Below the pieces are notes generated by a model. The model was not told where the DNA came from, did no database searches, and saw only the letters and a list, made by a program, of their open reading frames with translations. A DNA stretch of 64,000 nt from an uncultured Bacteroidales bacterium. GTDB lineage: Bacteria > Bacteroidota > Bacteroidia > Bacteroidales > Paludibacteraceae. The stretch spans positions 62,001 through 126,000 of the forward strand of contig CACXYM010000007.1 in the NCBI GenBank assembly GCA_902771935.1, read 5' to 3'. Within the stretch, counting starts at the first letter, position 1; each line of letters opens with the position of its first letter. This document shows positions 1 to 64,000 of the stretch, one piece after another. The position numbers were made by a program, and so were the translations under genes.

Positions 1-2
1 AC

Positions 3-269
3 CTAAGTATGAGCGGTTCCATCGGTTTGGGTGCCGGTTGGAAAGTGAGCGGAAGTGCCAGTTATGACTTTAAGTATAAAAAGTTCTCGAGTGCTAACTT
101 TACTGTTACCAGGGACTTACACTGCTGGAGCATGTCATGTAGTTTTGTGCCCATTGGTCCATTTAAGAGCTTTAACTTCCATATTGGCGTGAATGCGTCG
201 ATGTTGGCAGATTTGAAATATGATAAATCGAGTACAGACTCAACAAATAAACAAGTATCATGGTGGTAG
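3..269 (+). CDS. lptD: LptD-like LPS-assembly outer-membrane protein, C-terminal end (partial)
   Basis: An open frame enters from the left edge and ends at TAG 267-269, so only about 88 C-terminal residues are visible. The tail holds alternating polar/hydrophobic beta strands and the pattern RDLHCW...S.SFVP.G..KS..F.I.V..S.L.DLKYDK, which I recognise as the usual end of Bacteroidetes LptD (OstA-like) proteins. LptD is the outer-membrane barrel that inserts lipopolysaccharide into the outer leaflet with LptE. The N-terminal domain and most of the barrel lie outside the window, so the call rests on the tail alone. The gene is followed directly by a structured intergenic element (269-369). Confidence 0.7.
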   Translation, partial: LSMSGSIGLGAGWKVSGSASYDFKYKKFSSANFTVTRDLHCWSMSCSFVPIGPFKSFNFHIGVNASMLADLKYDKSSTDSTNKQVSWW

Positions 270-369
270 ACGCTTACGCCAAGGCTTGCACGACTACGGG
301 CTCTGCCCTAGTAAAGTGCGCCGCCTTGCGCTACGCTTCCCCCACAAATTAAAATTTGCGGGGACCCCA
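269..369 (+). repeat. Two-hairpin intergenic element, copy A
   Basis: This shares a core with 22091-22197: gacgct, then aaggcttgcacgact, then gtaaagtgc, cgccttg and CCCC...GGGG. Between the shared blocks lie two hairpins: stem 1 GGGC/GCCC (298-301 with 305-308) inside ACTA/TAGT, and stem 2 CCCC-A-CAAATT (340-350) with AATTTG-C-GGGG (353-363). The stem sequences differ from copy B but stay complementary. It begins at the last base of the lptD stop codon and ends about 15 bp before the next gene. Function unknown; possibly a REP-like or structured 3' element. Confidence 0.6.
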
Positions 370-384
370 TATAGATAGAACAAT

Positions 385-960
385 ATGATAGGAAACGAGA
401 AAGTGGTGACTTGCATCTACAAGATGTATGTTACGGATGAAGGCAAAGAAGTGCTTATAGAAGAAGCGACAAAAGAACGTCCGTTGGTTTATTGTCACGG
501 CGAAGGTATGATGTTGCCGAAATTTGAGGAGAACATGGCCGGATTAAAGAAAGGCGATGCGTTTGATTTTGTGATTGCGTGCGCAGATGCGTACGGCGAC
601 TATGACGAACGCGGCGTGCTGAAGCTGGATAAAAAAATGTTCTTTAATGGCGACGGCGAGTTTGACACAGAACATGTGTTTGTAGGAAATATCATTCCTA
701 TGCGGACGGTTGATGGACAGATTGTGAATGCGCAAGTAACATTGATTGAAGATGACTCTGTGACCATTGATTTGAATCATCCCTATGCAGGAGAGGATTT
801 GCATTTTGTTGGCGAAGTGATTGATTTGCGCGATGCCGATCCGAAAGAGTTAGAAGCGATCCGCAATCCGCATAAATGTGGTGGTTGTCACGGTAATTGC
901 AACGATTGCGAGAGTGATTGCGGCAATCATTGCGGAGAAGATTGCAAATGCGATAAATAA
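385..960 (+). CDS. slyD: SlyD-type FKBP peptidyl-prolyl cis-trans isomerase
   Basis: This 191-residue protein has the SlyD layout: an FKBP half-domain with a PL.Y.HGEG..LP.FE..M.G...GD segment (about 32-65), an insert-in-flap chaperone region, the return to FKBP, and a metal-binding tail. Residues about 163-191 are rich in Cys, His, Asp and Lys (HKCGGCHGNC..C...CGNHCGEDCKC), typical of nickel- or zinc-binding SlyD tails. Family role: cytosolic folding chaperone, prolyl isomerase and metal handling. It lies 6 bp before der and is probably co-transcribed. No Shine-Dalgarno sequence is evident, as usual for this phylum. The SlyD family is clear; the metal carried is inference. Confidence 0.85.
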   Translation: MIGNEKVVTCIYKMYVTDEGKEVLIEEATKERPLVYCHGEGMMLPKFEENMAGLKKGDAFDFVIACADAYGDYDERGVLKLDKKMFFNGDGEFDTEHVFVGNIIPMRTVDGQIVNAQVTLIEDDSVTIDLNHPYAGEDLHFVGEVIDLRDADPKELEAIRNPHKCGGCHGNCNDCESDCGNHCGEDCKCDK

Positions 961-966
961 GTAATT

Positions 967-2283
967 ATGGGAAATATAGTAGCAATAGTAGGCCGACCGA
1001 ATGTTGGCAAATCGACGTTGTTTAACCGTTTGACGAAGACCCGTCGTGCGATTGTGATGGGCGAAGCAGGTACGACCCGCGACCGTCAATATGGTCATGC
1101 CGAGTGGTGTGGTCGCGAGTTTTCGGTCATAGATACCGGCGGTTGGGTTGTCGGAAGTGATGATACCTTCGAGAGCGAGATTAATCGTCAAGTAAATATT
1201 GCGATTAAAGAAGCAGATATCGTGTTGCTTGTCGTTGATGTGAACGAAGGTGTGACGCAATTTGACATGGAAGTTGCCCATCTACTCCGTCAGGCGAAGA
1301 AGACGACGTTATTGGCTGTGAATAAAGTAGATGCCTTTGACCAGCAATACGGTGCTCCGGAGTTTTACAAGTTAGGACTTGGTGAACCATATATTCTGAG
1401 TGCAGAAAACGGCTTGGGGACAGGTGAATTGCTGGACGAATTAGTATCGCGATTCCGTTCGACCAATGATGGAGAGAATGTGGAAGAAGAACTACCCCGT
1501 TTTGCGATTGTAGGACGTCCCAATGCAGGCAAATCGAGTATTGTGAACGCATTTATAGGTGAAGAGCGCGCGATTGTAACGGATATTCCCGGTACAACGA
1601 GAGATAGTATTTATACACGCTATAACAAGTTCGGCAAAGACTTTTATCTGGTTGACACAGCCGGTATTCGGAAGAAAGCAAAAGTGAATGAAGACTTGGA
1701 ATATTACTCTGTTGTACGCAGTATTCGTGCGATTGAGAACTCGGACGTTTGTATCTTGATGATAGATGCCACTCGCGGCATTGAAGCACAAGACTTGAAC
1801 ATCTTCAATCTTATTCAAAAGAATAAGAAGGGCATGGTTGTGTGCGTAAATAAGTGGGACTTGATTGAAAGCAAGACTAATGCGGATATTAAAGGCTACG
1901 AGAATGCTATCCGCAGCAGAATGGCGCCTTTTACAGACTTCCCTATTATTTTCACCAGCGCAACGACAAAACAACGTATTTTCAAAGTAATTGAAACAGC
2001 GTTGCATGTGTTTGAGAACAAGCAGAAGAAGATACCGACAGCGCAGTTGAATGAGAAATTCCTGCCACTGATTGAGAACTATCCGCCTCCAGCCAATAAG
2101 GGCAAATATATTAAGATTAAGTACTGTACGCAGCTGCCGAACACGCAAGTTCCGACGTTTGTGTTCTTTGCCAATCTCCCGCAGTATGTAAAGGAACCAT
2201 ACCGTCGTTTTCTTGAGAATAAGTTGCGCGAGTGGTGGGATTTCACAGGCACTCCGGTACAATTGTTTATTCGTGCGAAATAG
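967..2283 (+). CDS. der: Ribosome-biogenesis GTPase Der (EngA)
   Basis: A 438-residue protein with two tandem GTPase domains, the hallmark of Der. The first P-loop GRPNVGKST is at residues 9-17 and the second GRPNAGKSS begins at residue 183. Each domain has its own DT.G switch motif, and the NK.D motifs are NKVD and NKWD. The last ~85 residues form the KH-like domain (KY.KIKYCTQ..., then P..Y.RFLEN..RE...F.GTP). Length is normal for the family. Der is cytosolic and needed for 50S subunit maturation. It follows the slyD-like gene by 6 bp; a promoter for the next operon starts ~50 bp after its stop. Confidence 0.97.
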
Positions 2284-2332
2284 ACGAATAATTAAGAAAA
2301 AGGCTGCTATTATATAGAAAACAAACTAAAAG

Positions 2333-2364
2333 TTTGTCGAAACGAAATAAATGTAGTATCTTTG
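2333..2364 (+). promoter_or_regulatory. Bacteroidetes-type promoter for the porU-porV operon
   Basis: TTTG at 2333-2336, a 20-bp spacer, then TATCTTTG (TAnnTTTG) at 2357-2364. The downstream start codon is at 2378. It fits the -33/-7 consensus used by the Bacteroidetes primary sigma factor. Confidence 0.75.
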
Positions 2365-2377
2365 CGGCTCGAATGAA

Positions 2378-2896
2378 ATGAAGATAATCGGCTTCGTGAA
2401 CATAGAGGGCACTCCTCAAATGGTGCTAAAGAGCGATAGTTGTATGCTTGTTAACCGCAAGCCGTTCTTTGGTCCGGATGACGCGCAAGACTTGCGCATG
2501 ATGCCTTGTGTTGTTTTGCGGGTAAGCCGTTTGGGAAAGAGCATCGAGCGTCGATTTGCGGATCGTTATTACGACGCAATCGCACCGGGAATTGATTTCG
2601 TGGCATGGGACAAGTTGATTGAAGCACGACACAACGGCGGCAGTTGGACTGAGGCCATAGACTTTGACTACTCATTGGCTATAGGCGAGTGGATGGATAA
2701 AGGTGAAGTGTTAATGGATGAAGGGCTTGTTGTGAGACCGGAAGAGGCAATTGAACAAGTGAGCCGATTAATGACTATTCGTCAGGGAGATTTGATATAT
2801 ATTGATGAAAATCAAGCTGCACGCCGTATTGAGAGAGATGAAGTAATTGAAGGTCCCTCATGGGCGCCAGACAAGTTGTATTGCAAGATAAAATGA
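2378..2896 (+). CDS. Degenerate fumarylacetoacetate hydrolase (FAH)-fold protein upstream of porU
   Basis: 172 residues. The stretch RLGKSIERRFADRYYDAI.PGIDF and the later L.IGEW resemble the FAH-family proteins that I recall preceding porU in Porphyromonas (RLGKSIPERFAHRYYDAVTVGIDFTARD). FAH enzymes bind a divalent metal through a YExE motif and a later Asp. Here the YEAEL position reads MMPCVVL, so both glutamates are missing, and the N-terminal part is short. I infer a non-catalytic relative. Its stop overlaps the porU start (ATGA at 2893-2896), implying translational coupling. ATG 2378 was chosen; another ATG at 2373 is out of frame. Confidence 0.65.
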   Translation: MKIIGFVNIEGTPQMVLKSDSCMLVNRKPFFGPDDAQDLRMMPCVVLRVSRLGKSIERRFADRYYDAIAPGIDFVAWDKLIEARHNGGSWTEAIDFDYSLAIGEWMDKGEVLMDEGLVVRPEEAIEQVSRLMTIRQGDLIYIDENQAARRIERDEVIEGPSWAPDKLYCKIK

Positions 2897-5800
2897 AGAC
2901 TAACAAGCACATACGTAGGATGATAACGCTCTTTATGGGCGTTGTGGCAACATCTTCGATGCTGTTTGCTCATACTTACGCTCCCCACTCCGTTTTGCAA
3001 AGCGGTTCTTGGGTGAAAGTGCGTGTGAGTCAATCGGGCGTGTGCAAGATTAGTTATGACGACTTACAAAAAGCCGGTTTGCAGCCCAACAAAATACGTA
3101 TTCACGGTTATGGAGGCGCGATGTTGGCACAAGACTTCTCGATATATAAGATTGACGATCTGCCGGCTGTAAGCTTCTGGATGGAGAAAGGTGCAGATGG
3201 TATATTCAATAGCGGAGACTATGTTCTCTTCTACGCGCAAGGACCAATAAGTTGGGCGCATAACGGGAATCGTTTCGTGCACACGCGCAATCCGTACAGC
3301 GAGTATGGTTATTACTTCCTATCCGATGACGCAGGAGAACAAAAGTTACTAACAACACCGACAGCTGCTATTGACGGAACGGGAGCAATAGAAGTGACCA
3401 CTTATGCCCATCTTGATGTGCACGAATTAGATTTAGTCAATCTACTCGACCCCATAAAAGGCATAGACGGCGGTGGGCGCGAATTTTACGGCGAACGATT
3501 TACTCCGGGAGATAAACAATCCTTCTCGTTCTCTACGCCGAATATCGTAACGGGAAGTCCATTGTCATGTGTTGTTACTGTGGCCTCCAATTCAGCTAAC
3601 CCATCCTCTTTTAATGTGCAATATGGTGGTACGCAAAACAAGATTTCCCTACCAGCCGTTGTTGAATCCCATACTATGGCTGAGACGGGAACCGGAATAT
3701 ACGATTTTACGTCATCCAATTCAAGCACACAGCTGATTTCCTTACAATATGTGAACAGTACCAGTAGTTTCTCCGGCTGGTTGAATTACATTGAGTTGAT
3801 TTCCGAATGTCGTTTGTCGATGGTCGGTAGTTACATGCCTTTCCGAACGGCTGTCAACAAGAGCTCCGTAAATCCAATCCGTTATATAATAGATAATGCG
3901 GATGCCAATACTCAAGTATGGAATATCACATCGCTGGACAATATCTATCGAGTAAGTACGGAATTAAGCGGCAGCAAACTATCATTCTACGGCAGTAATG
4001 AATCGGGAATTCAGGAATATGTAGCCGTGAATACGAGAGCAACCGGTTGGGGCGGTGTCAGCATTCAAGGAAAAGTGAGCAATCAAGATTTGCATCGATT
4101 GAGCAATATAGATTTGGTTATCATTACGCCTGCTGCGTTTATTTCGCAAGCCACTCGTCTGGCTAAGGCGCATGAACAGTACGATCATATTACTACCGCC
4201 GTCGTGACAGATGAACAAGTGTATAACGAGTTCTCCAGCGGTACGCCCGATGCTTCAGCTTATCGATGGATAATGAAAATGCTTTATGACCGCGGAACTG
4301 GCTCTATTCACAAGCCATCCAGTCTGCTGCTCTTTGGTGACGGAACATTTGATAACCGCCAGCTATTAGTGCCCAAAGGCGGTACCGTTTCCACAGGTGG
4401 ACCGGCTATCTTGCTTACTTTCCAGGCTGTGAATTCAACGGTTGAGACCAAGGCCTATGCCACAGACGATTATTTTGGTTTCATGCATAATAACGAAGGG
4501 GGTATAGTAGCGATGGGTACGATGGATATAGGCGTAGGCCGCTTACCTATCAGCACAGCAGATGAGGCTAATAATGTGGTAGATAAGTTAATTTCCTATA
4601 TAACTGAAGGAAGGTATGGAAATTGGAAGAACCAGATGCTCTTCCTTGCTGATGACGGCGATAAAGGTTTGCATATCCAAGTAGCGGATGAAGGCGCAGA
4701 AAAAGTACGGCTGGCTAATCCCGACTTCGTAGTCAATAAGATCTACCTCGATGCCTATCAGCAAGAGACCACCGCTTCCGGCGAGAGTTATCCGCTAGCA
4801 AAGAACCGTTTGGACAATATGCTCAATACGGGTGTTTTGTTCTTCGATTACTCCGGTCACGGCGGCTATAACGCTATCACCAATGAGAGTATGATGGATT
4901 TGCGCTCTATTCGTGCAATGAAGAATGCCAATCAAGCGTTCTGGATGTTCGCCACGTGCTCTTTCTCCCATTTTGACGCGGGTAAACGCTGTGCAGCAGA
5001 AGAAGCTGTGTTAAATACGAAAGGTGGTGCGATTGGTGTCCTATCAGCCTGCAGAACCGTATTCGCCTCACAAAACAGAGTTTTGAACGCGAATTTCAGC
5101 AGTTGCCTGTTTGACCATAAAGATCCGTTCTCCTATAATAATACTTTGGGTGAAGCATGTCGCCTTGCCAAAAATAAAACCGGCACTGGTGACGAGAATA
5201 AGATGCCTTATATACTACTTGGCGATCCTGCCTTACGACTGGCTTTCCCGACAGAGTTCCATGTGCTGACGACCAGTTGTGATGATACTATTCGGGCGCT
5301 GACTACGCACAAAGTCAAGGGACAAATTATTGATTCGGACAGTACTTTGATAGATTGGTTTAATGGAAAAGTTCACGTGACTATTTACGACAAGATTCAG
5401 AAGCTTGTTACTCGTGACAACGACACACCATCAGAAAGCAGCAAGGCCATTACAACTTTTTACGATTATCCGAATATTATTTTCCGTAGCGATATAGACG
5501 TGAAAGACGGCCAGTTTGAATTTGTGTTTATGACACCTAAAGATATTCGATATAATTACGACCACGGACGAATGGTATATTACGCATACGATAGTGACAA
5601 TAAGGCAGAAGCGGTTGGTCACTATGAAGATATGATTATCGGCGGAAGTTCGAGTGTATCTATTTTGGACACTATTGGTCCTGATATTCGTATGTGGCTG
5701 AATAATCCGGCTTTCCGTGAGTTTGGTGTTACGCATGAGCAACCACATTTCTACGCCGAATTAGAGGACGAAAACGGTATTAATACCGTAGGTAGCGGCA

Positions 5801-6309
5801 TAGGACATGACTTATTGCTTACGATAGACGGAGAAGCCAAGCAGACCTACGTACTGAACGAATATTTCAGCAACACGGATGGGGATTATCGCAAGGGAGC
5901 TCTCGACTTCAAGATGGCACCACTAACAGCTGGCGACCATGTGATGACCTTCCGGGCTTGGGACTTGTGCAACAACAGTTCTACAGAGACATTGCACTTC
6001 AGCGTAATAGAAGGCATGGACACCTACGTATTCTCTATCATTACCTACCCCAACCCTGTTAGCGTTAACGGAACAGTTACTATGCGTATCGAATACGACC
6101 GGCCGGATGATTTGGTAGAGACCAATATATACGTCTTTAACCTTGCAGGACAAATGGTTTGGCACCATCGCCAAGAGGATGCAAAAGACATTCAATGGAA
6201 TATTGGCGAAATGGGCATTACCACAGGCGTATATACCTATCGGGTTGAGTTAAAGACGGAAGAAACAAAGGCTGTTTCCCGAATGGGAAAAATCATTGTA
6301 GTTAACTAA
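2893..6309 (+). CDS. porU: Type IX secretion system sortase PorU (C25 peptidase family)
   Basis: 1138 residues from ATG 2893, chosen because it overlaps the previous stop as ATGA and is followed by a signal peptide (MKTNKHIRR plus a hydrophobic run ending LFA). A beta-rich pro-region comes first. The gingipain-type C25 domain carries the catalytic His in SGHGG (His656) and Cys in FATCSFSHF (Cys689). The C-terminal ~85 residues (YPNPVSVNG..., then NLAGQMVW, then GVYTYRVE) are a T9SS-type sorting domain. PorU removes the sorting domain from T9SS cargo at the cell surface and attaches the cargo to anionic LPS. The partner porV follows, as in Porphyromonas gingivalis. Confidence 0.93.
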   Translation: MKTNKHIRRMITLFMGVVATSSMLFAHTYAPHSVLQSGSWVKVRVSQSGVCKISYDDLQKAGLQPNKIRIHGYGGAMLAQDFSIYKIDDLPAVSFWMEKGADGIFNSGDYVLFYAQGPISWAHNGNRFVHTRNPYSEYGYYFLSDDAGEQKLLTTPTAAIDGTGAIEVTTYAHLDVHELDLVNLLDPIKGIDGGGREFYGERFTPGDKQSFSFSTPNIVTGSPLSCVVTVASNSANPSSFNVQYGGTQNKISLPAVVESHTMAETGTGIYDFTSSNSSTQLISLQYVNSTSSFSGWLNYIELISECRLSMVGSYMPFRTAVNKSSVNPIRYIIDNADANTQVWNITSLDNIYRVSTELSGSKLSFYGSNESGIQEYVAVNTRATGWGGVSIQGKVSNQDLHRLSNIDLVIITPAAFISQATRLAKAHEQYDHITTAVVTDEQVYNEFSSGTPDASAYRWIMKMLYDRGTGSIHKPSSLLLFGDGTFDNRQLLVPKGGTVSTGGPAILLTFQAVNSTVETKAYATDDYFGFMHNNEGGIVAMGTMDIGVGRLPISTADEANNVVDKLISYITEGRYGNWKNQMLFLADDGDKGLHIQVADEGAEKVRLANPDFVVNKIYLDAYQQETTASGESYPLAKNRLDNMLNTGVLFFDYSGHGGYNAITNESMMDLRSIRAMKNANQAFWMFATCSFSHFDAGKRCAAEEAVLNTKGGAIGVLSACRTVFASQNRVLNANFSSCLFDHKDPFSYNNTLGEACRLAKNKTGTGDENKMPYILLGDPALRLAFPTEFHVLTTSCDDTIRALTTHKVKGQIIDSDSTLIDWFNGKVHVTIYDKIQKLVTRDNDTPSESSKAITTFYDYPNIIFRSDIDVKDGQFEFVFMTPKDIRYNYDHGRMVYYAYDSDNKAEAVGHYEDMIIGGSSSVSILDTIGPDIRMWLNNPAFREFGVTHEQPHFYAELEDENGINTVGSGIGHDLLLTIDGEAKQTYVLNEYFSNTDGDYRKGALDFKMAPLTAGDHVMTFRAWDLCNNSSTETLHFSVIEGMDTYVFSIITYPNPVSVNGTVTMRIEYDRPDDLVETNIYVFNLAGQMVWHHRQEDAKDIQWNIGEMGITTGVYTYRVELKTEETKAVSRMGKIIVVN

Positions 6310-6424
6310 ATTAAATATAAATCATTAAATATCATCGGTTTAGCCTATGAAACAACTTTAAGGTAACGCGGAGTTTCCGCAAATTAGAAAGAAACAAACG
6401 AACAAAAACAAATTTATAAACAAA

Positions 6425-7630
6425 ATGAAAAAGATTATTTTATCTATTGCATCGGTATTCTGCTTTGCAGCAGCTGCCTTTGCTTTTGGAACGGACGACT
6501 ACGTCAATCCTATCATTACTTCAATGCCATCACTTTCTATTACCCCGGATGCGCGTGCAGCCGGTATGGGTGATGTAGGTGTTGCAACAACCGCTGACTT
6601 GAACTCACAGTATTGGAATGCAGCCAAGTATTCCTTCATGGACAGTAAAGGTGGTATTACTGCCAACTATACACCATGGTTGCGCAAGCTCGTTGGTGAC
6701 ATCGACTTGGCATATCTAGCAGGTTACTACAACTTTGGTGATTTAGGAGGTGGTATTGGCGCTTCTTTCACTTATTTCTCAATGGGTGCCGTTCAATTAA
6801 CCGACATGTCAGGTACTATTCTTCAAGAAGCACATCCTAACGAGTGGGCTTTAGACCTTTCGTACTACCGCAAGTTGCATGAGTACGTAAGTATGGCGGT
6901 TGCGCTGCGCTTTATGTACAGCGATCTTAACAACGGTATCAACTCATCTGTTTCCGGTTCTTCACAAGAAATGAAACCCGCCTGGACGATGGCAGCTGAC
7001 GTTGATTTGTACTATCGTCAACCGATAGACATCAAGATGGGAACCAGTTACTTCACCCTTGGTTTCACACTCTCCAACCTTGGTGGTAAGATGACCTATG
7101 ATGATGTGACCAAGAACTTCATCCCCGCTACGATGCGTATTGGTGTAGGTTACGAGTTGCCTTTTGATGCATATAACAAGTTGACCTTCAACCTGCAATG
7201 CGACAAGCTGCTTGTTCCGACACGTAAGTCGAAATATACTGAAGGCTTCGATTCTGAGAATCCTGCTACATGGCAAATGTCCCAAGATGCTTATTCAAAC
7301 CTCACTTCCATCAGCGGTATTTTCAAATCTTTTGCTGATGCACCTTATGGCGCAGCTGAGGAGTTTGCAGAGGTACGTTGGGCAGCCGGTTTGGAGTACA
7401 CCTACAATCGTCAATTCTTTGCTCGTGCAGGTTATAGCAATGAGGCAAAGAGCAAAGGTAACCGCAACTACATCACCTTTGGTGCCGGTTTCCACTTGAG
7501 TATTGTATCTCTGGACTTCTCGTATTGCGTAGGTCTGGCTTCTACCAACCCGCTTGACCAAACAATGCGTTTCACGCTTGGTTTCGACCTTGCCGGTATC
7601 AAAGATCTTGTTGACAACCGCAAAAAGTAA
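6425..7630 (+). CDS. porV: Type IX secretion outer-membrane protein PorV (LptO)
   Basis: 401 residues: a signal peptide of about 20 residues, then P.L.I.PDARAAGMGD.GVAT.AD..SQYWN.AK near the N-terminus, the signature of PorV and FadL-like barrels, then alternating beta strands to the C-terminus. PorV is the outer-membrane shuttle that takes cargo from the Sov translocon to the PorU attachment complex. It lies 115 bp after porU. That gap holds a small GCGGA/TCCGC hairpin (6368-6380) without a T-run, so it is not clearly a terminator. ispF starts 3 bp after the stop. Confidence 0.93.
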   Translation: MKKIILSIASVFCFAAAAFAFGTDDYVNPIITSMPSLSITPDARAAGMGDVGVATTADLNSQYWNAAKYSFMDSKGGITANYTPWLRKLVGDIDLAYLAGYYNFGDLGGGIGASFTYFSMGAVQLTDMSGTILQEAHPNEWALDLSYYRKLHEYVSMAVALRFMYSDLNNGINSSVSGSSQEMKPAWTMAADVDLYYRQPIDIKMGTSYFTLGFTLSNLGGKMTYDDVTKNFIPATMRIGVGYELPFDAYNKLTFNLQCDKLLVPTRKSKYTEGFDSENPATWQMSQDAYSNLTSISGIFKSFADAPYGAAEEFAEVRWAAGLEYTYNRQFFARAGYSNEAKSKGNRNYITFGAGFHLSIVSLDFSYCVGLASTNPLDQTMRFTLGFDLAGIKDLVDNRKK

Positions 7631-7633
7631 ACT

Positions 7634-8110
7634 ATGCGTATAGGCTTCGGATATGATGTACACCAATTCTCACCTGACCGCAAGTTGTGGTTAGGTGGAA
7701 TTGATGTGCCATCCGACAAAGGATTACTCGGCCATTCAGATGCCGATGTGCTTATTCATGCCCTTTGCGACGCGCTGTTAGGTGCAGCCGGTCTGCGTGA
7801 TATAGGTTATTATTTTCCGGACACTAAAGGCAACGAATACGAGGGTATTGATTCTAAAATCCTCCTTCGCAAAGTAATGGCGCTTTTGCGTAAAAATGGT
7901 TATCAATTAGGCAATTGCGATTGCACCATCTGTGCACAAGCACCAAAGCTGAGTCCATATATACCTGCTATGCAGCAATGTTTGGCTCAAGTGATGGAGG
8001 TGAATGTAAACCAGGTTAGTATTAAAGCCACAACAACTGAGCACCTGGGTTTTGTAGGAAGAGAAGAAGGTATAGCCGCATACGCGGTCGCATTGATTGA
8101 AAATGTTTAG
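7634..8110 (+). CDS. ispF: 2-C-methyl-D-erythritol 2,4-cyclodiphosphate synthase
   Basis: 158 residues, the standard IspF length. Metal ligands Asp8 and His10 lie in GYDVHQF, and His42 follows the GHSDADVLIHA motif (33-43). The motifs GLRDIGYYFPDT and, near the end, ATTTEHLGFVGR.EGIAAYAV are all present. IspF makes the cyclic diphosphate in the MEP pathway to isoprenoids and works as a cytosolic trimer. It starts 3 bp after porV; the same neighbourhood occurs in Porphyromonas. The following gene starts inside its last codons. Confidence 0.97.
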   Translation: MRIGFGYDVHQFSPDRKLWLGGIDVPSDKGLLGHSDADVLIHALCDALLGAAGLRDIGYYFPDTKGNEYEGIDSKILLRKVMALLRKNGYQLGNCDCTICAQAPKLSPYIPAMQQCLAQVMEVNVNQVSIKATTTEHLGFVGREEGIAAYAVALIENV

Positions 8111-8459
8111 GCTTTTACTTTACATACCGCCGATTATTTTTATGCTCACAGCGATGGGCAAGGCTCCCAATCGAATTGCTGAAGACGGCAACTACCAATG
8201 CTATCAGACCAAAGACAGTAGCATCATCGAAGTGCTAGACTATGGTAAAAAGGCGCTGGTAGTGGAGACTGTATGCGCCCCTATTTGCTCTTCTCACGCG
8301 CACATTTACGATACAAAGACAAACAAAGTCATTCGTCAAGTGAAGCCAACAGTCAATGGTGTTTTTCCTTACGCATGGATAGAAGACGGCTCACTTCATT
8401 GGCGCGATAACACCGTTGAGATACTGGACGACCAAGAAAAAAAAGACTATAACCATTAA
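8103..8459 (+). CDS. Small exported protein, possibly related to DUF3256
   Basis: 118 residues from ATG 8103, preferred over an upstream TTG at 8097. The N-terminus is a short hydrophobic segment (FRLLLYIPPIIFMLTAMG) consistent with a signal peptide. The rest contains VVETVCAPICSSHAHIYD and later WIEDGSLHWRDNTVEILD, reminiscent of the second half of DUF3256 proteins from Bacteroides, though the protein is only about half the usual size. That link is tentative. It overlaps ispF by 8 bp and its stop lies in a period-7 array that runs into aroK. No enzymatic motif is seen. Confidence 0.6.
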   Translation: MFRLLLYIPPIIFMLTAMGKAPNRIAEDGNYQCYQTKDSSIIEVLDYGKKALVVETVCAPICSSHAHIYDTKTNKVIRQVKPTVNGVFPYAWIEDGSLHWRDNTVEILDDQEKKDYNH

Positions 8460-9027
8460 ACATTCAGCATTAAACATTAAACAGCCGATCTATTTAATCG
8501 GCTACATGGGATCCGGCAAGACCACTACAGGACGCTTGCTGGCTGAGAAGCTTGGTTGGCACTTTGTCGATTTGGACGAGGCTTTTGAGACCATTCACGG
8601 CTATACTCCGGCTGAATATATCCGCGAGTTCGGTATTGAAGCATTTCGCCGCAAGGAGAAATATGTATTGGAAGACTTAGCTGAAGTGCCGATAGAAAAG
8701 GTTATCTATGCAACAGGAGGCGGCTATCCGTGCTGGGAAGACAATATGGAGTGCCTCAAAGAATTAGGTACAAGTATTTATCTGAGATGGAAGCCTGAGC
8801 ACTTGGCTAAGCGCCTGATGCTCACCGATTTAAGTGAGAGGCCTATTCTGCAAGGAAAAACAGAAGAAGAACTATTAGCCTGCATTTTGCCTCAGTTAGA
8901 AGCGCGTGAACCTTTTTATGCGCAGGCAGATATCACCATTGAGGCACCATTGGGCGAATTGAGTGAGGATAATGACGAACAATTAGCAGAGCATTTATGT
9001 CAATTAATCAAATCCAAGACGAGATAA
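8416..9027 (+). CDS. aroK: Shikimate kinase
   Basis: The P-loop GYMGSGKTTTGRLLAEKLGW, then FVDLDEAFE, the shikimate-binding FR..E segment and the ATGGGYP loop identify shikimate kinase (ATP plus shikimate to shikimate 3-phosphate, aromatic amino-acid pathway). The start is unclear. The only standard start in frame is TTG 8416, which overlaps the previous gene by 44 bp and gives an unusually long lead. Between it and the P-loop there is no ATG, GTG or TTG, only ATT codons at 8455 and 8476 inside a period-7 repeat. The true N-terminus may therefore begin at ATT. sufE overlaps its end by 31 bp. Confidence 0.9.
   Translation: MRYWTTKKKKTITIKHSALNIKQPIYLIGYMGSGKTTTGRLLAEKLGWHFVDLDEAFETIHGYTPAEYIREFGIEAFRRKEKYVLEDLAEVPIEKVIYATGGGYPCWEDNMECLKELGTSIYLRWKPEHLAKRLMLTDLSERPILQGKTEEELLACILPQLEAREPFYAQADITIEAPLGELSEDNDEQLAEHLCQLIKSKTR
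8454..8481 (+). repeat. Period-7 tandem array at the aroK junction
   Basis: Four units in register: CATTAAA, CATTCAG, CATTAAA, CATTAAA. The array contains the TAA stop of the upstream gene (8457-8459) and lies just before the aroK P-loop codons. Confidence 0.8.
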
Positions 9028-9434
9028 TCGAAGAATTCAGTTATTTAGACAACTGGGTAGATCGCTATGAATTACTATCCGATTACGGTAAGGGAGCGCC
9101 AAAGATTCCGGAGTCGGATATGGTGGACAAAAATCTCATTGATGGCTGTCAGTCTAAGGTGTGGCTTACGGCCGAGTTAGATCGTTCTAATCCCGACAAG
9201 CCGCTGGTTATCTTTCATGGCGATTCGGACGCATTACTTGTACGCGGCATAGTAGCGTTACTTATCCATGTCTTGAGCGGACACACTCCAAAAGAAATTA
9301 TCGATGCAGATTTATACTTCATCGACAAGATCGGTCTTCAGGAGCATCTGTCTCCTACTCGTAATAATGGAGTTGTTGCTATGCTGAAGCAAATGCGTTT
9401 ATTTGCTCTCGCTTATCAATCCGTTATCAAATAA
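8997..9434 (+). CDS. sufE: SufE-family Fe-S assembly protein
   Basis: 145 residues matching SufE: EI.EEF..L..W.DRYE.L...GK..P, then the conserved Cys in LIDGCQSKVW, then FHGDSDALLVRGIVALL and a C-terminal MLKQM helix. SufE accepts persulfide sulfur from a SufS-type cysteine desulfurase for Fe-S cluster assembly in the cytosol. ATG 8997 overlaps the aroK end by 31 bp, suggesting coupling. Its 3' end overlaps the convergent ftsE by 36 bp. No other suf genes are nearby. Confidence 0.9.
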   Translation: MSINQIQDEIIEEFSYLDNWVDRYELLSDYGKGAPKIPESDMVDKNLIDGCQSKVWLTAELDRSNPDKPLVIFHGDSDALLVRGIVALLIHVLSGHTPKEIIDADLYFIDKIGLQEHLSPTRNNGVVAMLKQMRLFALAYQSVIK

Positions 9435-10067
9435 CAGATTTCTTCCCGGGAAGCGCTCGGGCCACATCACATTATGTGTGGACAAGACAACGCACATTCC
9501 GGCTTTACTGATGGAATAAAGTAATTCCATTATCTCAGCACCCGTTTCCGGGTCCAAGTTTCCGGTTGGCTCATCTGCCAAGATAATCTCCGGTGAGTTA
9601 AGTAGTGCGCGCGCAATCACGACACGTTGTTGTTCACCACCAGATAGTTGATAGGGCATCTTGTAGGCTTTCTTGTCCATACCGACTTGCTTGAGAATCT
9701 CCAAGACATGATCCTTCATGATGCGTTTGTTCTTCCAGCCGGTAGCTTTGAGCACGAACAGCAGGTTTTCTTCCACCGAACGGTCCGTGAGCAACTGATA
9801 GTCTTGAAAGACGATACCTATTCTGCGGCGCAGATAAGGCAACTTGCGACGGCGGATTTTAGTCATATCATAGTCCAGCACATGCGCTTGACCTGCTGCA
9901 ATGGGAATCTCGCCATAGAGCGATTTCATAAAGGTGGACTTACCCGACCCTACTTTTCCGAGCAGATAAACAAACTCGCCGCTGCCTATTTCGAGATTGA
10001 CATTGTTCAGGACTATCTGTTCCGCCTGACACAACTCAACGCCTTCATATCGAATCAGTTCAGCCAT
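9399..10067 (-). CDS. ftsE: FtsE-like ABC transporter ATP-binding protein
   Basis: 222 residues forming a complete ABC ATPase: Walker [11 protein letters not shown]-loop FQDYQLL, signature LSGGEQQR, Walker [13 protein letters not shown], and H-loop STHN. Size and motifs fit FtsE, the cell-division ATPase that pairs with the membrane protein FtsX to control peptidoglycan hydrolases. No ftsX is adjacent. LolD/MacB-type ATPases are the alternative, but the N-L-D..TG pattern and the [16 protein letters not shown] segment favour FtsE. It starts one base inside the stop of the DUF349 gene (TAATG), so the two are probably coupled. Its end overlaps sufE. Confidence 0.85.
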
Positions 10068-11533
10068 TACTCTGCCGCATCAATTTGGTTAATCTTCTCC
10101 TCCAACTCAGCGAGTTGCTTTTTGAGGCCATCAATTTTCTTCTGCATATCCTCGACCAACTTATTGCCGGACTTGGATTTGCCTGTAAAGAAGAGGATAT
10201 TATTCTCAGCGGTCTTAATCTCTTGCTGGAGGTTGGTGTACATGCGAACCAGTTTGTCGCGGTCGCCGCTTGCCAACACTTTCTCTCCGCGAGCACGATG
10301 GCGCTCATTACGAGTCTCTTTCACTACTTCGCGTTTCTTATTAAAGAACTCATCACACGTAGCGGTAAACTTCTTCCAAATCTCGTCACTATACTTACGC
10401 GCCACAGGACCAATGGTCTTCCACTCTTTCTGCAATTCCACCAGAGCAGCGGAAGTCTCTGCCCACGCTTCACTATCCTTGAGGGCTTCCGCTTTTTCTA
10501 TCAAAGCACGCTTCTTAGCCAAGTTCTCGGAGAACATATCACGCATATCTTTGTAGAATGTGGACTTAGCCTTAAAGAACTCCTCACATACGCTACGATA
10601 TTCGTCGTAGATAGCTTGGTTTTGTTTCTTTGGAGCAAAACCTATCGTGCGCCACTCTTTCTGCAATTCCTGAATCGTCTCAACAGCCTTATCCCATTGT
10701 TTATTGGACTTGAAGGAAGAATAATCTATTTCGCGAATCTTTGCGATAATAGCCTGTTTCTTCTCTAAGTTCTCTGCCTCTTTGGCGTGCAGTTCATCGA
10801 AGTAAGCTTGGTGTTTCTTATTGATAGCGGACGAAGCCTCTTTGAATCGGTTCCACAAGTCCTCACGCAACTCGCGTGCTACAGGACCTATTTCTGCCCA
10901 TTCGTCGTGCAATTGCTGCAAAGCACGGCTTGCTTCCACGATATTCTTATTCTCTTTCAGTTTCTCTGCAGCCTCGCAAAGGAGCGTTTTCATCTCGAGG
11001 TTCTTCTTGAAATCCAAGTCGCGCAACTCGATGTTGATCTTCACCAAGTCGTAGAACTGCTCTTGATACTGCTGGTATTTCTTCCACACTTCCTGTGCTT
11101 TAGGAGCCGGAACAGCGCCGATAGTCTTCCACTCGGCCTGCAAATCTTTCATCTTCTTGAGATTGTCCATCACGTCAGCTGTTTCTGCTTCCGCCATGGT
11201 TTTCATCTGCTCCAAGATATTCTCCTTCCGCAGTAAGTTTTGTGCTTGTTCCTCTTCAATCTGTTTAGCCACTTCAGCACGTTTGGTTTTGTACGCATTT
11301 AATAACTCACGGAACTGTTGTTCAGCCTCATCCAGCGTCGGTTGCCAATTCTCAAGCACTTGTCCGGCCTGTTCAGCAGCCTCTTCAGCAGCCTTTTTCA
11401 AAGCTGCTTGTTCCTCATGATACTGACGGTAGAATTGCGTTTTCAGCGCTTCCACTTTGTCCTTAACTTCCGTTACATTCTGCTCCAGCAGAGATTTCAG
11501 CTCATCTACGAGCGATTGTTTATCGTTTGCCAT
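10067..11533 (-). CDS. DUF349 repeat coiled-coil protein
   Basis: 488 residues from ATG 11533. Longer reading upstream crosses promoter-like DNA and looks non-coding. The protein is highly charged (Glu/Lys/Gln/Ala rich), with long predicted coiled coils and at least four DUF349 units, recognisable by the core EWK.IG.V/AP followed about 15 residues later by W..F...C..FF..K. No signal peptide or membrane segment is seen. Function is unknown; the family is widespread in Bacteroidetes. It is translationally linked to ftsE, which may point to an envelope or division role (inference). Confidence 0.88.
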   Translation of the reverse strand: MANDKQSLVDELKSLLEQNVTEVKDKVEALKTQFYRQYHEEQAALKKAAEEAAEQAGQVLENWQPTLDEAEQQFRELLNAYKTKRAEVAKQIEEEQAQNLLRKENILEQMKTMAEAETADVMDNLKKMKDLQAEWKTIGAVPAPKAQEVWKKYQQYQEQFYDLVKINIELRDLDFKKNLEMKTLLCEAAEKLKENKNIVEASRALQQLHDEWAEIGPVARELREDLWNRFKEASSAINKKHQAYFDELHAKEAENLEKKQAIIAKIREIDYSSFKSNKQWDKAVETIQELQKEWRTIGFAPKKQNQAIYDEYRSVCEEFFKAKSTFYKDMRDMFSENLAKKRALIEKAEALKDSEAWAETSAALVELQKEWKTIGPVARKYSDEIWKKFTATCDEFFNKKREVVKETRNERHRARGEKVLASGDRDKLVRMYTNLQQEIKTAENNILFFTGKSKSGNKLVEDMQKKIDGLKKQLAELEEKINQIDAAE

Positions 11534-11667
11534 AATCAGAGACGCCCCATGGGGCGAAGTACATAAATTCGCTGCAAAAGTACTGCTTTTATTTGATATA
11601 TGCAAAAAAAAATGCAGAAACCTTAATTTTTCTGCACTTCTTGCTAAGAGACTTGAGACGGACAATT

Positions 11668-12297
11668 TTAAATATGTACTCCGAGTCCTATCTTGGCAAA
11701 TGCCTCGTAACCTATATTCGTTTCCAAATATCCGAACACTCTCCAGCTACCGAAAGCAACACCTATGGGCGTCAGGTTAAATGCCGGAAGCCATGTGACT
11801 TGAACGGGATGCGAGTTCCCTTTTCCGTCGTCATATCCCGCTTCATAACGCGTATCTTTTATGTAGGCAGCTGCTCCTGCATCCAAACCCGAATAGAGTT
11901 GAACGTGCTCCATGTTGAGATACGTGAACTGAACCGACGCCACCAGCGATACCGCATGGTCGAACGTCACTCCTTTCTTCAGTGCCTTTGGATCATCTTT
12001 CTTAGCTGTATATAAGTCGTAAAAATCGCCTTCCCAATTACCCTTGACACCGACGCGGCACCAGCGCTTTGTTTGGTAGTAATACTGCAAACCGTAGTTG
12101 CCGTAATATTTCACATTCTGCGAGTGACCGGCTGCAACCGGTATCCAAGAAAACAAGGATTTTGCCAAATAAAAGCCACTTACTGCACCTGCGCTTATGG
12201 AAAGTGAATGAGGATTTTCCTGCCAGGCAGGTTCCGCTGCTTGAATTGTCGATAAACTCAACAGCGCTATTAAGGACAACAAAAATGTACGTTTCAT
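11668..12297 (-). CDS. Outer-membrane beta-barrel protein, unknown function
   Basis: 209 residues with a clear signal peptide (MKRTFLLSLIALLSLSTIQA) and then alternating aromatic/polar strands such as YYGNYGLQYYYQTKRW and VQFTYLNMEHVQLYSGLDAGAAAY. It ends in a beta strand (EAFAKIGLGVHI), typical of small Bacteroidetes barrels. A TACCTTTG box lies about 30 bp upstream on the minus strand, but the -33 element is poor. It precedes the DUF349 gene with a 134-bp gap. No family name can be assigned. Confidence 0.7.
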   Translation of the reverse strand: MKRTFLLSLIALLSLSTIQAAEPAWQENPHSLSISAGAVSGFYLAKSLFSWIPVAAGHSQNVKYYGNYGLQYYYQTKRWCRVGVKGNWEGDFYDLYTAKKDDPKALKKGVTFDHAVSLVASVQFTYLNMEHVQLYSGLDAGAAAYIKDTRYEAGYDDGKGNSHPVQVTWLPAFNLTPIGVAFGSWRVFGYLETNIGYEAFAKIGLGVHI

Positions 12298-12644
12298 AAT
12301 TGAATAATTTTATTGTTTTGAATGCAAAGGTACAAATTTTGTGCCATATATACAAGAAAAATGCAGAAAGCGTTAAGAAAGTTCAATCGTCAGGTCAGGA
12401 ATTAAGTATTTGGGTGCTTGAGCCTTATTGTAGGAGTATACAAATCCTGTGTTAATCCTGTGTTAATCCTGTGTTGATGAGGTGTTAATGTTGTAGATTC
12501 ACTTCGAGTGGAAAGGAATGGGAGTTGTTTTAATGCTTTGCGTGATAATCATCAATGCAATCAAGGGCAGCGTCAAGGCATTTGTCATAGTTATTCCCCA
12601 TCCAACTTGTAAGTGGCCAATCAACGAAGTTTAGCATCAAATAG
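12298..12644. other. Intergenic stretch with a period-11 array
   Basis: About 350 bp without a convincing gene. It holds the promoter region of the minus-strand barrel gene near 12325-12345 and the period-11 array at 12443-12486. Short frames across 12530-12733 overlap the coding end of the next gene and have no support. Confidence 0.6.
12443..12486 (+). repeat. Period-11 tandem array
   Basis: Three perfect copies of AATCCTGTGTT (12443-12475) plus the variant GATGAGGTGTT (12476-12486). The next 11 bases, AATGTTGTAGA, may be a decayed unit. Confidence 0.85.
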
Positions 12645-13385
12645 TTAGAAATGCATCGCCAAGCCGAGGCCGTTGGAGGATGTTTGGAGCGAGAATTGCA
12701 CAAGCGGTTGCTCTGACAGGCAACCTCTTTCATTATACATGTTCATTGCCGCTTTGCGGCGGACTTGTCCAACTGCGAGGCAAGGGATAGAAGCTAACGT
12801 TATGCCACCACCAACGATCATGGTATAAAAACCAATGTTAAATGTTGACACCCTTTGGTTGTTTTCCATCAAAGGATCCGGCTCGGGGTTATACATGTTA
12901 CACATCGCAAAAATTCCGCCACCGAGAACAAGTCCAATTCCTGCGCCAAACAGTCCCCAACCGGTTTTCCACAACGTGTTTGCTTTCTTATAGTTAATTT
13001 TTATGTCCGCACATGTTTCCGGAGAACAATTATTATCGAAATATGTTGTCATTGCTGCTTTGCGACGGACTTGTCCGATGGCGAGACAGGGGATTGAGGA
13101 TAGAAATGCCCCTCCCCCAATGCACATAATAATAAAACCGGGGCGAGTAAAAGCATAGCTCTCCGCTCTGGGGGCACATGTCCACCCGATACATCCCGCT
13201 AAGGTCATGCCGGCACCCGCACCGAATAAGCCCCAACCTGTTTTCCATAGCACATCGGCCTTGTGGTAATTCTGCCATGCTTCTATGCACACTTCATTCG
13301 GCTCCGCAGGCCTCAGTATCTGCTGCGCCTGCGTGGTGTTAAGTGTAATGCTGAAAAGTACCAACAAAATACATAGTTTTTTCAT
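12645..13385 (-). CDS. Internally duplicated exported membrane protein
   Basis: 246 residues. A signal peptide (MKKLCILLVLFSITLNTTQA) is followed by two copies of one unit, residues about 33-120 and 125-222. Each starts and ends with Cys and contains LWKTGWGLFGAG, a Gly-rich membrane-like stretch, then SIPCLA.GQVRRKAAM. The protein ends in a beta-strand-like QTSSNGLGLAMHF. The repeat is visible in DNA too (12731-12792 against 13041-13102). The start is supported by a canonical AGGAGG at 13394-13399, 8 bp upstream of ATG, which is rare in this phylum. A TACCTTTG box lies upstream. Function unknown. Confidence 0.8.
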   Translation of the reverse strand: MKKLCILLVLFSITLNTTQAQQILRPAEPNEVCIEAWQNYHKADVLWKTGWGLFGAGAGMTLAGCIGWTCAPRAESYAFTRPGFIIMCIGGGAFLSSIPCLAIGQVRRKAAMTTYFDNNCSPETCADIKINYKKANTLWKTGWGLFGAGIGLVLGGGIFAMCNMYNPEPDPLMENNQRVSTFNIGFYTMIVGGGITLASIPCLAVGQVRRKAAMNMYNERGCLSEQPLVQFSLQTSSNGLGLAMHF

Positions 13386-13393
13386 GTTAGTGT

Positions 13394-13399
13394 CCTCCT
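13394..13399 (-). promoter_or_regulatory. Canonical Shine-Dalgarno sequence AGGAGG
   Basis: AGGAGG on the minus strand, 8 nt before the ATG at 13385. Nearly all other genes in the window lack such a site, so it stands out and also fixes the start. Confidence 0.7.
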
Positions 13400-13467
13400 A
13401 ATTAGATTTGATTTCAATTTGACACTGCAAAGGTACTACATCTTTGCATATCATGATATACTGCTGT

Positions 13468-14526
13468 TTAATTTTTGTTGTGCAGGAGTTGTCTGAATTC
13501 TGTTAAATCCCACCGTCCGAGTATCCAACGTAAATACTTTGTGTCCAACAATATGGAGAAGCCTAGTGCAAACGTTGTAGAACAAACAAAAGCGGATACA
13601 ACATATAGCCATGAGTATGCGCCTCCTCTTTCTGCAAAAGGCATAAAGAACTTTACGAACACCTCAATAAAGACAAAATTCAAGCAAAACATAGGCAATG
13701 TTAACTTGCCTATCAAATTCAGCAGTTTCGATTTCTCTAACCACGAAGCAATAAAGAGTATAAGCGCCGTGCCTGAAGTGCCTAACCATAAGGCCATGGG
13801 AATATAGTCCAATGAGAAAGATGAACCTAAATGAAAACCTGTGATACTATTGTTGAATACCCACAGTAATGTTATGGTGATAATATACCCTAAGGCCAGA
13901 TATCCTAAATGTGCGCGATTGATTTCGTAATTGCAGTTCTTGCACATATAACCGAGCAAAATCATCGGACTCATTAATAGAGCCTCTTGATAAAATACAT
14001 AATTAGGGATATTGATTAATTTAGTTTTCATCATTAGTCCGAGCGCACAAAGACACATGGCTATCGTAATTATGATAGGTGTTTTTTTGACGTAGCGAAC
14101 TAATAGTTGCATGATAAATTTGGCAATAAAGAGGGCAGTGAGAAACCAATATCCTAAACTGATATTCCAATAGTTGAGTGTTAGATAATTGCTAAAACGG
14201 GGAACCGCGTTATTCGGCCATATTGTATAAAAGAAATTGCTGATGACCGATATCAATATTGCAGGAACAATAATCGTGAGAAAATCGCGTTTTGTCGCTT
14301 CCCATAAGCTTTTAGTCGTGTTGAGAAAATAGCCAGAGATTACAAAGAAAGCCACCATAAAGAACGGCACAAATAATTGTAGATTCGCGTTATTAATTGC
14401 GATGATTGTCTCGTCCGTCCCTTGATACCATCCAATATAAATTTGTGGTACATGGAACCAAAAGACCAACAAAATCAATATGGCCTTAGCAACATCAAAT
14501 ATGGGTAATCTTTTCGACGGGGACAT
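13468..14526 (-). CDS. Acyltransferase family 3 membrane protein
   Basis: 352 residues with about ten hydrophobic segments. The N-terminus R.P.FDVAKAILILLVFWFHVP carries the expected catalytic-region His, followed by FFMVAFFVISGYFL, which identifies acyltransferase_3/OafA-type enzymes. These transfer acetyl or similar groups to sugars of surface glycans at the inner membrane. No acceptor can be inferred. Base composition is AT-richer than the core genes around it, as in the flanking lipoprotein, consistent with an accessory gene. A run of T and a poor promoter-like region precede it. Confidence 0.88.
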   Translation of the reverse strand: MSPSKRLPIFDVAKAILILLVFWFHVPQIYIGWYQGTDETIIAINNANLQLFVPFFMVAFFVISGYFLNTTKSLWEATKRDFLTIIVPAILISVISNFFYTIWPNNAVPRFSNYLTLNYWNISLGYWFLTALFIAKFIMQLLVRYVKKTPIIITIAMCLCALGLMMKTKLINIPNYVFYQEALLMSPMILLGYMCKNCNYEINRAHLGYLALGYIITITLLWVFNNSITGFHLGSSFSLDYIPMALWLGTSGTALILFIASWLEKSKLLNLIGKLTLPMFCLNFVFIEVFVKFFMPFAERGGAYSWLYVVSAFVCSTTFALGFSILLDTKYLRWILGRWDLTEFRQLLHNKN

Positions 14527-14671
14527 CTTTCTTTCCGATAAAATAAGACTATTATATTTTTTACACTTTTAAAAATTACACGCTGCAAAGATAGTGCTTT
14601 TGTCTGACATAACCAAGGAAAAAAGTGGAAATTTTATTTTTTGTATCAATCTTTCTACTTTTCGCGGAGGA

Positions 14672-15145
14672 TTAATCATCAGGGAATTCACGTGTATATG
14701 CGTTACCTTTTGAATCAATTACAAGATAATACGTGACAATTCGATAGGCTTTATATGGACTTATATTATACATGTAAAAATCCACAGATTTGTATTCCAG
14801 GGTGTCATTAGGTGTATTATATACCGCACATGGAGTTGTACGAATCTCTATACGATCCGCATCCCAATATTCATCATTTTTATAGTCATAGTATAATGCA
14901 TCCTTCCAACCGTTAAAAGTAGATTCCAGATTGTCATAAGCGGACTGAAAATCGTCGCCATAAGTATCCTTATATACCATGCAATCATACTTGTCATTTA
15001 TCACCTCTCCATATCCGTTTAACGCCTGCACTTTGTAACAATCCCTTGTCGCGGGTTGGGCAGGAACCGCAACCACACCAGATTCTTGTTTTTTACACCC
15101 AACGAATGTAAGACATAATATTAAAATAAGATAAAGGTTTTTCAT
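14672..15145 (-). CDS. Putative lipoprotein, unknown function
   Basis: 157 residues. The N-terminus MKNLYLILILCLTFVGCKK is a lipoprotein signal with lipobox FVGC. After a short Pro/Ala linker the mature part is rich in Tyr and Asp (CYKVQALNGYGEVI, YYDYKNDEYWDADR) and contains two further Cys. No known domain is recognised. The coding DNA is AT-rich relative to core genes. It lies between the acyltransferase and a lipoprotein stub in a small accessory zone. Confidence 0.7.
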   Translation of the reverse strand: MKNLYLILILCLTFVGCKKQESGVVAVPAQPATRDCYKVQALNGYGEVINDKYDCMVYKDTYGDDFQSAYDNLESTFNGWKDALYYDYKNDEYWDADRIEIRTTPCAVYNTPNDTLEYKSVDFYMYNISPYKAYRIVTYYLVIDSKGNAYTREFPDD

Positions 15146-15166
15146 AATGATTATTGCTTTAGAATT

Positions 15167-15361
15167 TTATATACATATGTTAGCTCGCAACAGACGACCA
15201 TAGTGATAACATGCATGTACGTAATCCGTCCCTTCTGCACGAAGGCTGTCGGCAGCAACAATCACCTCTCGCGCCTTATGCAGCGCCGGATGTGAACAGC
15301 CCGTCAGCATTAAACTAATGCCCAATAACAACAGCAGAAATATGTGCCGCTTAATTATCAT
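15167..15361 (-). pseudogene. Lipoprotein stub, likely truncated remnant
   Basis: 64 codons from ATG 15361: a lipoprotein signal (KRHIFLLLLLGISLMLTGC) then SHPAL..A...VAADSLRAEGTDY. That start resembles the beginning of larger Bacteroidales TPR-type lipoproteins (ADSLRA.G..Y), but the frame stops about 40 residues after the lipidated Cys. A TACCTTTG box at 15366-15373 lies only 4 bp before the ATG, so the transcript would be nearly leaderless if it is used. It could be a genuine small lipoprotein; I favour a truncated remnant. Confidence 0.45.
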
Positions 15362-15389
15362 GCTGCAAAGGTATTGCACTTTTTTCGAG

Positions 15390-16841
15390 TTAGTCTTTTC
15401 TTTGTGCCCAGTGGGCAGGTAGGATGCGGTAACGATAACGTTGGCGCATGTTTTCAGCATTTGGACAATCACAACGATGAATACGAATGCCCTTAGTAAC
15501 GGAAATAAAGGCAAAAATAGGGTCTCCGGGTTTCGGGTTACAGCAAGTAGATAGCTGATAATTGAAATTAGACATCTGATCCACTTCAATCGACAAACCG
15601 GCTGCAGCAAAACCGTCTTTCGGTATATATTCCGTTTTTTCGCGTTCAACAAGAGGCTGATGCTCATCAAGTTGTAGGAAAGCATCTCTTAGAGAGTGGA
15701 TATCTATCTTATCTTGCGCAAGGGACTGGAACATATCGGATACCGCCTTGTACCCAAGTTTGGTTGCTAACTTCGAAATCTGTCCCTCATCGAAGTCTAT
15801 CTTCCAGTTCTTGAACCGTCTCTCCAGCAATTCCCTACCCTCTGCGGCGTACTTGTATTCAATCTCTTTGAGTGCCTGACGGATCTTGTTTTTCGCCTTA
15901 GACGAAACAACTACGCTCAACCAGTCTTGGTTTGGTTTCTGGTTTGGAGAGGTTAAAATCTCCACCTGGTCGCCATTCTCCAGTTGTTGTCTGATGGACA
16001 CGTTTTGATTACGAATACGACCTCCGACACAATGGCAGCCCACTTCGCTATGCACAGAGAAGGCAAAATCAAGAACGGTCGCACCCGCAGGCAGCCGGCG
16101 CAAATCGCCTGTCGGAGTGAAGACATAGACAGAGTTGGGCGAGACATTGGTGGCAGCAGCATTAACACCTTTATATGCCCAGTGCGCGGCTACACCTTGC
16201 TCGGCTACTTCGTCCATGCGTTTAGAGCGGATTTGCACCTCCACCCATTTATTATCGGGACCGAGAACGGTTGTATGCAGCGACTCATAGCCATTCTCTT
16301 TCGGCACAGAAAGCCAGTCACGCAAACGTTTGGGATTCGGCTGGAAGACATCGGTTATGAGAGAATAAACTTGCCAGCAATCGGACTTCTCTTTCTCACG
16401 TGGAGAATCGAGAATAATACGTATCGCGAACAAGTCGTATATGCGCTCCAAGTCTGTGAAATGGTGCGTCTCCATCTTATGCGCTATGGAGTGAATAGAT
16501 TTAGGGCGGCCCTTGATGGTGAAGCGGAAGCCCTCACGTGTCAGTTTCTCACGAATAGGCGCGATAAAGCGTTCGATATACGCATCCCGTTCGGACTTTT
16601 TCTCATTAAGCGCGAGCGCGATATATTTATATAGGTCATAGTTGGTGAACTTGAGCGCCAAGTCCTCCATCTCCGTCTTGATTTGGTATAATCCAAGGCG
16701 GTGCGCAAGTGGAGCGTGAAGATCACGCGTCTCCTTTGCTACATGCCTACGACGCTCCGAATCGCCCTCTTTATCCAGTGTACGAAGCAATTCCAGCCGC
16801 TCCGTGAGAATATTATATAATACCTTGTTAGAGTCTTCCAT
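15390..16841 (-). CDS. RelA/SpoT homolog lacking HD and ACT domains
   Basis: 483 residues from ATG 16841. Longer reading upstream crosses the divergent promoter region. The (p)ppGpp synthetase domain is complete (GRPKSIHSI at 111-119, YDLFAIRIILD at 135-145, NGYESLHTTV at 183-192, EVQIR at 201-205), with RLRD at 172-175 where bifunctional enzymes have RXKD. A TGS domain (about 237-297) and a Cys-rich CCNP.PGD/HRCDCPN module (about 433-461) follow. The N-terminus begins at the tail of the HD hydrolase domain (LTERLELLRTL in place of LADRLHNMRTL), so the HD active site is absent, and the protein ends before any ACT domain. Usual length is 730 or more. Confidence 0.85.
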   Translation of the reverse strand: MEDSNKVLYNILTERLELLRTLDKEGDSERRRHVAKETRDLHAPLAHRLGLYQIKTEMEDLALKFTNYDLYKYIALALNEKKSERDAYIERFIAPIREKLTREGFRFTIKGRPKSIHSIAHKMETHHFTDLERIYDLFAIRIILDSPREKEKSDCWQVYSLITDVFQPNPKRLRDWLSVPKENGYESLHTTVLGPDNKWVEVQIRSKRMDEVAEQGVAAHWAYKGVNAAATNVSPNSVYVFTPTGDLRRLPAGATVLDFAFSVHSEVGCHCVGGRIRNQNVSIRQQLENGDQVEILTSPNQKPNQDWLSVVVSSKAKNKIRQALKEIEYKYAAEGRELLERRFKNWKIDFDEGQISKLATKLGYKAVSDMFQSLAQDKIDIHSLRDAFLQLDEHQPLVEREKTEYIPKDGFAAAGLSIEVDQMSNFNYQLSTCCNPKPGDPIFAFISVTKGIRIHRCDCPNAENMRQRYRYRILPAHWAQRKD

Positions 16842-16882
16842 ACGTATATTTTCTACAAATTTCGTGCAAAAGTATAAAAAAA

Positions 16883-16914
16883 TTTGCACATATAAAAAAA
16901 AAGTTGTATCTTTG
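16883..16914 (+). promoter_or_regulatory. Bacteroidetes-type promoter
   Basis: TTTG 16883-16886, 20-bp spacer, TATCTTTG 16907-16914, 25 bp before ATG 16939. On the opposite strand TACTTTTG (16867-16874) may serve the RelA/SpoT homolog, so the two promoters lie back to back in a 97-bp gap. Confidence 0.75.
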
Positions 16915-16938
16915 CGCCAAATTTGAATAAATAATGCT

Positions 16939-17691
16939 ATGAACAAGACAATTACTAGTATCCTATTGGGTCTTGCAGCGTGTGCTTTAGCATATTTCTG
17001 CATTTCAAGTGTATTAACTCCAATTAAGTTCGAAGACCAGCGTGAGAAACGCGAAGTGGCCGTAGTTAAGAACTTGGTTGCATTACGTGCCGCCGAAGTG
17101 GAGTTCCATCATGCGAACAACCGCTATACGGCAAATCTGGACTCTCTGGTGTTATTCCTTAAGACAGCTCCTAAGAAAGAAGTGCTTAAGGAAGGTTCTT
17201 TGACGGACAAACAATTAGAGGCTGGTTTGACGGAGCACAAGGCAGTAAAGATTATCAATACGGCAAAGGCTAAGGCTCAACGCAAACAGAAATTTGCAGA
17301 TGAAGATGAGTTGTATGCATTTGTTTGGGCGAACGATGCAGAGGTTAAAAATAACGGCCTGCAAGGTTTCCGCCGTGATACCATCTACAAGAACATGATT
17401 GAAGAGCTCTATAAAGGCGAATATACTGCTGACAATATAGAGCAAATCATCTATATCCCATATTCTCAAAATGAGCGTTTTGAGGTGGAAGTAAACAATA
17501 ACTACACAACTTCCCAAGGTATTCGTATTCCGTTGTTTGAGGCACGTGCACATTTCAACACCTACTTGGCTGACCTCAATGACCAAGAGCGCGTTAATCT
17601 CATCGACAAAGAGACAAAGTTGGAGCACTACCCCGGTCTGAAAGTGGGTGACATTGAGGCTCCGAACAATAACGCAGGTAACTGGGAATAA
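16939..17691 (+). CDS. Membrane-anchored protein, unknown function
   Basis: 250 residues. One N-terminal hydrophobic helix (ITSILLGLAACALAYFCISSVL) is followed by a charged segment, VAVVKNLVALRAAEVEFHHANNRY, that looks like the helix of a pilin-like protein, then a periplasmic or exported mixed domain. The tail LKVGDIEAPNNNAGNWE is polar. I do not recognise a named family; similar proteins sit near rsmD in other Bacteroidetes as far as I recall. It has its own promoter and is followed 13 bp later by the period-7 array before rsmD. Confidence 0.75.
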   Translation: MNKTITSILLGLAACALAYFCISSVLTPIKFEDQREKREVAVVKNLVALRAAEVEFHHANNRYTANLDSLVLFLKTAPKKEVLKEGSLTDKQLEAGLTEHKAVKIINTAKAKAQRKQKFADEDELYAFVWANDAEVKNNGLQGFRRDTIYKNMIEELYKGEYTADNIEQIIYIPYSQNERFEVEVNNNYTTSQGIRIPLFEARAHFNTYLADLNDQERVNLIDKETKLEHYPGLKVGDIEAPNNNAGNWE

Positions 17692-17704
17692 GCGCATATC
17701 GCTT

Positions 17705-17732
17705 CGTTTAGCGTTTAACGTTTAGGGTTTAG
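17705..17732 (+). repeat. Period-7 tandem array before rsmD
   Basis: Four units: CGTTTAG, CGTTTAA, CGTTTAG, GGTTTAG. It ends 2 bp before ATG 17735. Confidence 0.85.
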
Positions 17733-17734
17733 TG

Positions 17735-18221
17735 ATGAGAATCATCTCTGGTAAATATGGGGGGAGGCGTTTGTCTCCCCCTAAAAATATCACAGCAAGG
17801 CCTACAACGGACTTTGCCAAGGAGAGTTTGTTCAACCTACTCAATAACCGCCTTGACTTTGAGGGAATAGACGTGCTCGACTTATTTGCCGGAACAGGAG
17901 GAATAGGTCTGGAGTTTATCGCAGCAAAACTTTATTATTTCCGCCTGCAAGCAGTTAGGAGTCAACAACTTAACCGTCATCCGTGGTGACGTATTCCGCT
18001 ATCTAAATGCCTGCAAAATACGCTATGACTTCATTTACGCTGACCCTCCTTACGCATTAGACCGATTGCCCGAAATACCGGACATTATTTTCGATAATGA
18101 GCTGTTAAAAGAAAATGGAATGTTCGTTCTTGAACACTCCAAATCCAATGATTTCAGCAGCCATCCGCATTTCGTAGAGAAGCGCGTGTATGGCAGCGTC
18201 AACTTCTCATTCTTCCGCTGA
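17735..18221 (+). pseudogene. rsmD: 16S rRNA m2G966 methyltransferase RsmD, broken by internal deletion
   Basis: The first frame reads MRIISGKYGGRRL.PPKN..ARPTTDFAKESLFN, then the SAM motif LDLFAGTGGIGLEFIA, and then ends at TGA 17987-17989. A second frame resumes at about 17946 with ISACKQLGVNNLTVIRGDVFRYL, the catalytic YADPPYA, and ends at TGA 18219-18221. Intact RsmD has about 16-18 extra residues at the break (the V..VE acidic SAM ligand region). A deletion of 3n+2 bases explains both the missing residues and the frame change. No full-length enzyme can be made unless this is an assembly error. Confidence 0.8.
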
Positions 18222-18236
18222 TTCGTCAGCCAAAGT

Positions 18237-19346
18237 CTATTCGTTGACGATTTCTATGCGTCCGTGGTGCTTCTTGTGCCTGAACCACAGTCCATAAACC
18301 TCGGAGCAGTTTCCTGCAGTAATAAAAGCCTTAATCTTATTCGAACGTATATACTCCATCAGAGCAGCAAACTCGTCCTGCGTGAGCAGCACTTGAATCT
18401 CCTTATGCGCCTCTCCAGAGTAACCTCCTTGAATGTCATAGAGCGAGCATCCGCGCACCAGCGTATCCACGATATACGAGCGCACTTTCTCCCAGTCTTC
18501 TGCAATAATACAAACACGCTTACGACGATTGAAGGCGTCTGTGAAGTGATTAATTACCAGTCCGTTAATCCATGTGCCTATCAAGCCGATAACCACCATG
18601 CGGAAATCGTTAATCATGAACGCGGAGCAGCATATCAACGCGCCACCGATACTAACCGAAACGCCAATATCAAAGTGCAAGTACTTATTAATAATCTTCG
18701 CCAGAATATCCAAACCACCGGTCGAAGCATTAATGCGGAACTCAAGTGCTTGACAAGCCGAAAGCAGCAGTACAAAGCACAATAAGTCAAACCATACGTC
18801 GCCAAGACCTAAACCTGCCGACATAACCGAACCTTTCACCTGTTCAAGAACTTCTCCGGCACGACTAAGCAAATAAGGGTTGCCGTTGGCATCCAGCACT
18901 GTTTGACCAGCTTGCAACTGCTCTAAAATAGCGGGATTATCGATAACGTGATGCGTAAAATTGGTATAAGGATATATTCTGTCCCACATTTGCGTTAATG
19001 GACCAAGAATCATCGCAGTATAGACTGTTTTAGCGCCGAACTCATTACCTATCAGCAAGAAAGCAAGTAATAGCAGGAACGCATTAATACCCATCACCAA
19101 ATAAGAGAATGTGTCTGCATTTCCGCCGACAATGGTATTGATAACGATACTCAGACCCGATATTGTTCCTACAATCAGATGACTCGGAATAAGAAAATAG
19201 TACACCGCAGCTGCGCCCATGATCATACCTACGGTCATCATCACCAATTCCTTCCAGAACTTCTTGGTGTGAAGCGCCTCCCAGAAACTGATGGCTAATT
19301 CTTTCCAATAAGCGGTAGTAAAATAATTTTGAAGTGTGTTTTCCAT
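18237..19346 (-). CDS. YitT family membrane protein (DUF161/DUF2179)
   Basis: 369 residues with about six membrane helices, the SHL.VGT.SGLSIV.N motif, STGGLDILAKI..K in the middle, and a cytosolic C-terminal DUF2179 domain (about 280-365; QGGYSG...I.VLLT..E...L...I). This is the YitT/YqfU architecture. Function is not established; a role as a small-molecule transporter is often suggested. It has a longer hydrophilic loop (about 115-165) than usual. It starts 9 bp after the lysC stop, so it is the last gene of the TPR-ribH-lysC-yitT operon. Confidence 0.88.
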   Translation of the reverse strand: MENTLQNYFTTAYWKELAISFWEALHTKKFWKELVMMTVGMIMGAAAVYYFLIPSHLIVGTISGLSIVINTIVGGNADTFSYLVMGINAFLLLLAFLLIGNEFGAKTVYTAMILGPLTQMWDRIYPYTNFTHHVIDNPAILEQLQAGQTVLDANGNPYLLSRAGEVLEQVKGSVMSAGLGLGDVWFDLLCFVLLLSACQALEFRINASTGGLDILAKIINKYLHFDIGVSVSIGGALICCSAFMINDFRMVVIGLIGTWINGLVINHFTDAFNRRKRVCIIAEDWEKVRSYIVDTLVRGCSLYDIQGGYSGEAHKEIQVLLTQDEFAALMEYIRSNKIKAFITAGNCSEVYGLWFRHKKHHGRIEIVNE

Positions 19347-19355
19347 AATATGTCT

Positions 19356-20591
19356 TTATTCTTTGACAACTAAGCGTGCTGTACGACGCGTTGTTTGAGT
19401 AAGTAGGATATCTCTATGCTCCTGTTCTTTCTTTAATATCTCAGGCGAGGTCCCACGAATAGTGAGCAAACTCAAGCCTTCGTTGTAGGTAACCCGGAAA
19501 GCATCGCTCAGTTCTTTTATCGCATCCGCAACATAGCGTGTATTATCCACGCAAACAGAAATAGTGACAGCTGACGATTGAATTAGGGACACTTTCAGTC
19601 TATGACGGTGGATAATGTCAAATATATGGCTTAGACTTTCTTCCAAAATAAAGGAAAAGTCCTTAGCGCGCATCGTAATGAGCTTTTGGTTCTTACGCCA
19701 AATATAAACCGGCACATCCACGCGTTTGGTGGTCTCGCAGATAACGGAACCTTGTTGCTCAGGAGCATTAAACGGTCTTACGTAAAGCGGAATCTTCTTA
19801 TTCTCGACAGGGCGAATACTCTTCGGGTGAATAACCTGTGCGCCGCTATAAGCTAATTCCACCGCTTCGTCGTAACTCAGTTCCGGAATAAGTATCGTAT
19901 TATCCACCAAGCGTGGATCGGCATTGAGTATTCCGGGCACATCTTTCCAAATGGTTACGCTCTCGGCATCGACAAAGTTCGCCAATAGCGCGGCAGAGTA
20001 GTCACTACCCTCGCGACCTAATGTCGTAAGTAACCCGTCCGAAGTTCCACCGATAAAACCCTGAGTAACAAACACATGCGACTTACTCTGTCTCAACGCG
20101 CCCTTTATGTTCTGCGCCGAAAGAGTTGTATTCACTTTTGCTTCGCGGAAGGTCGTGTCCGTAATCAGCAACTGCGGCATCATCAACAATTCGTTGGCTA
20201 TGCCGTTGGCATTAAAATACGCACTAAGCAAGCGGCTGGAATTCAGTTCGCCGGTACTAACCACTTGGTCGTAAAACTCATCGTAATTAGCAGACCGCGG
20301 AATGTCCGTCACTAAATTTGTTGCAAATAAAGAATCTTGAATAGCCTTATTTAGGCCTAATTTTTGCGCAAGAGCACGGTGTTGATCACGGATAGCCTCG
20401 TACTCACGCAGAGCCTCGTCGTCACGGTTCTCCCAAAGGGCATTAACCACCCTCTCTAAAGCATTGGTTGTCTTGCCGATAGCGGACACAACAACAATCA
20501 GATCGCCTTCTTCTTTAGCAACAATCTGCAAAACGTTTGCTATGCCTTGCGCATCCTTAACCGACGCACCACCGAACTTATAGACTCGCAT
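19356..20591 (-). CDS. lysC: Aspartate kinase
   Basis: 411 residues. VYKFGGASVKDA at the start, VVSAIGKTTNALE, the active-site region TLGREGSDYSAALLA, and a C-terminal regulatory half with ACT-like strands (VSLIQSSAVTISVCVDN). It phosphorylates aspartate as the first step to lysine, threonine and methionine. The C-terminal ACT region is shorter than in classical LysC enzymes, so feedback control may be reduced (inference). No homoserine dehydrogenase fusion is present. The ATG is 1 bp from a period-7 array that contains the ribH stop, indicating tight coupling. Confidence 0.93.
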   Translation of the reverse strand: MRVYKFGGASVKDAQGIANVLQIVAKEEGDLIVVVSAIGKTTNALERVVNALWENRDDEALREYEAIRDQHRALAQKLGLNKAIQDSLFATNLVTDIPRSANYDEFYDQVVSTGELNSSRLLSAYFNANGIANELLMMPQLLITDTTFREAKVNTTLSAQNIKGALRQSKSHVFVTQGFIGGTSDGLLTTLGREGSDYSAALLANFVDAESVTIWKDVPGILNADPRLVDNTILIPELSYDEAVELAYSGAQVIHPKSIRPVENKKIPLYVRPFNAPEQQGSVICETTKRVDVPVYIWRKNQKLITMRAKDFSFILEESLSHIFDIIHRHRLKVSLIQSSAVTISVCVDNTRYVADAIKELSDAFRVTYNEGLSLLTIRGTSPEILKKEQEHRDILLTQTTRRTARLVVKE

Positions 20592-20592
20592 A

Positions 20593-20620
20593 AATCACAA
20601 ATCACAAATGACAAATCACA
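20593..20620 (-). repeat. Period-7 tandem array at the ribH/lysC junction
   Basis: Plus-strand units AATCACA, AATCACA, AATGACA, AATCACA. The ribH TGA (complement of 20616-20618) lies in the array, and the lysC ATG (20591) begins 1 bp beyond it. Confidence 0.85.
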
Positions 20621-21119
20621 AATTCGCCATCCTCATAGCTGTGATAGCTCCTTCTACGCCCTTATTGCCCAGTTTGCCGCCTGCCCTATCCTGTGCTTGC
20701 TCTTTATTAAGCGTCGTGAGCACGGAGAAGATAACGGGCACATGTTTCCCGTCCCACCAACTCGTTACGCCTGCGTTAAGAATAGTCACACCTTGCGTCA
20801 CGCTCTGACACACATAATCGAAATGCGGTGTATCGCCTTGTATCACGCACCCGATAACGATTACCGCGTCGGGTTTACGCCAGCCCTTTTTGATGACTCT
20901 TGCAGCAGCATAAGTCAGCTCCACCGTACCGGGCACATGCGTCACAGAGATATGTTTCTCTTTCACGCCATGCTTGATGAGCGTATCAATCGCGCCCTGA
21001 GCCAAAGCAAAAGTGATTTCGCTGTTCCAATCGGCAACAATAATTGCATAACGCTGACGTGCTAAGACATCAGCGTTAGGCAGTAAGGAAGCGTCATAAT
21101 TAGACAAATCCGTGGTCAT
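20616..21119 (-). CDS. ribH: 6,7-dimethyl-8-ribityllumazine synthase
   Basis: 167 residues, typical length. Motifs: ADWNSEIT (substrate pocket), VPGTVELTYAA, VIGCVIQGDTPHFDYVC with the catalytic His, and GVLT-like FSVLTTLNKEQAQDRAGGK.GNKG. It condenses the ribityl-pyrimidine with dihydroxybutanone phosphate, the penultimate step of riboflavin synthesis, usually as a 60-mer capsid or pentamer. It overlaps the upstream TPR gene by 1 bp (TAATG). No FMN riboswitch is visible upstream, and no other rib genes are nearby. Confidence 0.96.
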   Translation of the reverse strand: MTTDLSNYDASLLPNADVLARQRYAIIVADWNSEITFALAQGAIDTLIKHGVKEKHISVTHVPGTVELTYAAARVIKKGWRKPDAVIVIGCVIQGDTPHFDYVCQSVTQGVTILNAGVTSWWDGKHVPVIFSVLTTLNKEQAQDRAGGKLGNKGVEGAITAMRMANL

Positions 21120-21796
21120 TATTTCGCGATTTCAATATATTTATCGATATCGTTAGCCTCAGATGATTGAGGATATTTGGCCTTAATAGTCTCAAAAGCT
21201 TGTTTAGCGGAATGATTGTCACCTAACTCGAGGTAAACAAGACCGGCTTTCTTCAAACTCATCGGAGCAATGAGGTCGTTTTCAGAGTGAGCGGCCTTCT
21301 CGTAAGCACGAACAGCTTTGCCGTACTCTTGCAGTTCTACGTAAGCATCGCCCAGCATTTGGCTTGCAGCAGGACCGATATTCACATCTTTCGCTTTGAA
21401 GCGTTTGAGATAATTAGCGGCTTGCTCATAATCACCGAGTTGGAAATAGCAGATACCTGCGTAAAGAGCTGCCAATTTACCGGTCTTATAGAGTTTGTAG
21501 CTGTCTGCTGTCTCAGCGAAACCGATACATTCTGCCTCATCACCATTCAGCGCTTTCTCATAATCGCCTGCTTGGAAATAAACGACAGACTTTGCATTTT
21601 CGTTACTTGCCTCTAATGATTTAGGTTTGATTACGTAGTTATTGAGCGCGATAATACCCAACACTACAACTACGATACCTGTAATAACCCAAGTAATGAG
21701 GTTCGAGTTGTCCTCAATCCATTGACCGGTGGTAGAGAGAGCTTCGCCTACTTCTTGGAGTTGCTCATCCTCTTTTTTGAAATTTTTCTTTGCCAT
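21119..21796 (-). CDS. Membrane-anchored TPR protein
   Basis: 225 residues. A charged N-terminal cytosolic segment (KKNFKKEDEQLQEVGEAL) precedes a single membrane helix at about 33-52 (LITWVITGIVVVVLGIIAL). It is followed by at least three tetratricopeptide repeats (YFQLGDYEQAANYLKRF, DAYVELQEYGKAVRAYEKA, LVYLELGDNHSAKQAFETI). This resembles the YfgM/ancillary translocon type of TPR protein, which assists folding of exported proteins; that link is inference. It is the first gene of the operon and is served by the promoter at 21835-21866. Confidence 0.87.
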   Translation of the reverse strand: MAKKNFKKEDEQLQEVGEALSTTGQWIEDNSNLITWVITGIVVVVLGIIALNNYVIKPKSLEASNENAKSVVYFQAGDYEKALNGDEAECIGFAETADSYKLYKTGKLAALYAGICYFQLGDYEQAANYLKRFKAKDVNIGPAASQMLGDAYVELQEYGKAVRAYEKAAHSENDLIAPMSLKKAGLVYLELGDNHSAKQAFETIKAKYPQSSEANDIDKYIEIAK

Positions 21797-21834
21797 AAAT
21801 ATGTTTAGTTAATATGATTTCACAAAAAACCGCG

Positions 21835-21866
21835 CAAAGGTAGTGCTTTTTTTGCATATATGCAAA
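21835..21866 (-). promoter_or_regulatory. Bacteroidetes-type promoter for the TPR-ribH-lysC operon
   Basis: On the minus strand TTTG (21863-21866), 20-bp spacer, TACCTTTG (21835-21842), 39 bp before the ATG at 21796. Confidence 0.8.
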
Positions 21867-22090
21867 TAAAACGCAAAAAAAATAGTAGAATGCTGCATTT
21901 TTTGCACAAAAAAGCGCCGAACCACTCTCTCGTGAAAACTCCTAAAAACAGGATTTAAGGTGTACCGGTTCTTTGTAATCCGATCTCATCGCTACGCTTT
22001 CGCGGTCACGGCGTAGAGGCTCGGCGCGCCATTGAAAGGGCATTTACCTTAGTAATAATTATGTGTTGAGTTTTCCGGTTTCTTGGGTTC

Positions 22091-22197
22091 GACGCTCGCT
22101 TAAACTAAGGCTTGCACGACTTGCAACCTCGTTGCTCGTAAAGTGCTACGCCTTGTTCGACGCTCTCCCCATATGAGCTTAGCTCTATGGGGGCCCA
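22091..22197 (+). repeat. Two-hairpin intergenic element, copy B
   Basis: Shares with 269-369 the blocks gacgct, aaggcttgcacgact, gtaaagtgc, cgccttg and CCCC...GGGG. Stem 1 is GCAAC/GTTGC (22123-22127 with 22131-22135) inside ACGA/TCGT. Stem 2 is CCCC-ATA-GAGC (22167-22178, T bulge) with GCTC-TAT-GGGG (22182-22192). Both stems differ from copy A in sequence but pair just as well. It lies directly downstream of the minus-strand porin gene, in opposite orientation to it; copy A is in the same orientation as lptD. Confidence 0.6.
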
Positions 22198-22207
22198 TTT
22201 ACAAATT

Positions 22208-23671
22208 TTACTTTGTATGGAAGTCGAGGGTCAGGACTATATTATGTGTTGCAGCACTCCAGTCTGTTGGAGTTGCCATCTCATGAGCAAAAGTGCGGCC
22301 GTCTTGCCAGCGATAACGGTAGGCAGCATGTATCCTGAAGTTCTTGCCACGATAACCAAATCCGGCGCTTGCGTAATGCGAACGCTTAATAAATTGCGAA
22401 TACGCATCTGTTCGCACCGTATTCTCGGGCAAAACACCAGCTGTATATTGTTTCGATTTGAGGAATGTGGACTCAAAAGCATAGCCTGCCTCAAGGAAGA
22501 AACAGTCTGTTATCACCCCCTCAATTCCTGCGCGCAAAGTGTGCACATCGTCGATTGCTTTCTGATGAGCAAGGTCATATTGAAGCGAAAGCAAACCATA
22601 GTTCTTCAGTTGAAAAGCCAAACCGGCTGACACACGGAGAGGAGTCGTCCAAGCGCGGTCTGTATAGGAGTTCTCCGGCGAACGAGAGGAGAAAGATGTT
22701 TTCTCATTTTCGCCCTTCTTATCATTCCACATGTAGATATTCGACTTCATGTCGCCGTAATTGAGGGTCGTTAGCGATATAGCACTCGGCGTAGTCAACG
22801 AAGCACCTAAACGCAACCACCGTAGCGGATGGCCTATTACACCAAATACGCCGTTCACGCCAACACCCGACTGATGTACATAGCTGTTATTGTCCAAACT
22901 GCAGTCGTCGCCAAACAACTCGTAGTACTGCGCGCTCTGCGTATGGTCTATAGAGATAATATTCAAAGTAGCACCCAGGAACACTTTATTGGAGATATTA
23001 CCACCCCAACTCAATCCGAACTGGTCGATACTTCCATATTCGTGAATCGTGAGTTGGTTGCGGTCAACCACCTGTCCTGCTTCTAATAGCGAGTACCAGC
23101 GTTTTGAATCCGCTACGTCCGGTGAAATAAGATAAGTATCGTATGCCATATTGCTCAGCCAGTTCTCGGTATCCCAACGGCTGGCAGGTTGCAAGGCCGA
23201 CTCATCCACACCTTTGGTTTTCATCGCAATCACATCCGTCAGCGAGTTAATTTCATTGCTCATGGATATCTTGTACCTGCGGTTATAGGTGGCGATATTG
23301 TTGTACGAAACCATCACATTATTCGTAATCATACCTCTGTCGCGCGCTTGATCGACCCAACCGAAAACAAAGGAAGCCTGAGAAACTGAGAATTTGTTGC
23401 GTGCGCCATCCGAACGGGTTTGTCCGGGAACATTCATACGGTCAACATCTACATACATAGAAAGGCTTACGTCCCAGCGTCTGAACACACCTAATCCGGC
23501 TGGGTTAACGTTGGCGGCAGACGGATCACCTCCTACAGCTGTCATAGCACCTGCTAAACCGACATAACGTGCTGAACCCAACAAATCACGTTGAGCCAGT
23601 ATTTGCGCATCTTGTGCTTGCAAAGCAAGCGCAAAACAAAGCAACGTTACTATGAATGTCAGTTTTTTCAT
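22208..23671 (-). CDS. OmpP1/FadL-type outer-membrane transport protein
   Basis: 487 residues: signal peptide (MKKLTFIVTLLCFALALQA), then ARYVGLAGAMTAVGGDPSAANVNPAGLGVFRRWD, the N-terminal hatch signature of the OmpP1/FadL/TodX family, then a long run of amphipathic strands ending in HNIVLTLDFHTK. Family members import hydrophobic molecules across the outer membrane; the substrate here is unknown. Its ATG overlaps the stop of the small upstream gene (TCAT at 23668-23671 on the plus strand), indicating coupling in the Lrp-trpS-small-porin run. Confidence 0.85.
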   Translation of the reverse strand: MKKLTFIVTLLCFALALQAQDAQILAQRDLLGSARYVGLAGAMTAVGGDPSAANVNPAGLGVFRRWDVSLSMYVDVDRMNVPGQTRSDGARNKFSVSQASFVFGWVDQARDRGMITNNVMVSYNNIATYNRRYKISMSNEINSLTDVIAMKTKGVDESALQPASRWDTENWLSNMAYDTYLISPDVADSKRWYSLLEAGQVVDRNQLTIHEYGSIDQFGLSWGGNISNKVFLGATLNIISIDHTQSAQYYELFGDDCSLDNNSYVHQSGVGVNGVFGVIGHPLRWLRLGASLTTPSAISLTTLNYGDMKSNIYMWNDKKGENEKTSFSSRSPENSYTDRAWTTPLRVSAGLAFQLKNYGLLSLQYDLAHQKAIDDVHTLRAGIEGVITDCFFLEAGYAFESTFLKSKQYTAGVLPENTVRTDAYSQFIKRSHYASAGFGYRGKNFRIHAAYRYRWQDGRTFAHEMATPTDWSAATHNIVLTLDFHTK

Positions 23672-23943
23672 CTATGAATAACAGCTTTTACTATCGTGTC
23701 ACTATGTTGCGTCACAGAGTCTTCTATATACGTTATTCTGCTCGTCTGAACGGGTTGTACCGGTTGGTTAACGGTCTGCGCATTAGTATTTGTTTGTGGC
23801 TGGTTATAAATGACCACTCTATCCTCAGGCCAAAAATAGACATCATCGACATTTTGTATCACTGTGATGTCATCGGCAATCGCCCACCCTGTTAGAGCAG
23901 ATACTACAAAAACCGTGCCTAATATGATCAAATACTTCTTCAT
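23668..23943 (-). CDS. Small exported or membrane-anchored protein, unknown
   Basis: 91 residues from the second ATG (MKKYLIILGTVFVVSALTGWAIA), which gives a clean signal peptide or anchor; an ATG two codons upstream (23949) is possible. The remainder is low-complexity, Val/Gln/Thr rich (QPQTNTNAQTVNQPVQPVQT), with no recognised domain. It sits between trpS (8 bp away) and the porin gene (4-bp overlap), so it is probably a real coding sequence. Function unknown. Confidence 0.6.
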   Translation of the reverse strand: MKKYLIILGTVFVVSALTGWAIADDITVIQNVDDVYFWPEDRVVIYNQPQTNTNAQTVNQPVQPVQTSRITYIEDSVTQHSDTIVKAVIHR

Positions 23944-23951
23944 ATGCATTT

Positions 23952-24938
23952 TTACACGCGGAAGCCGATTATCTCACGCACTTCTTTTATCGTAGCGGCG
24001 GCACGTTGACGGGCTTTTTCCGCACCGGCTGCTGCCACTTCATCGAGGAAGGTTTGGTTAGCCTGATACTCTTGGATTTTCTCGCGGATAGGAGCACAGA
24101 AAGCATTAATATCTTCAGCCAGTTGTTTCTTCAAGTCGCCATAACGAATAGTCATATTGTTGTAGGCATCGTTAAAGAAATCATAGGTTTCCTTACTCGA
24201 CACTAAATCCATAATAGTGAACAAGTTAGCAATTGGTTCGGGTTTTTCTTGATTCAGTTGCGTTGGTCCGGAGTCTGTTACGGCACGCATTACTTTCTTC
24301 TTGATGGTAGCTTCGTCATCGCACAAGTACAGCGCATTGCCTTCGCTCTTACCCATCTTGCCAGTGCCGTTCAGTCCCGGCACTTTAACCGCGTTCTTAT
24401 TGAAGTGATAGGACTCAGGCTCTTTGAAGTATTCCACGTTGTAGATGCGGTTGAAACGACGTGCAAAAAGGCGTGCCATCTCCATATTCTGTTCCTGGTC
24501 CTTACCTACCGGCACTTTGTCAGCCTTGTGCATCAATATATCCGCTGCCATCAGACAAGGGTATGTCAGAAGGCCTGCATTCACATTATCCGGCTGCGTG
24601 CGGGCTTTGTCCTTGAAGGATGTAACTCGCTCTAACTCACCAAGATAGGCATTCATATTCAGGTAGAGATATAACTCCAGCACCTCTTTCACATCGCTCT
24701 GGATATAAATTGGTGCTTTGTTCGGATCAATACCGCAAGCCAAGTATTCACTAAGGATTACGCGCGCGCTACGGCGAATATCTTCCGGTGTCGGATGCGT
24801 TGTTAGAGAGTGCCAGTCGGCAATAAAGAACATGGACTCATACTCATCCTGCATCTGCACGAAACTCTTCACAGCACCAAAATAGTTACCAAGGTGCAAA
24901 TTACCCGTAGGCCGTATACCAGATATTACTCTTTCCAT
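23952..24938 (-). CDS. trpS: Tryptophanyl-tRNA synthetase
   Basis: 328 residues. Class I signatures: the HIGH-like TGNLHLGNYFGA near residues 11-22 and the KMSKS-like GKMGKSEGNA about residue 195, plus the TrpRS-typical MADILMHKAD.VPVGKDQEQ..E. It charges tRNA-Trp in the cytosol. Normal length for bacterial TrpRS. It follows an Lrp-family regulator; the junction carries a period-7 array containing the regulator's stop and ending 2 bp before the trpS ATG. No attenuator or T-box is visible. Confidence 0.97.
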   Translation of the reverse strand: MERVISGIRPTGNLHLGNYFGAVKSFVQMQDEYESMFFIADWHSLTTHPTPEDIRRSARVILSEYLACGIDPNKAPIYIQSDVKEVLELYLYLNMNAYLGELERVTSFKDKARTQPDNVNAGLLTYPCLMAADILMHKADKVPVGKDQEQNMEMARLFARRFNRIYNVEYFKEPESYHFNKNAVKVPGLNGTGKMGKSEGNALYLCDDEATIKKKVMRAVTDSGPTQLNQEKPEPIANLFTIMDLVSSKETYDFFNDAYNNMTIRYGDLKKQLAEDINAFCAPIREKIQEYQANQTFLDEVAAAGAEKARQRAAATIKEVREIIGFRV

Positions 24939-24940
24939 AA

Positions 24941-24975
24941 GTATTCAGTATTCAATATTCATTAATCATTCAATC
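24941..24975 (-). repeat. Period-7 tandem array at the lrp/trpS junction
   Basis: Plus-strand units GTATTCA, GTATTCA, ATATTCA, TTAATCA, then a decayed TTCAATC. The Lrp-gene TGA (complement of 24966-24968) is in the fourth unit; the trpS start is at 24938. Confidence 0.8.
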
Positions 24976-25421
24976 GGCACGTTCCGATAAATCTTCTGGT
25001 CAAGGCAAGTCAGTGTCTCGGTATTAGCCACACCGTTAATTTCCTGTATCTTGCCGTTCAGAATACGCATCAAGTCTTGGTCGTCCTTAGCAAATACTTT
25101 CACCATCATCGAGTACGCACCGAGCGTAAACTGCGTTTCTACTACTTCCGGAATTTTCTCCAGTTCTTTGGTCACGGAGTTGTACATCGACCCTTTTTCC
25201 AGCGTAAGACCAATTAGGACGCATAGGTTATAACCAAGCATTTTCGGATTAACCTGATAACCGGAACCGAGTAACACCCCATTTTCCAACATTTTCTGCA
25301 CGCGTTGATGAACAGCTGCGCGACTGACACCACATTCCTCCGCCACATCTTTAAAAGGAGTTCGTGCGTTTTCAGTAATAACTCGCAAAATCTGACGGTC
25401 TAATTTATCGATTTTTTCCAT
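24966..25421 (-). CDS. Lrp/AsnC-family transcription regulator
   Basis: 151 residues from ATG 25421 (MEKIDKLDRQIL). An upstream ATG at 25445 lies inside the promoter and is rejected. The N-terminal winged helix (DVAEECGVSRAAVHQRVQKMLENGVL) is followed by the AsnC ligand/oligomerisation domain (NLCVLIGLTLEKGS, VVETQFTLGAYSMMVKVFAKD). Such proteins form octamers that respond to amino acids. The ligand is not predictable; linkage with trpS is suggestive only. The minus-strand promoter TACTTTTG at 25443-25450 has a weak GTTG at -33. Confidence 0.9.
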   Translation of the reverse strand: MEKIDKLDRQILRVITENARTPFKDVAEECGVSRAAVHQRVQKMLENGVLLGSGYQVNPKMLGYNLCVLIGLTLEKGSMYNSVTKELEKIPEVVETQFTLGAYSMMVKVFAKDDQDLMRILNGKIQEINGVANTETLTCLDQKIYRNVPIE

Positions 25422-25458
25422 ACTATTATTTAATTTTGCATGCAAAAGTACAACTTTT

Positions 25459-25490
25459 TTTGGATATATGCAACTTTTTTACTACTTTTG
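25459..25490 (+). promoter_or_regulatory. Bacteroidetes-type promoter for the O-methyltransferase gene
   Basis: TTTG 25459-25462, 20-bp spacer, TACTTTTG 25483-25490, 40 bp before ATG 25531. It is divergent from and close to the Lrp-gene promoter. Confidence 0.75.
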
Positions 25491-25530
25491 CAGCGATTTT
25501 TAGTAAAAAACAGCACTTTTAGGTAGAAAT

Positions 25531-26157
25531 ATGTCACTTGAGGAGTATATTGAACAACACAGCTCACCGGAAAATGAAGTATTGGCTGCCATTAATCGCA
25601 GTACGAATATCCATGTTCTGAATCCACACATGTTGTCCGGCCAAGTCCAGGGACGCGTGCTGTCTTTTCTGTCGCAGATGATACGGCCGAAGCGCATCCT
25701 TGAATTGGGCACTTTCACAGGCTACTCTGCCCTTTGCCTCGCGGAAGGACTGCCGGAAGACGGTGAGCTTATCACCATTGAGCATAACGACGAATTGGAA
25801 GAGATTATTAGACGTAACCTCGCTCTTTCTCCGCTTGGTGCACGAGTCGATTTGCGTATTGGAGATTGCAAATTAGTGATTGAAGATTTGGAAGGTTCCT
25901 TCGACCTGGTGTTTATTGATGCGGATAAGCGGGAATACTGCGCGTATTATGACTTAGTATTCGATTTGGTGCGTCCCAGTGGCTGGATACTGGCGGACAA
26001 CACTCTCTGGGACGGACACATCATCGACTCGGCTTACGACCGTGATAAACAGACTCTTGGCCTACGTGCTTTCAACGACCGTATAGCCGCTGATTCGCGC
26101 GTGGAAGAGGTTATATTACCTATCCGCGACGGACTAACATTGATACATAAAAAATAA
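25531..26157 (+). CDS. Class I SAM O-methyltransferase (caffeoyl-CoA/catechol type)
   Basis: 208 residues. Motif I ILELGTFTGYSALCLAEGL, the acidic IEHNDE, FDLVFIDADKREYCAYYD with the metal-binding Asp, and ILADNTLWDG identify the O-methyltransferase 3 family, SAM-dependent and Mg-dependent. Substrate not known for Bacteroidetes members. It begins a plus-strand unit with the DUF389 gene 8 bp after its stop. Length and motifs are intact. Confidence 0.92.
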   Translation: MSLEEYIEQHSSPENEVLAAINRSTNIHVLNPHMLSGQVQGRVLSFLSQMIRPKRILELGTFTGYSALCLAEGLPEDGELITIEHNDELEEIIRRNLALSPLGARVDLRIGDCKLVIEDLEGSFDLVFIDADKREYCAYYDLVFDLVRPSGWILADNTLWDGHIIDSAYDRDKQTLGLRAFNDRIAADSRVEEVILPIRDGLTLIHKK

Positions 26158-26165
26158 TACACAAT

Positions 26166-27485
26166 ATGACAAGCAAAGAATTCAAACACAAAGCACGCAA
26201 GTTCTTTAGAGAGCAGCTGCAATTGGCGGACTATATCGATGTCAATGCCGCCAGTGAGAATATTCGCAACAACATCCCGTTTCGTGGACCTACTATATAT
26301 ATCCTCTTCACGGCTATTGTCATTGCCAGTGTCGGGCTGAATGTCAATTCTATTCCGGTCATCATCGGCGCCATGTTAATATCGCCGCTTATGAGCCCTA
26401 TTATCGGCTTTGGTATGGGACTTGGCACCAATGACACAAAGTTACTACTCCGTTCGCTCAAGAACTTAGGTATCATGTTCACTATCAGTTTGATAGCATC
26501 GACGCTCTATTTCTTGGTAACGCCACTTGAGACGGACAATCCTACAGAATTGCTTGCGCGTACGAATCCTTCTATCTACGACGTAATGATTGCTTTCTTT
26601 GGTGGCGTAGCAGGTATTCTGGAACTCTCACGCAAAGAAAAAGGAACTGTTATATCCGGTGTGGCCATTGCTACCGCCTTAATGCCGCCTTTGTGTACCG
26701 TCGGATATGGTATTGCCCAACATAACTGGCATTATGCCGGAGGAGCATTATACCTATTCTTCATCAACTGTGTCTTCATCGCACTGGCCACATATTTGGC
26801 AGTTAAGTTCTTAGGCTTCCCATTGGCAGTAGAACAGGATAAACGCTCTTGGAGAAAGATTATCAGTTACAGCCTGCTCATCCTTGTCGTTTTGGCGCCC
26901 AGTGTCTTTAGTGCTTATAACATCGTCCGCGAGAATGAGTTTGCCACCGAAGCGCGCCATTTTATCAAAGAAAACCAGAATATCGGCGGGACATATATCT
27001 TCAATTACTCCATCGACACTTCTGTCAAACCATACAAACTGACGCTGCGTCTTGCCGGTGAGAAACTCAGTAACGATTCCCGAGCATTCTTATATACAGA
27101 GGCGGAAAAACATGGTATAGCCCACACGCAACTTATCTTCCACGAGGATGCCACCATCGATGTTCACCGCCTTAGTGAAACGGAAATAATGAAGGATTGG
27201 CTGGCTTCCACCGAAGAACAGATGCGACAAAGAGACGACTCTATTCGTGTGCTCAATGCGCAGATTGAAGCTTTTGAGGCATTACGCCTTCCTACGAAAC
27301 AGATTACCGACGAACTGCGGGCACAGTGGTCTGAGATTACGGATGTCACTCTCGCCCGATCAGAGACCTCGGTTATCGTGCTACTCAAGACCAAAAAGAC
27401 CCTTTCTGCTGAAAACCTCAAGCACATTCAGAATTGGCTCACCGTCCGTCTCCAAACAAAGAACGTCGAAGTTCTCGTTCGCTAA
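26166..27485 (+). CDS. DUF389 membrane protein
   Basis: 439 residues. The N-terminal half contains several membrane helices with the DUF389 hallmark VIIGAMLISPLMSPIIGFGMGLG and later GVAIATALMPPLCTVGYG. The C-terminal half (about 260-439) is soluble and includes a helix rich in charged residues (STEEQMRQRDDSIRVLNAQIEAFEAL). The family (TIGR00341-like) has no settled function; transport or stress sensing has been suggested. Directly downstream lies a coding remnant of unrelated character. Confidence 0.88.
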   Translation: MTSKEFKHKARKFFREQLQLADYIDVNAASENIRNNIPFRGPTIYILFTAIVIASVGLNVNSIPVIIGAMLISPLMSPIIGFGMGLGTNDTKLLLRSLKNLGIMFTISLIASTLYFLVTPLETDNPTELLARTNPSIYDVMIAFFGGVAGILELSRKEKGTVISGVAIATALMPPLCTVGYGIAQHNWHYAGGALYLFFINCVFIALATYLAVKFLGFPLAVEQDKRSWRKIISYSLLILVVLAPSVFSAYNIVRENEFATEARHFIKENQNIGGTYIFNYSIDTSVKPYKLTLRLAGEKLSNDSRAFLYTEAEKHGIAHTQLIFHEDATIDVHRLSETEIMKDWLASTEEQMRQRDDSIRVLNAQIEAFEALRLPTKQITDELRAQWSEITDVTLARSETSVIVLLKTKKTLSAENLKHIQNWLTVRLQTKNVEVLVR

Positions 27486-27486
27486 A

Positions 27487-27663
27487 ACAAGTCATGAGGC
27501 ACATCTAGACTTCCGCTATTCGGGACTGGAGTTCGATGACGATAACTACATCGCTCAAGCAGGTGGTCTCCGCGAGTTGGAACTGTATCAGTTGGCTATA
27601 GGTGTTGGATACGGCTACAACTACACACCCAAAATGTTTACTAAATTTAGGAAAAGACAGTGA
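27487..27663 (+). pseudogene. Possible outer-membrane barrel gene remnant
   Basis: A frame open from the DUF389 end without a plausible start encodes DFRYSGLEFDDDNYIAQAG, then ELYQLAIGVGYGYNYTPK, ending in TGA 27661-27663. The alternating pattern and GVGYGYNYTP resemble strands of Bacteroidetes barrels such as DUF4421 proteins, but the fragment is under 60 residues and lacks a signal peptide. Most likely a leftover of a decayed gene. Weak evidence. Confidence 0.35.
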
Positions 27664-27664
27664 A

Positions 27665-27764
27665 TGTAACAATTGTAACATTTGTAACATAGGAAAAGAG
27701 TAAGGTGTGTGTGATGTTACAATGCGGTTAGTAACGAAAACGCAAGGGTAGCGTATCCCTTGCG
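27665..27764 (+). repeat. Composite repeat element, locus 1
   Basis: Three period-9 units, then ATGTTACAAT, the exact inverse of ATTGTAACAT (27672-27681), then a hairpin CGCAAGGG-TAGCGTAT-CCCTTGCG. The hairpin core AAGGGTAGCGTATCCCTT differs at two positions from the core at 50098-50115. Confidence 0.6.
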
Positions 27765-27883
27765 TATCCGTAGCGTCGCAGCGTTTATTGTCCGTTGGAC
27801 GTATACGGTTTAGCTCATTTCAAGTTAGAGATTTTTGATATATGCAAATCTACTTTGCATTTTTCATTTTTTTATCATATTTA

Positions 27884-27915
27884 TTTGCAAGAATGCAAAT
27901 TTTGTAGTACCTTTG
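27884..27915 (+). promoter_or_regulatory. Bacteroidetes-type promoter for dnaE
   Basis: TTTG 27884-27887, 20-bp spacer, TACCTTTG 27908-27915, 20 bp before ATG 27936. Confidence 0.8.
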
Positions 27916-27935
27916 CGCGTTTTTTTGGAAAAAAG

Positions 27936-30900
27936 ATGAGTTTTACACATCTTCATGTACATAGTCACTACTCCATTCTGGACGGCATGTCCAAGGTCAC
28001 AGACCTTGTGGATAAGTGCGTGCGGACAGGTATGCACGCCCTTGCGCTGACAGACCATGGTAACATGTACGGCATCAAGGAATTCCTCGATTACTGCAAG
28101 AAAGTGAACAAAGAAGCCGGCGAAACCATTATCAAACCGATAGTGGGTTGCGAGGCATATTGTGCACGTCGCGGCCGTCACAGCAAACTCAACGACGAAG
28201 CTATTTCCGGCGAAGGACGAAGTTACGTAATCGACCGTTCAGGATGGCATCTTATCCTGTTAGCCAAGAACATGCAAGGCTATCGCAATCTGTGTAAGAT
28301 AGTGAGTCTGGGCTTCATGGACGATGCCTTCAATTACACTCCGCGTATCGACAAAGAGCTATTGGAACAATACCACGAAGGCATAATATGCTCCTCTGCT
28401 TGTCTCGGTGGTGAACTGCCACAACATATCATGTCCGGCGAGATTGATAAAGCGGAAGAGACGGTACAATGGTTCAAGCGCGTGTTTGGCGACGACTATT
28501 ACATCGAGCTTCAGCGCCATGAGACGCAAAAACCCGGAGGCGACCAATCGACCTACCAACGGCAAAAACAAGTCAATCCCGTACTGATTGAGTTGGCACG
28601 TAAATACAACGTGAAGATTATCGCCACCAACGATGCCCATTTTGTGGACGAAGAGCATGCCGAGGCGCATGACCGGCTTATCTGCTTAAGCACCAACCAC
28701 TTCTTAGACGATGTGAATCGTATGCACTATACCAAGCAGGAGTGGCTCAAGACACCGGAAGAGATGGAGGCTATCTTCAGTGATATACCCGAAGCGATAA
28801 CGAACACGCAAGAGATTGCGGACAAAGTGGAGATATACGATATCGACTCCAAACCTATTATGCCTAAGTTCCCTATTCCGGAGTCGTTCGGTACAGAGGA
28901 ACAATACGGCAGCCGTCTCAAGCTGGAAGCCGCTTATCTCGAGCACTTGACGATGGAAGGTGCACTCAAACGTTATGGCAAAGAGCGACTCGACACAGAC
29001 GACCAGCTCAAAGAACGTATTCGCTTCGAGCTCGACACCATCAATAATATGGGTTTCCCGGGATACTTCCTCATTGTAATGGACTTCATTCGCGGTGCAC
29101 GAGAAGAATTAGGTGTGAGCGTCGGACCGGGTCGTGGTTCAGCCGCAGGATCTGTAGTAGCTTACTGCCTGCATATCACAGACTTAGACCCTCTCAAATA
29201 CGATTTGCTGTTCGAGCGTTTCCTCAATCCTGACCGTATATCCCTACCCGATATCGATACCGACTTTGACGACGAAGGACGCGGTCGTGTACTCGAATGG
29301 GTGAGCAAGAAATACGGCGAAACACATGTGGCACATATCATCACTTATGGCGTGATGGCAGCAAAGTCCGCAATTGCCGATGTGAGCCGCATCCAGCGTG
29401 TACCTCTTGAGCGTGCTAACCAAATAAAAGCACTTATTCCAGAACGCGGCTTCCCCGATAACGTCAAGGACGAAAAAGGTAAGTCACCAAAGGTGAACCT
29501 TAAGAACTGCTATAAGTATGTGGACGAACTGCGCCAGTTGGTCAATGGTGGAGAACCTGAGATAAAATCTATGCTCAACTATGCCCAACAGCTGGAAGGC
29601 ACTATTCGACAAGTGGGTATCCACGCCTGCGGCGTGATTATCGGAGCAGACGACTTGACCAACTTCGCACCGCTAAGTAGCGTCGAGGATAAAGACCTGC
29701 ATAAACGCGTGCTTGTGACCGAATACGACGGACACGTGATTGAGAGCGTCGGCTTGATTAAAATGGACTTCCTGGGTTTGAAGACGCTGACTATCATCAA
29801 CGAATGCATCAAAAACGTTAAGCGTGCACGTGGCGAGGAAATAGATATAGACCATATACCGATTGACGATCCGGATACATACAAACTCTTCCAGGAAGGC
29901 CGCACGGTCGCAGTCTTCCAGTTTGAGTCTGCCGGCATGCAGAAGTACATGAAAGAACTCAAGCCGACCGTTATCGGTGACTTGATCGCCATGAATGCGC
30001 TCTATCGTCCCGGTCCGATGCAGTATATCCCGCAGTTCATCCGCCGTAAGCAAGGCCTTGAACCCGTGACATATGATATCCCATGCATGGAGCAGTATCT
30101 GAAAGATACCTATGGCGTAACGGTTTATCAAGAGCAAGTGATGCTGCTTAGCCGTTTGTTGGCTAATTTCACCCGCGGTGAGAGTGACAAACTCCGTAAG
30201 GCAATGGGTAAAAAGCAGATGACTATTCTGCAAGAACTGAAAGGCAAATTCCTCGAAGGCGGAAAGGCCAATGGCCACGACCCGAAGATACTGGAAAAGA
30301 TTTGGACTGACTGGGAGGCTTTCGCTTCCTACGCATTCAATAAATCTCACGCAGCATGCTACTCGTGGGTGGCTTATCAGACGGCTTATCTTAAAGCCCA
30401 CTACCCTGCCGAATTCATGGCAGCCAACCTGACCGTATCGAAAGACGACATCAAGGAAGTAACTAAATTCATGGACGAGTGCAAGTCCATGCACATCAAT
30501 GTATTAGAGCCGGATGTCAATGAATCGGAATTGAACTTTACTGTCAACAAAAACGGTGATATACGTTTCGGTTTAGGCGGAGTGAAAGGCATCGGTGAAG
30601 CAGCTGTGGAAGCAATAGTCAAAGAGCGCGAAACCAATGGTAAATACAAGGATATATACGACTTTCTAGAACGCGTGAACCTGCAAGCTTGCAACAAGAA
30701 AACTGTTGAGAGTCTCGCTTTAAGTGGTGCGTTCGACTGCTTTGATGGTATCTATCGTGAACAACTGGTTGGTATGTCGGATAAAGCAGAAAATATGTTG
30801 GATGTGCTAATGCGCTATGGTAATATGTACCAGCAGGACAAAGCACAACAGCAGAACTCACTCTTCGGAGATATGGGCTTCGGAGTTGATATATCCAAGC

Positions 30901-31718
30901 CGGAACTGCCCAAAGTGCCTCATATGTCGACCATTGAACGGCTCAACAAAGAGAAGAACCTAATCGGTATCTTCCTTAGCGCTCACCCGTTGGATGAATA
31001 TGAGTTTGAGATTAATGACCTATGCGACACAACCGCCGAAGAGCTCAACCGCTTTGACGGCTGGCGCACTCCCGAGGCGCGAACGGCTGCTACTAAACTC
31101 GCTGAAGAAGAGGACGAAGACCCAGACGCTCCACAACGCCAAGATCCAAAAGAATGGATTAGTCAGCGCGAGAATCAACCACTTCATTTTGGCGGTATTG
31201 TGGCTTCGGCAGAAGAGGCTGTGTCGCAAAAAGGCAACCCCTACGGACGATATGTCGTGGAAGACTATACGGGCAGTTATAAGATGACACTATTTGGCGA
31301 GACGTATCGCAAGTGTGCACCCTTGCTCAAACCCAATCTGTATGTATATGTTACAGGCACAATTCAGCAAAGGGGTGCCAACAGTAAGTACTACCGCGCC
31401 AAGAATTACGATGAAGCTGAATACGAATTCTCTGTTCTAAACGTTGAATTGCTCAAGGACGTACAGGCCAAACATGTAGAGACTATCACACTTCGTATTC
31501 CGGTCGAAAAGATAACGAAGGATTTTAATGACGAACTGACAGAACATATTCGCAAGCATCCAGGGCAGATTAAAGTAAAAATTCAGGTTTATGACGAACT
31601 TAAGCAAAATGTCATAACCTTTGTTGCACAGGGCAACTCAGTCAGCATAGATAAAGATTTCTACCACTGGCTAAGACTACAAGAATTAGACGGCATTATG
31701 TCGCATAAAATAAACTAA
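27936..31718 (+). CDS. dnaE: DNA polymerase III alpha subunit (DnaE)
   Basis: 1260 residues from ATG 27936, which lies just after the promoter; upstream in-frame codons are promoter DNA. The PHP domain opens with FTHLHVHSHYSILDGM (about 1-210). The polymerase core carries GPGRGSAAGSVVAYCL and the catalytic PDIDTDFDDEGRGRV (about residues 439-453), then ALYRPGPMQYIP. A helix-hairpin-helix region and an OB-fold (about 1070-1160: GGIVASAEE..S.KGNPYGRYVVEDYTGS) follow. It is the replicative polymerase subunit. No intein. Length is typical of Bacteroidetes DnaE. Confidence 0.97.
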   Translation: MSFTHLHVHSHYSILDGMSKVTDLVDKCVRTGMHALALTDHGNMYGIKEFLDYCKKVNKEAGETIIKPIVGCEAYCARRGRHSKLNDEAISGEGRSYVIDRSGWHLILLAKNMQGYRNLCKIVSLGFMDDAFNYTPRIDKELLEQYHEGIICSSACLGGELPQHIMSGEIDKAEETVQWFKRVFGDDYYIELQRHETQKPGGDQSTYQRQKQVNPVLIELARKYNVKIIATNDAHFVDEEHAEAHDRLICLSTNHFLDDVNRMHYTKQEWLKTPEEMEAIFSDIPEAITNTQEIADKVEIYDIDSKPIMPKFPIPESFGTEEQYGSRLKLEAAYLEHLTMEGALKRYGKERLDTDDQLKERIRFELDTINNMGFPGYFLIVMDFIRGAREELGVSVGPGRGSAAGSVVAYCLHITDLDPLKYDLLFERFLNPDRISLPDIDTDFDDEGRGRVLEWVSKKYGETHVAHIITYGVMAAKSAIADVSRIQRVPLERANQIKALIPERGFPDNVKDEKGKSPKVNLKNCYKYVDELRQLVNGGEPEIKSMLNYAQQLEGTIRQVGIHACGVIIGADDLTNFAPLSSVEDKDLHKRVLVTEYDGHVIESVGLIKMDFLGLKTLTIINECIKNVKRARGEEIDIDHIPIDDPDTYKLFQEGRTVAVFQFESAGMQKYMKELKPTVIGDLIAMNALYRPGPMQYIPQFIRRKQGLEPVTYDIPCMEQYLKDTYGVTVYQEQVMLLSRLLANFTRGESDKLRKAMGKKQMTILQELKGKFLEGGKANGHDPKILEKIWTDWEAFASYAFNKSHAACYSWVAYQTAYLKAHYPAEFMAANLTVSKDDIKEVTKFMDECKSMHINVLEPDVNESELNFTVNKNGDIRFGLGGVKGIGEAAVEAIVKERETNGKYKDIYDFLERVNLQACNKKTVESLALSGAFDCFDGIYREQLVGMSDKAENMLDVLMRYGNMYQQDKAQQQNSLFGDMGFGVDISKPELPKVPHMSTIERLNKEKNLIGIFLSAHPLDEYEFEINDLCDTTAEELNRFDGWRTPEARTAATKLAEEEDEDPDAPQRQDPKEWISQRENQPLHFGGIVASAEEAVSQKGNPYGRYVVEDYTGSYKMTLFGETYRKCAPLLKPNLYVYVTGTIQQRGANSKYYRAKNYDEAEYEFSVLNVELLKDVQAKHVETITLRIPVEKITKDFNDELTEHIRKHPGQIKVKIQVYDELKQNVITFVAQGNSVSIDKDFYHWLRLQELDGIMSHKIN

Positions 31719-31754
31719 CAATAATTAATTTACCAATTAAAAATTTTTAAGCGT

Positions 31755-32276
31755 ATGAAGAAGTATTTTCTTGTTGCTATTATGGCAATCGCTTGCGTTG
31801 CATTTGTAAACGCACAACCTCGCGCTATCGGTGGCCGCTTAGGCGCATTTGATGGTGTATCTTATCAACACGGTTTCGGTGAATCTAACATGCTCGAGAT
31901 TGAAGCAGGTTGGGGCTGGACTGGATGTGTTTCAACCTTTGAAGGTGGTCACGCTTGGGGCTGGGGAGGTCATAGCATTCAAGCTGCTATTACCTATGAC
32001 TGGATTGACCCGTTTGGTGCTACATTCCCTTGGGACAAGAAAGGTGAATGGCACTGGTATCTCGGTGTCGGTGGTGCCGGTGGTTTCATCCTTAACAATG
32101 CCGGTTTTGTTGGTGCTGCCGGTCGTTGCGGTGTAGAGTATGACTTCTGGTTCCCTCTGCAACTGTCGATTGACTTCCGTCCGACAATTGGTGCAGCCAT
32201 CTGGGATGGTGGTGTAGGAATGTACTGGGATGTTTGGAGTGCTGCGTTTGGTTTGAGCGCTCGCTACAAATTCTAA
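31755..32276 (+). CDS. Small outer-membrane barrel protein, Trp/Gly-rich
   Basis: 173 residues: signal peptide ending VNAQ, then short strands with many Gly and Trp (LEIEAGWGWTG, HAWGWGGHSIQAAITYDW, GEWHWYLGVGGAGGF), ending in SAAFGLSARYKF, the usual aromatic C-terminus of outer-membrane barrels. Probably an 8-stranded barrel. Function unknown. It follows dnaE by 36 bp and converges on folC with an 11-bp gap. Confidence 0.75.
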   Translation: MKKYFLVAIMAIACVAFVNAQPRAIGGRLGAFDGVSYQHGFGESNMLEIEAGWGWTGCVSTFEGGHAWGWGGHSIQAAITYDWIDPFGATFPWDKKGEWHWYLGVGGAGGFILNNAGFVGAAGRCGVEYDFWFPLQLSIDFRPTIGAAIWDGGVGMYWDVWSAAFGLSARYKF

Positions 32277-32287
32277 TAAGAGAACGT

Positions 32288-33568
32288 TTAGAAAAGCGTA
32301 AGGGCTTCGCCCACGACGTAATTGCTGCCACCGATGAAGATAATGTCTTTGTCGGTGGCTTCTTTTTGCGCGGCTCTTACGGCGGCTTCAACGGTTGGAA
32401 GAGCTCGTCCTTTGCCGAACTTAGCTTGTAACTCTTCCGCCGGAATAGCGCGATGCGTCTGAGCTTGCGTGAAATAATAGTGCGCATCCTTTGGCAGGAG
32501 TTTGAGCACAACGTCCACATCTTTGTCGCTTACCATACCAAAGACGATGTGTAATGCTGAATGTGGATTGTGTAATGTTGAAAGTTGCTCAGCGACGTAC
32601 TTGATACCGTGGGAGTTATGGCCTGTATCACAAATAGTTAGAGGTTTTTCGCAGAGTGTTTCCCACCTACCCCGTAAACCGGTTAGCGTGCAGACGTCCG
32701 CATAACCGTTAGCTATTGAGGAAGGTGTAATGTGTAATGCGAAATGTGTATAATTCCTCAAGACTTGGAGAGCGACATAGGCTGTTTGCTGATTATGTTC
32801 TTGATATATGCCATTCAGTTGGCAAGCAGGCGCTTCGCGCAAGCGACGTTTGCGCAAATATCCGCATTGGTCCGCAAACCATATTCGGCAATCGGTCATT
32901 TCTAATCCATCTCCGTATATACCATTTTGTTTTGCAGCTTCGATGAAGACCAGAGCTGTTTCGGGATCTGTTTCACCAATTACACACGGGACATTGGGTT
33001 TGATGATTCCAGCCTTCTCTCGCGCGATATCCTTTAAGGTGTGCCCCAAAAACTCCGTATGGTCAAAACCGATATTAGTAATGACAGATAACAACGGCGT
33101 GATTATATTCGTCGAGTCCAGTCTTCCTCCGAGTCCCACTTCCACAACAGCTATATCTACCTGCTGCTGAGCGAAATAATCAAAAGCAAGTGCCATTGTG
33201 GTTTCAAAGAAGGAAGGCTTTACTTGGTCTAAAAATATCCTATTATCTTCCACGAATTGCACCACATTTTCTTTTGGAATCATCTGCCCGTTGATACGTA
33301 TACGTTCACGGAAATCCACCAAATGCGGCGAAGTATATAATCCCACTTTGTAGCCTGCTGACTGCAATACAGCAGCAATTAGATGAGAAGTAGAGCCTTT
33401 GCCATTTGTTCCGGCAACGTGAATACTGCGGAACTTGGTATGGGGATTACCCAAATGCTCCATCAAGGCAATGGTATTATCCAAACCCGGTTTATAGGCA
33501 CTTGCACCCACCAAATGAAAGGCGGGTGCAGAGTCATAGAGATACTGGATTGCTTCGCTATAGGTCAT
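32288..33568 (-). CDS. folC: Folylpolyglutamate/dihydrofolate synthase
   Basis: 426 residues. HVAGTNGKGST (ATP loop), SPHLVDFRERIRING, the Mur-ligase-type VEVGLGGRLDSTN, NIGFDHTEFLGHT...EKAGI, and LRGRWE with CDTGHNSHG place it in FolC. It adds glutamate to folates in the cytosol. Two stretches of its DNA (32549-32583 and 32725-32752) are period-7 tandem arrays of GTGTAAT-like units; they are read as ...LHNPHSALHI... and ...THFALHITP... just where homologs tend to be shorter. Start ATG 33568 lies 30 bp from a period-11 array. Confidence 0.93.
   Translation of the reverse strand: MTYSEAIQYLYDSAPAFHLVGASAYKPGLDNTIALMEHLGNPHTKFRSIHVAGTNGKGSTSHLIAAVLQSAGYKVGLYTSPHLVDFRERIRINGQMIPKENVVQFVEDNRIFLDQVKPSFFETTMALAFDYFAQQQVDIAVVEVGLGGRLDSTNIITPLLSVITNIGFDHTEFLGHTLKDIAREKAGIIKPNVPCVIGETDPETALVFIEAAKQNGIYGDGLEMTDCRIWFADQCGYLRKRRLREAPACQLNGIYQEHNQQTAYVALQVLRNYTHFALHITPSSIANGYADVCTLTGLRGRWETLCEKPLTICDTGHNSHGIKYVAEQLSTLHNPHSALHIVFGMVSDKDVDVVLKLLPKDAHYYFTQAQTHRAIPAEELQAKFGKGRALPTVEAAVRAAQKEATDKDIIFIGGSNYVVGEALTLF
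32549..32583 (-). repeat. Period-7 array translated inside folC (1)
   Basis: Plus-strand units GTGTAAT, GCTGAAT, GTGGATT, GTGTAAT, GTTGAAA, in register over 35 bp. Translated in frame without a stop. Confidence 0.75.
32725..32752 (-). repeat. Period-7 array translated inside folC (2)
   Basis: Plus-strand units GTGTAAT, GTGTAAT, GCGAAAT and a diverged GTGTATA. Same unit family as the first folC array and the murA junction array. Confidence 0.7.
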
Positions 33569-33598
33569 ATTAGTGTCCCGATGGGATCAGGCTTCTAA

Positions 33599-33664
33599 CA
33601 TAGTAATGTCATAGTAATAACATACTAATCACATAGTAATCACATACTAATCACATACTAATTT
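33599..33664 (-). repeat. Period-11 tandem array upstream of folC
   Basis: Six 11-bp units: CATAGTAATGT, CATAGTAATAA, CATACTAATCA, CATAGTAATCA, CATACTAATCA, CATACTAATTT. It fills most of the gap between the aminotransferase stop (33664) and folC. Confidence 0.9.
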
Positions 33665-34857
33665 CAGGATTGCTTATTATATTCCTCGAGTGCTTTGCGG
33701 AGGACGATCATGGCTTTGCGTAGGTCTTCCTTGCATAAGATATATGCCATGCGCACTTGATCCTTTCCTTCACCCGGCTCTGTATAGAAACCATTGCCGG
33801 GCGCCATCATGATTGTTTGCCCTTCGTAACTAAAGTCAGCAAGGCACCATTTGCAGAATTTCTCGGCATCATCAACAGGCAGCTTCACCATGATATAGAA
33901 CGCTCCCATAGGTGTTGGCGCAAAGACTCCTGGAATTTGGTTGAGTTGGTCTATAAGGAAGTTGCGTCGTGCGAGGTATTCGTCGTACACTTCCTCCATA
34001 TATTCCTGCGGCGTAGAGAGCGATGCTTCGGCGATGATTTGTCCTATTAAAGGTGGCGAAAGGCGTGCTTGACAGAATTTCATAACGGCTTCGCGCACTT
34101 TTTTATTCTTTGTAATCAAGGCGCCGATACGTATACCACACTCGCTGTAACGCTTAGAAACAGAGTCAACGAGCACGACATTCTCCTCAATTCCTTCGAG
34201 GTGGAAAGCCGAGATATAGGGACGTTTGGTGTAGATAAACTCACGGTACACTTCGTCGGAGAAGAGATAGAGATTGTACTTCTTAACTATGTCGCGGATT
34301 TGTTTCATCTCCTGTTTGGAGTAGAGATAACCTGTAGGATTATTGGGGTTACAGATTAAGATAGCGCGCGTTTTAGGAGTAATCTGTTTTTCGAACTCCT
34401 CCACAGGCGGCAATTTGAATCCGTCTTCGATATGGGTTTTGACAGATTTCACGACGGCACCGCATGAGATAGCAAAAGCCATGTAGTTCGCGTAGGACGG
34501 GTCAGTTACGATGATTTCGTCTCCCGGATTAAGGCATGCCATGAATGCGAACAATATCGCCTCGCTACCACCAGCCGTAATGATAATCTCATCCGGCGAA
34601 AGGTCAATTCCGTACTCGGCATAATAACCCACCATCTTCGTGCGCAGCGATTGTGTTCCCTGTGAAGGTGAGTAGTCCAAGATAGACCGATCCATATTAT
34701 GTACAGCCTCTATTGCACAAGGCGGGGTTAAGATATCAGGTTGACCGATATTGAGATGATAGACATGTATCCCGTTACGCTTGGCTGCGTCGGAATACTT
34801 AGCCAGTTTACGAATAGGCGATTGCGGCATATTCTCCGCACGAGTTGAGATATTCAT
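33664..34857 (-). CDS. Class I PLP-dependent aminotransferase (aspartate aminotransferase-like)
   Basis: 397 residues. Fold type I motifs: LDYSPSQGTQSLR, ITAGGSEAILFA, CNPNNPTGYLY, LFSDEVYREF, and the PLP lysine in SVSKRYSECGIRIG. A conserved Arg for the substrate carboxylate is likely near QVRMAYIL. Family members transfer amino groups between Asp or aromatic amino acids and 2-oxoglutarate; exact substrate is not determined by sequence. It lies 4 bp after the lipoate ligase-like gene in the long minus-strand run. Confidence 0.88.
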   Translation of the reverse strand: MNISTRAENMPQSPIRKLAKYSDAAKRNGIHVYHLNIGQPDILTPPCAIEAVHNMDRSILDYSPSQGTQSLRTKMVGYYAEYGIDLSPDEIIITAGGSEAILFAFMACLNPGDEIIVTDPSYANYMAFAISCGAVVKSVKTHIEDGFKLPPVEEFEKQITPKTRAILICNPNNPTGYLYSKQEMKQIRDIVKKYNLYLFSDEVYREFIYTKRPYISAFHLEGIEENVVLVDSVSKRYSECGIRIGALITKNKKVREAVMKFCQARLSPPLIGQIIAEASLSTPQEYMEEVYDEYLARRNFLIDQLNQIPGVFAPTPMGAFYIMVKLPVDDAEKFCKWCLADFSYEGQTIMMAPGNGFYTEPGEGKDQVRMAYILCKEDLRKAMIVLRKALEEYNKQS

Positions 34858-34861
34858 ATCG

Positions 34862-35446
34862 TTATTTAATTTGTGTTTCTATTAATTTACGGAAGTTTTC
34901 AGTACTTCCTAAGTCCTTTATTTCCCGCAAGTTAATAACACGTTGTCTAACCGATTGTACGGCGTGCTTTGCTAACTTTTCGGCCGTTGGTGTAATAGCT
35001 TGCTGCAAAGCGTCCAAATTGACGTTATATAGTATCGAGGCGTGAACCACAGTGCCCGTTGGCGTCGTGTAACACGCTGTTCCTGATACCTTGCGACCAC
35101 TGACCATTATATCATTGTGCTGCGTAGTTACAGCCTCATAACCTATCTTTCGGAAGGTTTCGGAGAGAAGATGTAAGAACTCGTCAAAGACTTCCTTACT
35201 ATGCGTCGAAGGCGAAATATAGGAAACCATTACATTTCCTTCATCCGCATAGACACATCCTCCTCCACTCTGCCGCTGTACAACGCGAATGCCATGCTCT
35301 GCGCAATAGGCATCGTTCACCTCCTGCTCACGCACCTGATGGCGCCCGTAAATAACTGTCGGAGCTACAATCCAAGTGAAGATAATCGGCTCCTTCACCG
35401 TCTTCACGAGGTCGGATTCTTGCTGTAAATACTCCTCTAACAGCAT
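34862..35446 (-). CDS. Lipoate-protein ligase family protein (short form)
   Basis: 194 residues of the BPL/LPL fold: VAPTVIYGRHQ, VVQRQSGGGCVYAD, and NDIMVSGRKVSGTACY with the catalytic Lys, all expected in LplA/LipM enzymes. The protein lacks the C-terminal accessory domain of LplA (usual total ~330). It is therefore a single-domain ligase or octanoyl/lipoyl transferase. Its start overlaps the end of guaD by 10 bp. The role is probably lipoylation of 2-oxoacid dehydrogenase or glycine-cleavage proteins (inference). Confidence 0.82.
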   Translation of the reverse strand: MLLEEYLQQESDLVKTVKEPIIFTWIVAPTVIYGRHQVREQEVNDAYCAEHGIRVVQRQSGGGCVYADEGNVMVSYISPSTHSKEVFDEFLHLLSETFRKIGYEAVTTQHNDIMVSGRKVSGTACYTTPTGTVVHASILYNVNLDALQQAITPTAEKLAKHAVQSVRQRVINLREIKDLGSTENFRKLIETQIK

Positions 35447-36711
35447 AACTTAGGTTCAGCAATCTCTTTGCCTTGGCAAAAACAATGCGTCAGTTGACGA
35501 TCGTCTCCAAGGTATATATAGCGCTCCAAACGATGTGGTAGCGAGTAGTTGTCAAAATTAAGAGCAGCATCATCCACGACCACAGCATCAAACGCATACC
35601 CCGGCTCAAACGAACCGACCTTTCCGAAGAATGATCCGCCCGACTTAGTAGCCAGCCAGAATGCTTCACTCAAACTCAAGAACGCTTCTTTCTGCTGCGA
35701 CTTACGCCATTGCAGTTTAGACATCTGCAGGGCATATTGCATCACTTTGAAAATAGAGAAACCGCTTCCTCCTGATATATCGGAGCCTAATGCCACCGGA
35801 ATACCAGCAGTTAGGAACCGACGAATAGGAGCAATTCCTGAACCTAAATTACAGTTAGATGTAGGGCAATGTACTGCAAAAACATGATTTTTGCGCATCA
35901 ATTCAAACTCTTCGCCATCGGTATAGCAGCAATGTGCCATTAAGGTTGGTGTTTGGCCGAACATACCATAACGCAAATATGCATCACCATAACAGGTCGA
36001 TTCGGGTTCAAGTTCTGCTACCCATGCGATTTCTGACGGGTTCTCGCTCAAGTGTGATTGAACGGGCAGTTTCTTCTCGCGAGCCAACTGTCCAAGTGCT
36101 GTCATCATTTGTGGAGTACAACTCGGAACAAAACGCGGTGTCACGATAGCAGAAACCAACGGCATTGATGCGGTATGTTCCATCAAACGCAAAGTACCAT
36201 CCACGGCCTCTTTAGCTGTGTTACTAAGGGAATCCGGTCCATTCCTATCCATACCTACCAAGCCAACGAGTCCTCCCATTCCTGCCTCGTTCAACAAGTC
36301 TGCCAACAAACAAGACGCATCGGGATGTATTGTAGCAAAGATAGCAGCGCGCATAGTTCCTACGCTCCACAAATCATGCACAAAACGGCTGTACATACGC
36401 TTAGCGTACGCTACATCCTTGTATTTTGATTCTTCCGGAAACGTATAGGTATTGAGCCAAGGCAATAACTCCATATCCATTGCAATACCATGATTGCGAT
36501 ACTGCGGTGCATGAACATGTAAATCGTTCATTGCCGGCAAAAGCAACCGGTCACCAAAATTAATTACTTCATGACCTTGATATTCGACAGGAAGCGTAGA
36601 GTATGTACTAACCACATTACCATCGTCACCAACAACGACATAGCCGTGCTCAAGAACCTCTAACTTCTCCGGCGATGGTGTAAAAAGGATGTTTGCTTGA
36701 TAGATTTTCAT
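35437..36711 (-). CDS. guaD: Guanine deaminase
   Basis: 424 residues of the amidohydrolase family. PAMNDLHVHAPQYRNHG gives the first metal histidines, TPRFVPSC and QSHLSEN follow, then AHCCYTD, HCPTSNCNLGSG and ALGSDISGGSG with the last metal Asp. This series is characteristic of GuaD, which deaminates guanine to xanthine with zinc. The usual FPTE segment reads FPEE here. It overlaps gtrA by 4 bp and the lipoate ligase-like gene by 10 bp, so the three are coupled. Purine salvage role. Confidence 0.88.
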   Translation of the reverse strand: MKIYQANILFTPSPEKLEVLEHGYVVVGDDGNVVSTYSTLPVEYQGHEVINFGDRLLLPAMNDLHVHAPQYRNHGIAMDMELLPWLNTYTFPEESKYKDVAYAKRMYSRFVHDLWSVGTMRAAIFATIHPDASCLLADLLNEAGMGGLVGLVGMDRNGPDSLSNTAKEAVDGTLRLMEHTASMPLVSAIVTPRFVPSCTPQMMTALGQLAREKKLPVQSHLSENPSEIAWVAELEPESTCYGDAYLRYGMFGQTPTLMAHCCYTDGEEFELMRKNHVFAVHCPTSNCNLGSGIAPIRRFLTAGIPVALGSDISGGSGFSIFKVMQYALQMSKLQWRKSQQKEAFLSLSEAFWLATKSGGSFFGKVGSFEPGYAFDAVVVDDAALNFDNYSLPHRLERYIYLGDDRQLTHCFCQGKEIAEPKLCC

Positions 36712-37151
36712 GATATATCTTTTTTAGGTTTGTCGTTTTTGAAGAAGAAAAGGCAGACGAGGTAGTTGATACATCCGCCGATAAAAATAACCAGCAAGCT
36801 GATAAGGTCGTCTCGCCAAGACGGGAGCCAAGCCAGCATAAGTGGCAAGAGTCCGAATTGGATGACGAGATTAATCGCTCTGGCAAAGAGGAATCCGCCT
36901 GCGTTCTTAAGGCTTGGTTTGGTGCCGAAGGTGTACCAATTGGAGAAGAAATAATTAGGTATCATCTCCAATATATATCCGATACCAAAGGCTACATAAT
37001 ACAGCGCCGTTCCTTTTTCGGGATACGCCATAAGATGTAGCGCCGCCATGAAGAACCACGTCTGAATGAAAGCGCCCGTAGTACCGACAAAAAGGAATCG
37101 CACGGCACTACGAATGGTTTTTGGCAGATATGAGGATGGGAGATTTATCAT
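36708..37151 (-). CDS. GtrA-family membrane protein
   Basis: 147 residues with four membrane helices. The N-terminal [13 protein letters not shown] and the middle [13 protein letters not shown] are GtrA signatures. GtrA proteins are thought to move lipid-linked sugars or to anchor glycosyltransferases in the inner membrane. No glycosyltransferase is adjacent. It overlaps alaS by 4 bp at its start and guaD by 4 bp at its end. Confidence 0.88.
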
Positions 37152-39748
37152 AAAGCAGCGATTAATTCCTCCATTGCAGCATTGAGTCCATTGACATCAC
37201 GTCCTCCGGCAGTAGCCATCCATGGTTGTCCGCCACCGCCGCCTTGGATATGTTTAGCGGCAGATTTAATCATCGCTCCTGCGTTCAGTCCGGCATCCAC
37301 AAGCGGCTGACTCAGGAAGACGGAAATCATCGGTTTGCCTTCCCACTGTGTAGCACCGATAACGGCAAATTTTATATCCGCGAACTTGCCGCGCATAAGC
37401 GGAAGCATGGCACGAATAGTATTCGGATCCACTTCGCCGTCCAAGCGCACAAGTTTGATGTCTTTATAGTCGGAAGCGGTATTAATGATGCGGTCACGAT
37501 AAGCCACCACTTTCTCTGCCATATAGTCTTCGATTTGTTTCTTGAGTCCGGCGTTCTCGTCGATAGCTTTGCGGATAGCACCCGCCAAGTCAGGAGCATT
37601 ATTAAAGAGGGCACGCAGGTCGTTAAGCATATCCACTTGCTTGTAGTATAGTTCGTCCACTTTGGCAGCAGTAACAGCCTCTATACGACGAATACCAGCT
37701 GCCACACTGGTTTCCATGATAATACGTACAGCACCTATTCTTCCGGTTGAAGCCACATGGCATCCTCCACAAAGTTCAATAGAAGAACCATACTTAATGA
37801 CGCGTACGTCGTCGCCATATTTCTCGCCAAAGAGTGCCATCGCGCCCATTTCTTTAGCTTTAGCGATTGGTGTGTGGCGGCTCTCTTCCAGATGATAATC
37901 CTGGCGGATAAACTCATTAGCCAGCATCTCCACTTTGCGCAGTTCATCGGGAGTTACTTTTTGGAAATGGCTGAAGTCAAAGCGCAGACTCTCAGGAGTT
38001 ACCAAACTACCCTTTTGCTCTACATGCTCTCCGAGCACTTGTCGCAAGCAATAGTGAATAATATGTGTTGCCGAGTGATTGCAGCTGATAGCTTGACGGC
38101 GTGCCGCATCCACTTTTGCCACGAACGTAGCTTTCACGTCTAATGGCAGTTCCATCATAATATGTACCGGCAGACCATTCTCGCGTTTAGTATCAATTAC
38201 TTTTACTCCGTCAATTGTTCCACTATCGCCGACTTCACCACCCATCTCAGCATAGAAAGGCGTTTTAGAGAGCACAACTTGATAGAAGTCTTTACCTTTT
38301 TGGCTAACCTTACGGTATTTGAGTATCTGCGTTTCACACTCAAGGTCATCATACCCTACAAACTCAGTATCGCCTTCTGCCAATACAGTCCAGTCGCCTA
38401 AGTCTTGTTTATTAGCACTACGACCCATCTCTTTTTGGTGTTCGAGGGCTTTGTTGTATTCATCCTCATTGGTGGTCATACCATTCTCACGGAGAATAAG
38501 TTCGGTCAAGTCAAGCGGGAAGCCGTAGGTGTCTTTGAGAGTAAAGACATCCACGCCGCTTACTTCTGTTTTGCCTGCTTTGCGTGCATCGGCAATCAGT
38601 TTGTCGAGCAGGGAAATACCTTTGTCCAGCGTACGCAAGAATGCTTCTTCTTCGGCTTTAATGACCGGAGTAATCTGCTTCTCTTGTTGCACTAATTCGG
38701 GATATGCCTCACCCATATCGGCAATCAGTTGCGGCACCAGTTTATAGAGGAACGCTTCACGTTGACCAAGGAATGTATATCCGTATCGCACAGCACGACG
38801 AAGGATGCGACGAATGACGTAACCGGCTTTCTCGTTTGACGGCAGTTGTCCGTCCGTGATAGCAAAAGCGATGGTACGAATATGGTCGGCGATAACACGC
38901 ATGGCGATATCAATATTCTCATCTTTGCCATATTGTGCACCGGTCAGTTGACCAATCTTATTAAGCATCGGCTGGAACACATCGGTATCGTAGTTTGACT
39001 GTTTGCCTTGAATAGTACGTACGAGTCGCTCAAAGCCCATACCGGTGTCTATCACTTTCTTAGCAAGCGGCTCAAGAGAACCGTCTGCTTTGCGATTATA
39101 TTGCATGAAGACGATGTTCCATATCTCAATCACTTGCGGGTGGTCTTTGTTCACCATTTCACGTCCAGGAATTTTTGCTTTTTCTTCTTCAGAGCGGCTA
39201 TCCACATGAATCTCTGAACATGGACCACAAGGTCCGGTATCACCCATCTCCCAGAAGTTATCGTGTTTATTCCCGTTGATGATATGGTCAGCCGGCAGAT
39301 GCTTGAGCCAGATAGAAGCAGCTTCGTCATCACGTCCCAGACCTTCTTCAGGCGAACCTTCAAATACGGTTGCATACAAATTAGCCGGATCTATTTTAAG
39401 CACATCCACAATGTATTCCCATGCGAAATCAATAGCTTCAGCTTTGAAGTAATCGCCAAACGACCAGTTACCCAACATCTCGAACATGGTGTGGTGGTAC
39501 GTGTCGCGTCCTACTTCCTCAAGGTCGTTATGCTTGCCGCTAACGCGCAGGCATTTCTGACTATCTGCCACACGTGGATATTTAATTGGGTCATTGCCTA
39601 AGATAATACCTTTCCACGGGTTCATTCCCGCATTGGTGAACATCAGCGTAGGGTCATCTTTAATTACCATAGGAGCACTTGGCACAATCTGGTGCCCTTT
39701 GCTCGCCATAAAATCCAAGAAGGATTGTCTAATCTCTTTACTTGTCAT
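37148..39748 (-). CDS. alaS: Alanyl-tRNA synthetase
   Basis: 866 residues from ATG 39748 ([19 protein letters not shown]); an upstream ATG at 39802 lies inside pdxA and is rejected. Class II aminoacylation core ([27 protein letters not shown]), editing domain with [10 protein letters not shown] and [10 protein letters not shown] zinc ligands, and the C-terminal DHHA1-like domain ending [13 protein letters not shown]. Charges tRNA-Ala and clears Ser/Gly mischarging. Full length. Two tRNA-Ala genes lie 16 kb away in this window. Confidence 0.97.
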
Positions 39749-39761
39749 ATCTTGTTTAGTC

Positions 39762-40856
39762 TTAGTCTTTGGGTACGAAGAACGGTCCGCGTGGGCGGTC
39801 ATCCTTCTCCACCCGCTCCGGAATAACCAGCGGGTCTTTGTTTATCTCGGCTGTGATAGCGCGGTTATGCAGCATATCTATAGCCATATATAGTGCATGC
39901 GCAAACGACAGATGGTCGGCTTGATTCTTACCTGCAATGTCGTACGCTGTGCCATGGTCAGGCGAGGTACGTACTATTGGAAGACCGGCAGTATAGTTCA
40001 CCCCACTCATATCCAGACTCTTGAATGGAATCAGTCCTTGGTCATGATACATGGCCAATACCGCATCAAAGTGCGTATACATCCCAGCTCCGAAAAAGCC
40101 ATCTGCGCTATACGGGCCAAAGGCCATAATGCCCTGCTCGTTAGCTTTCACGATAGCCGGTTTGATAACTGACTGCTCTTCTTGTCCAATCAGGCCTTTA
40201 TCACCTGCGTGCGGATTGAGTGCCAACACGGCGATACGCGGTTTACGAATCATGAAATCATCCTTCAGTGCCTTGTTCAGCGTCGTCAGCTTGCGTATGA
40301 TACGTTCTTCGCTTATCATCTGCGCAACTTTCGTTATCGGAGTATGATTACATACTAATGCCACTTTCATTTTCTCACTGACCATCATCATTAGGCTGTC
40401 CGTCTTGCCTTCTTCAGCAAAAACAGAAGTCAGATACTCCGTATGACCCGTAAAATGGAATTGTTCTGATTGGATGTTCTCTTTGTTAATCGGTGCTGTA
40501 ACGATGGCATCCACCAAGCCAGCTTTGAGATCCTTGCAGGCACGCTCCATACTTGCGAAAGCAGCTTTACCGCCTTCCTGTGTCGATTGGCCTATAGCTA
40601 CAGGCACATCGTCCGGATAGCATGAAACCATACTCAATCTACCGTCTTTTGCATCCTTGGGAGACAGAACCAATTGGAATTGTAAATTATGATATTCATC
40701 ACTGAGCGTTGAAGCATGCTCTTTAAGCACTTTCAAGTTACCGTAAACCACTGGTTTGCAAATTTCACACACATGCGCATCCGCCAGTGTCTTAATAATC
40801 ACTTCGTAACCTATGCCGTTTATATCTCCGGCCGTAATTGCTATTGTTGGTTTCAC
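39762..40856 (-). CDS. pdxA: 4-hydroxythreonine-4-phosphate dehydrogenase
   Basis: 364 residues. [14 protein letters not shown] at the start, the metal-site segments TGHTEYL and [23 protein letters not shown] and [19 protein letters not shown] are PdxA signatures. It oxidises 4-phosphohydroxythreonine in the DXP-dependent route to pyridoxal phosphate. The start is GTG 40856, immediately beside a period-7 array that also contains the stop of the nitroreductase gene. alaS follows 13 bp after its stop. Confidence 0.95.
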
Positions 40857-40891
40857 AATAATTAATGAAAAATGAATAATTAATAATTAAT
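40857..40891 (-). repeat. Period-7 tandem array at the nitroreductase/pdxA junction
   Basis: Plus-strand units AATAATT, AATGAAA, AATGAAT, AATTAAT, AATTAAT. The nitroreductase TAA (complement of 40887-40889) lies in the last unit, and the pdxA GTG abuts the first. Confidence 0.8.
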
Positions 40892-41399
40892 ATTTGTTGA
40901 AGTGTATTTTCTCATAGAGAAGTTTGTCCAAGTCGTAATCCTTGCGTTCTTCGTCCTTATAGCCGACGGTAACCACACAGATAACAGTGAGGTTCTCGGG
41001 TACTCCTGTCAACTTTTTGACAAGACTCTCTGCGTCTTCACGACCCTTTATATGGCACCAACAAGCACCGAGTCCTTGTTCCTCTGCGGCTAACAAAAGA
41101 TGTTCCGCCACAATCGCTCCATCAAAAAGAGCAGTAGTAGACTTCTTTTCATCAACGGCAACTACAATAGCCGCCATCGCAGTCTCCAACATACCAGCAC
41201 CATATTCCTTACAAGGGGCCATAGCACGTATTGTAGGCACGTCAGTAACCACGACAAACTCCCATGGATTAAGCCTTTTACCACTTGGCGCCATCAGTGC
41301 ACAACGCAACATATAATCGAGTTTCGCGCGCTCCACCGGCTGAGATGTATATTTGCGTATTGAGCGTCTATGCCGGCATAATTCTAAAAAACTATTCAT
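40887..41399 (-). CDS. Nitroreductase-family flavoprotein
   Basis: 170 residues. RRSIRKYTSQPVE near the N-terminus, ALMAPSGKRLNPWEFVVV (FMN contacts), and LLLAAEEQGLGACWCHI are the nitroreductase pattern. The protein should be a cytosolic FMN homodimer using NAD(P)H; the physiological substrate is unknown. It lies between the holin-like gene (37 bp) and pdxA. Confidence 0.9.
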   Translation of the reverse strand: MNSFLELCRHRRSIRKYTSQPVERAKLDYMLRCALMAPSGKRLNPWEFVVVTDVPTIRAMAPCKEYGAGMLETAMAAIVVAVDEKKSTTALFDGAIVAEHLLLAAEEQGLGACWCHIKGREDAESLVKKLTGVPENLTVICVVTVGYKDEERKDYDLDKLLYEKIHFNKY

Positions 41400-41436
41400 C
41401 TTAAATCAATTAGCTCAATAATATTGTCAACTCCAT

Positions 41437-41886
41437 TTATTTCTTTTTACGAAAGAGCCAGATGATGGTGGTCCAAAGGTCTGCGATACGGCTGAATTGG
41501 GATGAAATGCGTTCCTTCCGAACGGCGGCTTCTCCTTCAGCTTTGAGTTTCTCTAATTGCAGTTGCTCGGCACTCTTCATGCCACTGAGTTTGCGCACGA
41601 TAGGGTTAACGAACAGCACAGTGCTACCCAGGATAACCACGGGGATGAGGATAACGAAGACCGCACCAATAATTAGACAAGCAGCCCAAGTAGGCATACA
41701 CTGCGCAAGGGCAAAGACCGCTGCTCCCGCACCAAAAGTAAGGATAGCAAAGACAATGAGCAAAAGACAAATAGCCAAGAATAAAGCACCAACCATGCGG
41801 CTCACATAGTCCACAAGGCGGTAGCGGACAATGTCGTACTCGGCTTTCGCTAGTTTCTCAATATCAGACAGGATTGGATTCTCCAT
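41437..41886 (-). CDS. Phage-holin-like (holin superfamily 3_6) membrane protein
   Basis: 149 residues with two strong membrane helices (ALFLAICLLLIVFAILTF and AACLIIGAVFVILIPVVIL), a short amphipathic N-terminus and a charged C-terminal helix. This matches the chromosomal holin-like family that pairs with YtxH-like proteins in Bacteroidetes. Despite the name there are no phage genes around. It overlaps the YtxH-like gene by 23 bp. Likely an envelope-stress or membrane-associated protein (inference). Confidence 0.75.
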   Translation of the reverse strand: MENPILSDIEKLAKAEYDIVRYRLVDYVSRMVGALFLAICLLLIVFAILTFGAGAAVFALAQCMPTWAACLIIGAVFVILIPVVILGSTVLFVNPIVRKLSGMKSAEQLQLEKLKAEGEAAVRKERISSQFSRIADLWTTIIWLFRKKK

Positions 41887-42115
41887 CTTGTGCCTCCATT
41901 TCTTGTTTAGCTTGTTGCACTTGTTCCTTGACTTGTTCTTTTACCTGGTCGCAGAACTCTTTTGCTTTGTCTTTCGCTTTATCAGCAAGATCCTGCAATT
42001 GTGCACGTGTTTCTTTTCCGGATTCGGACATAAGCCAAAGCGCTCCTGCTCCTACTGCTGCGCCCGCTGCAAAAAGAAGCGAGCCCTTAATTAATTTCCC
42101 AAGCATATTAGTCAT
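41864..42115 (-). CDS. YtxH-like small membrane protein
   Basis: 83 residues: one Gly/Ala-rich helix (GSLLFAAGAAVGAGALWLM), then SGKETRAQLQDLADKAKDKAKEF and a Gln/Lys/Glu coiled tail, the YtxH arrangement. The function of the family is not clear; it is often stress-related. It is the first gene of the long minus-strand run and has a good promoter (42143-42174). ATG 42115 is used; ATG 42106 is also possible. Confidence 0.75.
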   Translation of the reverse strand: MTNMLGKLIKGSLLFAAGAAVGAGALWLMSESGKETRAQLQDLADKAKDKAKEFCDQVKEQVKEQVQQAKQEMEAQDGESNPV

Positions 42116-42142
42116 TTTTTAAGTTTTACGCACATTTTCGCG

Positions 42143-42174
42143 CAAAGATAGTATTTTTTTTTGACATGTGCAAA
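42143..42174 (-). promoter_or_regulatory. Bacteroidetes-type promoter for the YtxH-like/holin-like run
   Basis: Minus strand TTTG (42171-42174), 20-bp spacer, TATCTTTG (42143-42150). It overlaps the plus-strand promoter at 42160-42190. Confidence 0.78.
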
Positions 42175-42190
42175 AAAAGTTGTACTTTTG
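42160..42190 (+). promoter_or_regulatory. Bacteroidetes-type promoter for the DUF4837 gene
   Basis: TTTG 42160-42163, 19-bp spacer, TACTTTTG 42183-42190, 18 bp before ATG 42209. Interleaved with the opposite promoter. Confidence 0.75.
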
Positions 42191-42208
42191 CACAAAAATT
42201 ATATAATT

Positions 42209-43315
42209 ATGAAAACAAATAATGTATTTTGGTTGATTTTGGGTGTAGTTTTGTGCACAGTTTGTGTTACCGGTTGCAAGCGTGCTCAAGGTGGTACAAA
42301 GGTATCCGCAACAGGTACTATCTATGAGTGTTTAATTGTTATCCCGCATCGCACATTAGCCAATCCGCAACAGGTTGTTTCGGCTTCTGCCTATACGGAA
42401 GATATCGTTACTTTATATGACATGGTAAAGGCAACGATGGCAGCTGATATGCCGTGCTTGCCACAGATGGAGCCATACTTCAAACTGACCAATGTCTCTC
42501 CTGCTGGGTTTGACGACTTACTTAAACCAACGCGCAACATACTGATTGTAGATATTGATCCTGCCCGCTATACCCAAGTTAAGGCAAGATACAGCATTGA
42601 CTATTGGTCTTATCCTCAAGCGGTGTATCGTATTCAAGCTCCTGACGATGAGGCTTTCGTTGCCTATTGGAATGAGCATGGGACAAAAGTTCGCGATTGG
42701 TTCATTGATCAAGAGATAAAACGTCAGATTAGTTTTTACAAGGCCAGTACGAACAAGGAAGCACGCGCGGCATTGCAAAACGCAATGCATGCCGATATGC
42801 TCATACCGGAAGATTATATGCTTATCCGCGACACAGTGTTTGATGACGTTCGCTTTATCTGGTGCTGCAACAATAAAGGTCCGCTGCGCCGTGACTTAGT
42901 GGTTTATTCGTATCCTTATTTCAGCGAAAAGCAGTTCAGTTTGGAAGCTCTGAATGCTAAGCGCGATGCCGTGCTCGGAAAGATGATAAGTGCTTCTGTG
43001 CCAGAATCTTTTATGGGAACAGAATATAAAGTTTTTCCACCTCAGATGCGCATATTGCAAGATAACCCCTACACAGTTGAAGTGCGCGGATTATGGAAGA
43101 TATATGCTGGCGAAGCAATGGGTGGTCCGTACGTTAGTCACAGCTGTTTGGACGAGATTAATCAGCGTATTATCACGGCAGAGACCTATATTCTTGCCCC
43201 AGGTCAGAAGAAACGCAACGAGTTACGCAAAGCAGAGGCTATACTCTATACTTTGCAACTCGAGCAACAGATGAATGAACTTAAAGAAGTCTCTGTCGAA
43301 CAACCTCGTAAATAA
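42209..43315 (+). CDS. DUF4837 lipoprotein
   Basis: 368 residues from ATG 42209; an earlier ATG at 42161 lies in the promoter. Lipoprotein signal with lipobox VTGC, then a soluble domain with ILIVDIDPARYTQ, later DDVRFIWCCNNKGPLRRDLVVYSYPY and EVRGLWKIYAGEAMGGPYVSH, which I recognise as the DUF4837 family of Bacteroidetes. Function unknown. Its 3' end overlaps the convergent rlmB by 35 bp, so part of the C-terminus is coded on both strands. Confidence 0.85.
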   Translation: MKTNNVFWLILGVVLCTVCVTGCKRAQGGTKVSATGTIYECLIVIPHRTLANPQQVVSASAYTEDIVTLYDMVKATMAADMPCLPQMEPYFKLTNVSPAGFDDLLKPTRNILIVDIDPARYTQVKARYSIDYWSYPQAVYRIQAPDDEAFVAYWNEHGTKVRDWFIDQEIKRQISFYKASTNKEARAALQNAMHADMLIPEDYMLIRDTVFDDVRFIWCCNNKGPLRRDLVVYSYPYFSEKQFSLEALNAKRDAVLGKMISASVPESFMGTEYKVFPPQMRILQDNPYTVEVRGLWKIYAGEAMGGPYVSHSCLDEINQRIITAETYILAPGQKKRNELRKAEAILYTLQLEQQMNELKEVSVEQPRK

Positions 43316-44051
43316 ACACTCCTGCAGCAACGGATACATTAAGTGATTCAATCGTTCCAGTCATCGGAATACGCACTTGCTCATTGCAGAGTTTGAGGTT
43401 CTCTTCGTAGATACCTTTTTCTTCATTCCCCATAACAATAGCTACGGGGACGGTCATATCTACATCGGTATAGTTTTTTGGGGTATGCTCTGTCGCTGCG
43501 ATAAGAGTGATACCACTATCTCGCAAGTAGCGCAAGGCATTCTGCATATTATCTACTTTGCAGACAGGAAGGGAGTGTAATGCCCCCGCCGATGCTTTGA
43601 CGGCATCGCCATTGACGGCAGCTCCACCCCGCGTGCCTATGATAAGAGCGTCTACACCAGCGCAAGAGCATGTACGCGCTATAGCACCAAAATTACGCAC
43701 ATCCGTTACGCCATCCAAAACGACAAGGAAGGGTGTCTTACCCTCTTCAAATAGGTTCTGAACCATATCTTCCACACGATAAAACTCGATCGGACTGAGA
43801 AAAGCAATAACGCCTTGGTGATTCTTGTCTGTATACTGATTCAATTTCTCAACCGGCACCCGTTGGACGGAAGCCGAAAGTTGATAAGCATCCAGTTTAT
43901 CAATTAACTCACGGCCTATAGCGGATGACATATCGCGGCGAATAAGAATCTTGTCAGGCACTTTGCCGGCATCAATAGCTTCTATGACGGCGCGAATACC
44001 GAAAATCATCTCCTTCTCGGGCGGCCGTTTGGTGTCGTAATTCTTGAGCAT
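43281..44051 (-). CDS. rlmB: 23S rRNA (guanosine-2'-O)-methyltransferase RlmB (TrmH family)
   Basis: 256 residues. The N-terminal substrate domain (EMIFGIRAVIEAIDAGK, KNHQGVIAFLSP) is followed by the SPOUT fold with LVVLDGVTDVRNFGAIARTCSCAGVDALI, VMGNEEKGI and IPMTGTIESLNVSVAAGVFIYE. These match RlmB, which methylates G2251 of 23S rRNA. Cytosolic dimer. It lies 24 bp after the DUF1846 gene. Confidence 0.93.
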   Translation of the reverse strand: MLKNYDTKRPPEKEMIFGIRAVIEAIDAGKVPDKILIRRDMSSAIGRELIDKLDAYQLSASVQRVPVEKLNQYTDKNHQGVIAFLSPIEFYRVEDMVQNLFEEGKTPFLVVLDGVTDVRNFGAIARTCSCAGVDALIIGTRGGAAVNGDAVKASAGALHSLPVCKVDNMQNALRYLRDSGITLIAATEHTPKNYTDVDMTVPVAIVMGNEEKGIYEENLKLCNEQVRIPMTGTIESLNVSVAAGVFIYEVVRQRLL

Positions 44052-44075
44052 AATGAATAGTGATTAAGAAAGTAT

Positions 44076-45554
44076 CTATTTTTTAGCGGGATCAGTAGTA
44101 AGATCGATGCCCAGTTTCTTAAAGGTTTTCCAATCTACGGAGTTAAGCATAACCGTTGAATGCGCCTGACAGCCTTTAAGTTGCGGCAGAGTATCCAAAG
44201 CGCGACGGCATCGCTCATCATTCAAAGAGAGAACGGATAAAGTAACCAATACTTCATCTGTATGCAGCCGCGGGTTCTTGCCGTGAAGGTAATTAATTTT
44301 TGTTTTCTGTATTGGCTCGATGATATTTTCAGGAATAAGTCTTACGGCATGTTCTATACCCGCCAATTCCTTCATGGCGTTCAGCAACAATGCTGCAGAC
44401 GAACCAAGCAGATCGCCCGCTTCGGCAGTGATAATACGTCCGTCAGGCAGTTCAATAGCTGCACAATGGGCAAAGAGTCCGTCGTGGAAAGCACCCGTGA
44501 GTGCTCTTCTTTCGCGTGCTGCCACTGTCGTTTTGCGATATGCTGTATTGATACCGACTTGTTGTTGCAAGAGAGCCAACTTCTTTATCTCAGTTTCATT
44601 TGCTGCGCCATTGGCCAAACGGCAAACGGCTTGGAAATAACGGCGAATAATCTCTTGTTTGCTTGCTTCTCGAACCGCCTCATCATCACTAATACAAAAG
44701 CCAACCATATTAACGCCCATATCGGTAGGAGACTTGTACGGACTCTTACCATAAATAGAGGTAAATAGGGCATCCAAAACCGGGAATATCTCTATGTCGC
44801 GATTGTAGTTAACTGCTGTTTTGCCATAAGCCTCCAAATGGAACGGGTCAAGCATATTCACATCCTGCAAATCCGCTGTTGCAGCTTCGTAAGCGACGTT
44901 TAGCGGGTGTTTTAGCGGCAAGTTCCATACAGGGAAAGTCTCAAACTTGGCGTATCCAGCTTCATGTCCGCGCTTATGTTCGTTATACAATTGGCTTAGA
45001 CAAACCGCCATCTTACCGCTTCCGGGACCGGGAGCAGTAATAACAACTAAAGGTCGCGTCGTCTCAATGTAATCATTGTGTCCGAAACCTTCGTCTGAAG
45101 CGATAAGTTCCACATTATGAGGATAGCCTTCTATCGTATAGTGGTAATACACACGAATACTTTTACGCTCCAAACGTTGGCGATATGCATCAGCAGATCG
45201 CTGTCCGGAATAATGCGTAATTACAACGGACGAAACCAAGAAGCCGCGCTGCATAAACTCTTCGCGCAGACGAAGCACATCCTCATCATAGGTTATACCA
45301 AGATCTTGACGCACTTTGTTGCGCTCGATATCTTCTGCAGAGAGAACAATAACAATCTCCAACGAATCACGCAGTTGGGTAAGCATTTGGAGTTTACTAT
45401 CAGGCTGAAAACCTGGAAGCACGCGGCTGGCATGCATATCATCAAAGAGCTTGCCACCTAACTCAAGATAAAGTTTGTTACCAAACTGTGCAATGCGTTC
45501 ACGGATATGCTCAGATTGAATTCGAATATATTTTTCGTTGTCAAAAGCTAACAT
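44076..45554 (-). CDS. DUF1846 family protein
   Basis: 492 residues, normal for the family, beginning LAFDNEKYI..QSEHI..RI..F..KLYLE.GGKLFDD.HASRVLPGFQPD, followed by a nucleotide-binding loop-like TAPGPGSGKMAVCLSQLYNEH. This is a conserved cytosolic family without a proven reaction; structures have suggested a nucleotide-binding fold. Its start lies 10 bp after dsbD. Confidence 0.9.
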   Translation of the reverse strand: MLAFDNEKYIRIQSEHIRERIAQFGNKLYLELGGKLFDDMHASRVLPGFQPDSKLQMLTQLRDSLEIVIVLSAEDIERNKVRQDLGITYDEDVLRLREEFMQRGFLVSSVVITHYSGQRSADAYRQRLERKSIRVYYHYTIEGYPHNVELIASDEGFGHNDYIETTRPLVVITAPGPGSGKMAVCLSQLYNEHKRGHEAGYAKFETFPVWNLPLKHPLNVAYEAATADLQDVNMLDPFHLEAYGKTAVNYNRDIEIFPVLDALFTSIYGKSPYKSPTDMGVNMVGFCISDDEAVREASKQEIIRRYFQAVCRLANGAANETEIKKLALLQQQVGINTAYRKTTVAARERRALTGAFHDGLFAHCAAIELPDGRIITAEAGDLLGSSAALLLNAMKELAGIEHAVRLIPENIIEPIQKTKINYLHGKNPRLHTDEVLVTLSVLSLNDERCRRALDTLPQLKGCQAHSTVMLNSVDWKTFKKLGIDLTTDPAKK

Positions 45555-45564
45555 ATAGATAGTT

Positions 45565-47136
45565 TTAGTATTTTAGCCAGTTAAGGAAATCGTCCACTTT
45601 GACAGAGAAAGCGTATGGTTCGCTAATGATTTCGCCTTGCGGAGACAGCTGTATATAGTACGGCTGCGCGTTAGAACCATATACCTCACGCTGCAAGCGG
45701 CTGTTTTCATTGCCTTCGCTTTCGCCATCGGCATCTTTATCCAATTTATCGTCCACATATAGGGTGATGAGGACGTAGTTTTTGAGTCTTGCTTGTACCG
45801 AATCGTTGGAAATGACGTATGCCTCCATCTTACGGCAGTTGACGCAGCCGTATCCCGTGAAATCCAGCAAGATAGGCTTGTCGTGCTGTTTCGCGAAGAG
45901 CAAGCCTTCTTCGTAATCACTAAATACTTCGCGCTCCTCAACAGGCATAGGCGGAGCAAAAGCGCTGATAAGTTTAACCGGCGCGCCCCAAAGACCCGGA
46001 ATGAGGTATAACACAAAGGCAAAAGAGACTATCGCAAGCGTTTTGCCAAGCCAACTTTTGCGAATCAGATACACACCAAGCCCCGCAAAACATACTATCC
46101 ACAAAGTGATAAACAGCCAACGTGGAAGAATACCCCATCCGTATGCCATATCTGCCACAGAGAAGAACTTAAGCGAGAGTGCAAGTTCTACAAAAGCAAG
46201 CGTTACTTTGAACGATGTCATCCAGTCGCCGGACTTCGGCAACTGCTTCATCCAGTTCGGGAACATAGCAAAGAGTGCAAACGGAATCGCAAGGGCGATA
46301 GCAAAGCCTAACATACCTATCGCAGGCGCCAAAAGCGATTTACCCGCTGCTTCTACCAAAAGCGTGCCGATGATGGGTCCCGTACAAGAGAAAGAGACAA
46401 TCACTAACGTAAACGCCATCAACAGTATGCTTAGGAAACCGCCGGTTGAACGCGCTTTATTATCCAAAGCGGTAGACCATGAATCTGGCAAGGTTATCTC
46501 AAATAATCCAAAGAAGGACAACGCAAAGACAACCAATAACGCAAAGAAGAAGAGATTGACTATCGCATTGGTTGACAGTGCATTAAGCGCAGACGCACCG
46601 AAGATTATCGTTATAAGCAATCCTAATCCCACATAGATAATAACGATACTTATTCCGTATAGCACCGCGTCCTTAATGCCGCCACCTTTCTTGAGGAAGA
46701 AGGAAACGGTCATTGGGATAATCGGCCAGACACAAGGAGTGAAGATCGCCATAAAGCCACCGAGCAGACCAAGAAGGAAAATAATAAGCAATGAGCGTTC
46801 GGTACCCGAACTTAATGATGGCGCTCCGCTTAATGATGAATTGTTGGACGTATATTCCCATATCTCGGGCGATGTGCATGTCTTATCGTCGCAAGCATTA
46901 AAGCGGATAGGCTGCGCTTGTGCAAGCGTGACGGAATAGGTCTCGGCGTATTCTTCACCTATCATCTCGTCTCCGATGGAGATAAGCGTCATGTGCCAGC
47001 CGGGTTCTATCGTTGCTGTCAGTCGCACGCTATCCCCTACTCGCTCACCCGACCATGTAACCGGCTGAAACACCTGTGCTGACAGCATCAGGAAAGCAAA
47101 AAGGCATCCTATTAGTAATCCTATTCTCTTCATCAT
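45565..47136 (-). CDS. dsbD: DsbD-type thiol:disulfide interchange protein
   Basis: 523 residues. A signal peptide and a short N-terminal periplasmic domain with FNACDDKTCTSPE are followed by a central eight-helix domain with conserved Cys in FTPCVWPIIPM and VSFSCTGPIIG. The C-terminal thioredoxin domain has CVNC in FTGYGCVNCRKME (about residue 430). This is the DsbD layout: electrons pass from cytosolic thioredoxin through the membrane to periplasmic partners. Gap to cotH is 1 bp. The N-terminal domain is small but carries its Cys pair. Confidence 0.93.
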   Translation of the reverse strand: MMKRIGLLIGCLFAFLMLSAQVFQPVTWSGERVGDSVRLTATIEPGWHMTLISIGDEMIGEEYAETYSVTLAQAQPIRFNACDDKTCTSPEIWEYTSNNSSLSGAPSLSSGTERSLLIIFLLGLLGGFMAIFTPCVWPIIPMTVSFFLKKGGGIKDAVLYGISIVIIYVGLGLLITIIFGASALNALSTNAIVNLFFFALLVVFALSFFGLFEITLPDSWSTALDNKARSTGGFLSILLMAFTLVIVSFSCTGPIIGTLLVEAAGKSLLAPAIGMLGFAIALAIPFALFAMFPNWMKQLPKSGDWMTSFKVTLAFVELALSLKFFSVADMAYGWGILPRWLFITLWIVCFAGLGVYLIRKSWLGKTLAIVSFAFVLYLIPGLWGAPVKLISAFAPPMPVEEREVFSDYEEGLLFAKQHDKPILLDFTGYGCVNCRKMEAYVISNDSVQARLKNYVLITLYVDDKLDKDADGESEGNENSRLQREVYGSNAQPYYIQLSPQGEIISEPYAFSVKVDDFLNWLKY

Positions 47137-47137
47137 A

Positions 47138-49003
47138 TTATGGTATTGCGACCTTCACCACTTGTTGTTCTTGAGCGATGATATATACGCCTTTCGCAAG
47201 CGACGAAATGTCCGTTGTTATACGTTCGCCGAGCATCGAATAAACGACGTACGGCTTGCTGTAATCGATAGCATCAGCATGCACATTCTCTGTGAGTTTT
47301 GATGGGACGTACTCATAGCCAAGTTTCTTGTCCATCCATGCGATACGCTCTTTCACATAGCGTTTCACATTATTCACTTCGGCTTCATAACTGCCCCAAA
47401 TGCGCGGATTTTGATGAACATATTCATTCATGATTGGCCAACGGACGAAGTTCAAGCGTTGTGACTCCTGCAGTAACTCCGCTTGCTTGTCAATATAGGC
47501 AAGGAAATTCTCCTCTGTCAATCCTGCCTCGCGCGCTTTGCCCCAAATGTCTTTCAGTTGAGCTTTGCCGGCCGCATCTTGAACGGCTACTTGGTCAACA
47601 AGTGTCCTCATATAGCCTGTAGTGCTGCCTTTCGTTCGATAGATATAATCCGTCAGGTTCATGATTGGATATGTTCTACCATCGTTGTCAAACGCTAAGT
47701 CAAAATCCCACACAGGACCGGTAAAGATGGTATCATTGCTTCTGCGTTTGTAGAAATATACACTCCAGTACGTGTCGGTATTGCCGGACATTTCGCCGAC
47801 GAGGAAATGCGTTAGGAAGGTTTTTGTATCCAGTATCGCACGCCAGTTATTTTCCATATTACTATACGCCGTGCGGATATAGTTATACTGTTCGGTTTTT
47901 ATCTCGTCCTCATCCGGCGACTTAATCGTCACGCCAGTGCCTTTGTCCGACCAGAACATGCTTTTTTCTTGGTCCGCATAAGCATCCGCTTCGATTAGAT
48001 ATCCGCCTGTCAATGCTTCTCCGCTGATATCTTCGGGCTTCATCTCCTGAATATTGACTCGTCCCTCGCGCATTTCAATTTGGTCGCACAACTGATAGCA
48101 TCCTTTGTACTCTCCGTTAAGCAACACGTCCACATAAGCGCAGAACGGCGTATAAGGCATGCCGAGTCGACGACTGAGCTCAAAGGCTAACTGATTGCGC
48201 ATGAGTGTTTTGTCGCCGTAATTGTTAATCAGCGTCCACTTCTTTGCTTTCGACGGAGCACCAAGCACACTGTATTTCTTGTCGAACTTAATGCGATACG
48301 GTTTTTTCGGGAACCACATAGATGCATTACCACGAAGACGAACAAAAGCACTGTCTTTCAGCAACTTCGTACCATTGTCGGAAATAATCGACACGTACGA
48401 ACGCAGTTCGTGTTCCTTGTCATACGGTTCCGCATTATTCACCACATGAATACTGACGGTCGGCAGATTGGTCACTTGTGCCAACTTCTTATCATCCCCT
48501 TCTCCCGCATGGCCGTAGAAAGCCACTTCCGCCACATTGCAGCGTGCATCATTCGGACCGACGTATCGCACATAGCGGAAACCTTTGGAGCAATTTACAT
48601 CCGCATAAGACATCACGCCGATAGTGCCGTTTTCCTTAACGACAAATAACGGTAGCGCATCAAGGAAGTCCGGCGAATTAGCGCCTTCAAACACGGCAAG
48701 CATCACGCGTTTGGGACCAAGTCCATCATTGCGTGGAGACCAACCTACACGCGTTATCACATGTGGTGTGCCTAAATCCAATCCCACCCATGTTTGCGAA
48801 CGCTCGTATGTCGCAAGGAATGTATTGAGGTCACCGTCAAAGGCCATTTCGCGGGTATTAACCATAGTGGAGGCACTTGATGTGGAATAATCGACATATA
48901 AATCAGTGCCGATGACTGTTCCGTGCAACAACTCGTCTGCCTGAACTATTTGCGCAGAGAGGAGCAAAGGGACGATAAATAATATGGTTATAACGTGTTT
49001 CAT
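47138..49003 (-). CDS. CotH kinase-like surface protein with discoidin-like N-domain
   Basis: 621 residues: signal peptide; a galactose-binding/F5-8C-like domain (about 45-170; FDGDLNTFLATYERSQTWVGLDLG); then a CotH domain (about 185-500) with RLRGNASMWFPKKPYRIKFDKK, MRNQLAFELSRRLG, and the kinase-type VWDFDLAFDND. The C-terminus reads YSMLGERITTDISSLAKGVYIIA, similar to a short T9SS-type sorting tail. CotH proteins are atypical secreted protein kinases. Export by the PorU/PorV system in this window is inference. It abuts the PAP2 gene and is 1 bp from dsbD. Confidence 0.85.
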   Translation of the reverse strand: MKHVITILFIVPLLLSAQIVQADELLHGTVIGTDLYVDYSTSSASTMVNTREMAFDGDLNTFLATYERSQTWVGLDLGTPHVITRVGWSPRNDGLGPKRVMLAVFEGANSPDFLDALPLFVVKENGTIGVMSYADVNCSKGFRYVRYVGPNDARCNVAEVAFYGHAGEGDDKKLAQVTNLPTVSIHVVNNAEPYDKEHELRSYVSIISDNGTKLLKDSAFVRLRGNASMWFPKKPYRIKFDKKYSVLGAPSKAKKWTLINNYGDKTLMRNQLAFELSRRLGMPYTPFCAYVDVLLNGEYKGCYQLCDQIEMREGRVNIQEMKPEDISGEALTGGYLIEADAYADQEKSMFWSDKGTGVTIKSPDEDEIKTEQYNYIRTAYSNMENNWRAILDTKTFLTHFLVGEMSGNTDTYWSVYFYKRRSNDTIFTGPVWDFDLAFDNDGRTYPIMNLTDYIYRTKGSTTGYMRTLVDQVAVQDAAGKAQLKDIWGKAREAGLTEENFLAYIDKQAELLQESQRLNFVRWPIMNEYVHQNPRIWGSYEAEVNNVKRYVKERIAWMDKKLGYEYVPSKLTENVHADAIDYSKPYVVYSMLGERITTDISSLAKGVYIIAQEQQVVKVAIP

Positions 49004-49780
49004 TTACTTCTTTCTCAGTTTTTTATGCTTGGCACTAAGTTTTTCCGTGCTTACCGGTTGTGTCAGCCGTTTGTATTCGGCTTTAGCGGCTTCCATCTGC
49101 TCGAGGAACGCTGGACTATTATGCAAAGCGCAATATCCGATAGCAGCGCCAACACGCGATGCATCCACATCACTCTGCCAGTGTGCGCCGTCGATAACAC
49201 GGTTCTCGCAATACAACCAGCCACGGGCAAAAATCGTATCGGCATTATTAGGAGCAATCTCCGCCAACAACAAAGCACAAGTGAAACCGCGGTGGGTATG
49301 ACCGGAAGGATACGACCCTTCCCCACGCAAGTACTGCGCTTCGCCATCTGTCAACAACGAGTCGCCCAGTAACTCAAACGGACGCAGGCGGTGATAATAG
49401 GCTTTGGGTGCCACACGCATGGCGTCAGTGGTGGTGAGACTGGTAATGAGCAGTTTCCAAATTTCCGGTGTTCCTTGCTCGGAAATCTCCAAGCCGAACG
49501 GCACATTGAACTCCGCAAACAGCGCTTCGTATGACCAAACGGCGTCGCGCTTTACCATCGCAGCTCGTTCCTCGTTCTGACGTTGTTTCTTGCCCCAAGC
49601 ATAGCGCATCAGGTCATTGGAGAACTCCGGGCTATCAAAAGCAGGCGGAGCCGGCAAGCACTTAATCAGATTCGGCAGTTGGTCCACTGTCATATACGGT
49701 TTTACTTCGTCTTGTGCCATACAAAGCGTGGAGATCATCACCACTGCTAATAACAAATACTTTTTCTTCATATATTTCAT
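49004..49780 (-). CDS. PAP2-superfamily class A acid phosphatase
   Basis: 258 residues. Signal peptide ending CMAQ. The three PAP2 motifs are present: K.YYHRLRPF, GSYPSGHTHRGF, and NRVIDGAHWQSDV with the catalytic His. This resembles bacterial class A non-specific acid phosphatases, which act in the periplasm on phosphomonoesters or lipid phosphates. ATG 49780 or 49771 can start it; the second gives a compact signal peptide. It has its own promoter (49813-49844) and leads the PAP2-cotH-dsbD-DUF1846-rlmB run. Confidence 0.9.
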   Translation of the reverse strand: MKYMKKKYLLLAVVMISTLCMAQDEVKPYMTVDQLPNLIKCLPAPPAFDSPEFSNDLMRYAWGKKQRQNEERAAMVKRDAVWSYEALFAEFNVPFGLEISEQGTPEIWKLLITSLTTTDAMRVAPKAYYHRLRPFELLGDSLLTDGEAQYLRGEGSYPSGHTHRGFTCALLLAEIAPNNADTIFARGWLYCENRVIDGAHWQSDVDASRVGAAIGYCALHNSPAFLEQMEAAKAEYKRLTQPVSTEKLSAKHKKLRKK

Positions 49781-49812
49781 TGATTATTTTGTTTTATCTA
49801 ACTTTCCGGCGG

Positions 49813-49844
49813 CAAAGGTACTACAAAAATTTGATATATACAAA
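49813..49844 (-). promoter_or_regulatory. Bacteroidetes-type promoter for the PAP2 operon
   Basis: Minus strand TTTG (49841-49844), 20-bp spacer, TACCTTTG (49813-49820), 33 bp before the start at 49780. Confidence 0.8.
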
Positions 49845-49858
49845 TTTTGGAGGAGAAA

Positions 49859-49879
49859 AATGTGGAATGTGGAATGGAA
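49859..49879 (+). repeat. Short period-7 array
   Basis: AATGTGG, AATGTGG, AATGGAA: three units upstream of the PAP2 promoter. Shorter than the other arrays and not at a start codon. Confidence 0.5.
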
Positions 49880-49930
49880 TTATGCAAGCGCATGATTCTT
49901 AGCCGCAAGGGCACGATAAATGCAGTGCAT

Positions 49931-50120
49931 GATTCACATTTTCACAAATTCACACATAATTGTGGGTTGATGATATGGTAATAATATATAAATATAATAT
50001 ACATATTATATTATAATATTATGGGGATTTTTTGAAGATACACAGATGTGTGAATTTGTGAATTTGTGAATTTTGGTATGGTGTTTGAGGGTAGCCTAAG
50101 GGTTGCTTATCCCTTGCTAC
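49931..50120. repeat. Composite repeat, locus 2: concentric long palindrome plus hairpin
   Basis: Outer arms of 27 bp (about 49931-49957 and 50046-50072) match in inverted orientation at 24 of 27 positions, including a perfect 17-bp core. At the exact same centre (50001.5) sits AATATAATAT-AC-ATATTATATT (49991-50012). The right arm contains GTGAATTT three times (50050-50073). A second hairpin follows, GTAGC-ct-AAGGG...CCCTT-GCTAC (50091-50120), whose core nearly equals that at 27743-27760. Confidence 0.7.
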
Positions 50121-51527
50121 ATACACAAATTTTGGCTCACTTTTTTGATTTTGTGTAATAAATGAGATTATACGACGGGAAGCCAGGCATCGCCGAGAGC
50201 TTGGAGTGTAATTTAGTCTTCGCGGGTGATATGGGCACCGATGGCGTTGAGTCGGCCTTCGATCGATGTTCTCGTAACCACGGTCTATTTGGTCGATATG
50301 GTCAATACGGCTGGTGCCATCAGCTGACATGGCTGCGATAAGCATGGCGATACCGGCACGGATATCGGGCGAAGTCATGTTGTTCTTCTTGAGCTGTCGC
50401 TGGTGGTCATGTCCAATAACGACGGCTCTGTGCGGGTCACAGAGAATGATTTGTGCGCCCATGTCAATGAGTTTATCTACAAAGAAGAGACGCGACTCGA
50501 ACATCTTTTGGTGGATGAGCACGGAACCTTGCGCCTGTGTAGCCACAACGAGAATGACAGAGAGTAAGTCGGGCGTGAGACCTGGCCACGGCGCGTCTGC
50601 GACAGTGAGAATAGAACCATCAAGGAAGGACTCTATCTGATAGTGCTCCTGCGCAGGGATATAGAGGTCATCGCCCCGTTCCTCGACCTTAATGCCAAGG
50701 CGGCGGAAAGATTCAGGGATAATACCTAAGTCCTTGACAGACACGTTCTTAATGGTAAGTTCGGAGCCAGTGATGGCAGCCATACCGATAAAGGAACCGA
50801 CTTCAATCATATCGGGCAGGAGGGTATGGTCGGTGCCGTTGAGTGAGGACACGCCCTCAATAGTGAGGAGGTTGGACCCTACTCCGCTGATTTTTGCGCC
50901 CATGGCGTTGAGCATCTTGCACAACTGCTGGAGATATGGTTCACAGGCGGCGTTGTAGATAGTGGTTGTACCCTTGGCCATGACGGCAGCCATGACGATG
51001 TTGGCGGTACCGGTCACGGATGCTTCGTCAAGCAGCATATACGAGCCATTGAGCCCTTTCGGGGTGGTGAAATGGTAAGCGAGTTTATCCTGCTCGTAAA
51101 TGAACTGTGCTCCGAGGTTTGCCATGCCTTGGAAATGCGTATCCAAACGGCGACGACCTATCTTATCACCTCCCGGCTTGGCGTATGTCACCTCGCCAAG
51201 ACGCGCCAACAGCGGGCCGATGAGCATGACCGAACCACGCAGTTTATTGCAGCGTTTGAGGAAATCGGCACTATTAAGATAGTCGGTATCCAGTTTTTCC
51301 GCGCGGAACTTAACGACCCCTTTCTCGAGACGCGTGACTTGGACTCCCATCGCTGCGAGCAGGTCAATGAGGTTATTGACGTCGAGGATGTCAGGCAGAT
51401 TGCGGATAATAACGTCCTGCTTGGTCAAAACGACCGCGCAGAGCACCTGCAACGCCTCGTTCTTTGCGCCACACGGGGTAATACTGCCGTGGAGTTTATG
51501 TCCACCTTCTACGATAAAACTTGCCAT
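50019..51527 (-). CDS. murA: UDP-N-acetylglucosamine 1-carboxyvinyltransferase MurA, frameshifted C-terminus
   Basis: As read, 502 residues. Residues 1 to about 420 are normal MurA (GAKNEALQVL, KLRGSVMLIGPLLARLG, NMTSPDIRAGIAML), the cytosolic enzyme adding enolpyruvate to UDP-GlcNAc. The reactive-Cys position is Asp121 (KPGGDKIG), the form linked to fosfomycin insensitivity. After DRGYENID the frame is wrong. CGATCGAT at 50260-50267 contains a duplicated CGAT; removing 4 bp restores EGRLNAIGAHITRED and a stop at 50213-50215, so the intact gene would be 50213-51527. The present tail runs 80-odd residues into repeat DNA. Real mutation or sequence error cannot be decided here. Confidence 0.9.
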   Translation of the reverse strand: MASFIVEGGHKLHGSITPCGAKNEALQVLCAVVLTKQDVIIRNLPDILDVNNLIDLLAAMGVQVTRLEKGVVKFRAEKLDTDYLNSADFLKRCNKLRGSVMLIGPLLARLGEVTYAKPGGDKIGRRRLDTHFQGMANLGAQFIYEQDKLAYHFTTPKGLNGSYMLLDEASVTGTANIVMAAVMAKGTTTIYNAACEPYLQQLCKMLNAMGAKISGVGSNLLTIEGVSSLNGTDHTLLPDMIEVGSFIGMAAITGSELTIKNVSVKDLGIIPESFRRLGIKVEERGDDLYIPAQEHYQIESFLDGSILTVADAPWPGLTPDLLSVILVVATQAQGSVLIHQKMFESRLFFVDKLIDMGAQIILCDPHRAVVIGHDHQRQLKKNNMTSPDIRAGIAMLIAAMSADGTSRIDHIDQIDRGYENIDRRPTQRHRCPYHPRRLNYTPSSRRCLASRRIISFITQNQKSEPKFVYVARDKQPLGYPQTPYQNSQIHKFTHLCIFKKSP

Positions 51528-51535
51528 ATTTTTGT

Positions 51536-51563
51536 TGTGTAATGTTGTATGTGTAATGTTTAA
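51536..51563 (-). repeat. Period-7 tandem array at the murB/murA junction
   Basis: Plus-strand units TGTGTAA, TGTTGTA, TGTGTAA, TGTTTAA, with a decayed ATGTAAT after. The murB TAA (complement of 51560-51562) is in the last full unit; the murA ATG is 8 bp away. Confidence 0.8.
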
Positions 51564-52492
51564 ATGTAATTCACCTCAGGCGAGATGGATATGCCGAACT
51601 TCTCCAACACGCTGTCAGAGACGAGTTTAGCGAGAGCGATGATGTCTGATGGCGCGGCGTTGCCGGTGGCATTGACGATAACCAGCGGCTGTTTGGGCCA
51701 TACTTGCGCACCACCAAGCGTTTTGCCTTTGAGTCCGCATTGTTCGATAAGCCAAGCGGCAGGGATTTTCACACCCTGCGGCGACGGGAAATTCGGCATT
51801 TCGGGGTATTGTTTCAGTAGCGCATTGGCTTTCTCTTCCGGAACGAACGGGTTCATAAAGAATGAGCCGGCACTTCCCACTTCACCAACAGACGGGAGTT
51901 TCGCCTTGCGCGTTTCGATGATTTCTAGGCGCGTTTTGGCAGCTTCGCCGGGTGTAACATGATAGACAACGGACGTGACGATGTACTTGCCTTTGAGTTC
52001 GTGCTTAAAAGCGCTGTCACGATAACCAAAACGGCACTCTTCATTCGTAAAGACTCGCTCTTCAAGTGTCTGAATATCAATGGTATGGACACGAACAATC
52101 ACGTCTTTCGCTTCAACGCCATATGCACCCACGTTCTGCACTGCCGAGGCCCCTACTTCACCGGGGATGAGACTGAGTTTCTCCATTCCGGAATAACCCA
52201 TGTCAGTTAATTGGGCAATGAGGTCATCAAGACGTAGCCCATTCTGCGCCTCCACTGTTTCATCATCAATAAAACGTGCACGCGCCATTCCCGAATGCAG
52301 AATGATGCCATCGAAATCCTTGGTAAATAACAAGTTAGATCCTTGACCAATATGGAGTATTTGCTCGTTTCTATTGGCTTGGAGCACATCGCGCAACTCG
52401 TCCAAAGAGTAGTACTCAATGAAACGTTTGGCCTTGACATTGATGCCGAACGTGTTGTACGGCAAAAGTGATATATTGCTTAAATCTCGCAT
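51560..52492 (-). CDS. murB: UDP-N-acetylenolpyruvoylglucosamine reductase MurB
   Basis: 310 residues. LLPYNTFGINVKA near the start, the FAD-binding LHIGQGSNLLFTKDFDG, GYSGMEKLSLIPGEVGASAVQNVGAYGVE, the YRDSAFK segment, VGSAGSFFMNP with the catalytic Ser, and the C-terminal SPEVNYI with the Glu. This is the type I (E. coli-like) form. It reduces the MurA product to UDP-MurNAc. murB and murA are neighbours here, giving the first two committed steps of peptidoglycan synthesis together. Its start overlaps the nadE end by 13 bp. Confidence 0.96.
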   Translation of the reverse strand: MRDLSNISLLPYNTFGINVKAKRFIEYYSLDELRDVLQANRNEQILHIGQGSNLLFTKDFDGIILHSGMARARFIDDETVEAQNGLRLDDLIAQLTDMGYSGMEKLSLIPGEVGASAVQNVGAYGVEAKDVIVRVHTIDIQTLEERVFTNEECRFGYRDSAFKHELKGKYIVTSVVYHVTPGEAAKTRLEIIETRKAKLPSVGEVGSAGSFFMNPFVPEEKANALLKQYPEMPNFPSPQGVKIPAAWLIEQCGLKGKTLGGAQVWPKQPLVIVNATGNAAPSDIIALAKLVSDSVLEKFGISISPEVNYI

Positions 52493-54402
52493 ACGTCAGA
52501 AGGCATTCTAAGGTCTCCACGAGGTGAAAGTCCAACGGGCACAACTTTTGGTCCATCAGGCATGCAGGAGCGTTTGAATTGTTGAGTAAAGAATCTGTGC
52601 ATGAAGACATTGAGCCACTTAACGATTTCATCTTCAGTAAATTGGTCTTCAAAAGCGAGTGTAGCCATATATGCGATTTTCTCACGTGTAAAACCGTATC
52701 TGAGGAAGTAATACATGAAGAAATCATGCAGCTCGTATGGGCCAATCTTATCTTCTGTCTTCTGAGTAATCTGGCCGTTATCATCTGTAGGCAGTAGTTC
52801 CGGTGAAACCGGCGTGTCCACAATGTCAAGCAAGATGCGTCGTGTTCCTTCGTCGAACAGGTTTTCTGCCGCATAACGGACCATGAAACGCACAAGCGTC
52901 TTCGGAATGCCGGCATTGATGCCATACATAGACATCTGGTCGCCGCTATAAGTGCACCAACCAAGAGCCAATTCACTCATGTCACCTGTACCGAGAACAA
53001 GGCCGTTGTATTTGTTTGCCATATCCATAAGAACTAGCGTGCGTATGCGCGCTTGCGCGTTTTCATACGTAGTATCGTGCGTATCGAGGTCGTGGCCGAT
53101 GTCGTGCAAGTGTTGCGTCGCCGTCTCACGGATTGGTATTTCGTGGATGGTAATGCCCAAGTGTTCCATAAGGTCCAACGCATTCTGATAAGTGCGATCG
53201 GACGTGCCGAAGCCAGGCATCGTAACACCCAGAATCTGCGAACGGTCGTAACCAAGTTGGTCGGCTGTCTGAACAGCAACAAGAAGTGCTAAGGTTGAAT
53301 CCAGACCTCCACTCACGCCAAGCACAATGGTCTCTGCATGGGTATGTTCCCAACGACGTGCAAGGGCCGAAGTCTGGATTGATAGCACATCCTCAGCATA
53401 GGTATCAGCTTCATTCTTTGTCGGCAAGAAAGGCGTGGTAGAGAACTTACGGTGTGCTGCTTCAGCGTAATTGGGATCACCCTCAAACGGCACCACAGGA
53501 ATCTGACGATAATAGCCATGCTGATCCTTTGTGAAGTTCGTATTTCGCTCTCTATCAATGCGTAAGCGCTCAATATCTATCTCGGAGATAATCATACTAC
53601 TCTCCCTACAGAAACGTTCGCCCTGCTCCAACAAATCGCCGTTTTCGCAGATATAGGTAGAGCCGGAAAATACCACGTCAGTAGTGGATTCGCCTACTCC
53701 GGAACTTGTGTAGATATAGCCGCAATGGACGCGCGCAGACTGCTGCTCAATCATCTGACGGCGATAAGCATGCTTGCCCGTGACGCAGTTTGAACTTGAC
53801 AGGTTGAAGATGAGTTCGGCACCTTGGACAGCCAATTGCGTTGAAGGAGGCAACGGACTCCAAAGGTCTTCGCAGATCTCTATACCAAAGGTATAGTTCC
53901 GCGTGACAAATAGTAAATCTACACCAAAAGGCACTTGTCCGCACCATAGTTCGATAGTAGGGATACGCGGTTTTCCGTCATGCATACGGATAGAGCGACC
54001 ACTAGTGAACCAACGTTTCTCATAAAATTCGCCTGTGTTCGGCAGATTGATTTTAGGCACCACCCCAATAACTTCTCCATCCGTCATGACGAAAGAGCAA
54101 TTGAAGAGATTGTTATCCACTTTCAGAGGCGCACCGACTAGGACGATAATGTGTTTCCCGCGTGTAAAGTCACAAATCTGCTCCAAAGCCGCCAAAGCAT
54201 CCTGCTGGAGTTGGCGCGTAAAGAAGAGGTCTGCACAAGTGTAGCCGGTAACAGTCAATTCGGGGAAACAGATAACCTCAACACCCTCTTCCACGGCTTC
54301 AACTATCTGTTCCTTCACTTGCTTGACATTGAATGCACAATCGGCGACACGTACTGTCGGAACGGCTGCTGCAACTCTGACAAATCCAAAATTAGTCTTC
54401 AT
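52480..54402 (-). CDS. nadE: Glutamine-dependent NAD+ synthetase
   Basis: 640 residues from ATG 54402 (MKTNFGFVRVAAAVP); a longer frame to 54471 runs through the promoter. The N-terminal nitrilase domain has Glu48 in CFPELTVTGYTC, Lys in VVPKINLPN and Cys in GIEICEDLW. The C-terminal synthetase domain has the P-loop GVSGGLDSTLAL and LGTGDMSELALGW. The first domain frees ammonia from glutamine, the second amidates deamido-NAD. The overlap with murB suggests one transcript. Confidence 0.95.
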   Translation of the reverse strand: MKTNFGFVRVAAAVPTVRVADCAFNVKQVKEQIVEAVEEGVEVICFPELTVTGYTCADLFFTRQLQQDALAALEQICDFTRGKHIIVLVGAPLKVDNNLFNCSFVMTDGEVIGVVPKINLPNTGEFYEKRWFTSGRSIRMHDGKPRIPTIELWCGQVPFGVDLLFVTRNYTFGIEICEDLWSPLPPSTQLAVQGAELIFNLSSSNCVTGKHAYRRQMIEQQSARVHCGYIYTSSGVGESTTDVVFSGSTYICENGDLLEQGERFCRESSMIISEIDIERLRIDRERNTNFTKDQHGYYRQIPVVPFEGDPNYAEAAHRKFSTTPFLPTKNEADTYAEDVLSIQTSALARRWEHTHAETIVLGVSGGLDSTLALLVAVQTADQLGYDRSQILGVTMPGFGTSDRTYQNALDLMEHLGITIHEIPIRETATQHLHDIGHDLDTHDTTYENAQARIRTLVLMDMANKYNGLVLGTGDMSELALGWCTYSGDQMSMYGINAGIPKTLVRFMVRYAAENLFDEGTRRILLDIVDTPVSPELLPTDDNGQITQKTEDKIGPYELHDFFMYYFLRYGFTREKIAYMATLAFEDQFTEDEIVKWLNVFMHRFFTQQFKRSCMPDGPKVVPVGLSPRGDLRMPSDVCEI

Positions 54403-54440
54403 ATTATGAGATTTTATGCACGTTACTACAAAAAAGCGTA

Positions 54441-54472
54441 CAAAATTACACAAAAAATCGCATACTTGCAAA
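54441..54472 (-). promoter_or_regulatory. Bacteroidetes-type promoter for nadE-murB-murA
   Basis: Minus strand TTTG (54469-54472), 20-bp spacer, TAATTTTG (54441-54448), 38 bp before ATG 54402. Confidence 0.8.
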
Positions 54473-54497
54473 TTTTTTGCATTTTTTTGTCGAAAAA

Positions 54498-54529
54498 TTT
54501 GTACATATGAATAAAAAGCAGTACTTTTG
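54498..54529 (+). promoter_or_regulatory. Bacteroidetes-type promoter for tRNA-Glu
   Basis: TTTG 54498-54501, 20-bp spacer, TACTTTTG 54522-54529, 16 bp before the tRNA. Confidence 0.78.
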
Positions 54530-54545
54530 CAGCCGCTTTTGAAAA

Positions 54546-54618
54546 GGTGCTATCGTCTAGTGGCCTAGGACAACGGCCTCTCACGCCGTAAACCCCGGTT
54601 CGAGTCCGGGTAGCACTA
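54546..54618 (+). tRNA. tRNA-Glu (anticodon CTC)
   Basis: 73 nt. Acceptor GGTGCTA pairs with TAGCACT (G-U at the first pair), discriminator A. Anticodon stem ACGGC/GCCGT encloses loop CTCTCAC, giving anticodon CTC (codon GAG). T-arm CCCGG-TTCGAGT-CCGGG is clear. CCA is not encoded. A strong terminator follows directly. Confidence 0.95.
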
Positions 54619-54621
54619 CGA

Positions 54622-54655
54622 GGTGACTTATTCAGATTGAATAGGTCACTTTTTT
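54622..54655 (+). terminator. Rho-independent terminator after tRNA-Glu
   Basis: GTGACTTATTCA (54623-54634), loop GAT, TGAATAGGTCAC (54638-54649): a 12-bp stem with one G-U pair, followed by six T. Confidence 0.85.
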
Positions 54656-54688
54656 AAACCACATCAGGCAACTGTACCACTAAATGTA

Positions 54689-55297
54689 ATGTATTACAAA
54701 GCCGGCGACATAACATTAGACAGCACATCCCATCGCGTGACACGTGACGGGAAAGCGATAAGCCTGACACCGCTGGAATTCGCTTTATTAGAGTTCCTTA
54801 TGCGGCATCCTAATCGTTTGTGCGCGCGTGCGGAAATTATAGATAAGGTATGGGGCGCACAGTTTCACTACGACACTGGCACGATGGATGTACACCTCAA
54901 TGCATTACGCCGCAAGTTAGGATGTACGCGCAATCGGCCTATTGAGACTATCCGTGGCGCTGGATTGATTTTGCACACAGAAGAGTCTTGCCCGTATACA
55001 CTACCCATTCAAACATTTATTACAGAGTGGCTACAAAGCCATTTAGGCGACTTCGAAAGCAAAGGTCTTGTGCCACGTATGCACCTTGACCCGTTCGTGA
55101 GCGAGATAACAATGTCGCCTGACGAACTACGAACAATGTTAGATGGTATTCTCGCCGCATTGCTTCCTTCTGCTAAGCCGGGCACAATTAAAATCTCATC
55201 GCATTTAAGCCTGAATTCTTTCTCCCTCACACTAGCTATTAACGGCACTATCAACGAACTCCGCATTCCAATATGCGGGGATTTAAAAATCTCTTAG
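54689..55297 (+). CDS. Winged-helix DNA-binding protein (OmpR/PhoB type) with kinase-ATPase-like remnant
   Basis: 202 residues. Positions 1 to about 95 are an OmpR/PhoB-type winged helix (ITLDSTSHRVTRDGKAISLTPLEFALLEFLM, RAEIIDKVWG, VDVHLNALRRKLG-like TMDVHLNALRRKLG, IETIRGAGLIL), without a receiver domain before it. The rest has SPDELRTMLDGILAALLPSAKPGTIKISS, which resembles the N-box region of histidine-kinase ATPase domains, but the usual Asn pair is missing and no G boxes follow. I infer an orphan DNA-binding protein carrying a degenerate GHKL half. No kinase or regulator gene is adjacent; it lies just after the tRNA-Glu terminator, with no clear promoter. Confidence 0.75.
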   Translation: MYYKAGDITLDSTSHRVTRDGKAISLTPLEFALLEFLMRHPNRLCARAEIIDKVWGAQFHYDTGTMDVHLNALRRKLGCTRNRPIETIRGAGLILHTEESCPYTLPIQTFITEWLQSHLGDFESKGLVPRMHLDPFVSEITMSPDELRTMLDGILAALLPSAKPGTIKISSHLSLNSFSLTLAINGTINELRIPICGDLKIS

Positions 55298-55353
55298 TAT
55301 TCTGAAATGACCGATGTGAACGACCGAGACTATATCTCTTCTCGCGTCTTTTG

Positions 55354-55427
55354 TGGAGTATAGCGGACTCGAACCGCTCACCTCAACACTGCCAGTGTTG
55401 CGCTCTAGCCAGATGAGCTAATACCCC
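55354..55427 (-). tRNA. tRNA-Ala (anticodon GGC)
   Basis: 74 nt. Acceptor GGGGTAT/ATACTCC with discriminator A; anticodon stem CAACA/TGTTG enclosing CTGGCAG, so anticodon GGC (codons GCC/GCU). D-arm GCTC...GAGC and T-arm with TTCGAGT present. CCA not encoded. Confidence 0.95.
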
Positions 55428-55439
55428 GAGCGTCCTTTG

Positions 55440-55512
55440 TGGAGTATAGGGGACTCGAACCCCTTACCTTAACATTGCGAACGTTACGCTCTACCAGATG
55501 AGCTAATACCCC
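55440..55512 (-). tRNA. tRNA-Ala (anticodon CGC)
   Basis: 73 nt, 12 bp upstream (minus strand) of the GGC copy and with nearly the same body. Anticodon stem TAACG/TGTTA (one G-U) encloses TTCGCAA, giving anticodon CGC (codon GCG). It is served by the promoter at 55586-55617. Confidence 0.93.
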
Positions 55513-55585
55513 GGAACTTCCTTCCACTTTCGCAAGGAACTGCCTCCGCCTAGGCTGGTTAAACCACACCAACGGATTTTCCGCT

Positions 55586-55617
55586 GCAAAAGTACTGCAA
55601 TTATTTGGAATACGCAA
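55586..55617 (-). promoter_or_regulatory. Bacteroidetes-type promoter for the tRNA-Ala pair
   Basis: Minus strand TTTG (55614-55617), 20-bp spacer, TACTTTTG (55586-55593), 73 bp before the first tRNA-Ala. Confidence 0.78.
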
Positions 55618-55656
55618 ACTTTTTGCAAAGAAAAAGCATGCGTACACCAAAAATTG

Positions 55657-56784
55657 TTAGTCCAAACACTTGTCTAATGCCTCAATGATGGCGTTTTTGT
55701 CCATTTTTTGTCCGATGAATACGAGTTTTTGCATTCTATCGCCATATTGTTCGTCCCAATCCCGACGCAGAATAGGATCATGTTGCAGAGCAGCATTGAG
55801 TTCATCTTTCGGCATCGTTGCATAAAACTCGCCGCACTGTTTCACGCCAATCTGCTTGCCGGCTTGCTCGAGTAAATAGCACATATCATACTCATCTGAG
55901 AAATAGCACATACCTTTGCAACGGATAACCGACTTTGGCCAATGGCGCGCTACAAACTCGTCAAACAGCCCGAGATTAAAAGGCCTACGACGGTAATAGA
56001 CAAATGTCTCTATACCATACTCATACGCTTCACCTTCTTCCTCATCCTCTACATCACCTTCCACACCCTCAATCCATGCTGCACTACCTGCCACCGCATC
56101 AAAACTGAACAAGTGCGTATTCAGCAACTTGTCAAACGGCACATCGCAATAGTCACAGTTAATAATCTCTGCATGAGGTTGAATAGCACGGATGATCGCA
56201 CGAATATGCTCGATTTCATCGGGAGAAACCTCACTCGCCTTATTTAGCAAAATCAAGTTGCAAAACTCAATCTGCTGGATAACTAACGATGCCAAATCCT
56301 CCTCATTGGTGAACTCTTTCTTCGCCTTTTCCTCTAAATCGCCGAATTCATCGCGCAAACGTAGCGCATCCACTACCGTCACGATATTATCCAAAACTGG
56401 CATCGGATCCTCCGTAAATGGCACCATTTTCGAATACGAACAAATCGTCTGAGCAATCGGAGCCGGTTCACAGATGCCACTGGCCTCAATAACGATATAG
56501 TCGAACTTCCGCGCAACGCACAAATCATGTAATTGCTCCACTAAATCCATCTTCAGAGTGCAACAGATACAGCCGTTCGTCAATGACAGCAAATTAGAAT
56601 CATTCTGGTTCACTACTCCGCCCTTTTGAATCAAGTCGGCATCGATATTCACTTCGCCTATGTCATTGACTATCACCGCGAAACGAATACCTTCTGTGTT
56701 CGCTAAAATGCGATTGAGAAGTGTCGTCTTACCACTGCCCAGATAACCCGTGAGCAGCAAAACCGGGATATTATTTACCTGCAT
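55657..56784 (-). CDS. CobW/G3E-family GTPase (COG0523 metallochaperone type)
   Basis: 375 residues from ATG 56784; ATGs at 56793 and 56814 are also possible but overlap the upstream gene more. P-loop LLLTGYLGSGKTTLLNRIL, the metal-binding NGCICCTLK (CxCC), EASGICEPAPI and NKASEV GTPase motifs, then an acidic Asp/Glu-rich segment (about 255-265, GDVEDEEEGE) before the CobW C-terminal domain (FVYYRRRPFN..LFDEF). Family members deliver zinc, cobalt or nickel to client proteins using GTP. No metal regulator site is visible. It overlaps the DUF2723 gene by 14 bp. Confidence 0.88.
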   Translation of the reverse strand: MQVNNIPVLLLTGYLGSGKTTLLNRILANTEGIRFAVIVNDIGEVNIDADLIQKGGVVNQNDSNLLSLTNGCICCTLKMDLVEQLHDLCVARKFDYIVIEASGICEPAPIAQTICSYSKMVPFTEDPMPVLDNIVTVVDALRLRDEFGDLEEKAKKEFTNEEDLASLVIQQIEFCNLILLNKASEVSPDEIEHIRAIIRAIQPHAEIINCDYCDVPFDKLLNTHLFSFDAVAGSAAWIEGVEGDVEDEEEGEAYEYGIETFVYYRRRPFNLGLFDEFVARHWPKSVIRCKGMCYFSDEYDMCYLLEQAGKQIGVKQCGEFYATMPKDELNAALQHDPILRRDWDEQYGDRMQKLVFIGQKMDKNAIIEALDKCLD

Positions 56785-59700
56785 ATTGGACATACAATGG
56801 ATAATACTTGTCAAATAATTCCGTTTGTTTATAGCGCTCTACATTTTGCAGCACGTAACCCAAAACTGCACGGTGATGGCCAAGCGTCGACTGCATCGCA
56901 TTACGCGTCTGCTTGTCGGCTTGTGCGCCCCAAGCAAGATAGTCCACATCGTTCTCTGCCACAGCTTCCATGATACGATTGGCCTTCTCTATATCTTCCT
57001 GAGTACCAAGCATATAATAGAACGATGCCATCGTAGCCGAAGTATAGTCGTAAGGAATATTGCATTGTGGCAGCATCTCTTCCGCATAATCCAGCACTTC
57101 GCGACATTGATCGCGTTTGCCTTCGCGCAGTAATGCTTCAGCCAACTCCATAAACATCATACGGTGCGTACGGCACATGCGCATAAGATTCTCATCAATG
57201 TAGATACCAGGTTTGTTGAGGTTGCCGTATTTGAACTTATGCATCATATTCTCGTACATCTTCTCGGTATTAACGCGCGGTTGTCCGTCACGGCTGCGAG
57301 TCGGAGTCACACGATATGCCAAACCCGTAAGCTCAAAATACGGTTCTAGACCCAGATAATAGTCATTACCTACCGTCACAGCAAAGTATATCGGACGCTC
57401 CCAATTATTATGAGCATTCTGCGACAGCATCTCAAGAACCATCATCTCCGAACGGGTATAACGACGCGCCTGCTTAACAGGGATCTGCTCACCGTTCAAA
57501 CCTTCGATATATAACTGATTAGAAGGAATATAGTTGTCGCCATCTTTCTTCGTGCGAGGGTCTTCTGAACGCAGAAAATCAAATGCTTTCTTCACATCCA
57601 AAGGCTGATTCAAACGATTATCTACCCACACCACTTCATTCTTGCCGGGCATGTAATCTTTATACTCCCACGAAATAGGCAGTGCAGACGATTCGTAATA
57701 AGGACGTTTCATCTGCCCAATATACCAATCTGTCTGCAAATAAGACAGGTTGCACACGCGCAAATCCGTTCCTACTTCTTCAACTTCCTGATTATACCAA
57801 AGTGGGAAGGTATCGTTATCACCATTAGAGAAAATTATACCATCCTTCTCGCAAGATTTCAGGTAGTTAGCGCCAAAGTCACGACATGAATAACGCTGCG
57901 AACGATCATGGTCATCCCAGTTCTGCGAAGCCATTTGTGCAGGCACTAAAAGAGCCACAACACTTACTGCACATGCGATAGCCACTTTCGCCTTCTCGCT
58001 CTTCATCGCCTTATTAATCCAGCTTGCCAACGCAATCACGCCCAAGCCGATCCAGATGCAGAACGCATAGAAACTTCCCGCATACGCATAGTCACGTTCG
58101 CGCGGTTGATAAGGTGTCTGGTTCAAGTAAACAACAATAGCAAGACCGGTAAGGAAGAACAGCAGGAATGTCACAGTAAAGCTTCGCCAGCCCGAATGAA
58201 CTGTCTTTTCACCCTCTTTGCGACGAACTGAAACTTGCCATATAACTCCCAGTATACCAAGCAGTAAGGGCAACATATAGTACACATTATGACCCTTATT
58301 TTCCTTCAGTTCGCGAGGAAGAGCATCTTGGTCGCCAAGCATCGCGTTGTCAATAAACGGAATACCTGTAATCCAGTTTCCTTTGGTGATATCGCCATAA
58401 CTCTGCAAGTCGTTTTGACGGCCTGAGAAGTTCCACATGAAATAGCGCCAATACATGAAATTAACCTGATAACGGAAGAAGAAACGAAGGTTCTCAGCAA
58501 ACGTCGGGCAGTAATCCGTCTTTTGTTGGCCGCAATACTCATAGCGCACGCGACGACCTTTGATATTGGCCCATTGTTTATAACCCTGAATATGGTTCGG
58601 TTGGCCTGAATACATACGAGGGAACAACATCTTGAACTCGCTCATATACTCATACGACGTCTTATATCCCGTCATAGCATAACGGTCTTTGCCGCCTTCC
58701 TCTTTCGGTGCTGGAGCATACTGCGCATGACCTTGTTTTTCCACAGGAATACACATATTGCCCTGCACTTTCAGTTTCACAGGCGCATTATATGTCTGGC
58801 CATACAGCAACGGACAATCGCCATATTGCTCACGGTTCAGATAATACTTCAAACTGAACACATTATCCGGAGAGTTTTGGTCCATCGGAGTGTCAGCATT
58901 GGAGCGAATCACAAGCACCGCATAACTTGAGTAGCCCACAATAATCATCGTAACCATCAAAAGACCGGTATTCAGCCAGCGCCACAAGTTTTTACCCTTA
59001 CCTTCTACATATTCAGCTTTCGCACGTTGAAGCGTATAAATCAACCCCCAAATAAGCAAACCGCCAAGCAATACCAGACAAACCGCCAATCCCGTATTAA
59101 ACGGACATCCGAATACATTCACAAACAGCAATTCAAACCAGCCGATAAGCGTCGGTATTCCCGGAATTATGCCGTATAGAACTACCGCCAAAATCACTAC
59201 ACTTATAAGGAACGCGTATATCGCACCTTTCCACGAGAACTGGTAGCGACGGAAGTAATAAACCATCACAATCGCCGGAATTGTCAGCAAGTTCAGCAAG
59301 TGAACACCAATACTCAAACCCATCAAATAAGCTATCAGTATCAGCCAACGGTCACTTCCTTCTTCGTCTGCCTGCTCGTCCCATTTCAGTATTAGCCAAA
59401 ACACAACTGCAGTAAACAAAGACGAGGATGCATAAACCTCACCCTCAACCGCCGAAAACCAGAATGTGTCCGAAAATGTATAGGCCAAAGCACCTACTGC
59501 ACCAGCTCCTAAAATGGCAATATCTTGCCACAGTGAACTCGTATTTTCTCCCGATTTCACCGGTACTTTTGAACGCAACTTACGAGCCAAAGCGGTTATC
59601 GTCCAGAACAAGAACAAAATAGTAAACGCACTTGCCAATGCAGACAAAGCATTCACACACATCGCCACATGACTCGAATCACTCGCAAACAGCGAGAAAA

Positions 59701-59887
59701 AATGACCCATCAACATGAAAAACGGCGCTCCGGGCGGATGACCTACATCTAACTTGTGTGCACTCGCAATAAACTCACCGCAATCCCAAAAACTCGCGGT
59801 CGGCTCAATCGTCAACAGATATGTGGCAGCGGCTATCGCAAAAACAAGCCAACCACAAATCATGTCCCATAACTTAAAATTCTTCAT
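56771..59887 (-). CDS. DUF2723 membrane protein (protein O-mannosyltransferase-like)
   Basis: 1038 residues. The N-terminal half has about ten membrane helices with TIEPTASFWDCGEFIASAHKLDVGHPPGAPFFMLMG, the DUF2723 hallmark, similar to PMT-type glycosyltransferases with acidic catalytic residues in the first loop. A large soluble region follows, then C-terminal helices with TPR-like character (LAEALLREGKRDQCREVLDYAEEM). Probably a lipid-linked sugar-dependent glycosyltransferase acting at the periplasmic face (inference), perhaps for the general O-glycosylation known in Bacteroidetes. It has its own promoter. Confidence 0.88.
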   Translation of the reverse strand: MKNFKLWDMICGWLVFAIAAATYLLTIEPTASFWDCGEFIASAHKLDVGHPPGAPFFMLMGHFFSLFASDSSHVAMCVNALSALASAFTILFLFWTITALARKLRSKVPVKSGENTSSLWQDIAILGAGAVGALAYTFSDTFWFSAVEGEVYASSSLFTAVVFWLILKWDEQADEEGSDRWLILIAYLMGLSIGVHLLNLLTIPAIVMVYYFRRYQFSWKGAIYAFLISVVILAVVLYGIIPGIPTLIGWFELLFVNVFGCPFNTGLAVCLVLLGGLLIWGLIYTLQRAKAEYVEGKGKNLWRWLNTGLLMVTMIIVGYSSYAVLVIRSNADTPMDQNSPDNVFSLKYYLNREQYGDCPLLYGQTYNAPVKLKVQGNMCIPVEKQGHAQYAPAPKEEGGKDRYAMTGYKTSYEYMSEFKMLFPRMYSGQPNHIQGYKQWANIKGRRVRYEYCGQQKTDYCPTFAENLRFFFRYQVNFMYWRYFMWNFSGRQNDLQSYGDITKGNWITGIPFIDNAMLGDQDALPRELKENKGHNVYYMLPLLLGILGVIWQVSVRRKEGEKTVHSGWRSFTVTFLLFFLTGLAIVVYLNQTPYQPRERDYAYAGSFYAFCIWIGLGVIALASWINKAMKSEKAKVAIACAVSVVALLVPAQMASQNWDDHDRSQRYSCRDFGANYLKSCEKDGIIFSNGDNDTFPLWYNQEVEEVGTDLRVCNLSYLQTDWYIGQMKRPYYESSALPISWEYKDYMPGKNEVVWVDNRLNQPLDVKKAFDFLRSEDPRTKKDGDNYIPSNQLYIEGLNGEQIPVKQARRYTRSEMMVLEMLSQNAHNNWERPIYFAVTVGNDYYLGLEPYFELTGLAYRVTPTRSRDGQPRVNTEKMYENMMHKFKYGNLNKPGIYIDENLMRMCRTHRMMFMELAEALLREGKRDQCREVLDYAEEMLPQCNIPYDYTSATMASFYYMLGTQEDIEKANRIMEAVAENDVDYLAWGAQADKQTRNAMQSTLGHHRAVLGYVLQNVERYKQTELFDKYYPLYVQYAGK

Positions 59888-59926
59888 TTATCTACGTTTT
59901 TTGCCTAATTTACAAAAATAGCGTGC

Positions 59927-59957
59927 AAAATTACAACATATATTTTATATATGCAAA
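59927..59957 (-). promoter_or_regulatory. Bacteroidetes-type promoter for the DUF2723 gene
   Basis: Minus strand TTTG (59954-59957), 19-bp spacer, TAATTTTG (59927-59934), 39 bp before ATG 59887. On the plus strand, TAATTTTG at 60039-60046 with CTTG at -33 (60015-60018) probably serves the polysaccharide cluster. Confidence 0.72.
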
Positions 59958-60080
59958 TTTCTCATATAAAAAATATGCATAAATGCGCATTTTTGTACAA
60001 AAATGATAACAAAACTTGCGCACGTGCGGGAAATTTTATAATTTTGCGCGCTTTTTTGAATATTATTTTAACAACATAAC

Positions 60081-61376
60081 ATGGAACTCAAAAACAGAAC
60101 TATTGCGGTGATCGGCCTTGGATATGTCGGCCTGCCGCTCGCCATTGAATATGGCAAAAAGTACAGAGTTATCGGCTTTGATATCTTCAAAGCACGCGTA
60201 GAAGAACTCGAAAGAGGCGAAGACCATACGCTCGAAGCAGATCTCGTCGGAATGAAACAAGCGCGTGAACTCTTCAAATCAACCGGTAAAATCGGACTTT
60301 CTTTCACCTCTAACCCGGAAGAACTCAAACAGGTCAATACCTACATCGTTACTGTCCCTACTCCAATCGACCGTTTTAACAATCCCGACCTCACTCCGCT
60401 AATCAAAGCAAGCGAGACCATCGGAAAAACGCTCAACAAAGGAGACATCGTCATCTATGAGTCTACCGTTTACCCAGGCTGCACAGAAGAAGACTGCGTA
60501 CCTGTACTCGAGAAAAACAGTGGACTCAAATTCAACAAAGACTTCTTCTGCGGATATAGCCCGGAACGTATCAATCCCGGCGATAAAGTCAATACACTCA
60601 CTAAAATCAAAAAAATCACTTCAGGTTCAACACCGGAGATAGCCGATATCGTAGACGCACTCTACAACAGTATCCTTGAAAACGGCACCCATCGTGCGCC
60701 CAATATGAAAGTGGCGGAAGCCGCTAAAGCCGTTGAAAACAGCCAACGGGACGTCAACATATCATTTATGAACGAACTCGCACTCATCTGCGACCGCGTC
60801 GGTATTGATACCAACGACGTCATCGAAGCCGCCGGAACCAAGTGGAACTTCCTCAAATATCGTCCAGGACTCGTTGGAGGACACTGTATCTCCGTTGATC
60901 CGTACTACCTCGCCCACAAAGCTAAATCGCTTGGATACGATCCGAAAGTCATCCTCTCCGGACGTGCAGTCAACAACTCTATCGCAAATTTCATTGCGCA
61001 TAAGGTACTCAAACTAATGATTGCTAAAGACCATAAGATTAAGGATGCCAACATCCTCATCTTAGGCGTCACATTCAAAGAAAACTGTCCCGATTGCCGC
61101 AACACCAAAGTCGTAGATATCGCTACCGAGCTTGAGGAATTCGGCTGTAAGGTGGACATCTACGATCCGTGGGCTTCTCCGGCTATCGTAAAACATGAGT
61201 ATGGTAAAGAACTCATCCCGGCCGTAAATCCCGACAAAAAATATGCCGCTGTCATCGCATGTGTGAGCCATAATCAATTCAAAACCTTTGACTTCAAGAA
61301 GTATAAAGAACAGAATGCGGTCATTTTCGATGTCAAAAACTTTGTCGATCGCAACCTCGTAGATAGCCGTCTCTAA
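60081..61376 (+). CDS. Nucleotide-sugar dehydrogenase, UDP-HexNAc 6-dehydrogenase type (TviB/WbpO-like)
   Basis: 431 residues. Rossmann motif AVIGLGYVGLPLAIEYGK, TVPTPID, ESTVYPGCTEEDCVPVLE, AEAAKAVENSQRDVNI, catalytic Cys in GLVGGHCISVDPYYLA, and a C-terminal LGVTFKENCPDCRNTKV domain. The VENSQRD and GHCI.VDPYYL forms favour enzymes that oxidise UDP-GlcNAc or UDP-GalNAc to the uronic acid over UDP-glucose dehydrogenase. It supplies acidic sugar for a capsule or O-antigen. First gene of the plus-strand polysaccharide cluster; a period-11 array separates it from the next gene. Confidence 0.9.
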   Translation: MELKNRTIAVIGLGYVGLPLAIEYGKKYRVIGFDIFKARVEELERGEDHTLEADLVGMKQARELFKSTGKIGLSFTSNPEELKQVNTYIVTVPTPIDRFNNPDLTPLIKASETIGKTLNKGDIVIYESTVYPGCTEEDCVPVLEKNSGLKFNKDFFCGYSPERINPGDKVNTLTKIKKITSGSTPEIADIVDALYNSILENGTHRAPNMKVAEAAKAVENSQRDVNISFMNELALICDRVGIDTNDVIEAAGTKWNFLKYRPGLVGGHCISVDPYYLAHKAKSLGYDPKVILSGRAVNNSIANFIAHKVLKLMIAKDHKIKDANILILGVTFKENCPDCRNTKVVDIATELEEFGCKVDIYDPWASPAIVKHEYGKELIPAVNPDKKYAAVIACVSHNQFKTFDFKKYKEQNAVIFDVKNFVDRNLVDSRL

Positions 61377-61400
61377 CCAGTCACGTACCCGCTAACAAAG

Positions 61401-61444
61401 GGTGATTATAAGGTGATTAAAGGGTGATTAAAAGGTGATTAACC
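61401..61444 (+). repeat. Period-11 tandem array between two sugar dehydrogenases
   Basis: GGTGATTATAA, GGTGATTAAAG, GGTGATTAAAA, GGTGATTAACC, in register over 44 bp; a diverged CGCTAACAAAG precedes it. It lies 31 bp before ATG 61475. Confidence 0.88.
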
Positions 61445-61474
61445 CGTAACATACTAGAAAACAACCAGTTACTT

Positions 61475-62716
61475 ATGATGAATATTGCAGTTGCAGGAAC
61501 AGGATACGTTGGATTATCCATAGCCACTTTGCTGGCGCAGCACAACCGCGTCACGGCAGTTGACATCATCCCGGACAAAGTGGATATGATCAATCGCCGA
61601 CAATCGCCTATTCAAGACGAATATATTGAGAAATACCTTGCCGAGAAAGAACTAAATCTAAAGGCAACTCTCGACGCTAACGAAGCCTACAAAGACGCGG
61701 ACTTTGTGGTTATTGCAGCTCCAACCAACTATGACAGCCAGAAAAACTACTTCGACACATCCGCTGTCGAAACGGTTATCAAGCTCGTCATGGAAATAAA
61801 CCCAAAGGCTATCATGGTGATAAAATCGACTATTCCTGTCGGTTTTACCGATACTATTCGCCATAAGACCGGAAGCAAAAACATCATCTTCTCCCCTGAA
61901 TTTCTGCGCGAATCAAAAGCATTATACGACAATCTCTACCCTTCGCGCATCATTGTCGGCTTCGATCAACAAGACGAACACCTCAAACAAGCCGCAGAGA
62001 CATTTGCAAAACTCCTGCAAGAAGGTGCTATCAAAACCGATATCCCCACTCTCTTCATGGGATCAACTGAAGCGGAAGCCGTTAAACTCTTCGCCAACAC
62101 ATATCTCGCTCTGCGTGTCAGCTACTTCAACGAACTGGATACCTACGCAGAGATGAAAGGTCTAGATACCAAGCAGATTATAGAAGGCGTCTGTCTCGAT
62201 CCGCGTATCGGCTCGCATTATAATAACCCGTCATTCGGATATGGTGGATATTGCTTGCCCAAAGACACGAAACAACTTCTCGCCAACTATCAAAATGTGC
62301 CGGAAAACCTCATCGAAGCAATTGTGGAGAGTAACCGCACTCGTAAAGACTTTATCGCTGACCGCGTACTTGCCAAAGCTGGTTATTACGCATATAGCGA
62401 AGAAAATAGCTGGGATGCCAAACAGGAAAAAACCGTAACCATCGGCGTTTATCGCTTGACCATGAAGTCCAATAGCGACAATTTCCGACAATCGTCTATC
62501 CAAGGCATCATGAAACGAGTCAAGGCTAAAGGCGCTAAAGTCATTATCTACGAACCAACACTCGAAGACGGTACTACCTTCTTCGGTTCCCTCGTAGTAA
62601 ACGACCTCAACAAGTTCAAAGCACTATCCAACGCCATCATCGCTAACCGCTACAACGAAGATTTGGAAGACGTGCAAGACAAAATATACACTCGAGATAT
62701 TTTTAAACGAGACTGA
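61475..62716 (+). CDS. ugd: UDP-glucose 6-dehydrogenase
   Basis: 413 residues. [61 protein letters not shown], and catalytic Cys in [14 protein letters not shown]. This is the short UDP-glucose dehydrogenase form (E. coli Ugd-like). It makes UDP-glucuronate for surface polysaccharide. A second start at 61478 (MNIAVAG) is equally possible. The nucleotidyltransferase gene starts 1 bp after the stop, implying one operon. Confidence 0.93.
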
Positions 62717-62717
62717 A

Positions 62718-63434
62718 ATGATTACAACAGCAGTTATAATGGCGGCAGGAATGGGTACAAGATTCGGAAAAATGACCGACCAACAGCCCAAAGGATTTGT
62801 GCTCTTCAAGAACAAACCGATGATTCTGCGTTCCATTGACACGCTTATCGCATGTGGCATCAAGCGCATTATTATCGGAACAGGTTATCATAAAGAGGCA
62901 TATGAAGAATTGTGCAAAAAGTACCCACAAATCGAGTGCGTCTATAGTCAAAAATACGCCGAAACAAACAGCATGTACACCTTGTACAACTGCCGCGAAG
63001 CTATCGGAAACGACAATTTCCTTTTGTTGGAATCAGATTTGGTCTTTGACCAAGAAGCAATATCATCACTCCTGCGATGTGAATTTGATTCGGCAATGCT
63101 GATTACTTCTGTAAGAAAATTTCAAGATCAGTACTACGTGGAAATGAACGACAAGCAGGAATTGGTCCGTTGTTCAACCAATAAGGCAGAACTTAATCCT
63201 TCTGGAGAATTGGTAGGAATACATAAAATAAGTAATACCTTCTATCAATTGATGGTTAACGATTATGCTGCCAAAATAGAAAAATATCCGAAGCTTGGCT
63301 ATGAATATGAACTTTTAGACATTTCGCAACATAAGTTGCCGCTAAATGTACTGAAAAACGATTCTTGTGTGTGGTACGAGATTGATGATATTGAGGACCT
63401 AAACTACGCCCAAGAGCACATTAAAATGGACTAA
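62718..63434 (+). CDS. Nucleotidyltransferase, phosphocholine/aminoethylphosphonate cytidylyltransferase type
   Basis: 238 residues. MAAGMGTRFG.....PKG, the NTP-binding loop of sugar-phosphate nucleotidyltransferases; TNSMYTLYNCREAI and LLLESDLVFD, typical of LicC/PntC-type CTP-using enzymes; and C-terminal YEIDDIEDL..A. Directly followed by a PEP mutase gene, so CTP:2-aminoethylphosphonate cytidylyltransferase (PntC role) is the best guess; a phosphocholine enzyme cannot be excluded. It would activate the phosphonate for transfer to a surface glycan or lipid. Confidence 0.82.
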   Translation: MITTAVIMAAGMGTRFGKMTDQQPKGFVLFKNKPMILRSIDTLIACGIKRIIIGTGYHKEAYEELCKKYPQIECVYSQKYAETNSMYTLYNCREAIGNDNFLLLESDLVFDQEAISSLLRCEFDSAMLITSVRKFQDQYYVEMNDKQELVRCSTNKAELNPSGELVGIHKISNTFYQLMVNDYAAKIEKYPKLGYEYELLDISQHKLPLNVLKNDSCVWYEIDDIEDLNYAQEHIKMD

Positions 63435-63448
63435 AAAAACAAAATAAT

Positions 63449-64000
63449 ATGGCAAAAACAGTTTATCTCGGCATGATTGCCGACATTATGCATCCGGGAC
63501 TGATTAACATCATCACAGAAGGTGCAAAGTACGGAAACGTTATGATTGGCTTGTTTACAGACAAGGCCATTGCAACACACAAACGCTTGCCTTACCTAAA
63601 CTATGAGCAACGAAAAAATGTGGTAGAACACATCAACGGCGTGAGCGAAGTTGTACCACAAGACGATTGGAGTTATGTCCCGAACCTGAAAAAGTATAAG
63701 CCGGATTACATCATTCACGGCGATGATTGGAAAGAAGGACCGGATAAATATATTCGCGAGGAAGTATTCGCTTTAATGAAACAACAAGGTGGTGAAGTGA
63801 TTGAAATTCCATATACACAGGGAATAACATCTTCTGGACTTGCGAAAGAACTGGAATCGCTTGGCACGACACCACAAGCAAGATTGAAATCCTTGCGCAG
63901 ATTAATCAGCGCAAAACCCATTGTACGGATCTTGGAATCTCATTGCGGCTTAACAGGTTTGATTGTTGAACACACTAGCATAGAAGTAGATAATGTGCAT
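63449..64000 (+). CDS. pepM: Phosphoenolpyruvate mutase with N-terminal cytidylyltransferase-like domain (partial)
   Basis: Open from ATG 63449 to the window end, 184 codons visible. Residues 1 to about 140 form a nucleotidyltransferase-like domain (YLGMIADIMHPGLINII, IHGDDWKEGPD, YTQGITSSGL). From about 150 the PEP mutase (isocitrate lyase-like) domain begins with LRRLISAKPIVRILESHCGLTGLIVEHTSI. PepM converts phosphoenolpyruvate to phosphonopyruvate, the first step of phosphonate synthesis. The fusion and the preceding cytidylyltransferase point to 2-aminoethylphosphonate decoration. Downstream genes (expected phosphonopyruvate decarboxylase and transaminase) are outside the window. Confidence 0.88.
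   Translation, partial: MAKTVYLGMIADIMHPGLINIITEGAKYGNVMIGLFTDKAIATHKRLPYLNYEQRKNVVEHINGVSEVVPQDDWSYVPNLKKYKPDYIIHGDDWKEGPDKYIREEVFALMKQQGGEVIEIPYTQGITSSGLAKELESLGTTPQARLKSLRRLISAKPIVRILESHCGLTGLIVEHTSIEVDNVH

Follow-up and report, generated by a model that had tools for sequence, protein, structure and literature searches.

Short tandem arrays of seven-nucleotide units, written in words specific to each species, mark the ends of genes in a gut bacterium of the Paludibacteraceae and in its relatives, and our data point to a process that copies DNA more than to a switch at start codons. On balance we favor the reading that the arrays arise from a process acting on DNA that generates tandem heptamers and disperses them, and that is filtered by selection. 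The arrays are specific in period (7 and, separately, 11) and often hold about four copies; their words are shared between unlinked sites within a genome and differ between species, and the arrays themselves differ between close relatives.

Results

Heptamer arrays at six gene junctions

The window, which is the whole stretch of DNA analyzed, comprises 64,000 nucleotides from an uncultured Bacteroidales bacterium (Paludibacteraceae; assembly GCA_902771935.1, contig CACXYM010000007.1, forward strand, positions 62,001-126,000). A sequence-only reading had described six period-7 arrays within operons in this window, and both Tandem Repeats Finder and inspection of the sequence locate all six (period-7 spans of the program 8450-8483, 17705-17732, 20592-20623, 24940-24961, 40863-40892 and 51536-51563). 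On the plus strand, the CATTAAA array before aroK (8450-8483) encloses the upstream stop codon at 8457-8459 and is read through by the aroK frame, the start of which is unclear, as had been claimed; the CGTTTAR array (17705-17732) lies between an unnamed open reading frame (ORF; stop at 17691) and rsmD (ATG at 17735). On the minus strand, TTTGTGA (20592-20623) lies between ribH (DMRL synthase, stop at 20616) and lysC (start at 20591), TGAATAY (24940-24975) between an Lrp/AsnC gene (stop at 24966) and trpS (start at 24938), AATAATK/AATTAAT (40857-40892) between a nitroreductase-family gene (stop at 40887) and pdxA (GTG at 40856), and TGTKTAA (51536-51563), which scores best at lag 14 with a score of 11, between murB (stop at 51560) and an EPSP_synthase-family gene called murA (start at 51527). 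The upstream stop falls within the array at five of the six sites, in agreement with the earlier description (ORF stops 8459, 20616, 24966, 40887 and 51560), the exception being rsmD, where it lies 13 nt 5' of the array; the next start follows 0-8 nt past the array at lysC, trpS, pdxA, murA and rsmD. Pfam matches fit the gene names (SKI, Cons_hypoth95, AA_kinase, tRNA-synt_1b, PdxA and EPSP_synthase, the last of which cannot tell MurA from AroA), and no Pfam match was obtained for the ORFs that precede aroK and rsmD. At lag 7 or 14 and a score of at least 11, the window holds nine matches, an array found at both lags being counted twice, and 20 dinucleotide shuffles of it hold none.

Abundance and period of the arrays

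Heptamer tandem arrays occur far above chance, and the claim that they form a class is upheld by shuffles and by the spectrum of periods. In 864 kb of the same genome (42% of it), intergenic DNA carries 29 period-7 matches against 0.1 expected and 32 period-11 matches against 0 expected; periods 4-6, 8-10, 12 and 13 give 0-6 matches each, and only 7, 11 and multiples of each stand out. Period 7 is similarly abundant in a second member of the genus, G014 (27 against 0.0 expected), and in 62 named Paludibacteraceae loci (73 against 0.2). Further afield, the samples are too thin to set a boundary: there are seven period-7 matches in 18 loci from Tannerellaceae/Bacteroidaceae and similar, and three real intergenic matches in 20 stretches from other families of the order (271.6 kb in total, with 11 stretches under 20 kb), where a fourth match, a 422-base run of N (L167), was discounted and is the source of the shuffle mean of about 1.

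These controls have already refuted chance, composition or draft-assembly artifact as the explanation, and we give it negligible weight. In its favor, most of the genomes are draft metagenome assemblies and the gene calls are home-made; against it, shuffles yield 0-0.2 where real sequence yields tens, the signal is confined to the two periods and their multiples, 200 kb of E. coli K-12 run through the same code gave no intergenic matches, and some arrays lie in records without a metagenome-assembly label (Bacteroides sp. 224, L128, and Parabacteroides sp. PF5-6, L119).

The rounded copy number has its mode at four (126 of 343 arrays with a score of at least 10, a threshold that disfavors short arrays). 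At a lower threshold, the observed count minus the shuffled count is about 83, 57, 70, 25, 10 and 21 for 2, 3, 4, 5, 6 and 7 or more copies; four copies still exceed three, but arrays of two copies are no fewer than those of four.

Arrays are anchored at the gene 3' end

Per base, co-directional gaps of less than 100 bp hold roughly seven times as many period-7 arrays as longer ones (22.2 versus 3.0 per 10 kb), with 3.9 in convergent and 2.0 in divergent gaps, so the lack of junction enrichment that had been named as a refutation does not hold. The anchor, however, is the gene 3' end rather than the start codon. In gaps of at least 100 bp, the stop is nearer than the start for 32 of 37 arrays (binomial p 7e-6), and a distance of at most 20 nt separates 17 of the 37 from the stop and two from the start. 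This preference is particular to period 7, and perhaps period 8: arrays within 20 nt of the stop make up 84 of the 110 with a stop side at period 7, 8 of 16 at period 8, 16 of 63 at period 11, 4 of 20 at period 9 and 1 of 7 at periods 10, 12 and 13 together. Period-11 arrays display neither short-gap enrichment nor stop bias.

The genes were called with our own caller, which recovered 19 stops and 14 starts exactly for 20 E. coli genes picked from one table (L226), and stop-side results are therefore safer than start-side ones. At the score threshold of 12 used for position, the lysC, trpS and pdxA arrays of the window count as short junctions and the aroK array as an overlapping junction (a separate listing places it inside a called gene), the rsmD array is wrongly assigned to a long gap, since neither of its neighbors was called, and the murA array, with a score of 11, is omitted.

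The sequence-only reading took the arrays to be slippage-made junction spacers that perhaps set re-initiation or supply unstructured, A/U-rich start sites. The enrichment at stop/start junctions agrees with this, as does the A+T content of the arrays (0.688 versus 0.606 in other intergenic DNA); at short junctions, the called start lies 0-8 nt past the array in 36 of 65 cases, and 26 of 65 arrays combine this with a stop inside or touching the array. The position of long-gap arrays beside the stop and the presence of in-frame copies in the middle of genes speak against a role at the start codon, and predicted folding around the starts given by our caller is alike at 78 junctions with arrays and 866 without (difference 0.34 +/- 0.41 kcal/mol at equal GC, Mann-Whitney p 0.71), so that start sites are not made more open. 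Words shared between sites and intragenic copies are also left unexplained. The class and its concentration at junctions are thus retained from that reading, but the start-codon role and an origin by local slippage alone are not, and as a whole we consider it improbable; a role in re-initiation or start-site openness is not needed.

A stop in every frame, also suggested earlier, fares no better as the main purpose of the arrays and was rejected, the tilt to the sense strand being only mild: 110 arrays contain 421 sense and 342 antisense stops, with the sense strand richer in 46 arrays, the antisense strand in 34 and a tie in 30. On the sense strand 61 of the 110 arrays, and on the antisense strand 59, carry stops in all three frames; 16 and 26, respectively, lack any stop.

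Words are shared within genomes and not between them

The unit had been said to differ at each site. This is correct among the six arrays, yet other parts of the genome contain further instances of units; the rsmD unit, CGTTTAR, is found at five further places in the sample. Identical units account for 3.9% of 1317 pairs in this genome and 2.2% of 1146 pairs in its genus-mate G014, compared with 0.2% of 2548 pairs across the two genomes, which is the level of random stop-proximal 7-mers (0.14-0.24%). The within/cross difference was reached by none of 2000 label permutations for the identical fraction and by 33 of 2000 for mean distance. In the window's genome, identical units were seen in 50 of 1287 pairs drawn from different stretches and in 2 of 39 drawn from a single stretch; in G014 the counts are 22 of 1096 between stretches and 4 of 80 on the same stretch, where the higher sharing indicates that some spread is local. 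The identical units at unlinked loci mean that pure local slippage is not a sufficient account. Words with at least three arrays number five in the window's genome and three in G014, so that heptamer units are dispersed across each genome as several words and not one.

AAACGCT arrays occur in both orientations, three in each. Among families with at least three members, the A-rich strand is the sense strand in 26 of 34 arrays by our own tally, which a strand-blind DNA process alone would not predict; inspection by eye of two heptamer families, seven rows each, revealed no shared flanks. The resemblance of units to ATTnAnn noted earlier is weak, with a strict match in three of the six and in 10 of 56 arrays of this genome (5.1 expected from letter-shuffled units), 12 of 52 in G014 (9.1) and 26 of 133 elsewhere (17.7). 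In the same three sets, at least four GGG runs on a strand, as a quadruplex would demand, are found in 2, 2 and 2 arrays (6 of 241 in all), and at least four GG runs in 14, 19 and 35.

By analogy, the arrays might be binding sites for a trans-acting RNA- or DNA-binding protein whose heptamer preference changes by species, as has been proposed for TAACTGA in Beggiatoaceae (PMC4679880). Words shared within a genome but not with a genus-mate, and the sense-strand tilt of some families, would suit such a protein; the several recurrent words per genome, the two orientations of AAACGCT and copies inside the coding sequence of enzymes would not, and we regard this explanation as quite unlikely.

Arrays turn over between relatives

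At the ribH-lysC junction, other species carry arrays with other units (16 of 30 loci read; the 14 in minus orientation were skipped, some being covered by a second comparison), and units at the lrp-trpS junction also mostly differ among relatives. A 28-nt insertion of four units distinguishes L094 from L085 and turns an overlapping stop/start into stop, array, start; one array shows a 42-nt difference between L086 and L087; and one of five heptamer sites is unchanged between L089 and L097, which are 97.5% identical across the aligned span. Copy number differs between species pairs, each species being represented by one genome.

Units within one mismatch of each other were found in none of 21 species pairs at ribH-lysC and 2 of 28 at lrp-trpS, using 7 and 8 hand-typed units after rows belonging to one genome or to near genomes were dropped (L026, L097, one of L036/L087; L063). 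Before rows were dropped, identical units made up 6.5% of 123 same-junction pairs versus 0.58% of 6606 different-junction pairs, an excess that is partly kinship and may partly be seeding. Several trpS-junction arrays resemble growth from the native last codons, which indicates that local seeding also plays a part; as the sole origin of units it was rejected, since same-junction units are mostly unlike across species, and it is kept as a minor factor.

Arrays inside genes and the period-11 class

On the minus strand of the window, a Mur-ligase/FolC-like gene (32288-33568; Pfam) contains an in-frame heptamer array (32548-32582) and a second period-7 array, GTGTAAT (32725-32750; Tandem Repeats Finder). 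GltX carries two in-frame arrays bearing the commonest unit of the genome sample; the spacer at the first site has an array in none of nine relatives' loci read (of 22), and at the second, among 15 loci read (of 22), G017 alone has an array, the word of which is different. Intragenic in-frame arrays are rarer per base than arrays at gene 3' ends and in tight operon spacers.

Tandem Repeats Finder also located three period-11 arrays, a different class: AATCCTGTGTT (12443-12489, plus strand; five copies in 864 kb), one of the ATTAGTATGTG family (33596-33662, minus strand) and one of the AAAGGGTGATT family (61397-61442, plus strand; ten copies in 864 kb). The AATCCTGTGTT family is a dispersed element whose flanks are conserved in part, all five rows having some of the left flank in common. 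Within-locus sharing of period-11 units was non-significant in the 62 loci (443 of 2000 permutations) and significant only with the window's genome added.

Discussion

The position of the arrays also invites a reading in which selection maintains a functional 3'-end element, such as a ribosome-free landing or processing site, or a spacer of about 40 nt that replaces an overlapping or abutting junction and so loosens translational coupling. The strong and nearly period-7-specific placement by the stop, the median gap of 39.5 nt at junctions with arrays versus 10 nt without, the commonest copy number of four and a similar stop bias reported for Xanthomonas and Nostoc heptamers (PMC4692102) are consistent with this. 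Yet the unit sequence is free to vary between species and sites, identical units occur inside coding genes, arrays are gained and lost at one junction among relatives, the few neighbors identified by Pfam are functionally diverse, and start-site folding is unaffected; we consider such an element rather unlikely.

We propose instead that new copies would arise through polymerase slippage with a 7-nt step, together with template switching from existing arrays to new sites. Purifying selection would clear most insertions within genes, and gene 3' ends, junction spacers and in-frame protein sites would be the places where an insertion spares the gene. Tolerance alone is insufficient, since it would fill long gaps equally; the scarcity of arrays away from stops may reflect a process drawn to gene ends, for example by R-loops of ribosome-free RNA where translation stops, or a mild benefit there. 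Loss of mismatch repair was rejected as a cause because MutS_V is found in 40 of 41 genomes of the genus. RVT_1 is found in 11 of the 41, once in the window's genome, and was not found in array-rich G014, so a reverse transcriptase is not required.

Tandem heptamers occur in other bacteria. The cyanobacterial STRR heptanucleotide repeats form several dispersed tandem-heptamer families within one genome, and the heptamers of Xanthomonas and Nostoc were the subject of a 2015 paper in PLoS One, reportedly with Rehm as first author. The sequence-only reading knew of no description, but arrays of this kind have been described (PMC4692102; PMC4679880). The GGGAATC and GGGGA(C/T)T repeats of Xanthomonas and Nostoc resemble ours in being tandem heptamers, dispersed in both orientations and mostly intergenic, with a strong bias to abut or span the upstream gene's stop codon, few copies between divergent genes, some intragenic copies and lengths that vary among close species; four is their most common number of units (PMC4692102). 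They differ in that one G-rich, quadruplex-forming word was studied per genome, whereas here there are many, mostly A+T-rich, which differ among the species of a single genus; in Xanthomonas the repeats are also said to be flanked, for the most part, by the same genes in two species, whereas sites here turn over (PMC4692102). TAACTGA direct repeats are described in Beggiatoaceae, Cyanobacteria and five Bacteroidetes, among which Paludibacter propionicigenes has two sets, and other heptamers adjoin them in some Bacteroidetes (MacGregor 2015, PMC4679880). Like the arrays here, they form blocks of 2-6 units just 5' of start codons, some overlapping the end of the upstream gene; unlike them, that system has one dominant word on the start-codon side (PMC4679880). 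Here the anchor is the stop, and an exact TAACTGA doublet occurs nowhere in the 2.26 Mb searched (864, 337 and 1056 kb). Mrazek et al. (2007), as cited in these two papers, reportedly surveyed long simple sequence repeats with units of 5-11 nt, for which a slippage step fitted to polymerase contact was proposed; our arrays are short, and their repeats imperfect.

What is new here is the AT-rich, mostly non-quadruplex, multi-word and species-specific nature of the vocabularies. Earlier heptamer arrays have been discussed case by case, the theme being quadruplexes in Xanthomonas and a translational regulator in Beggiatoa. In the present case the same period and a Xanthomonas-like position at gene ends extend through a whole genus, with changing A+T-rich words mostly devoid of quadruplex potential. 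Because the words change while period and position hold, what is general (period 7, few units, gene ends) can be told apart from the particular unit sequence. As a tentative and still doubtful generalization, each species may hold a changing heptamer vocabulary that a dedicated process copies, in blocks of about four units, into gene 3' ends and protein loops, in which case the repeats of Xanthomonas, Nostoc and Beggiatoa would be particular instances of one general process and the quadruplex incidental. Short repeat insertions reshape proteins such as GltX in frame, and dozens of related species, together with the built-in control of period-11 arrays that share the same gaps without the stop bias, make the choice between mutation and selection testable.

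Results

The six heptamer arrays near aroK, rsmD, lysC, trpS, pdxA and murA that the sequence-only reading had placed at stop/start junctions are all borne out in the sequence at their positions, with the stop codon of the upstream open reading frame within the array in five of six cases and the next start codon 0-8 nt past it, likewise in five of six. The gene names of these sites are backed by Pfam, with an EPSP_synthase match that cannot tell MurA from AroA. At lag 7 or 14 and a score of at least 11 the window gives nine matches, an array found at both lags being counted twice, and 20 dinucleotide shuffles of the window gave none at these settings.

At 8416-8506, the array before aroK is open in the aroK frame, and the kinase may start inside the array, before it, or at a rare start codon. 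The rsmD frame (17735-17989) stops after 84 codons and matches its 182-position profile only over positions 1-60, perhaps owing to a frameshift, either genomic or introduced during assembly. Octamer repeats (TGTGAATT and similar units) at 50049-50073 and 49932-49954, downstream of the murA-like gene, flank an A+T-rich stretch in opposite orientations and are possibly an inverted pair. Two 86-base copies in tandem (55344-55513, 87% match) look by eye like adjacent tRNA genes on the minus strand.

The source genome is a 2.06-Mb draft whose closest named trpS relatives are Paludibacteraceae or Bacteroidales metagenome assemblies, many of ruminant and some of horse origin. Repeats were detected by lag-match scoring (match +1, mismatch -2, cut-off at least 12), and genes were called with a home-made caller. 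The 864 kb sampled from this genome hold 29 intergenic period-7 matches against 0.1 expected and 32 period-11 matches against 0 expected, while periods 4, 5, 6, 8, 9, 10, 12 and 13 give 0, 2, 1, 6, 1, 0, 2 and 1, and the multiples 14, 21 and 22 give 16, 14 and 34; a further 21 period-7 and 2 period-11 matches lie mainly within genes. Across 62 Paludibacteraceae loci (1.06 Mb) there are 73 intergenic matches at period 7 and 46 at period 11, with 37 and 5 mainly within genes, and 18 at period 9 and 9 at period 8. A second member of the genus, G014 (337 kb), has 27 intergenic period-7 and 10 period-11 matches; 200 kb of E. coli K-12, scanned over periods 4 to 30, gave no intergenic match. An array of about 48 units of the ACTCATC family lies at a contig end in G014 (L179, 1-337), which suggests that long heptamer arrays may break assemblies.

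Placement was counted for 189 period-7 arrays in the source genome and the 62 loci, of which 72 lie within genes or could not be placed. Co-directional gaps shorter than 100 bp hold 65 arrays in 866 gaps (22.2 per 10 kb), against 37 in 306 longer co-directional gaps (3.0 per 10 kb; p = 7e-23), so the proposed enrichment at stop/start junctions holds; convergent gaps hold 8 in 134 (3.9 per 10 kb) and divergent gaps 7 in 142 (2.0 per 10 kb). The corresponding period-11 densities are 4.8, 3.2, 4.4 and 6.2 per 10 kb, with p = 0.22 for short versus long gaps. Of the 65 arrays at short junctions, 43 contain the stop or abut it, 36 are followed by the start at 0-8 nt, and both are true of 26.

For the 37 period-7 arrays in the long gaps, the stop is at most 20 nt away in 17 and the start in 2, where uniform placement would give about 5.9 each; 32 of the 37 are closer to the stop than to the start, compared with 20 of 40 for period 11. 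One of the 37 is the window's rsmD array, in a false long gap whose two neighbours the caller missed; its real upstream stop is 13 nt off. When every gap that has a stop side is counted, the stop is no more than 20 nt away for 84 of 110 period-7 arrays, against 16 of 63 for period 11, 8 of 16 for period 8, 4 of 20 for period 9 and 1 of 7 for periods 10, 12 and 13 together. Because of this proximity, both in long gaps and across all stop-side gaps, the anchor of the period-7 arrays is the 3' end of the gene, and their nearness to start codons in operons is largely due to the shortness of the spacer. Tolerance of repeats as the sole cause would give equal density inside long gaps. These gaps do accept repeats, since period-11 arrays occur there, but period-7 arrays within them favour stops, and tolerance alone does not suffice.

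Two functional suggestions found little support. Start sites with an array are no less stable in predicted folding from -35 to +35 (78 with an array, 866 without; difference 0.34 +/- 0.41 kcal/mol at equal GC, p = 0.71), which speaks against unstructured start sites, and the idea of a stop in every frame is weak, stops being just mildly commoner on the sense strand.

Arrays also occur wholly within called genes, 37 in the source genome and G014 including the window's aroK array, and copies so placed can have no role at a junction. Two arrays of unit AAAGTCG are read in frame in GltX; an aromatic amino acid lyase, a helicase, a glycosyltransferase, a nucleotidyl transferase and the window's FolC-like ligase are further in-frame carriers. 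GltX was compared at 22 relatives' loci (L194-L215; L216-L222 were left out), with spacers located by motif search; the remaining loci of the 22 did not match the motifs. At the first site the source genome has a 96-nt spacer with the array, and the nine readable loci (eight of the genus plus G047) have spacers of 21-66 nt and no array. At the second, 15 loci were readable (14 of the genus plus G047) and only G017 carries an array, with the word ACCTGCC as against AAAGTCG.

Junction arrays likewise turn over between relatives. The lrp-trpS and ribH-lysC junctions bear different words in several species and no array in others (one ribH-lysC comparison covered 16 of 30 loci). In relative L085 stop and start overlap (CAATGA), and in L094, whose last residues are the same, the stop is followed by a 28-nt four-unit insertion and then the start; the trpS arrays of the two have different words. 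Another pair (L086 and L087) shows a 42-nt difference at a single array. Of the five heptamer sites in L089 and L097, whose aligned span is 97.5% identical, one is unchanged.

Unit words recur at unlinked places in the source genome (AAAGTCG in 7 arrays, AAACGCT in 6, and AAACATT, AAATCAC and AAACTAC in 3 each), and those of G014 are different (AACTCAT in 5, AATTATG in 4, AAGAATT in 3). Identical units make up 3.9% of 1317 pairs in the source genome and 2.2% of 1146 in G014, versus 0.2% of 2548 between them and 0.14-0.24% among random stop-proximal 7-mers; permuting genome labels matched the difference in identical fraction in 0 of 2000 trials and that in mean distance in 33 of 2000. Among the 62 relatives' loci, identity is 3.7% within a locus versus 0.9% between loci (0 of 2000 permutations). 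Sharing in the source genome extends beyond neighbouring arrays (50 of 1287 pairs from different stretches, 2 of 39 from a single stretch); for G014 the rate is higher within a stretch (4 of 80) than across stretches (22 of 1096). The arrays have an A+T content of 0.688 versus 0.606 in other intergenic DNA, and the two heptamer families inspected have no common flanks.

Flanks are partly common in both period-11 families inspected, AATCCTGTGTT (5 copies in 864 kb) and AAAGGGTGATT/AAAAGGTGATT (about 10), for example gagccttattgtaggag and cccgctaac, and these two look like dispersed elements; a further family, ATTAGTATGTG, has about 8 copies. The period-11 families show no tie to stop codons and may be regulatory or MITE-like elements. 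Their arrays lie at 12443-12489, 33596-33662 and 61397-61442 in the window and, among others, at 12616-12661 of stretch L136 and 8714-8759 of L135. In L140 (15578-15923), two distinct period-11/22/33 families adjoin and make up one intergenic block of some 350 bases.

Discussion

This kind of repeat is already known, since heptamers of this sort are reported in two papers: in Xanthomonas and Nostoc they are mostly of four units, dispersed, and next to or over stop codons, with their function given there as unknown (PMC4692102), and TAACTGA repeats, with five Bacteroidetes among the carriers, sit near starts (PMC4679880). Searches of the openly licensed literature that named Paludibacteraceae or Bacteroidales yielded no paper, and no other title on heptamer repeats was on point among the matches listed; the A+T-rich, multi-word, species-specific form in Paludibacteraceae is therefore, as far as these searches reach, new to the literature.

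We favour a mutational origin followed by selection. Slippage with a 7-nt step would build the heptamer repeats, pieces of arrays would be copied into new sites, and selection would act on the resulting insertions. MutS_V is present in 40 of 41 genomes of the genus. Mismatch repair recognises 7-nt loops poorly, and the scarcity of short-unit repeats would fit with this. A reverse transcriptase is not needed for array formation. Four-unit cases outnumber three-unit cases, which hints at insertion in blocks, although this is tempered by two-unit cases that are at least as numerous. The preference for stops is the weak point of the mutational reading; it may stem from a targeted process or from mild selection at gene ends.
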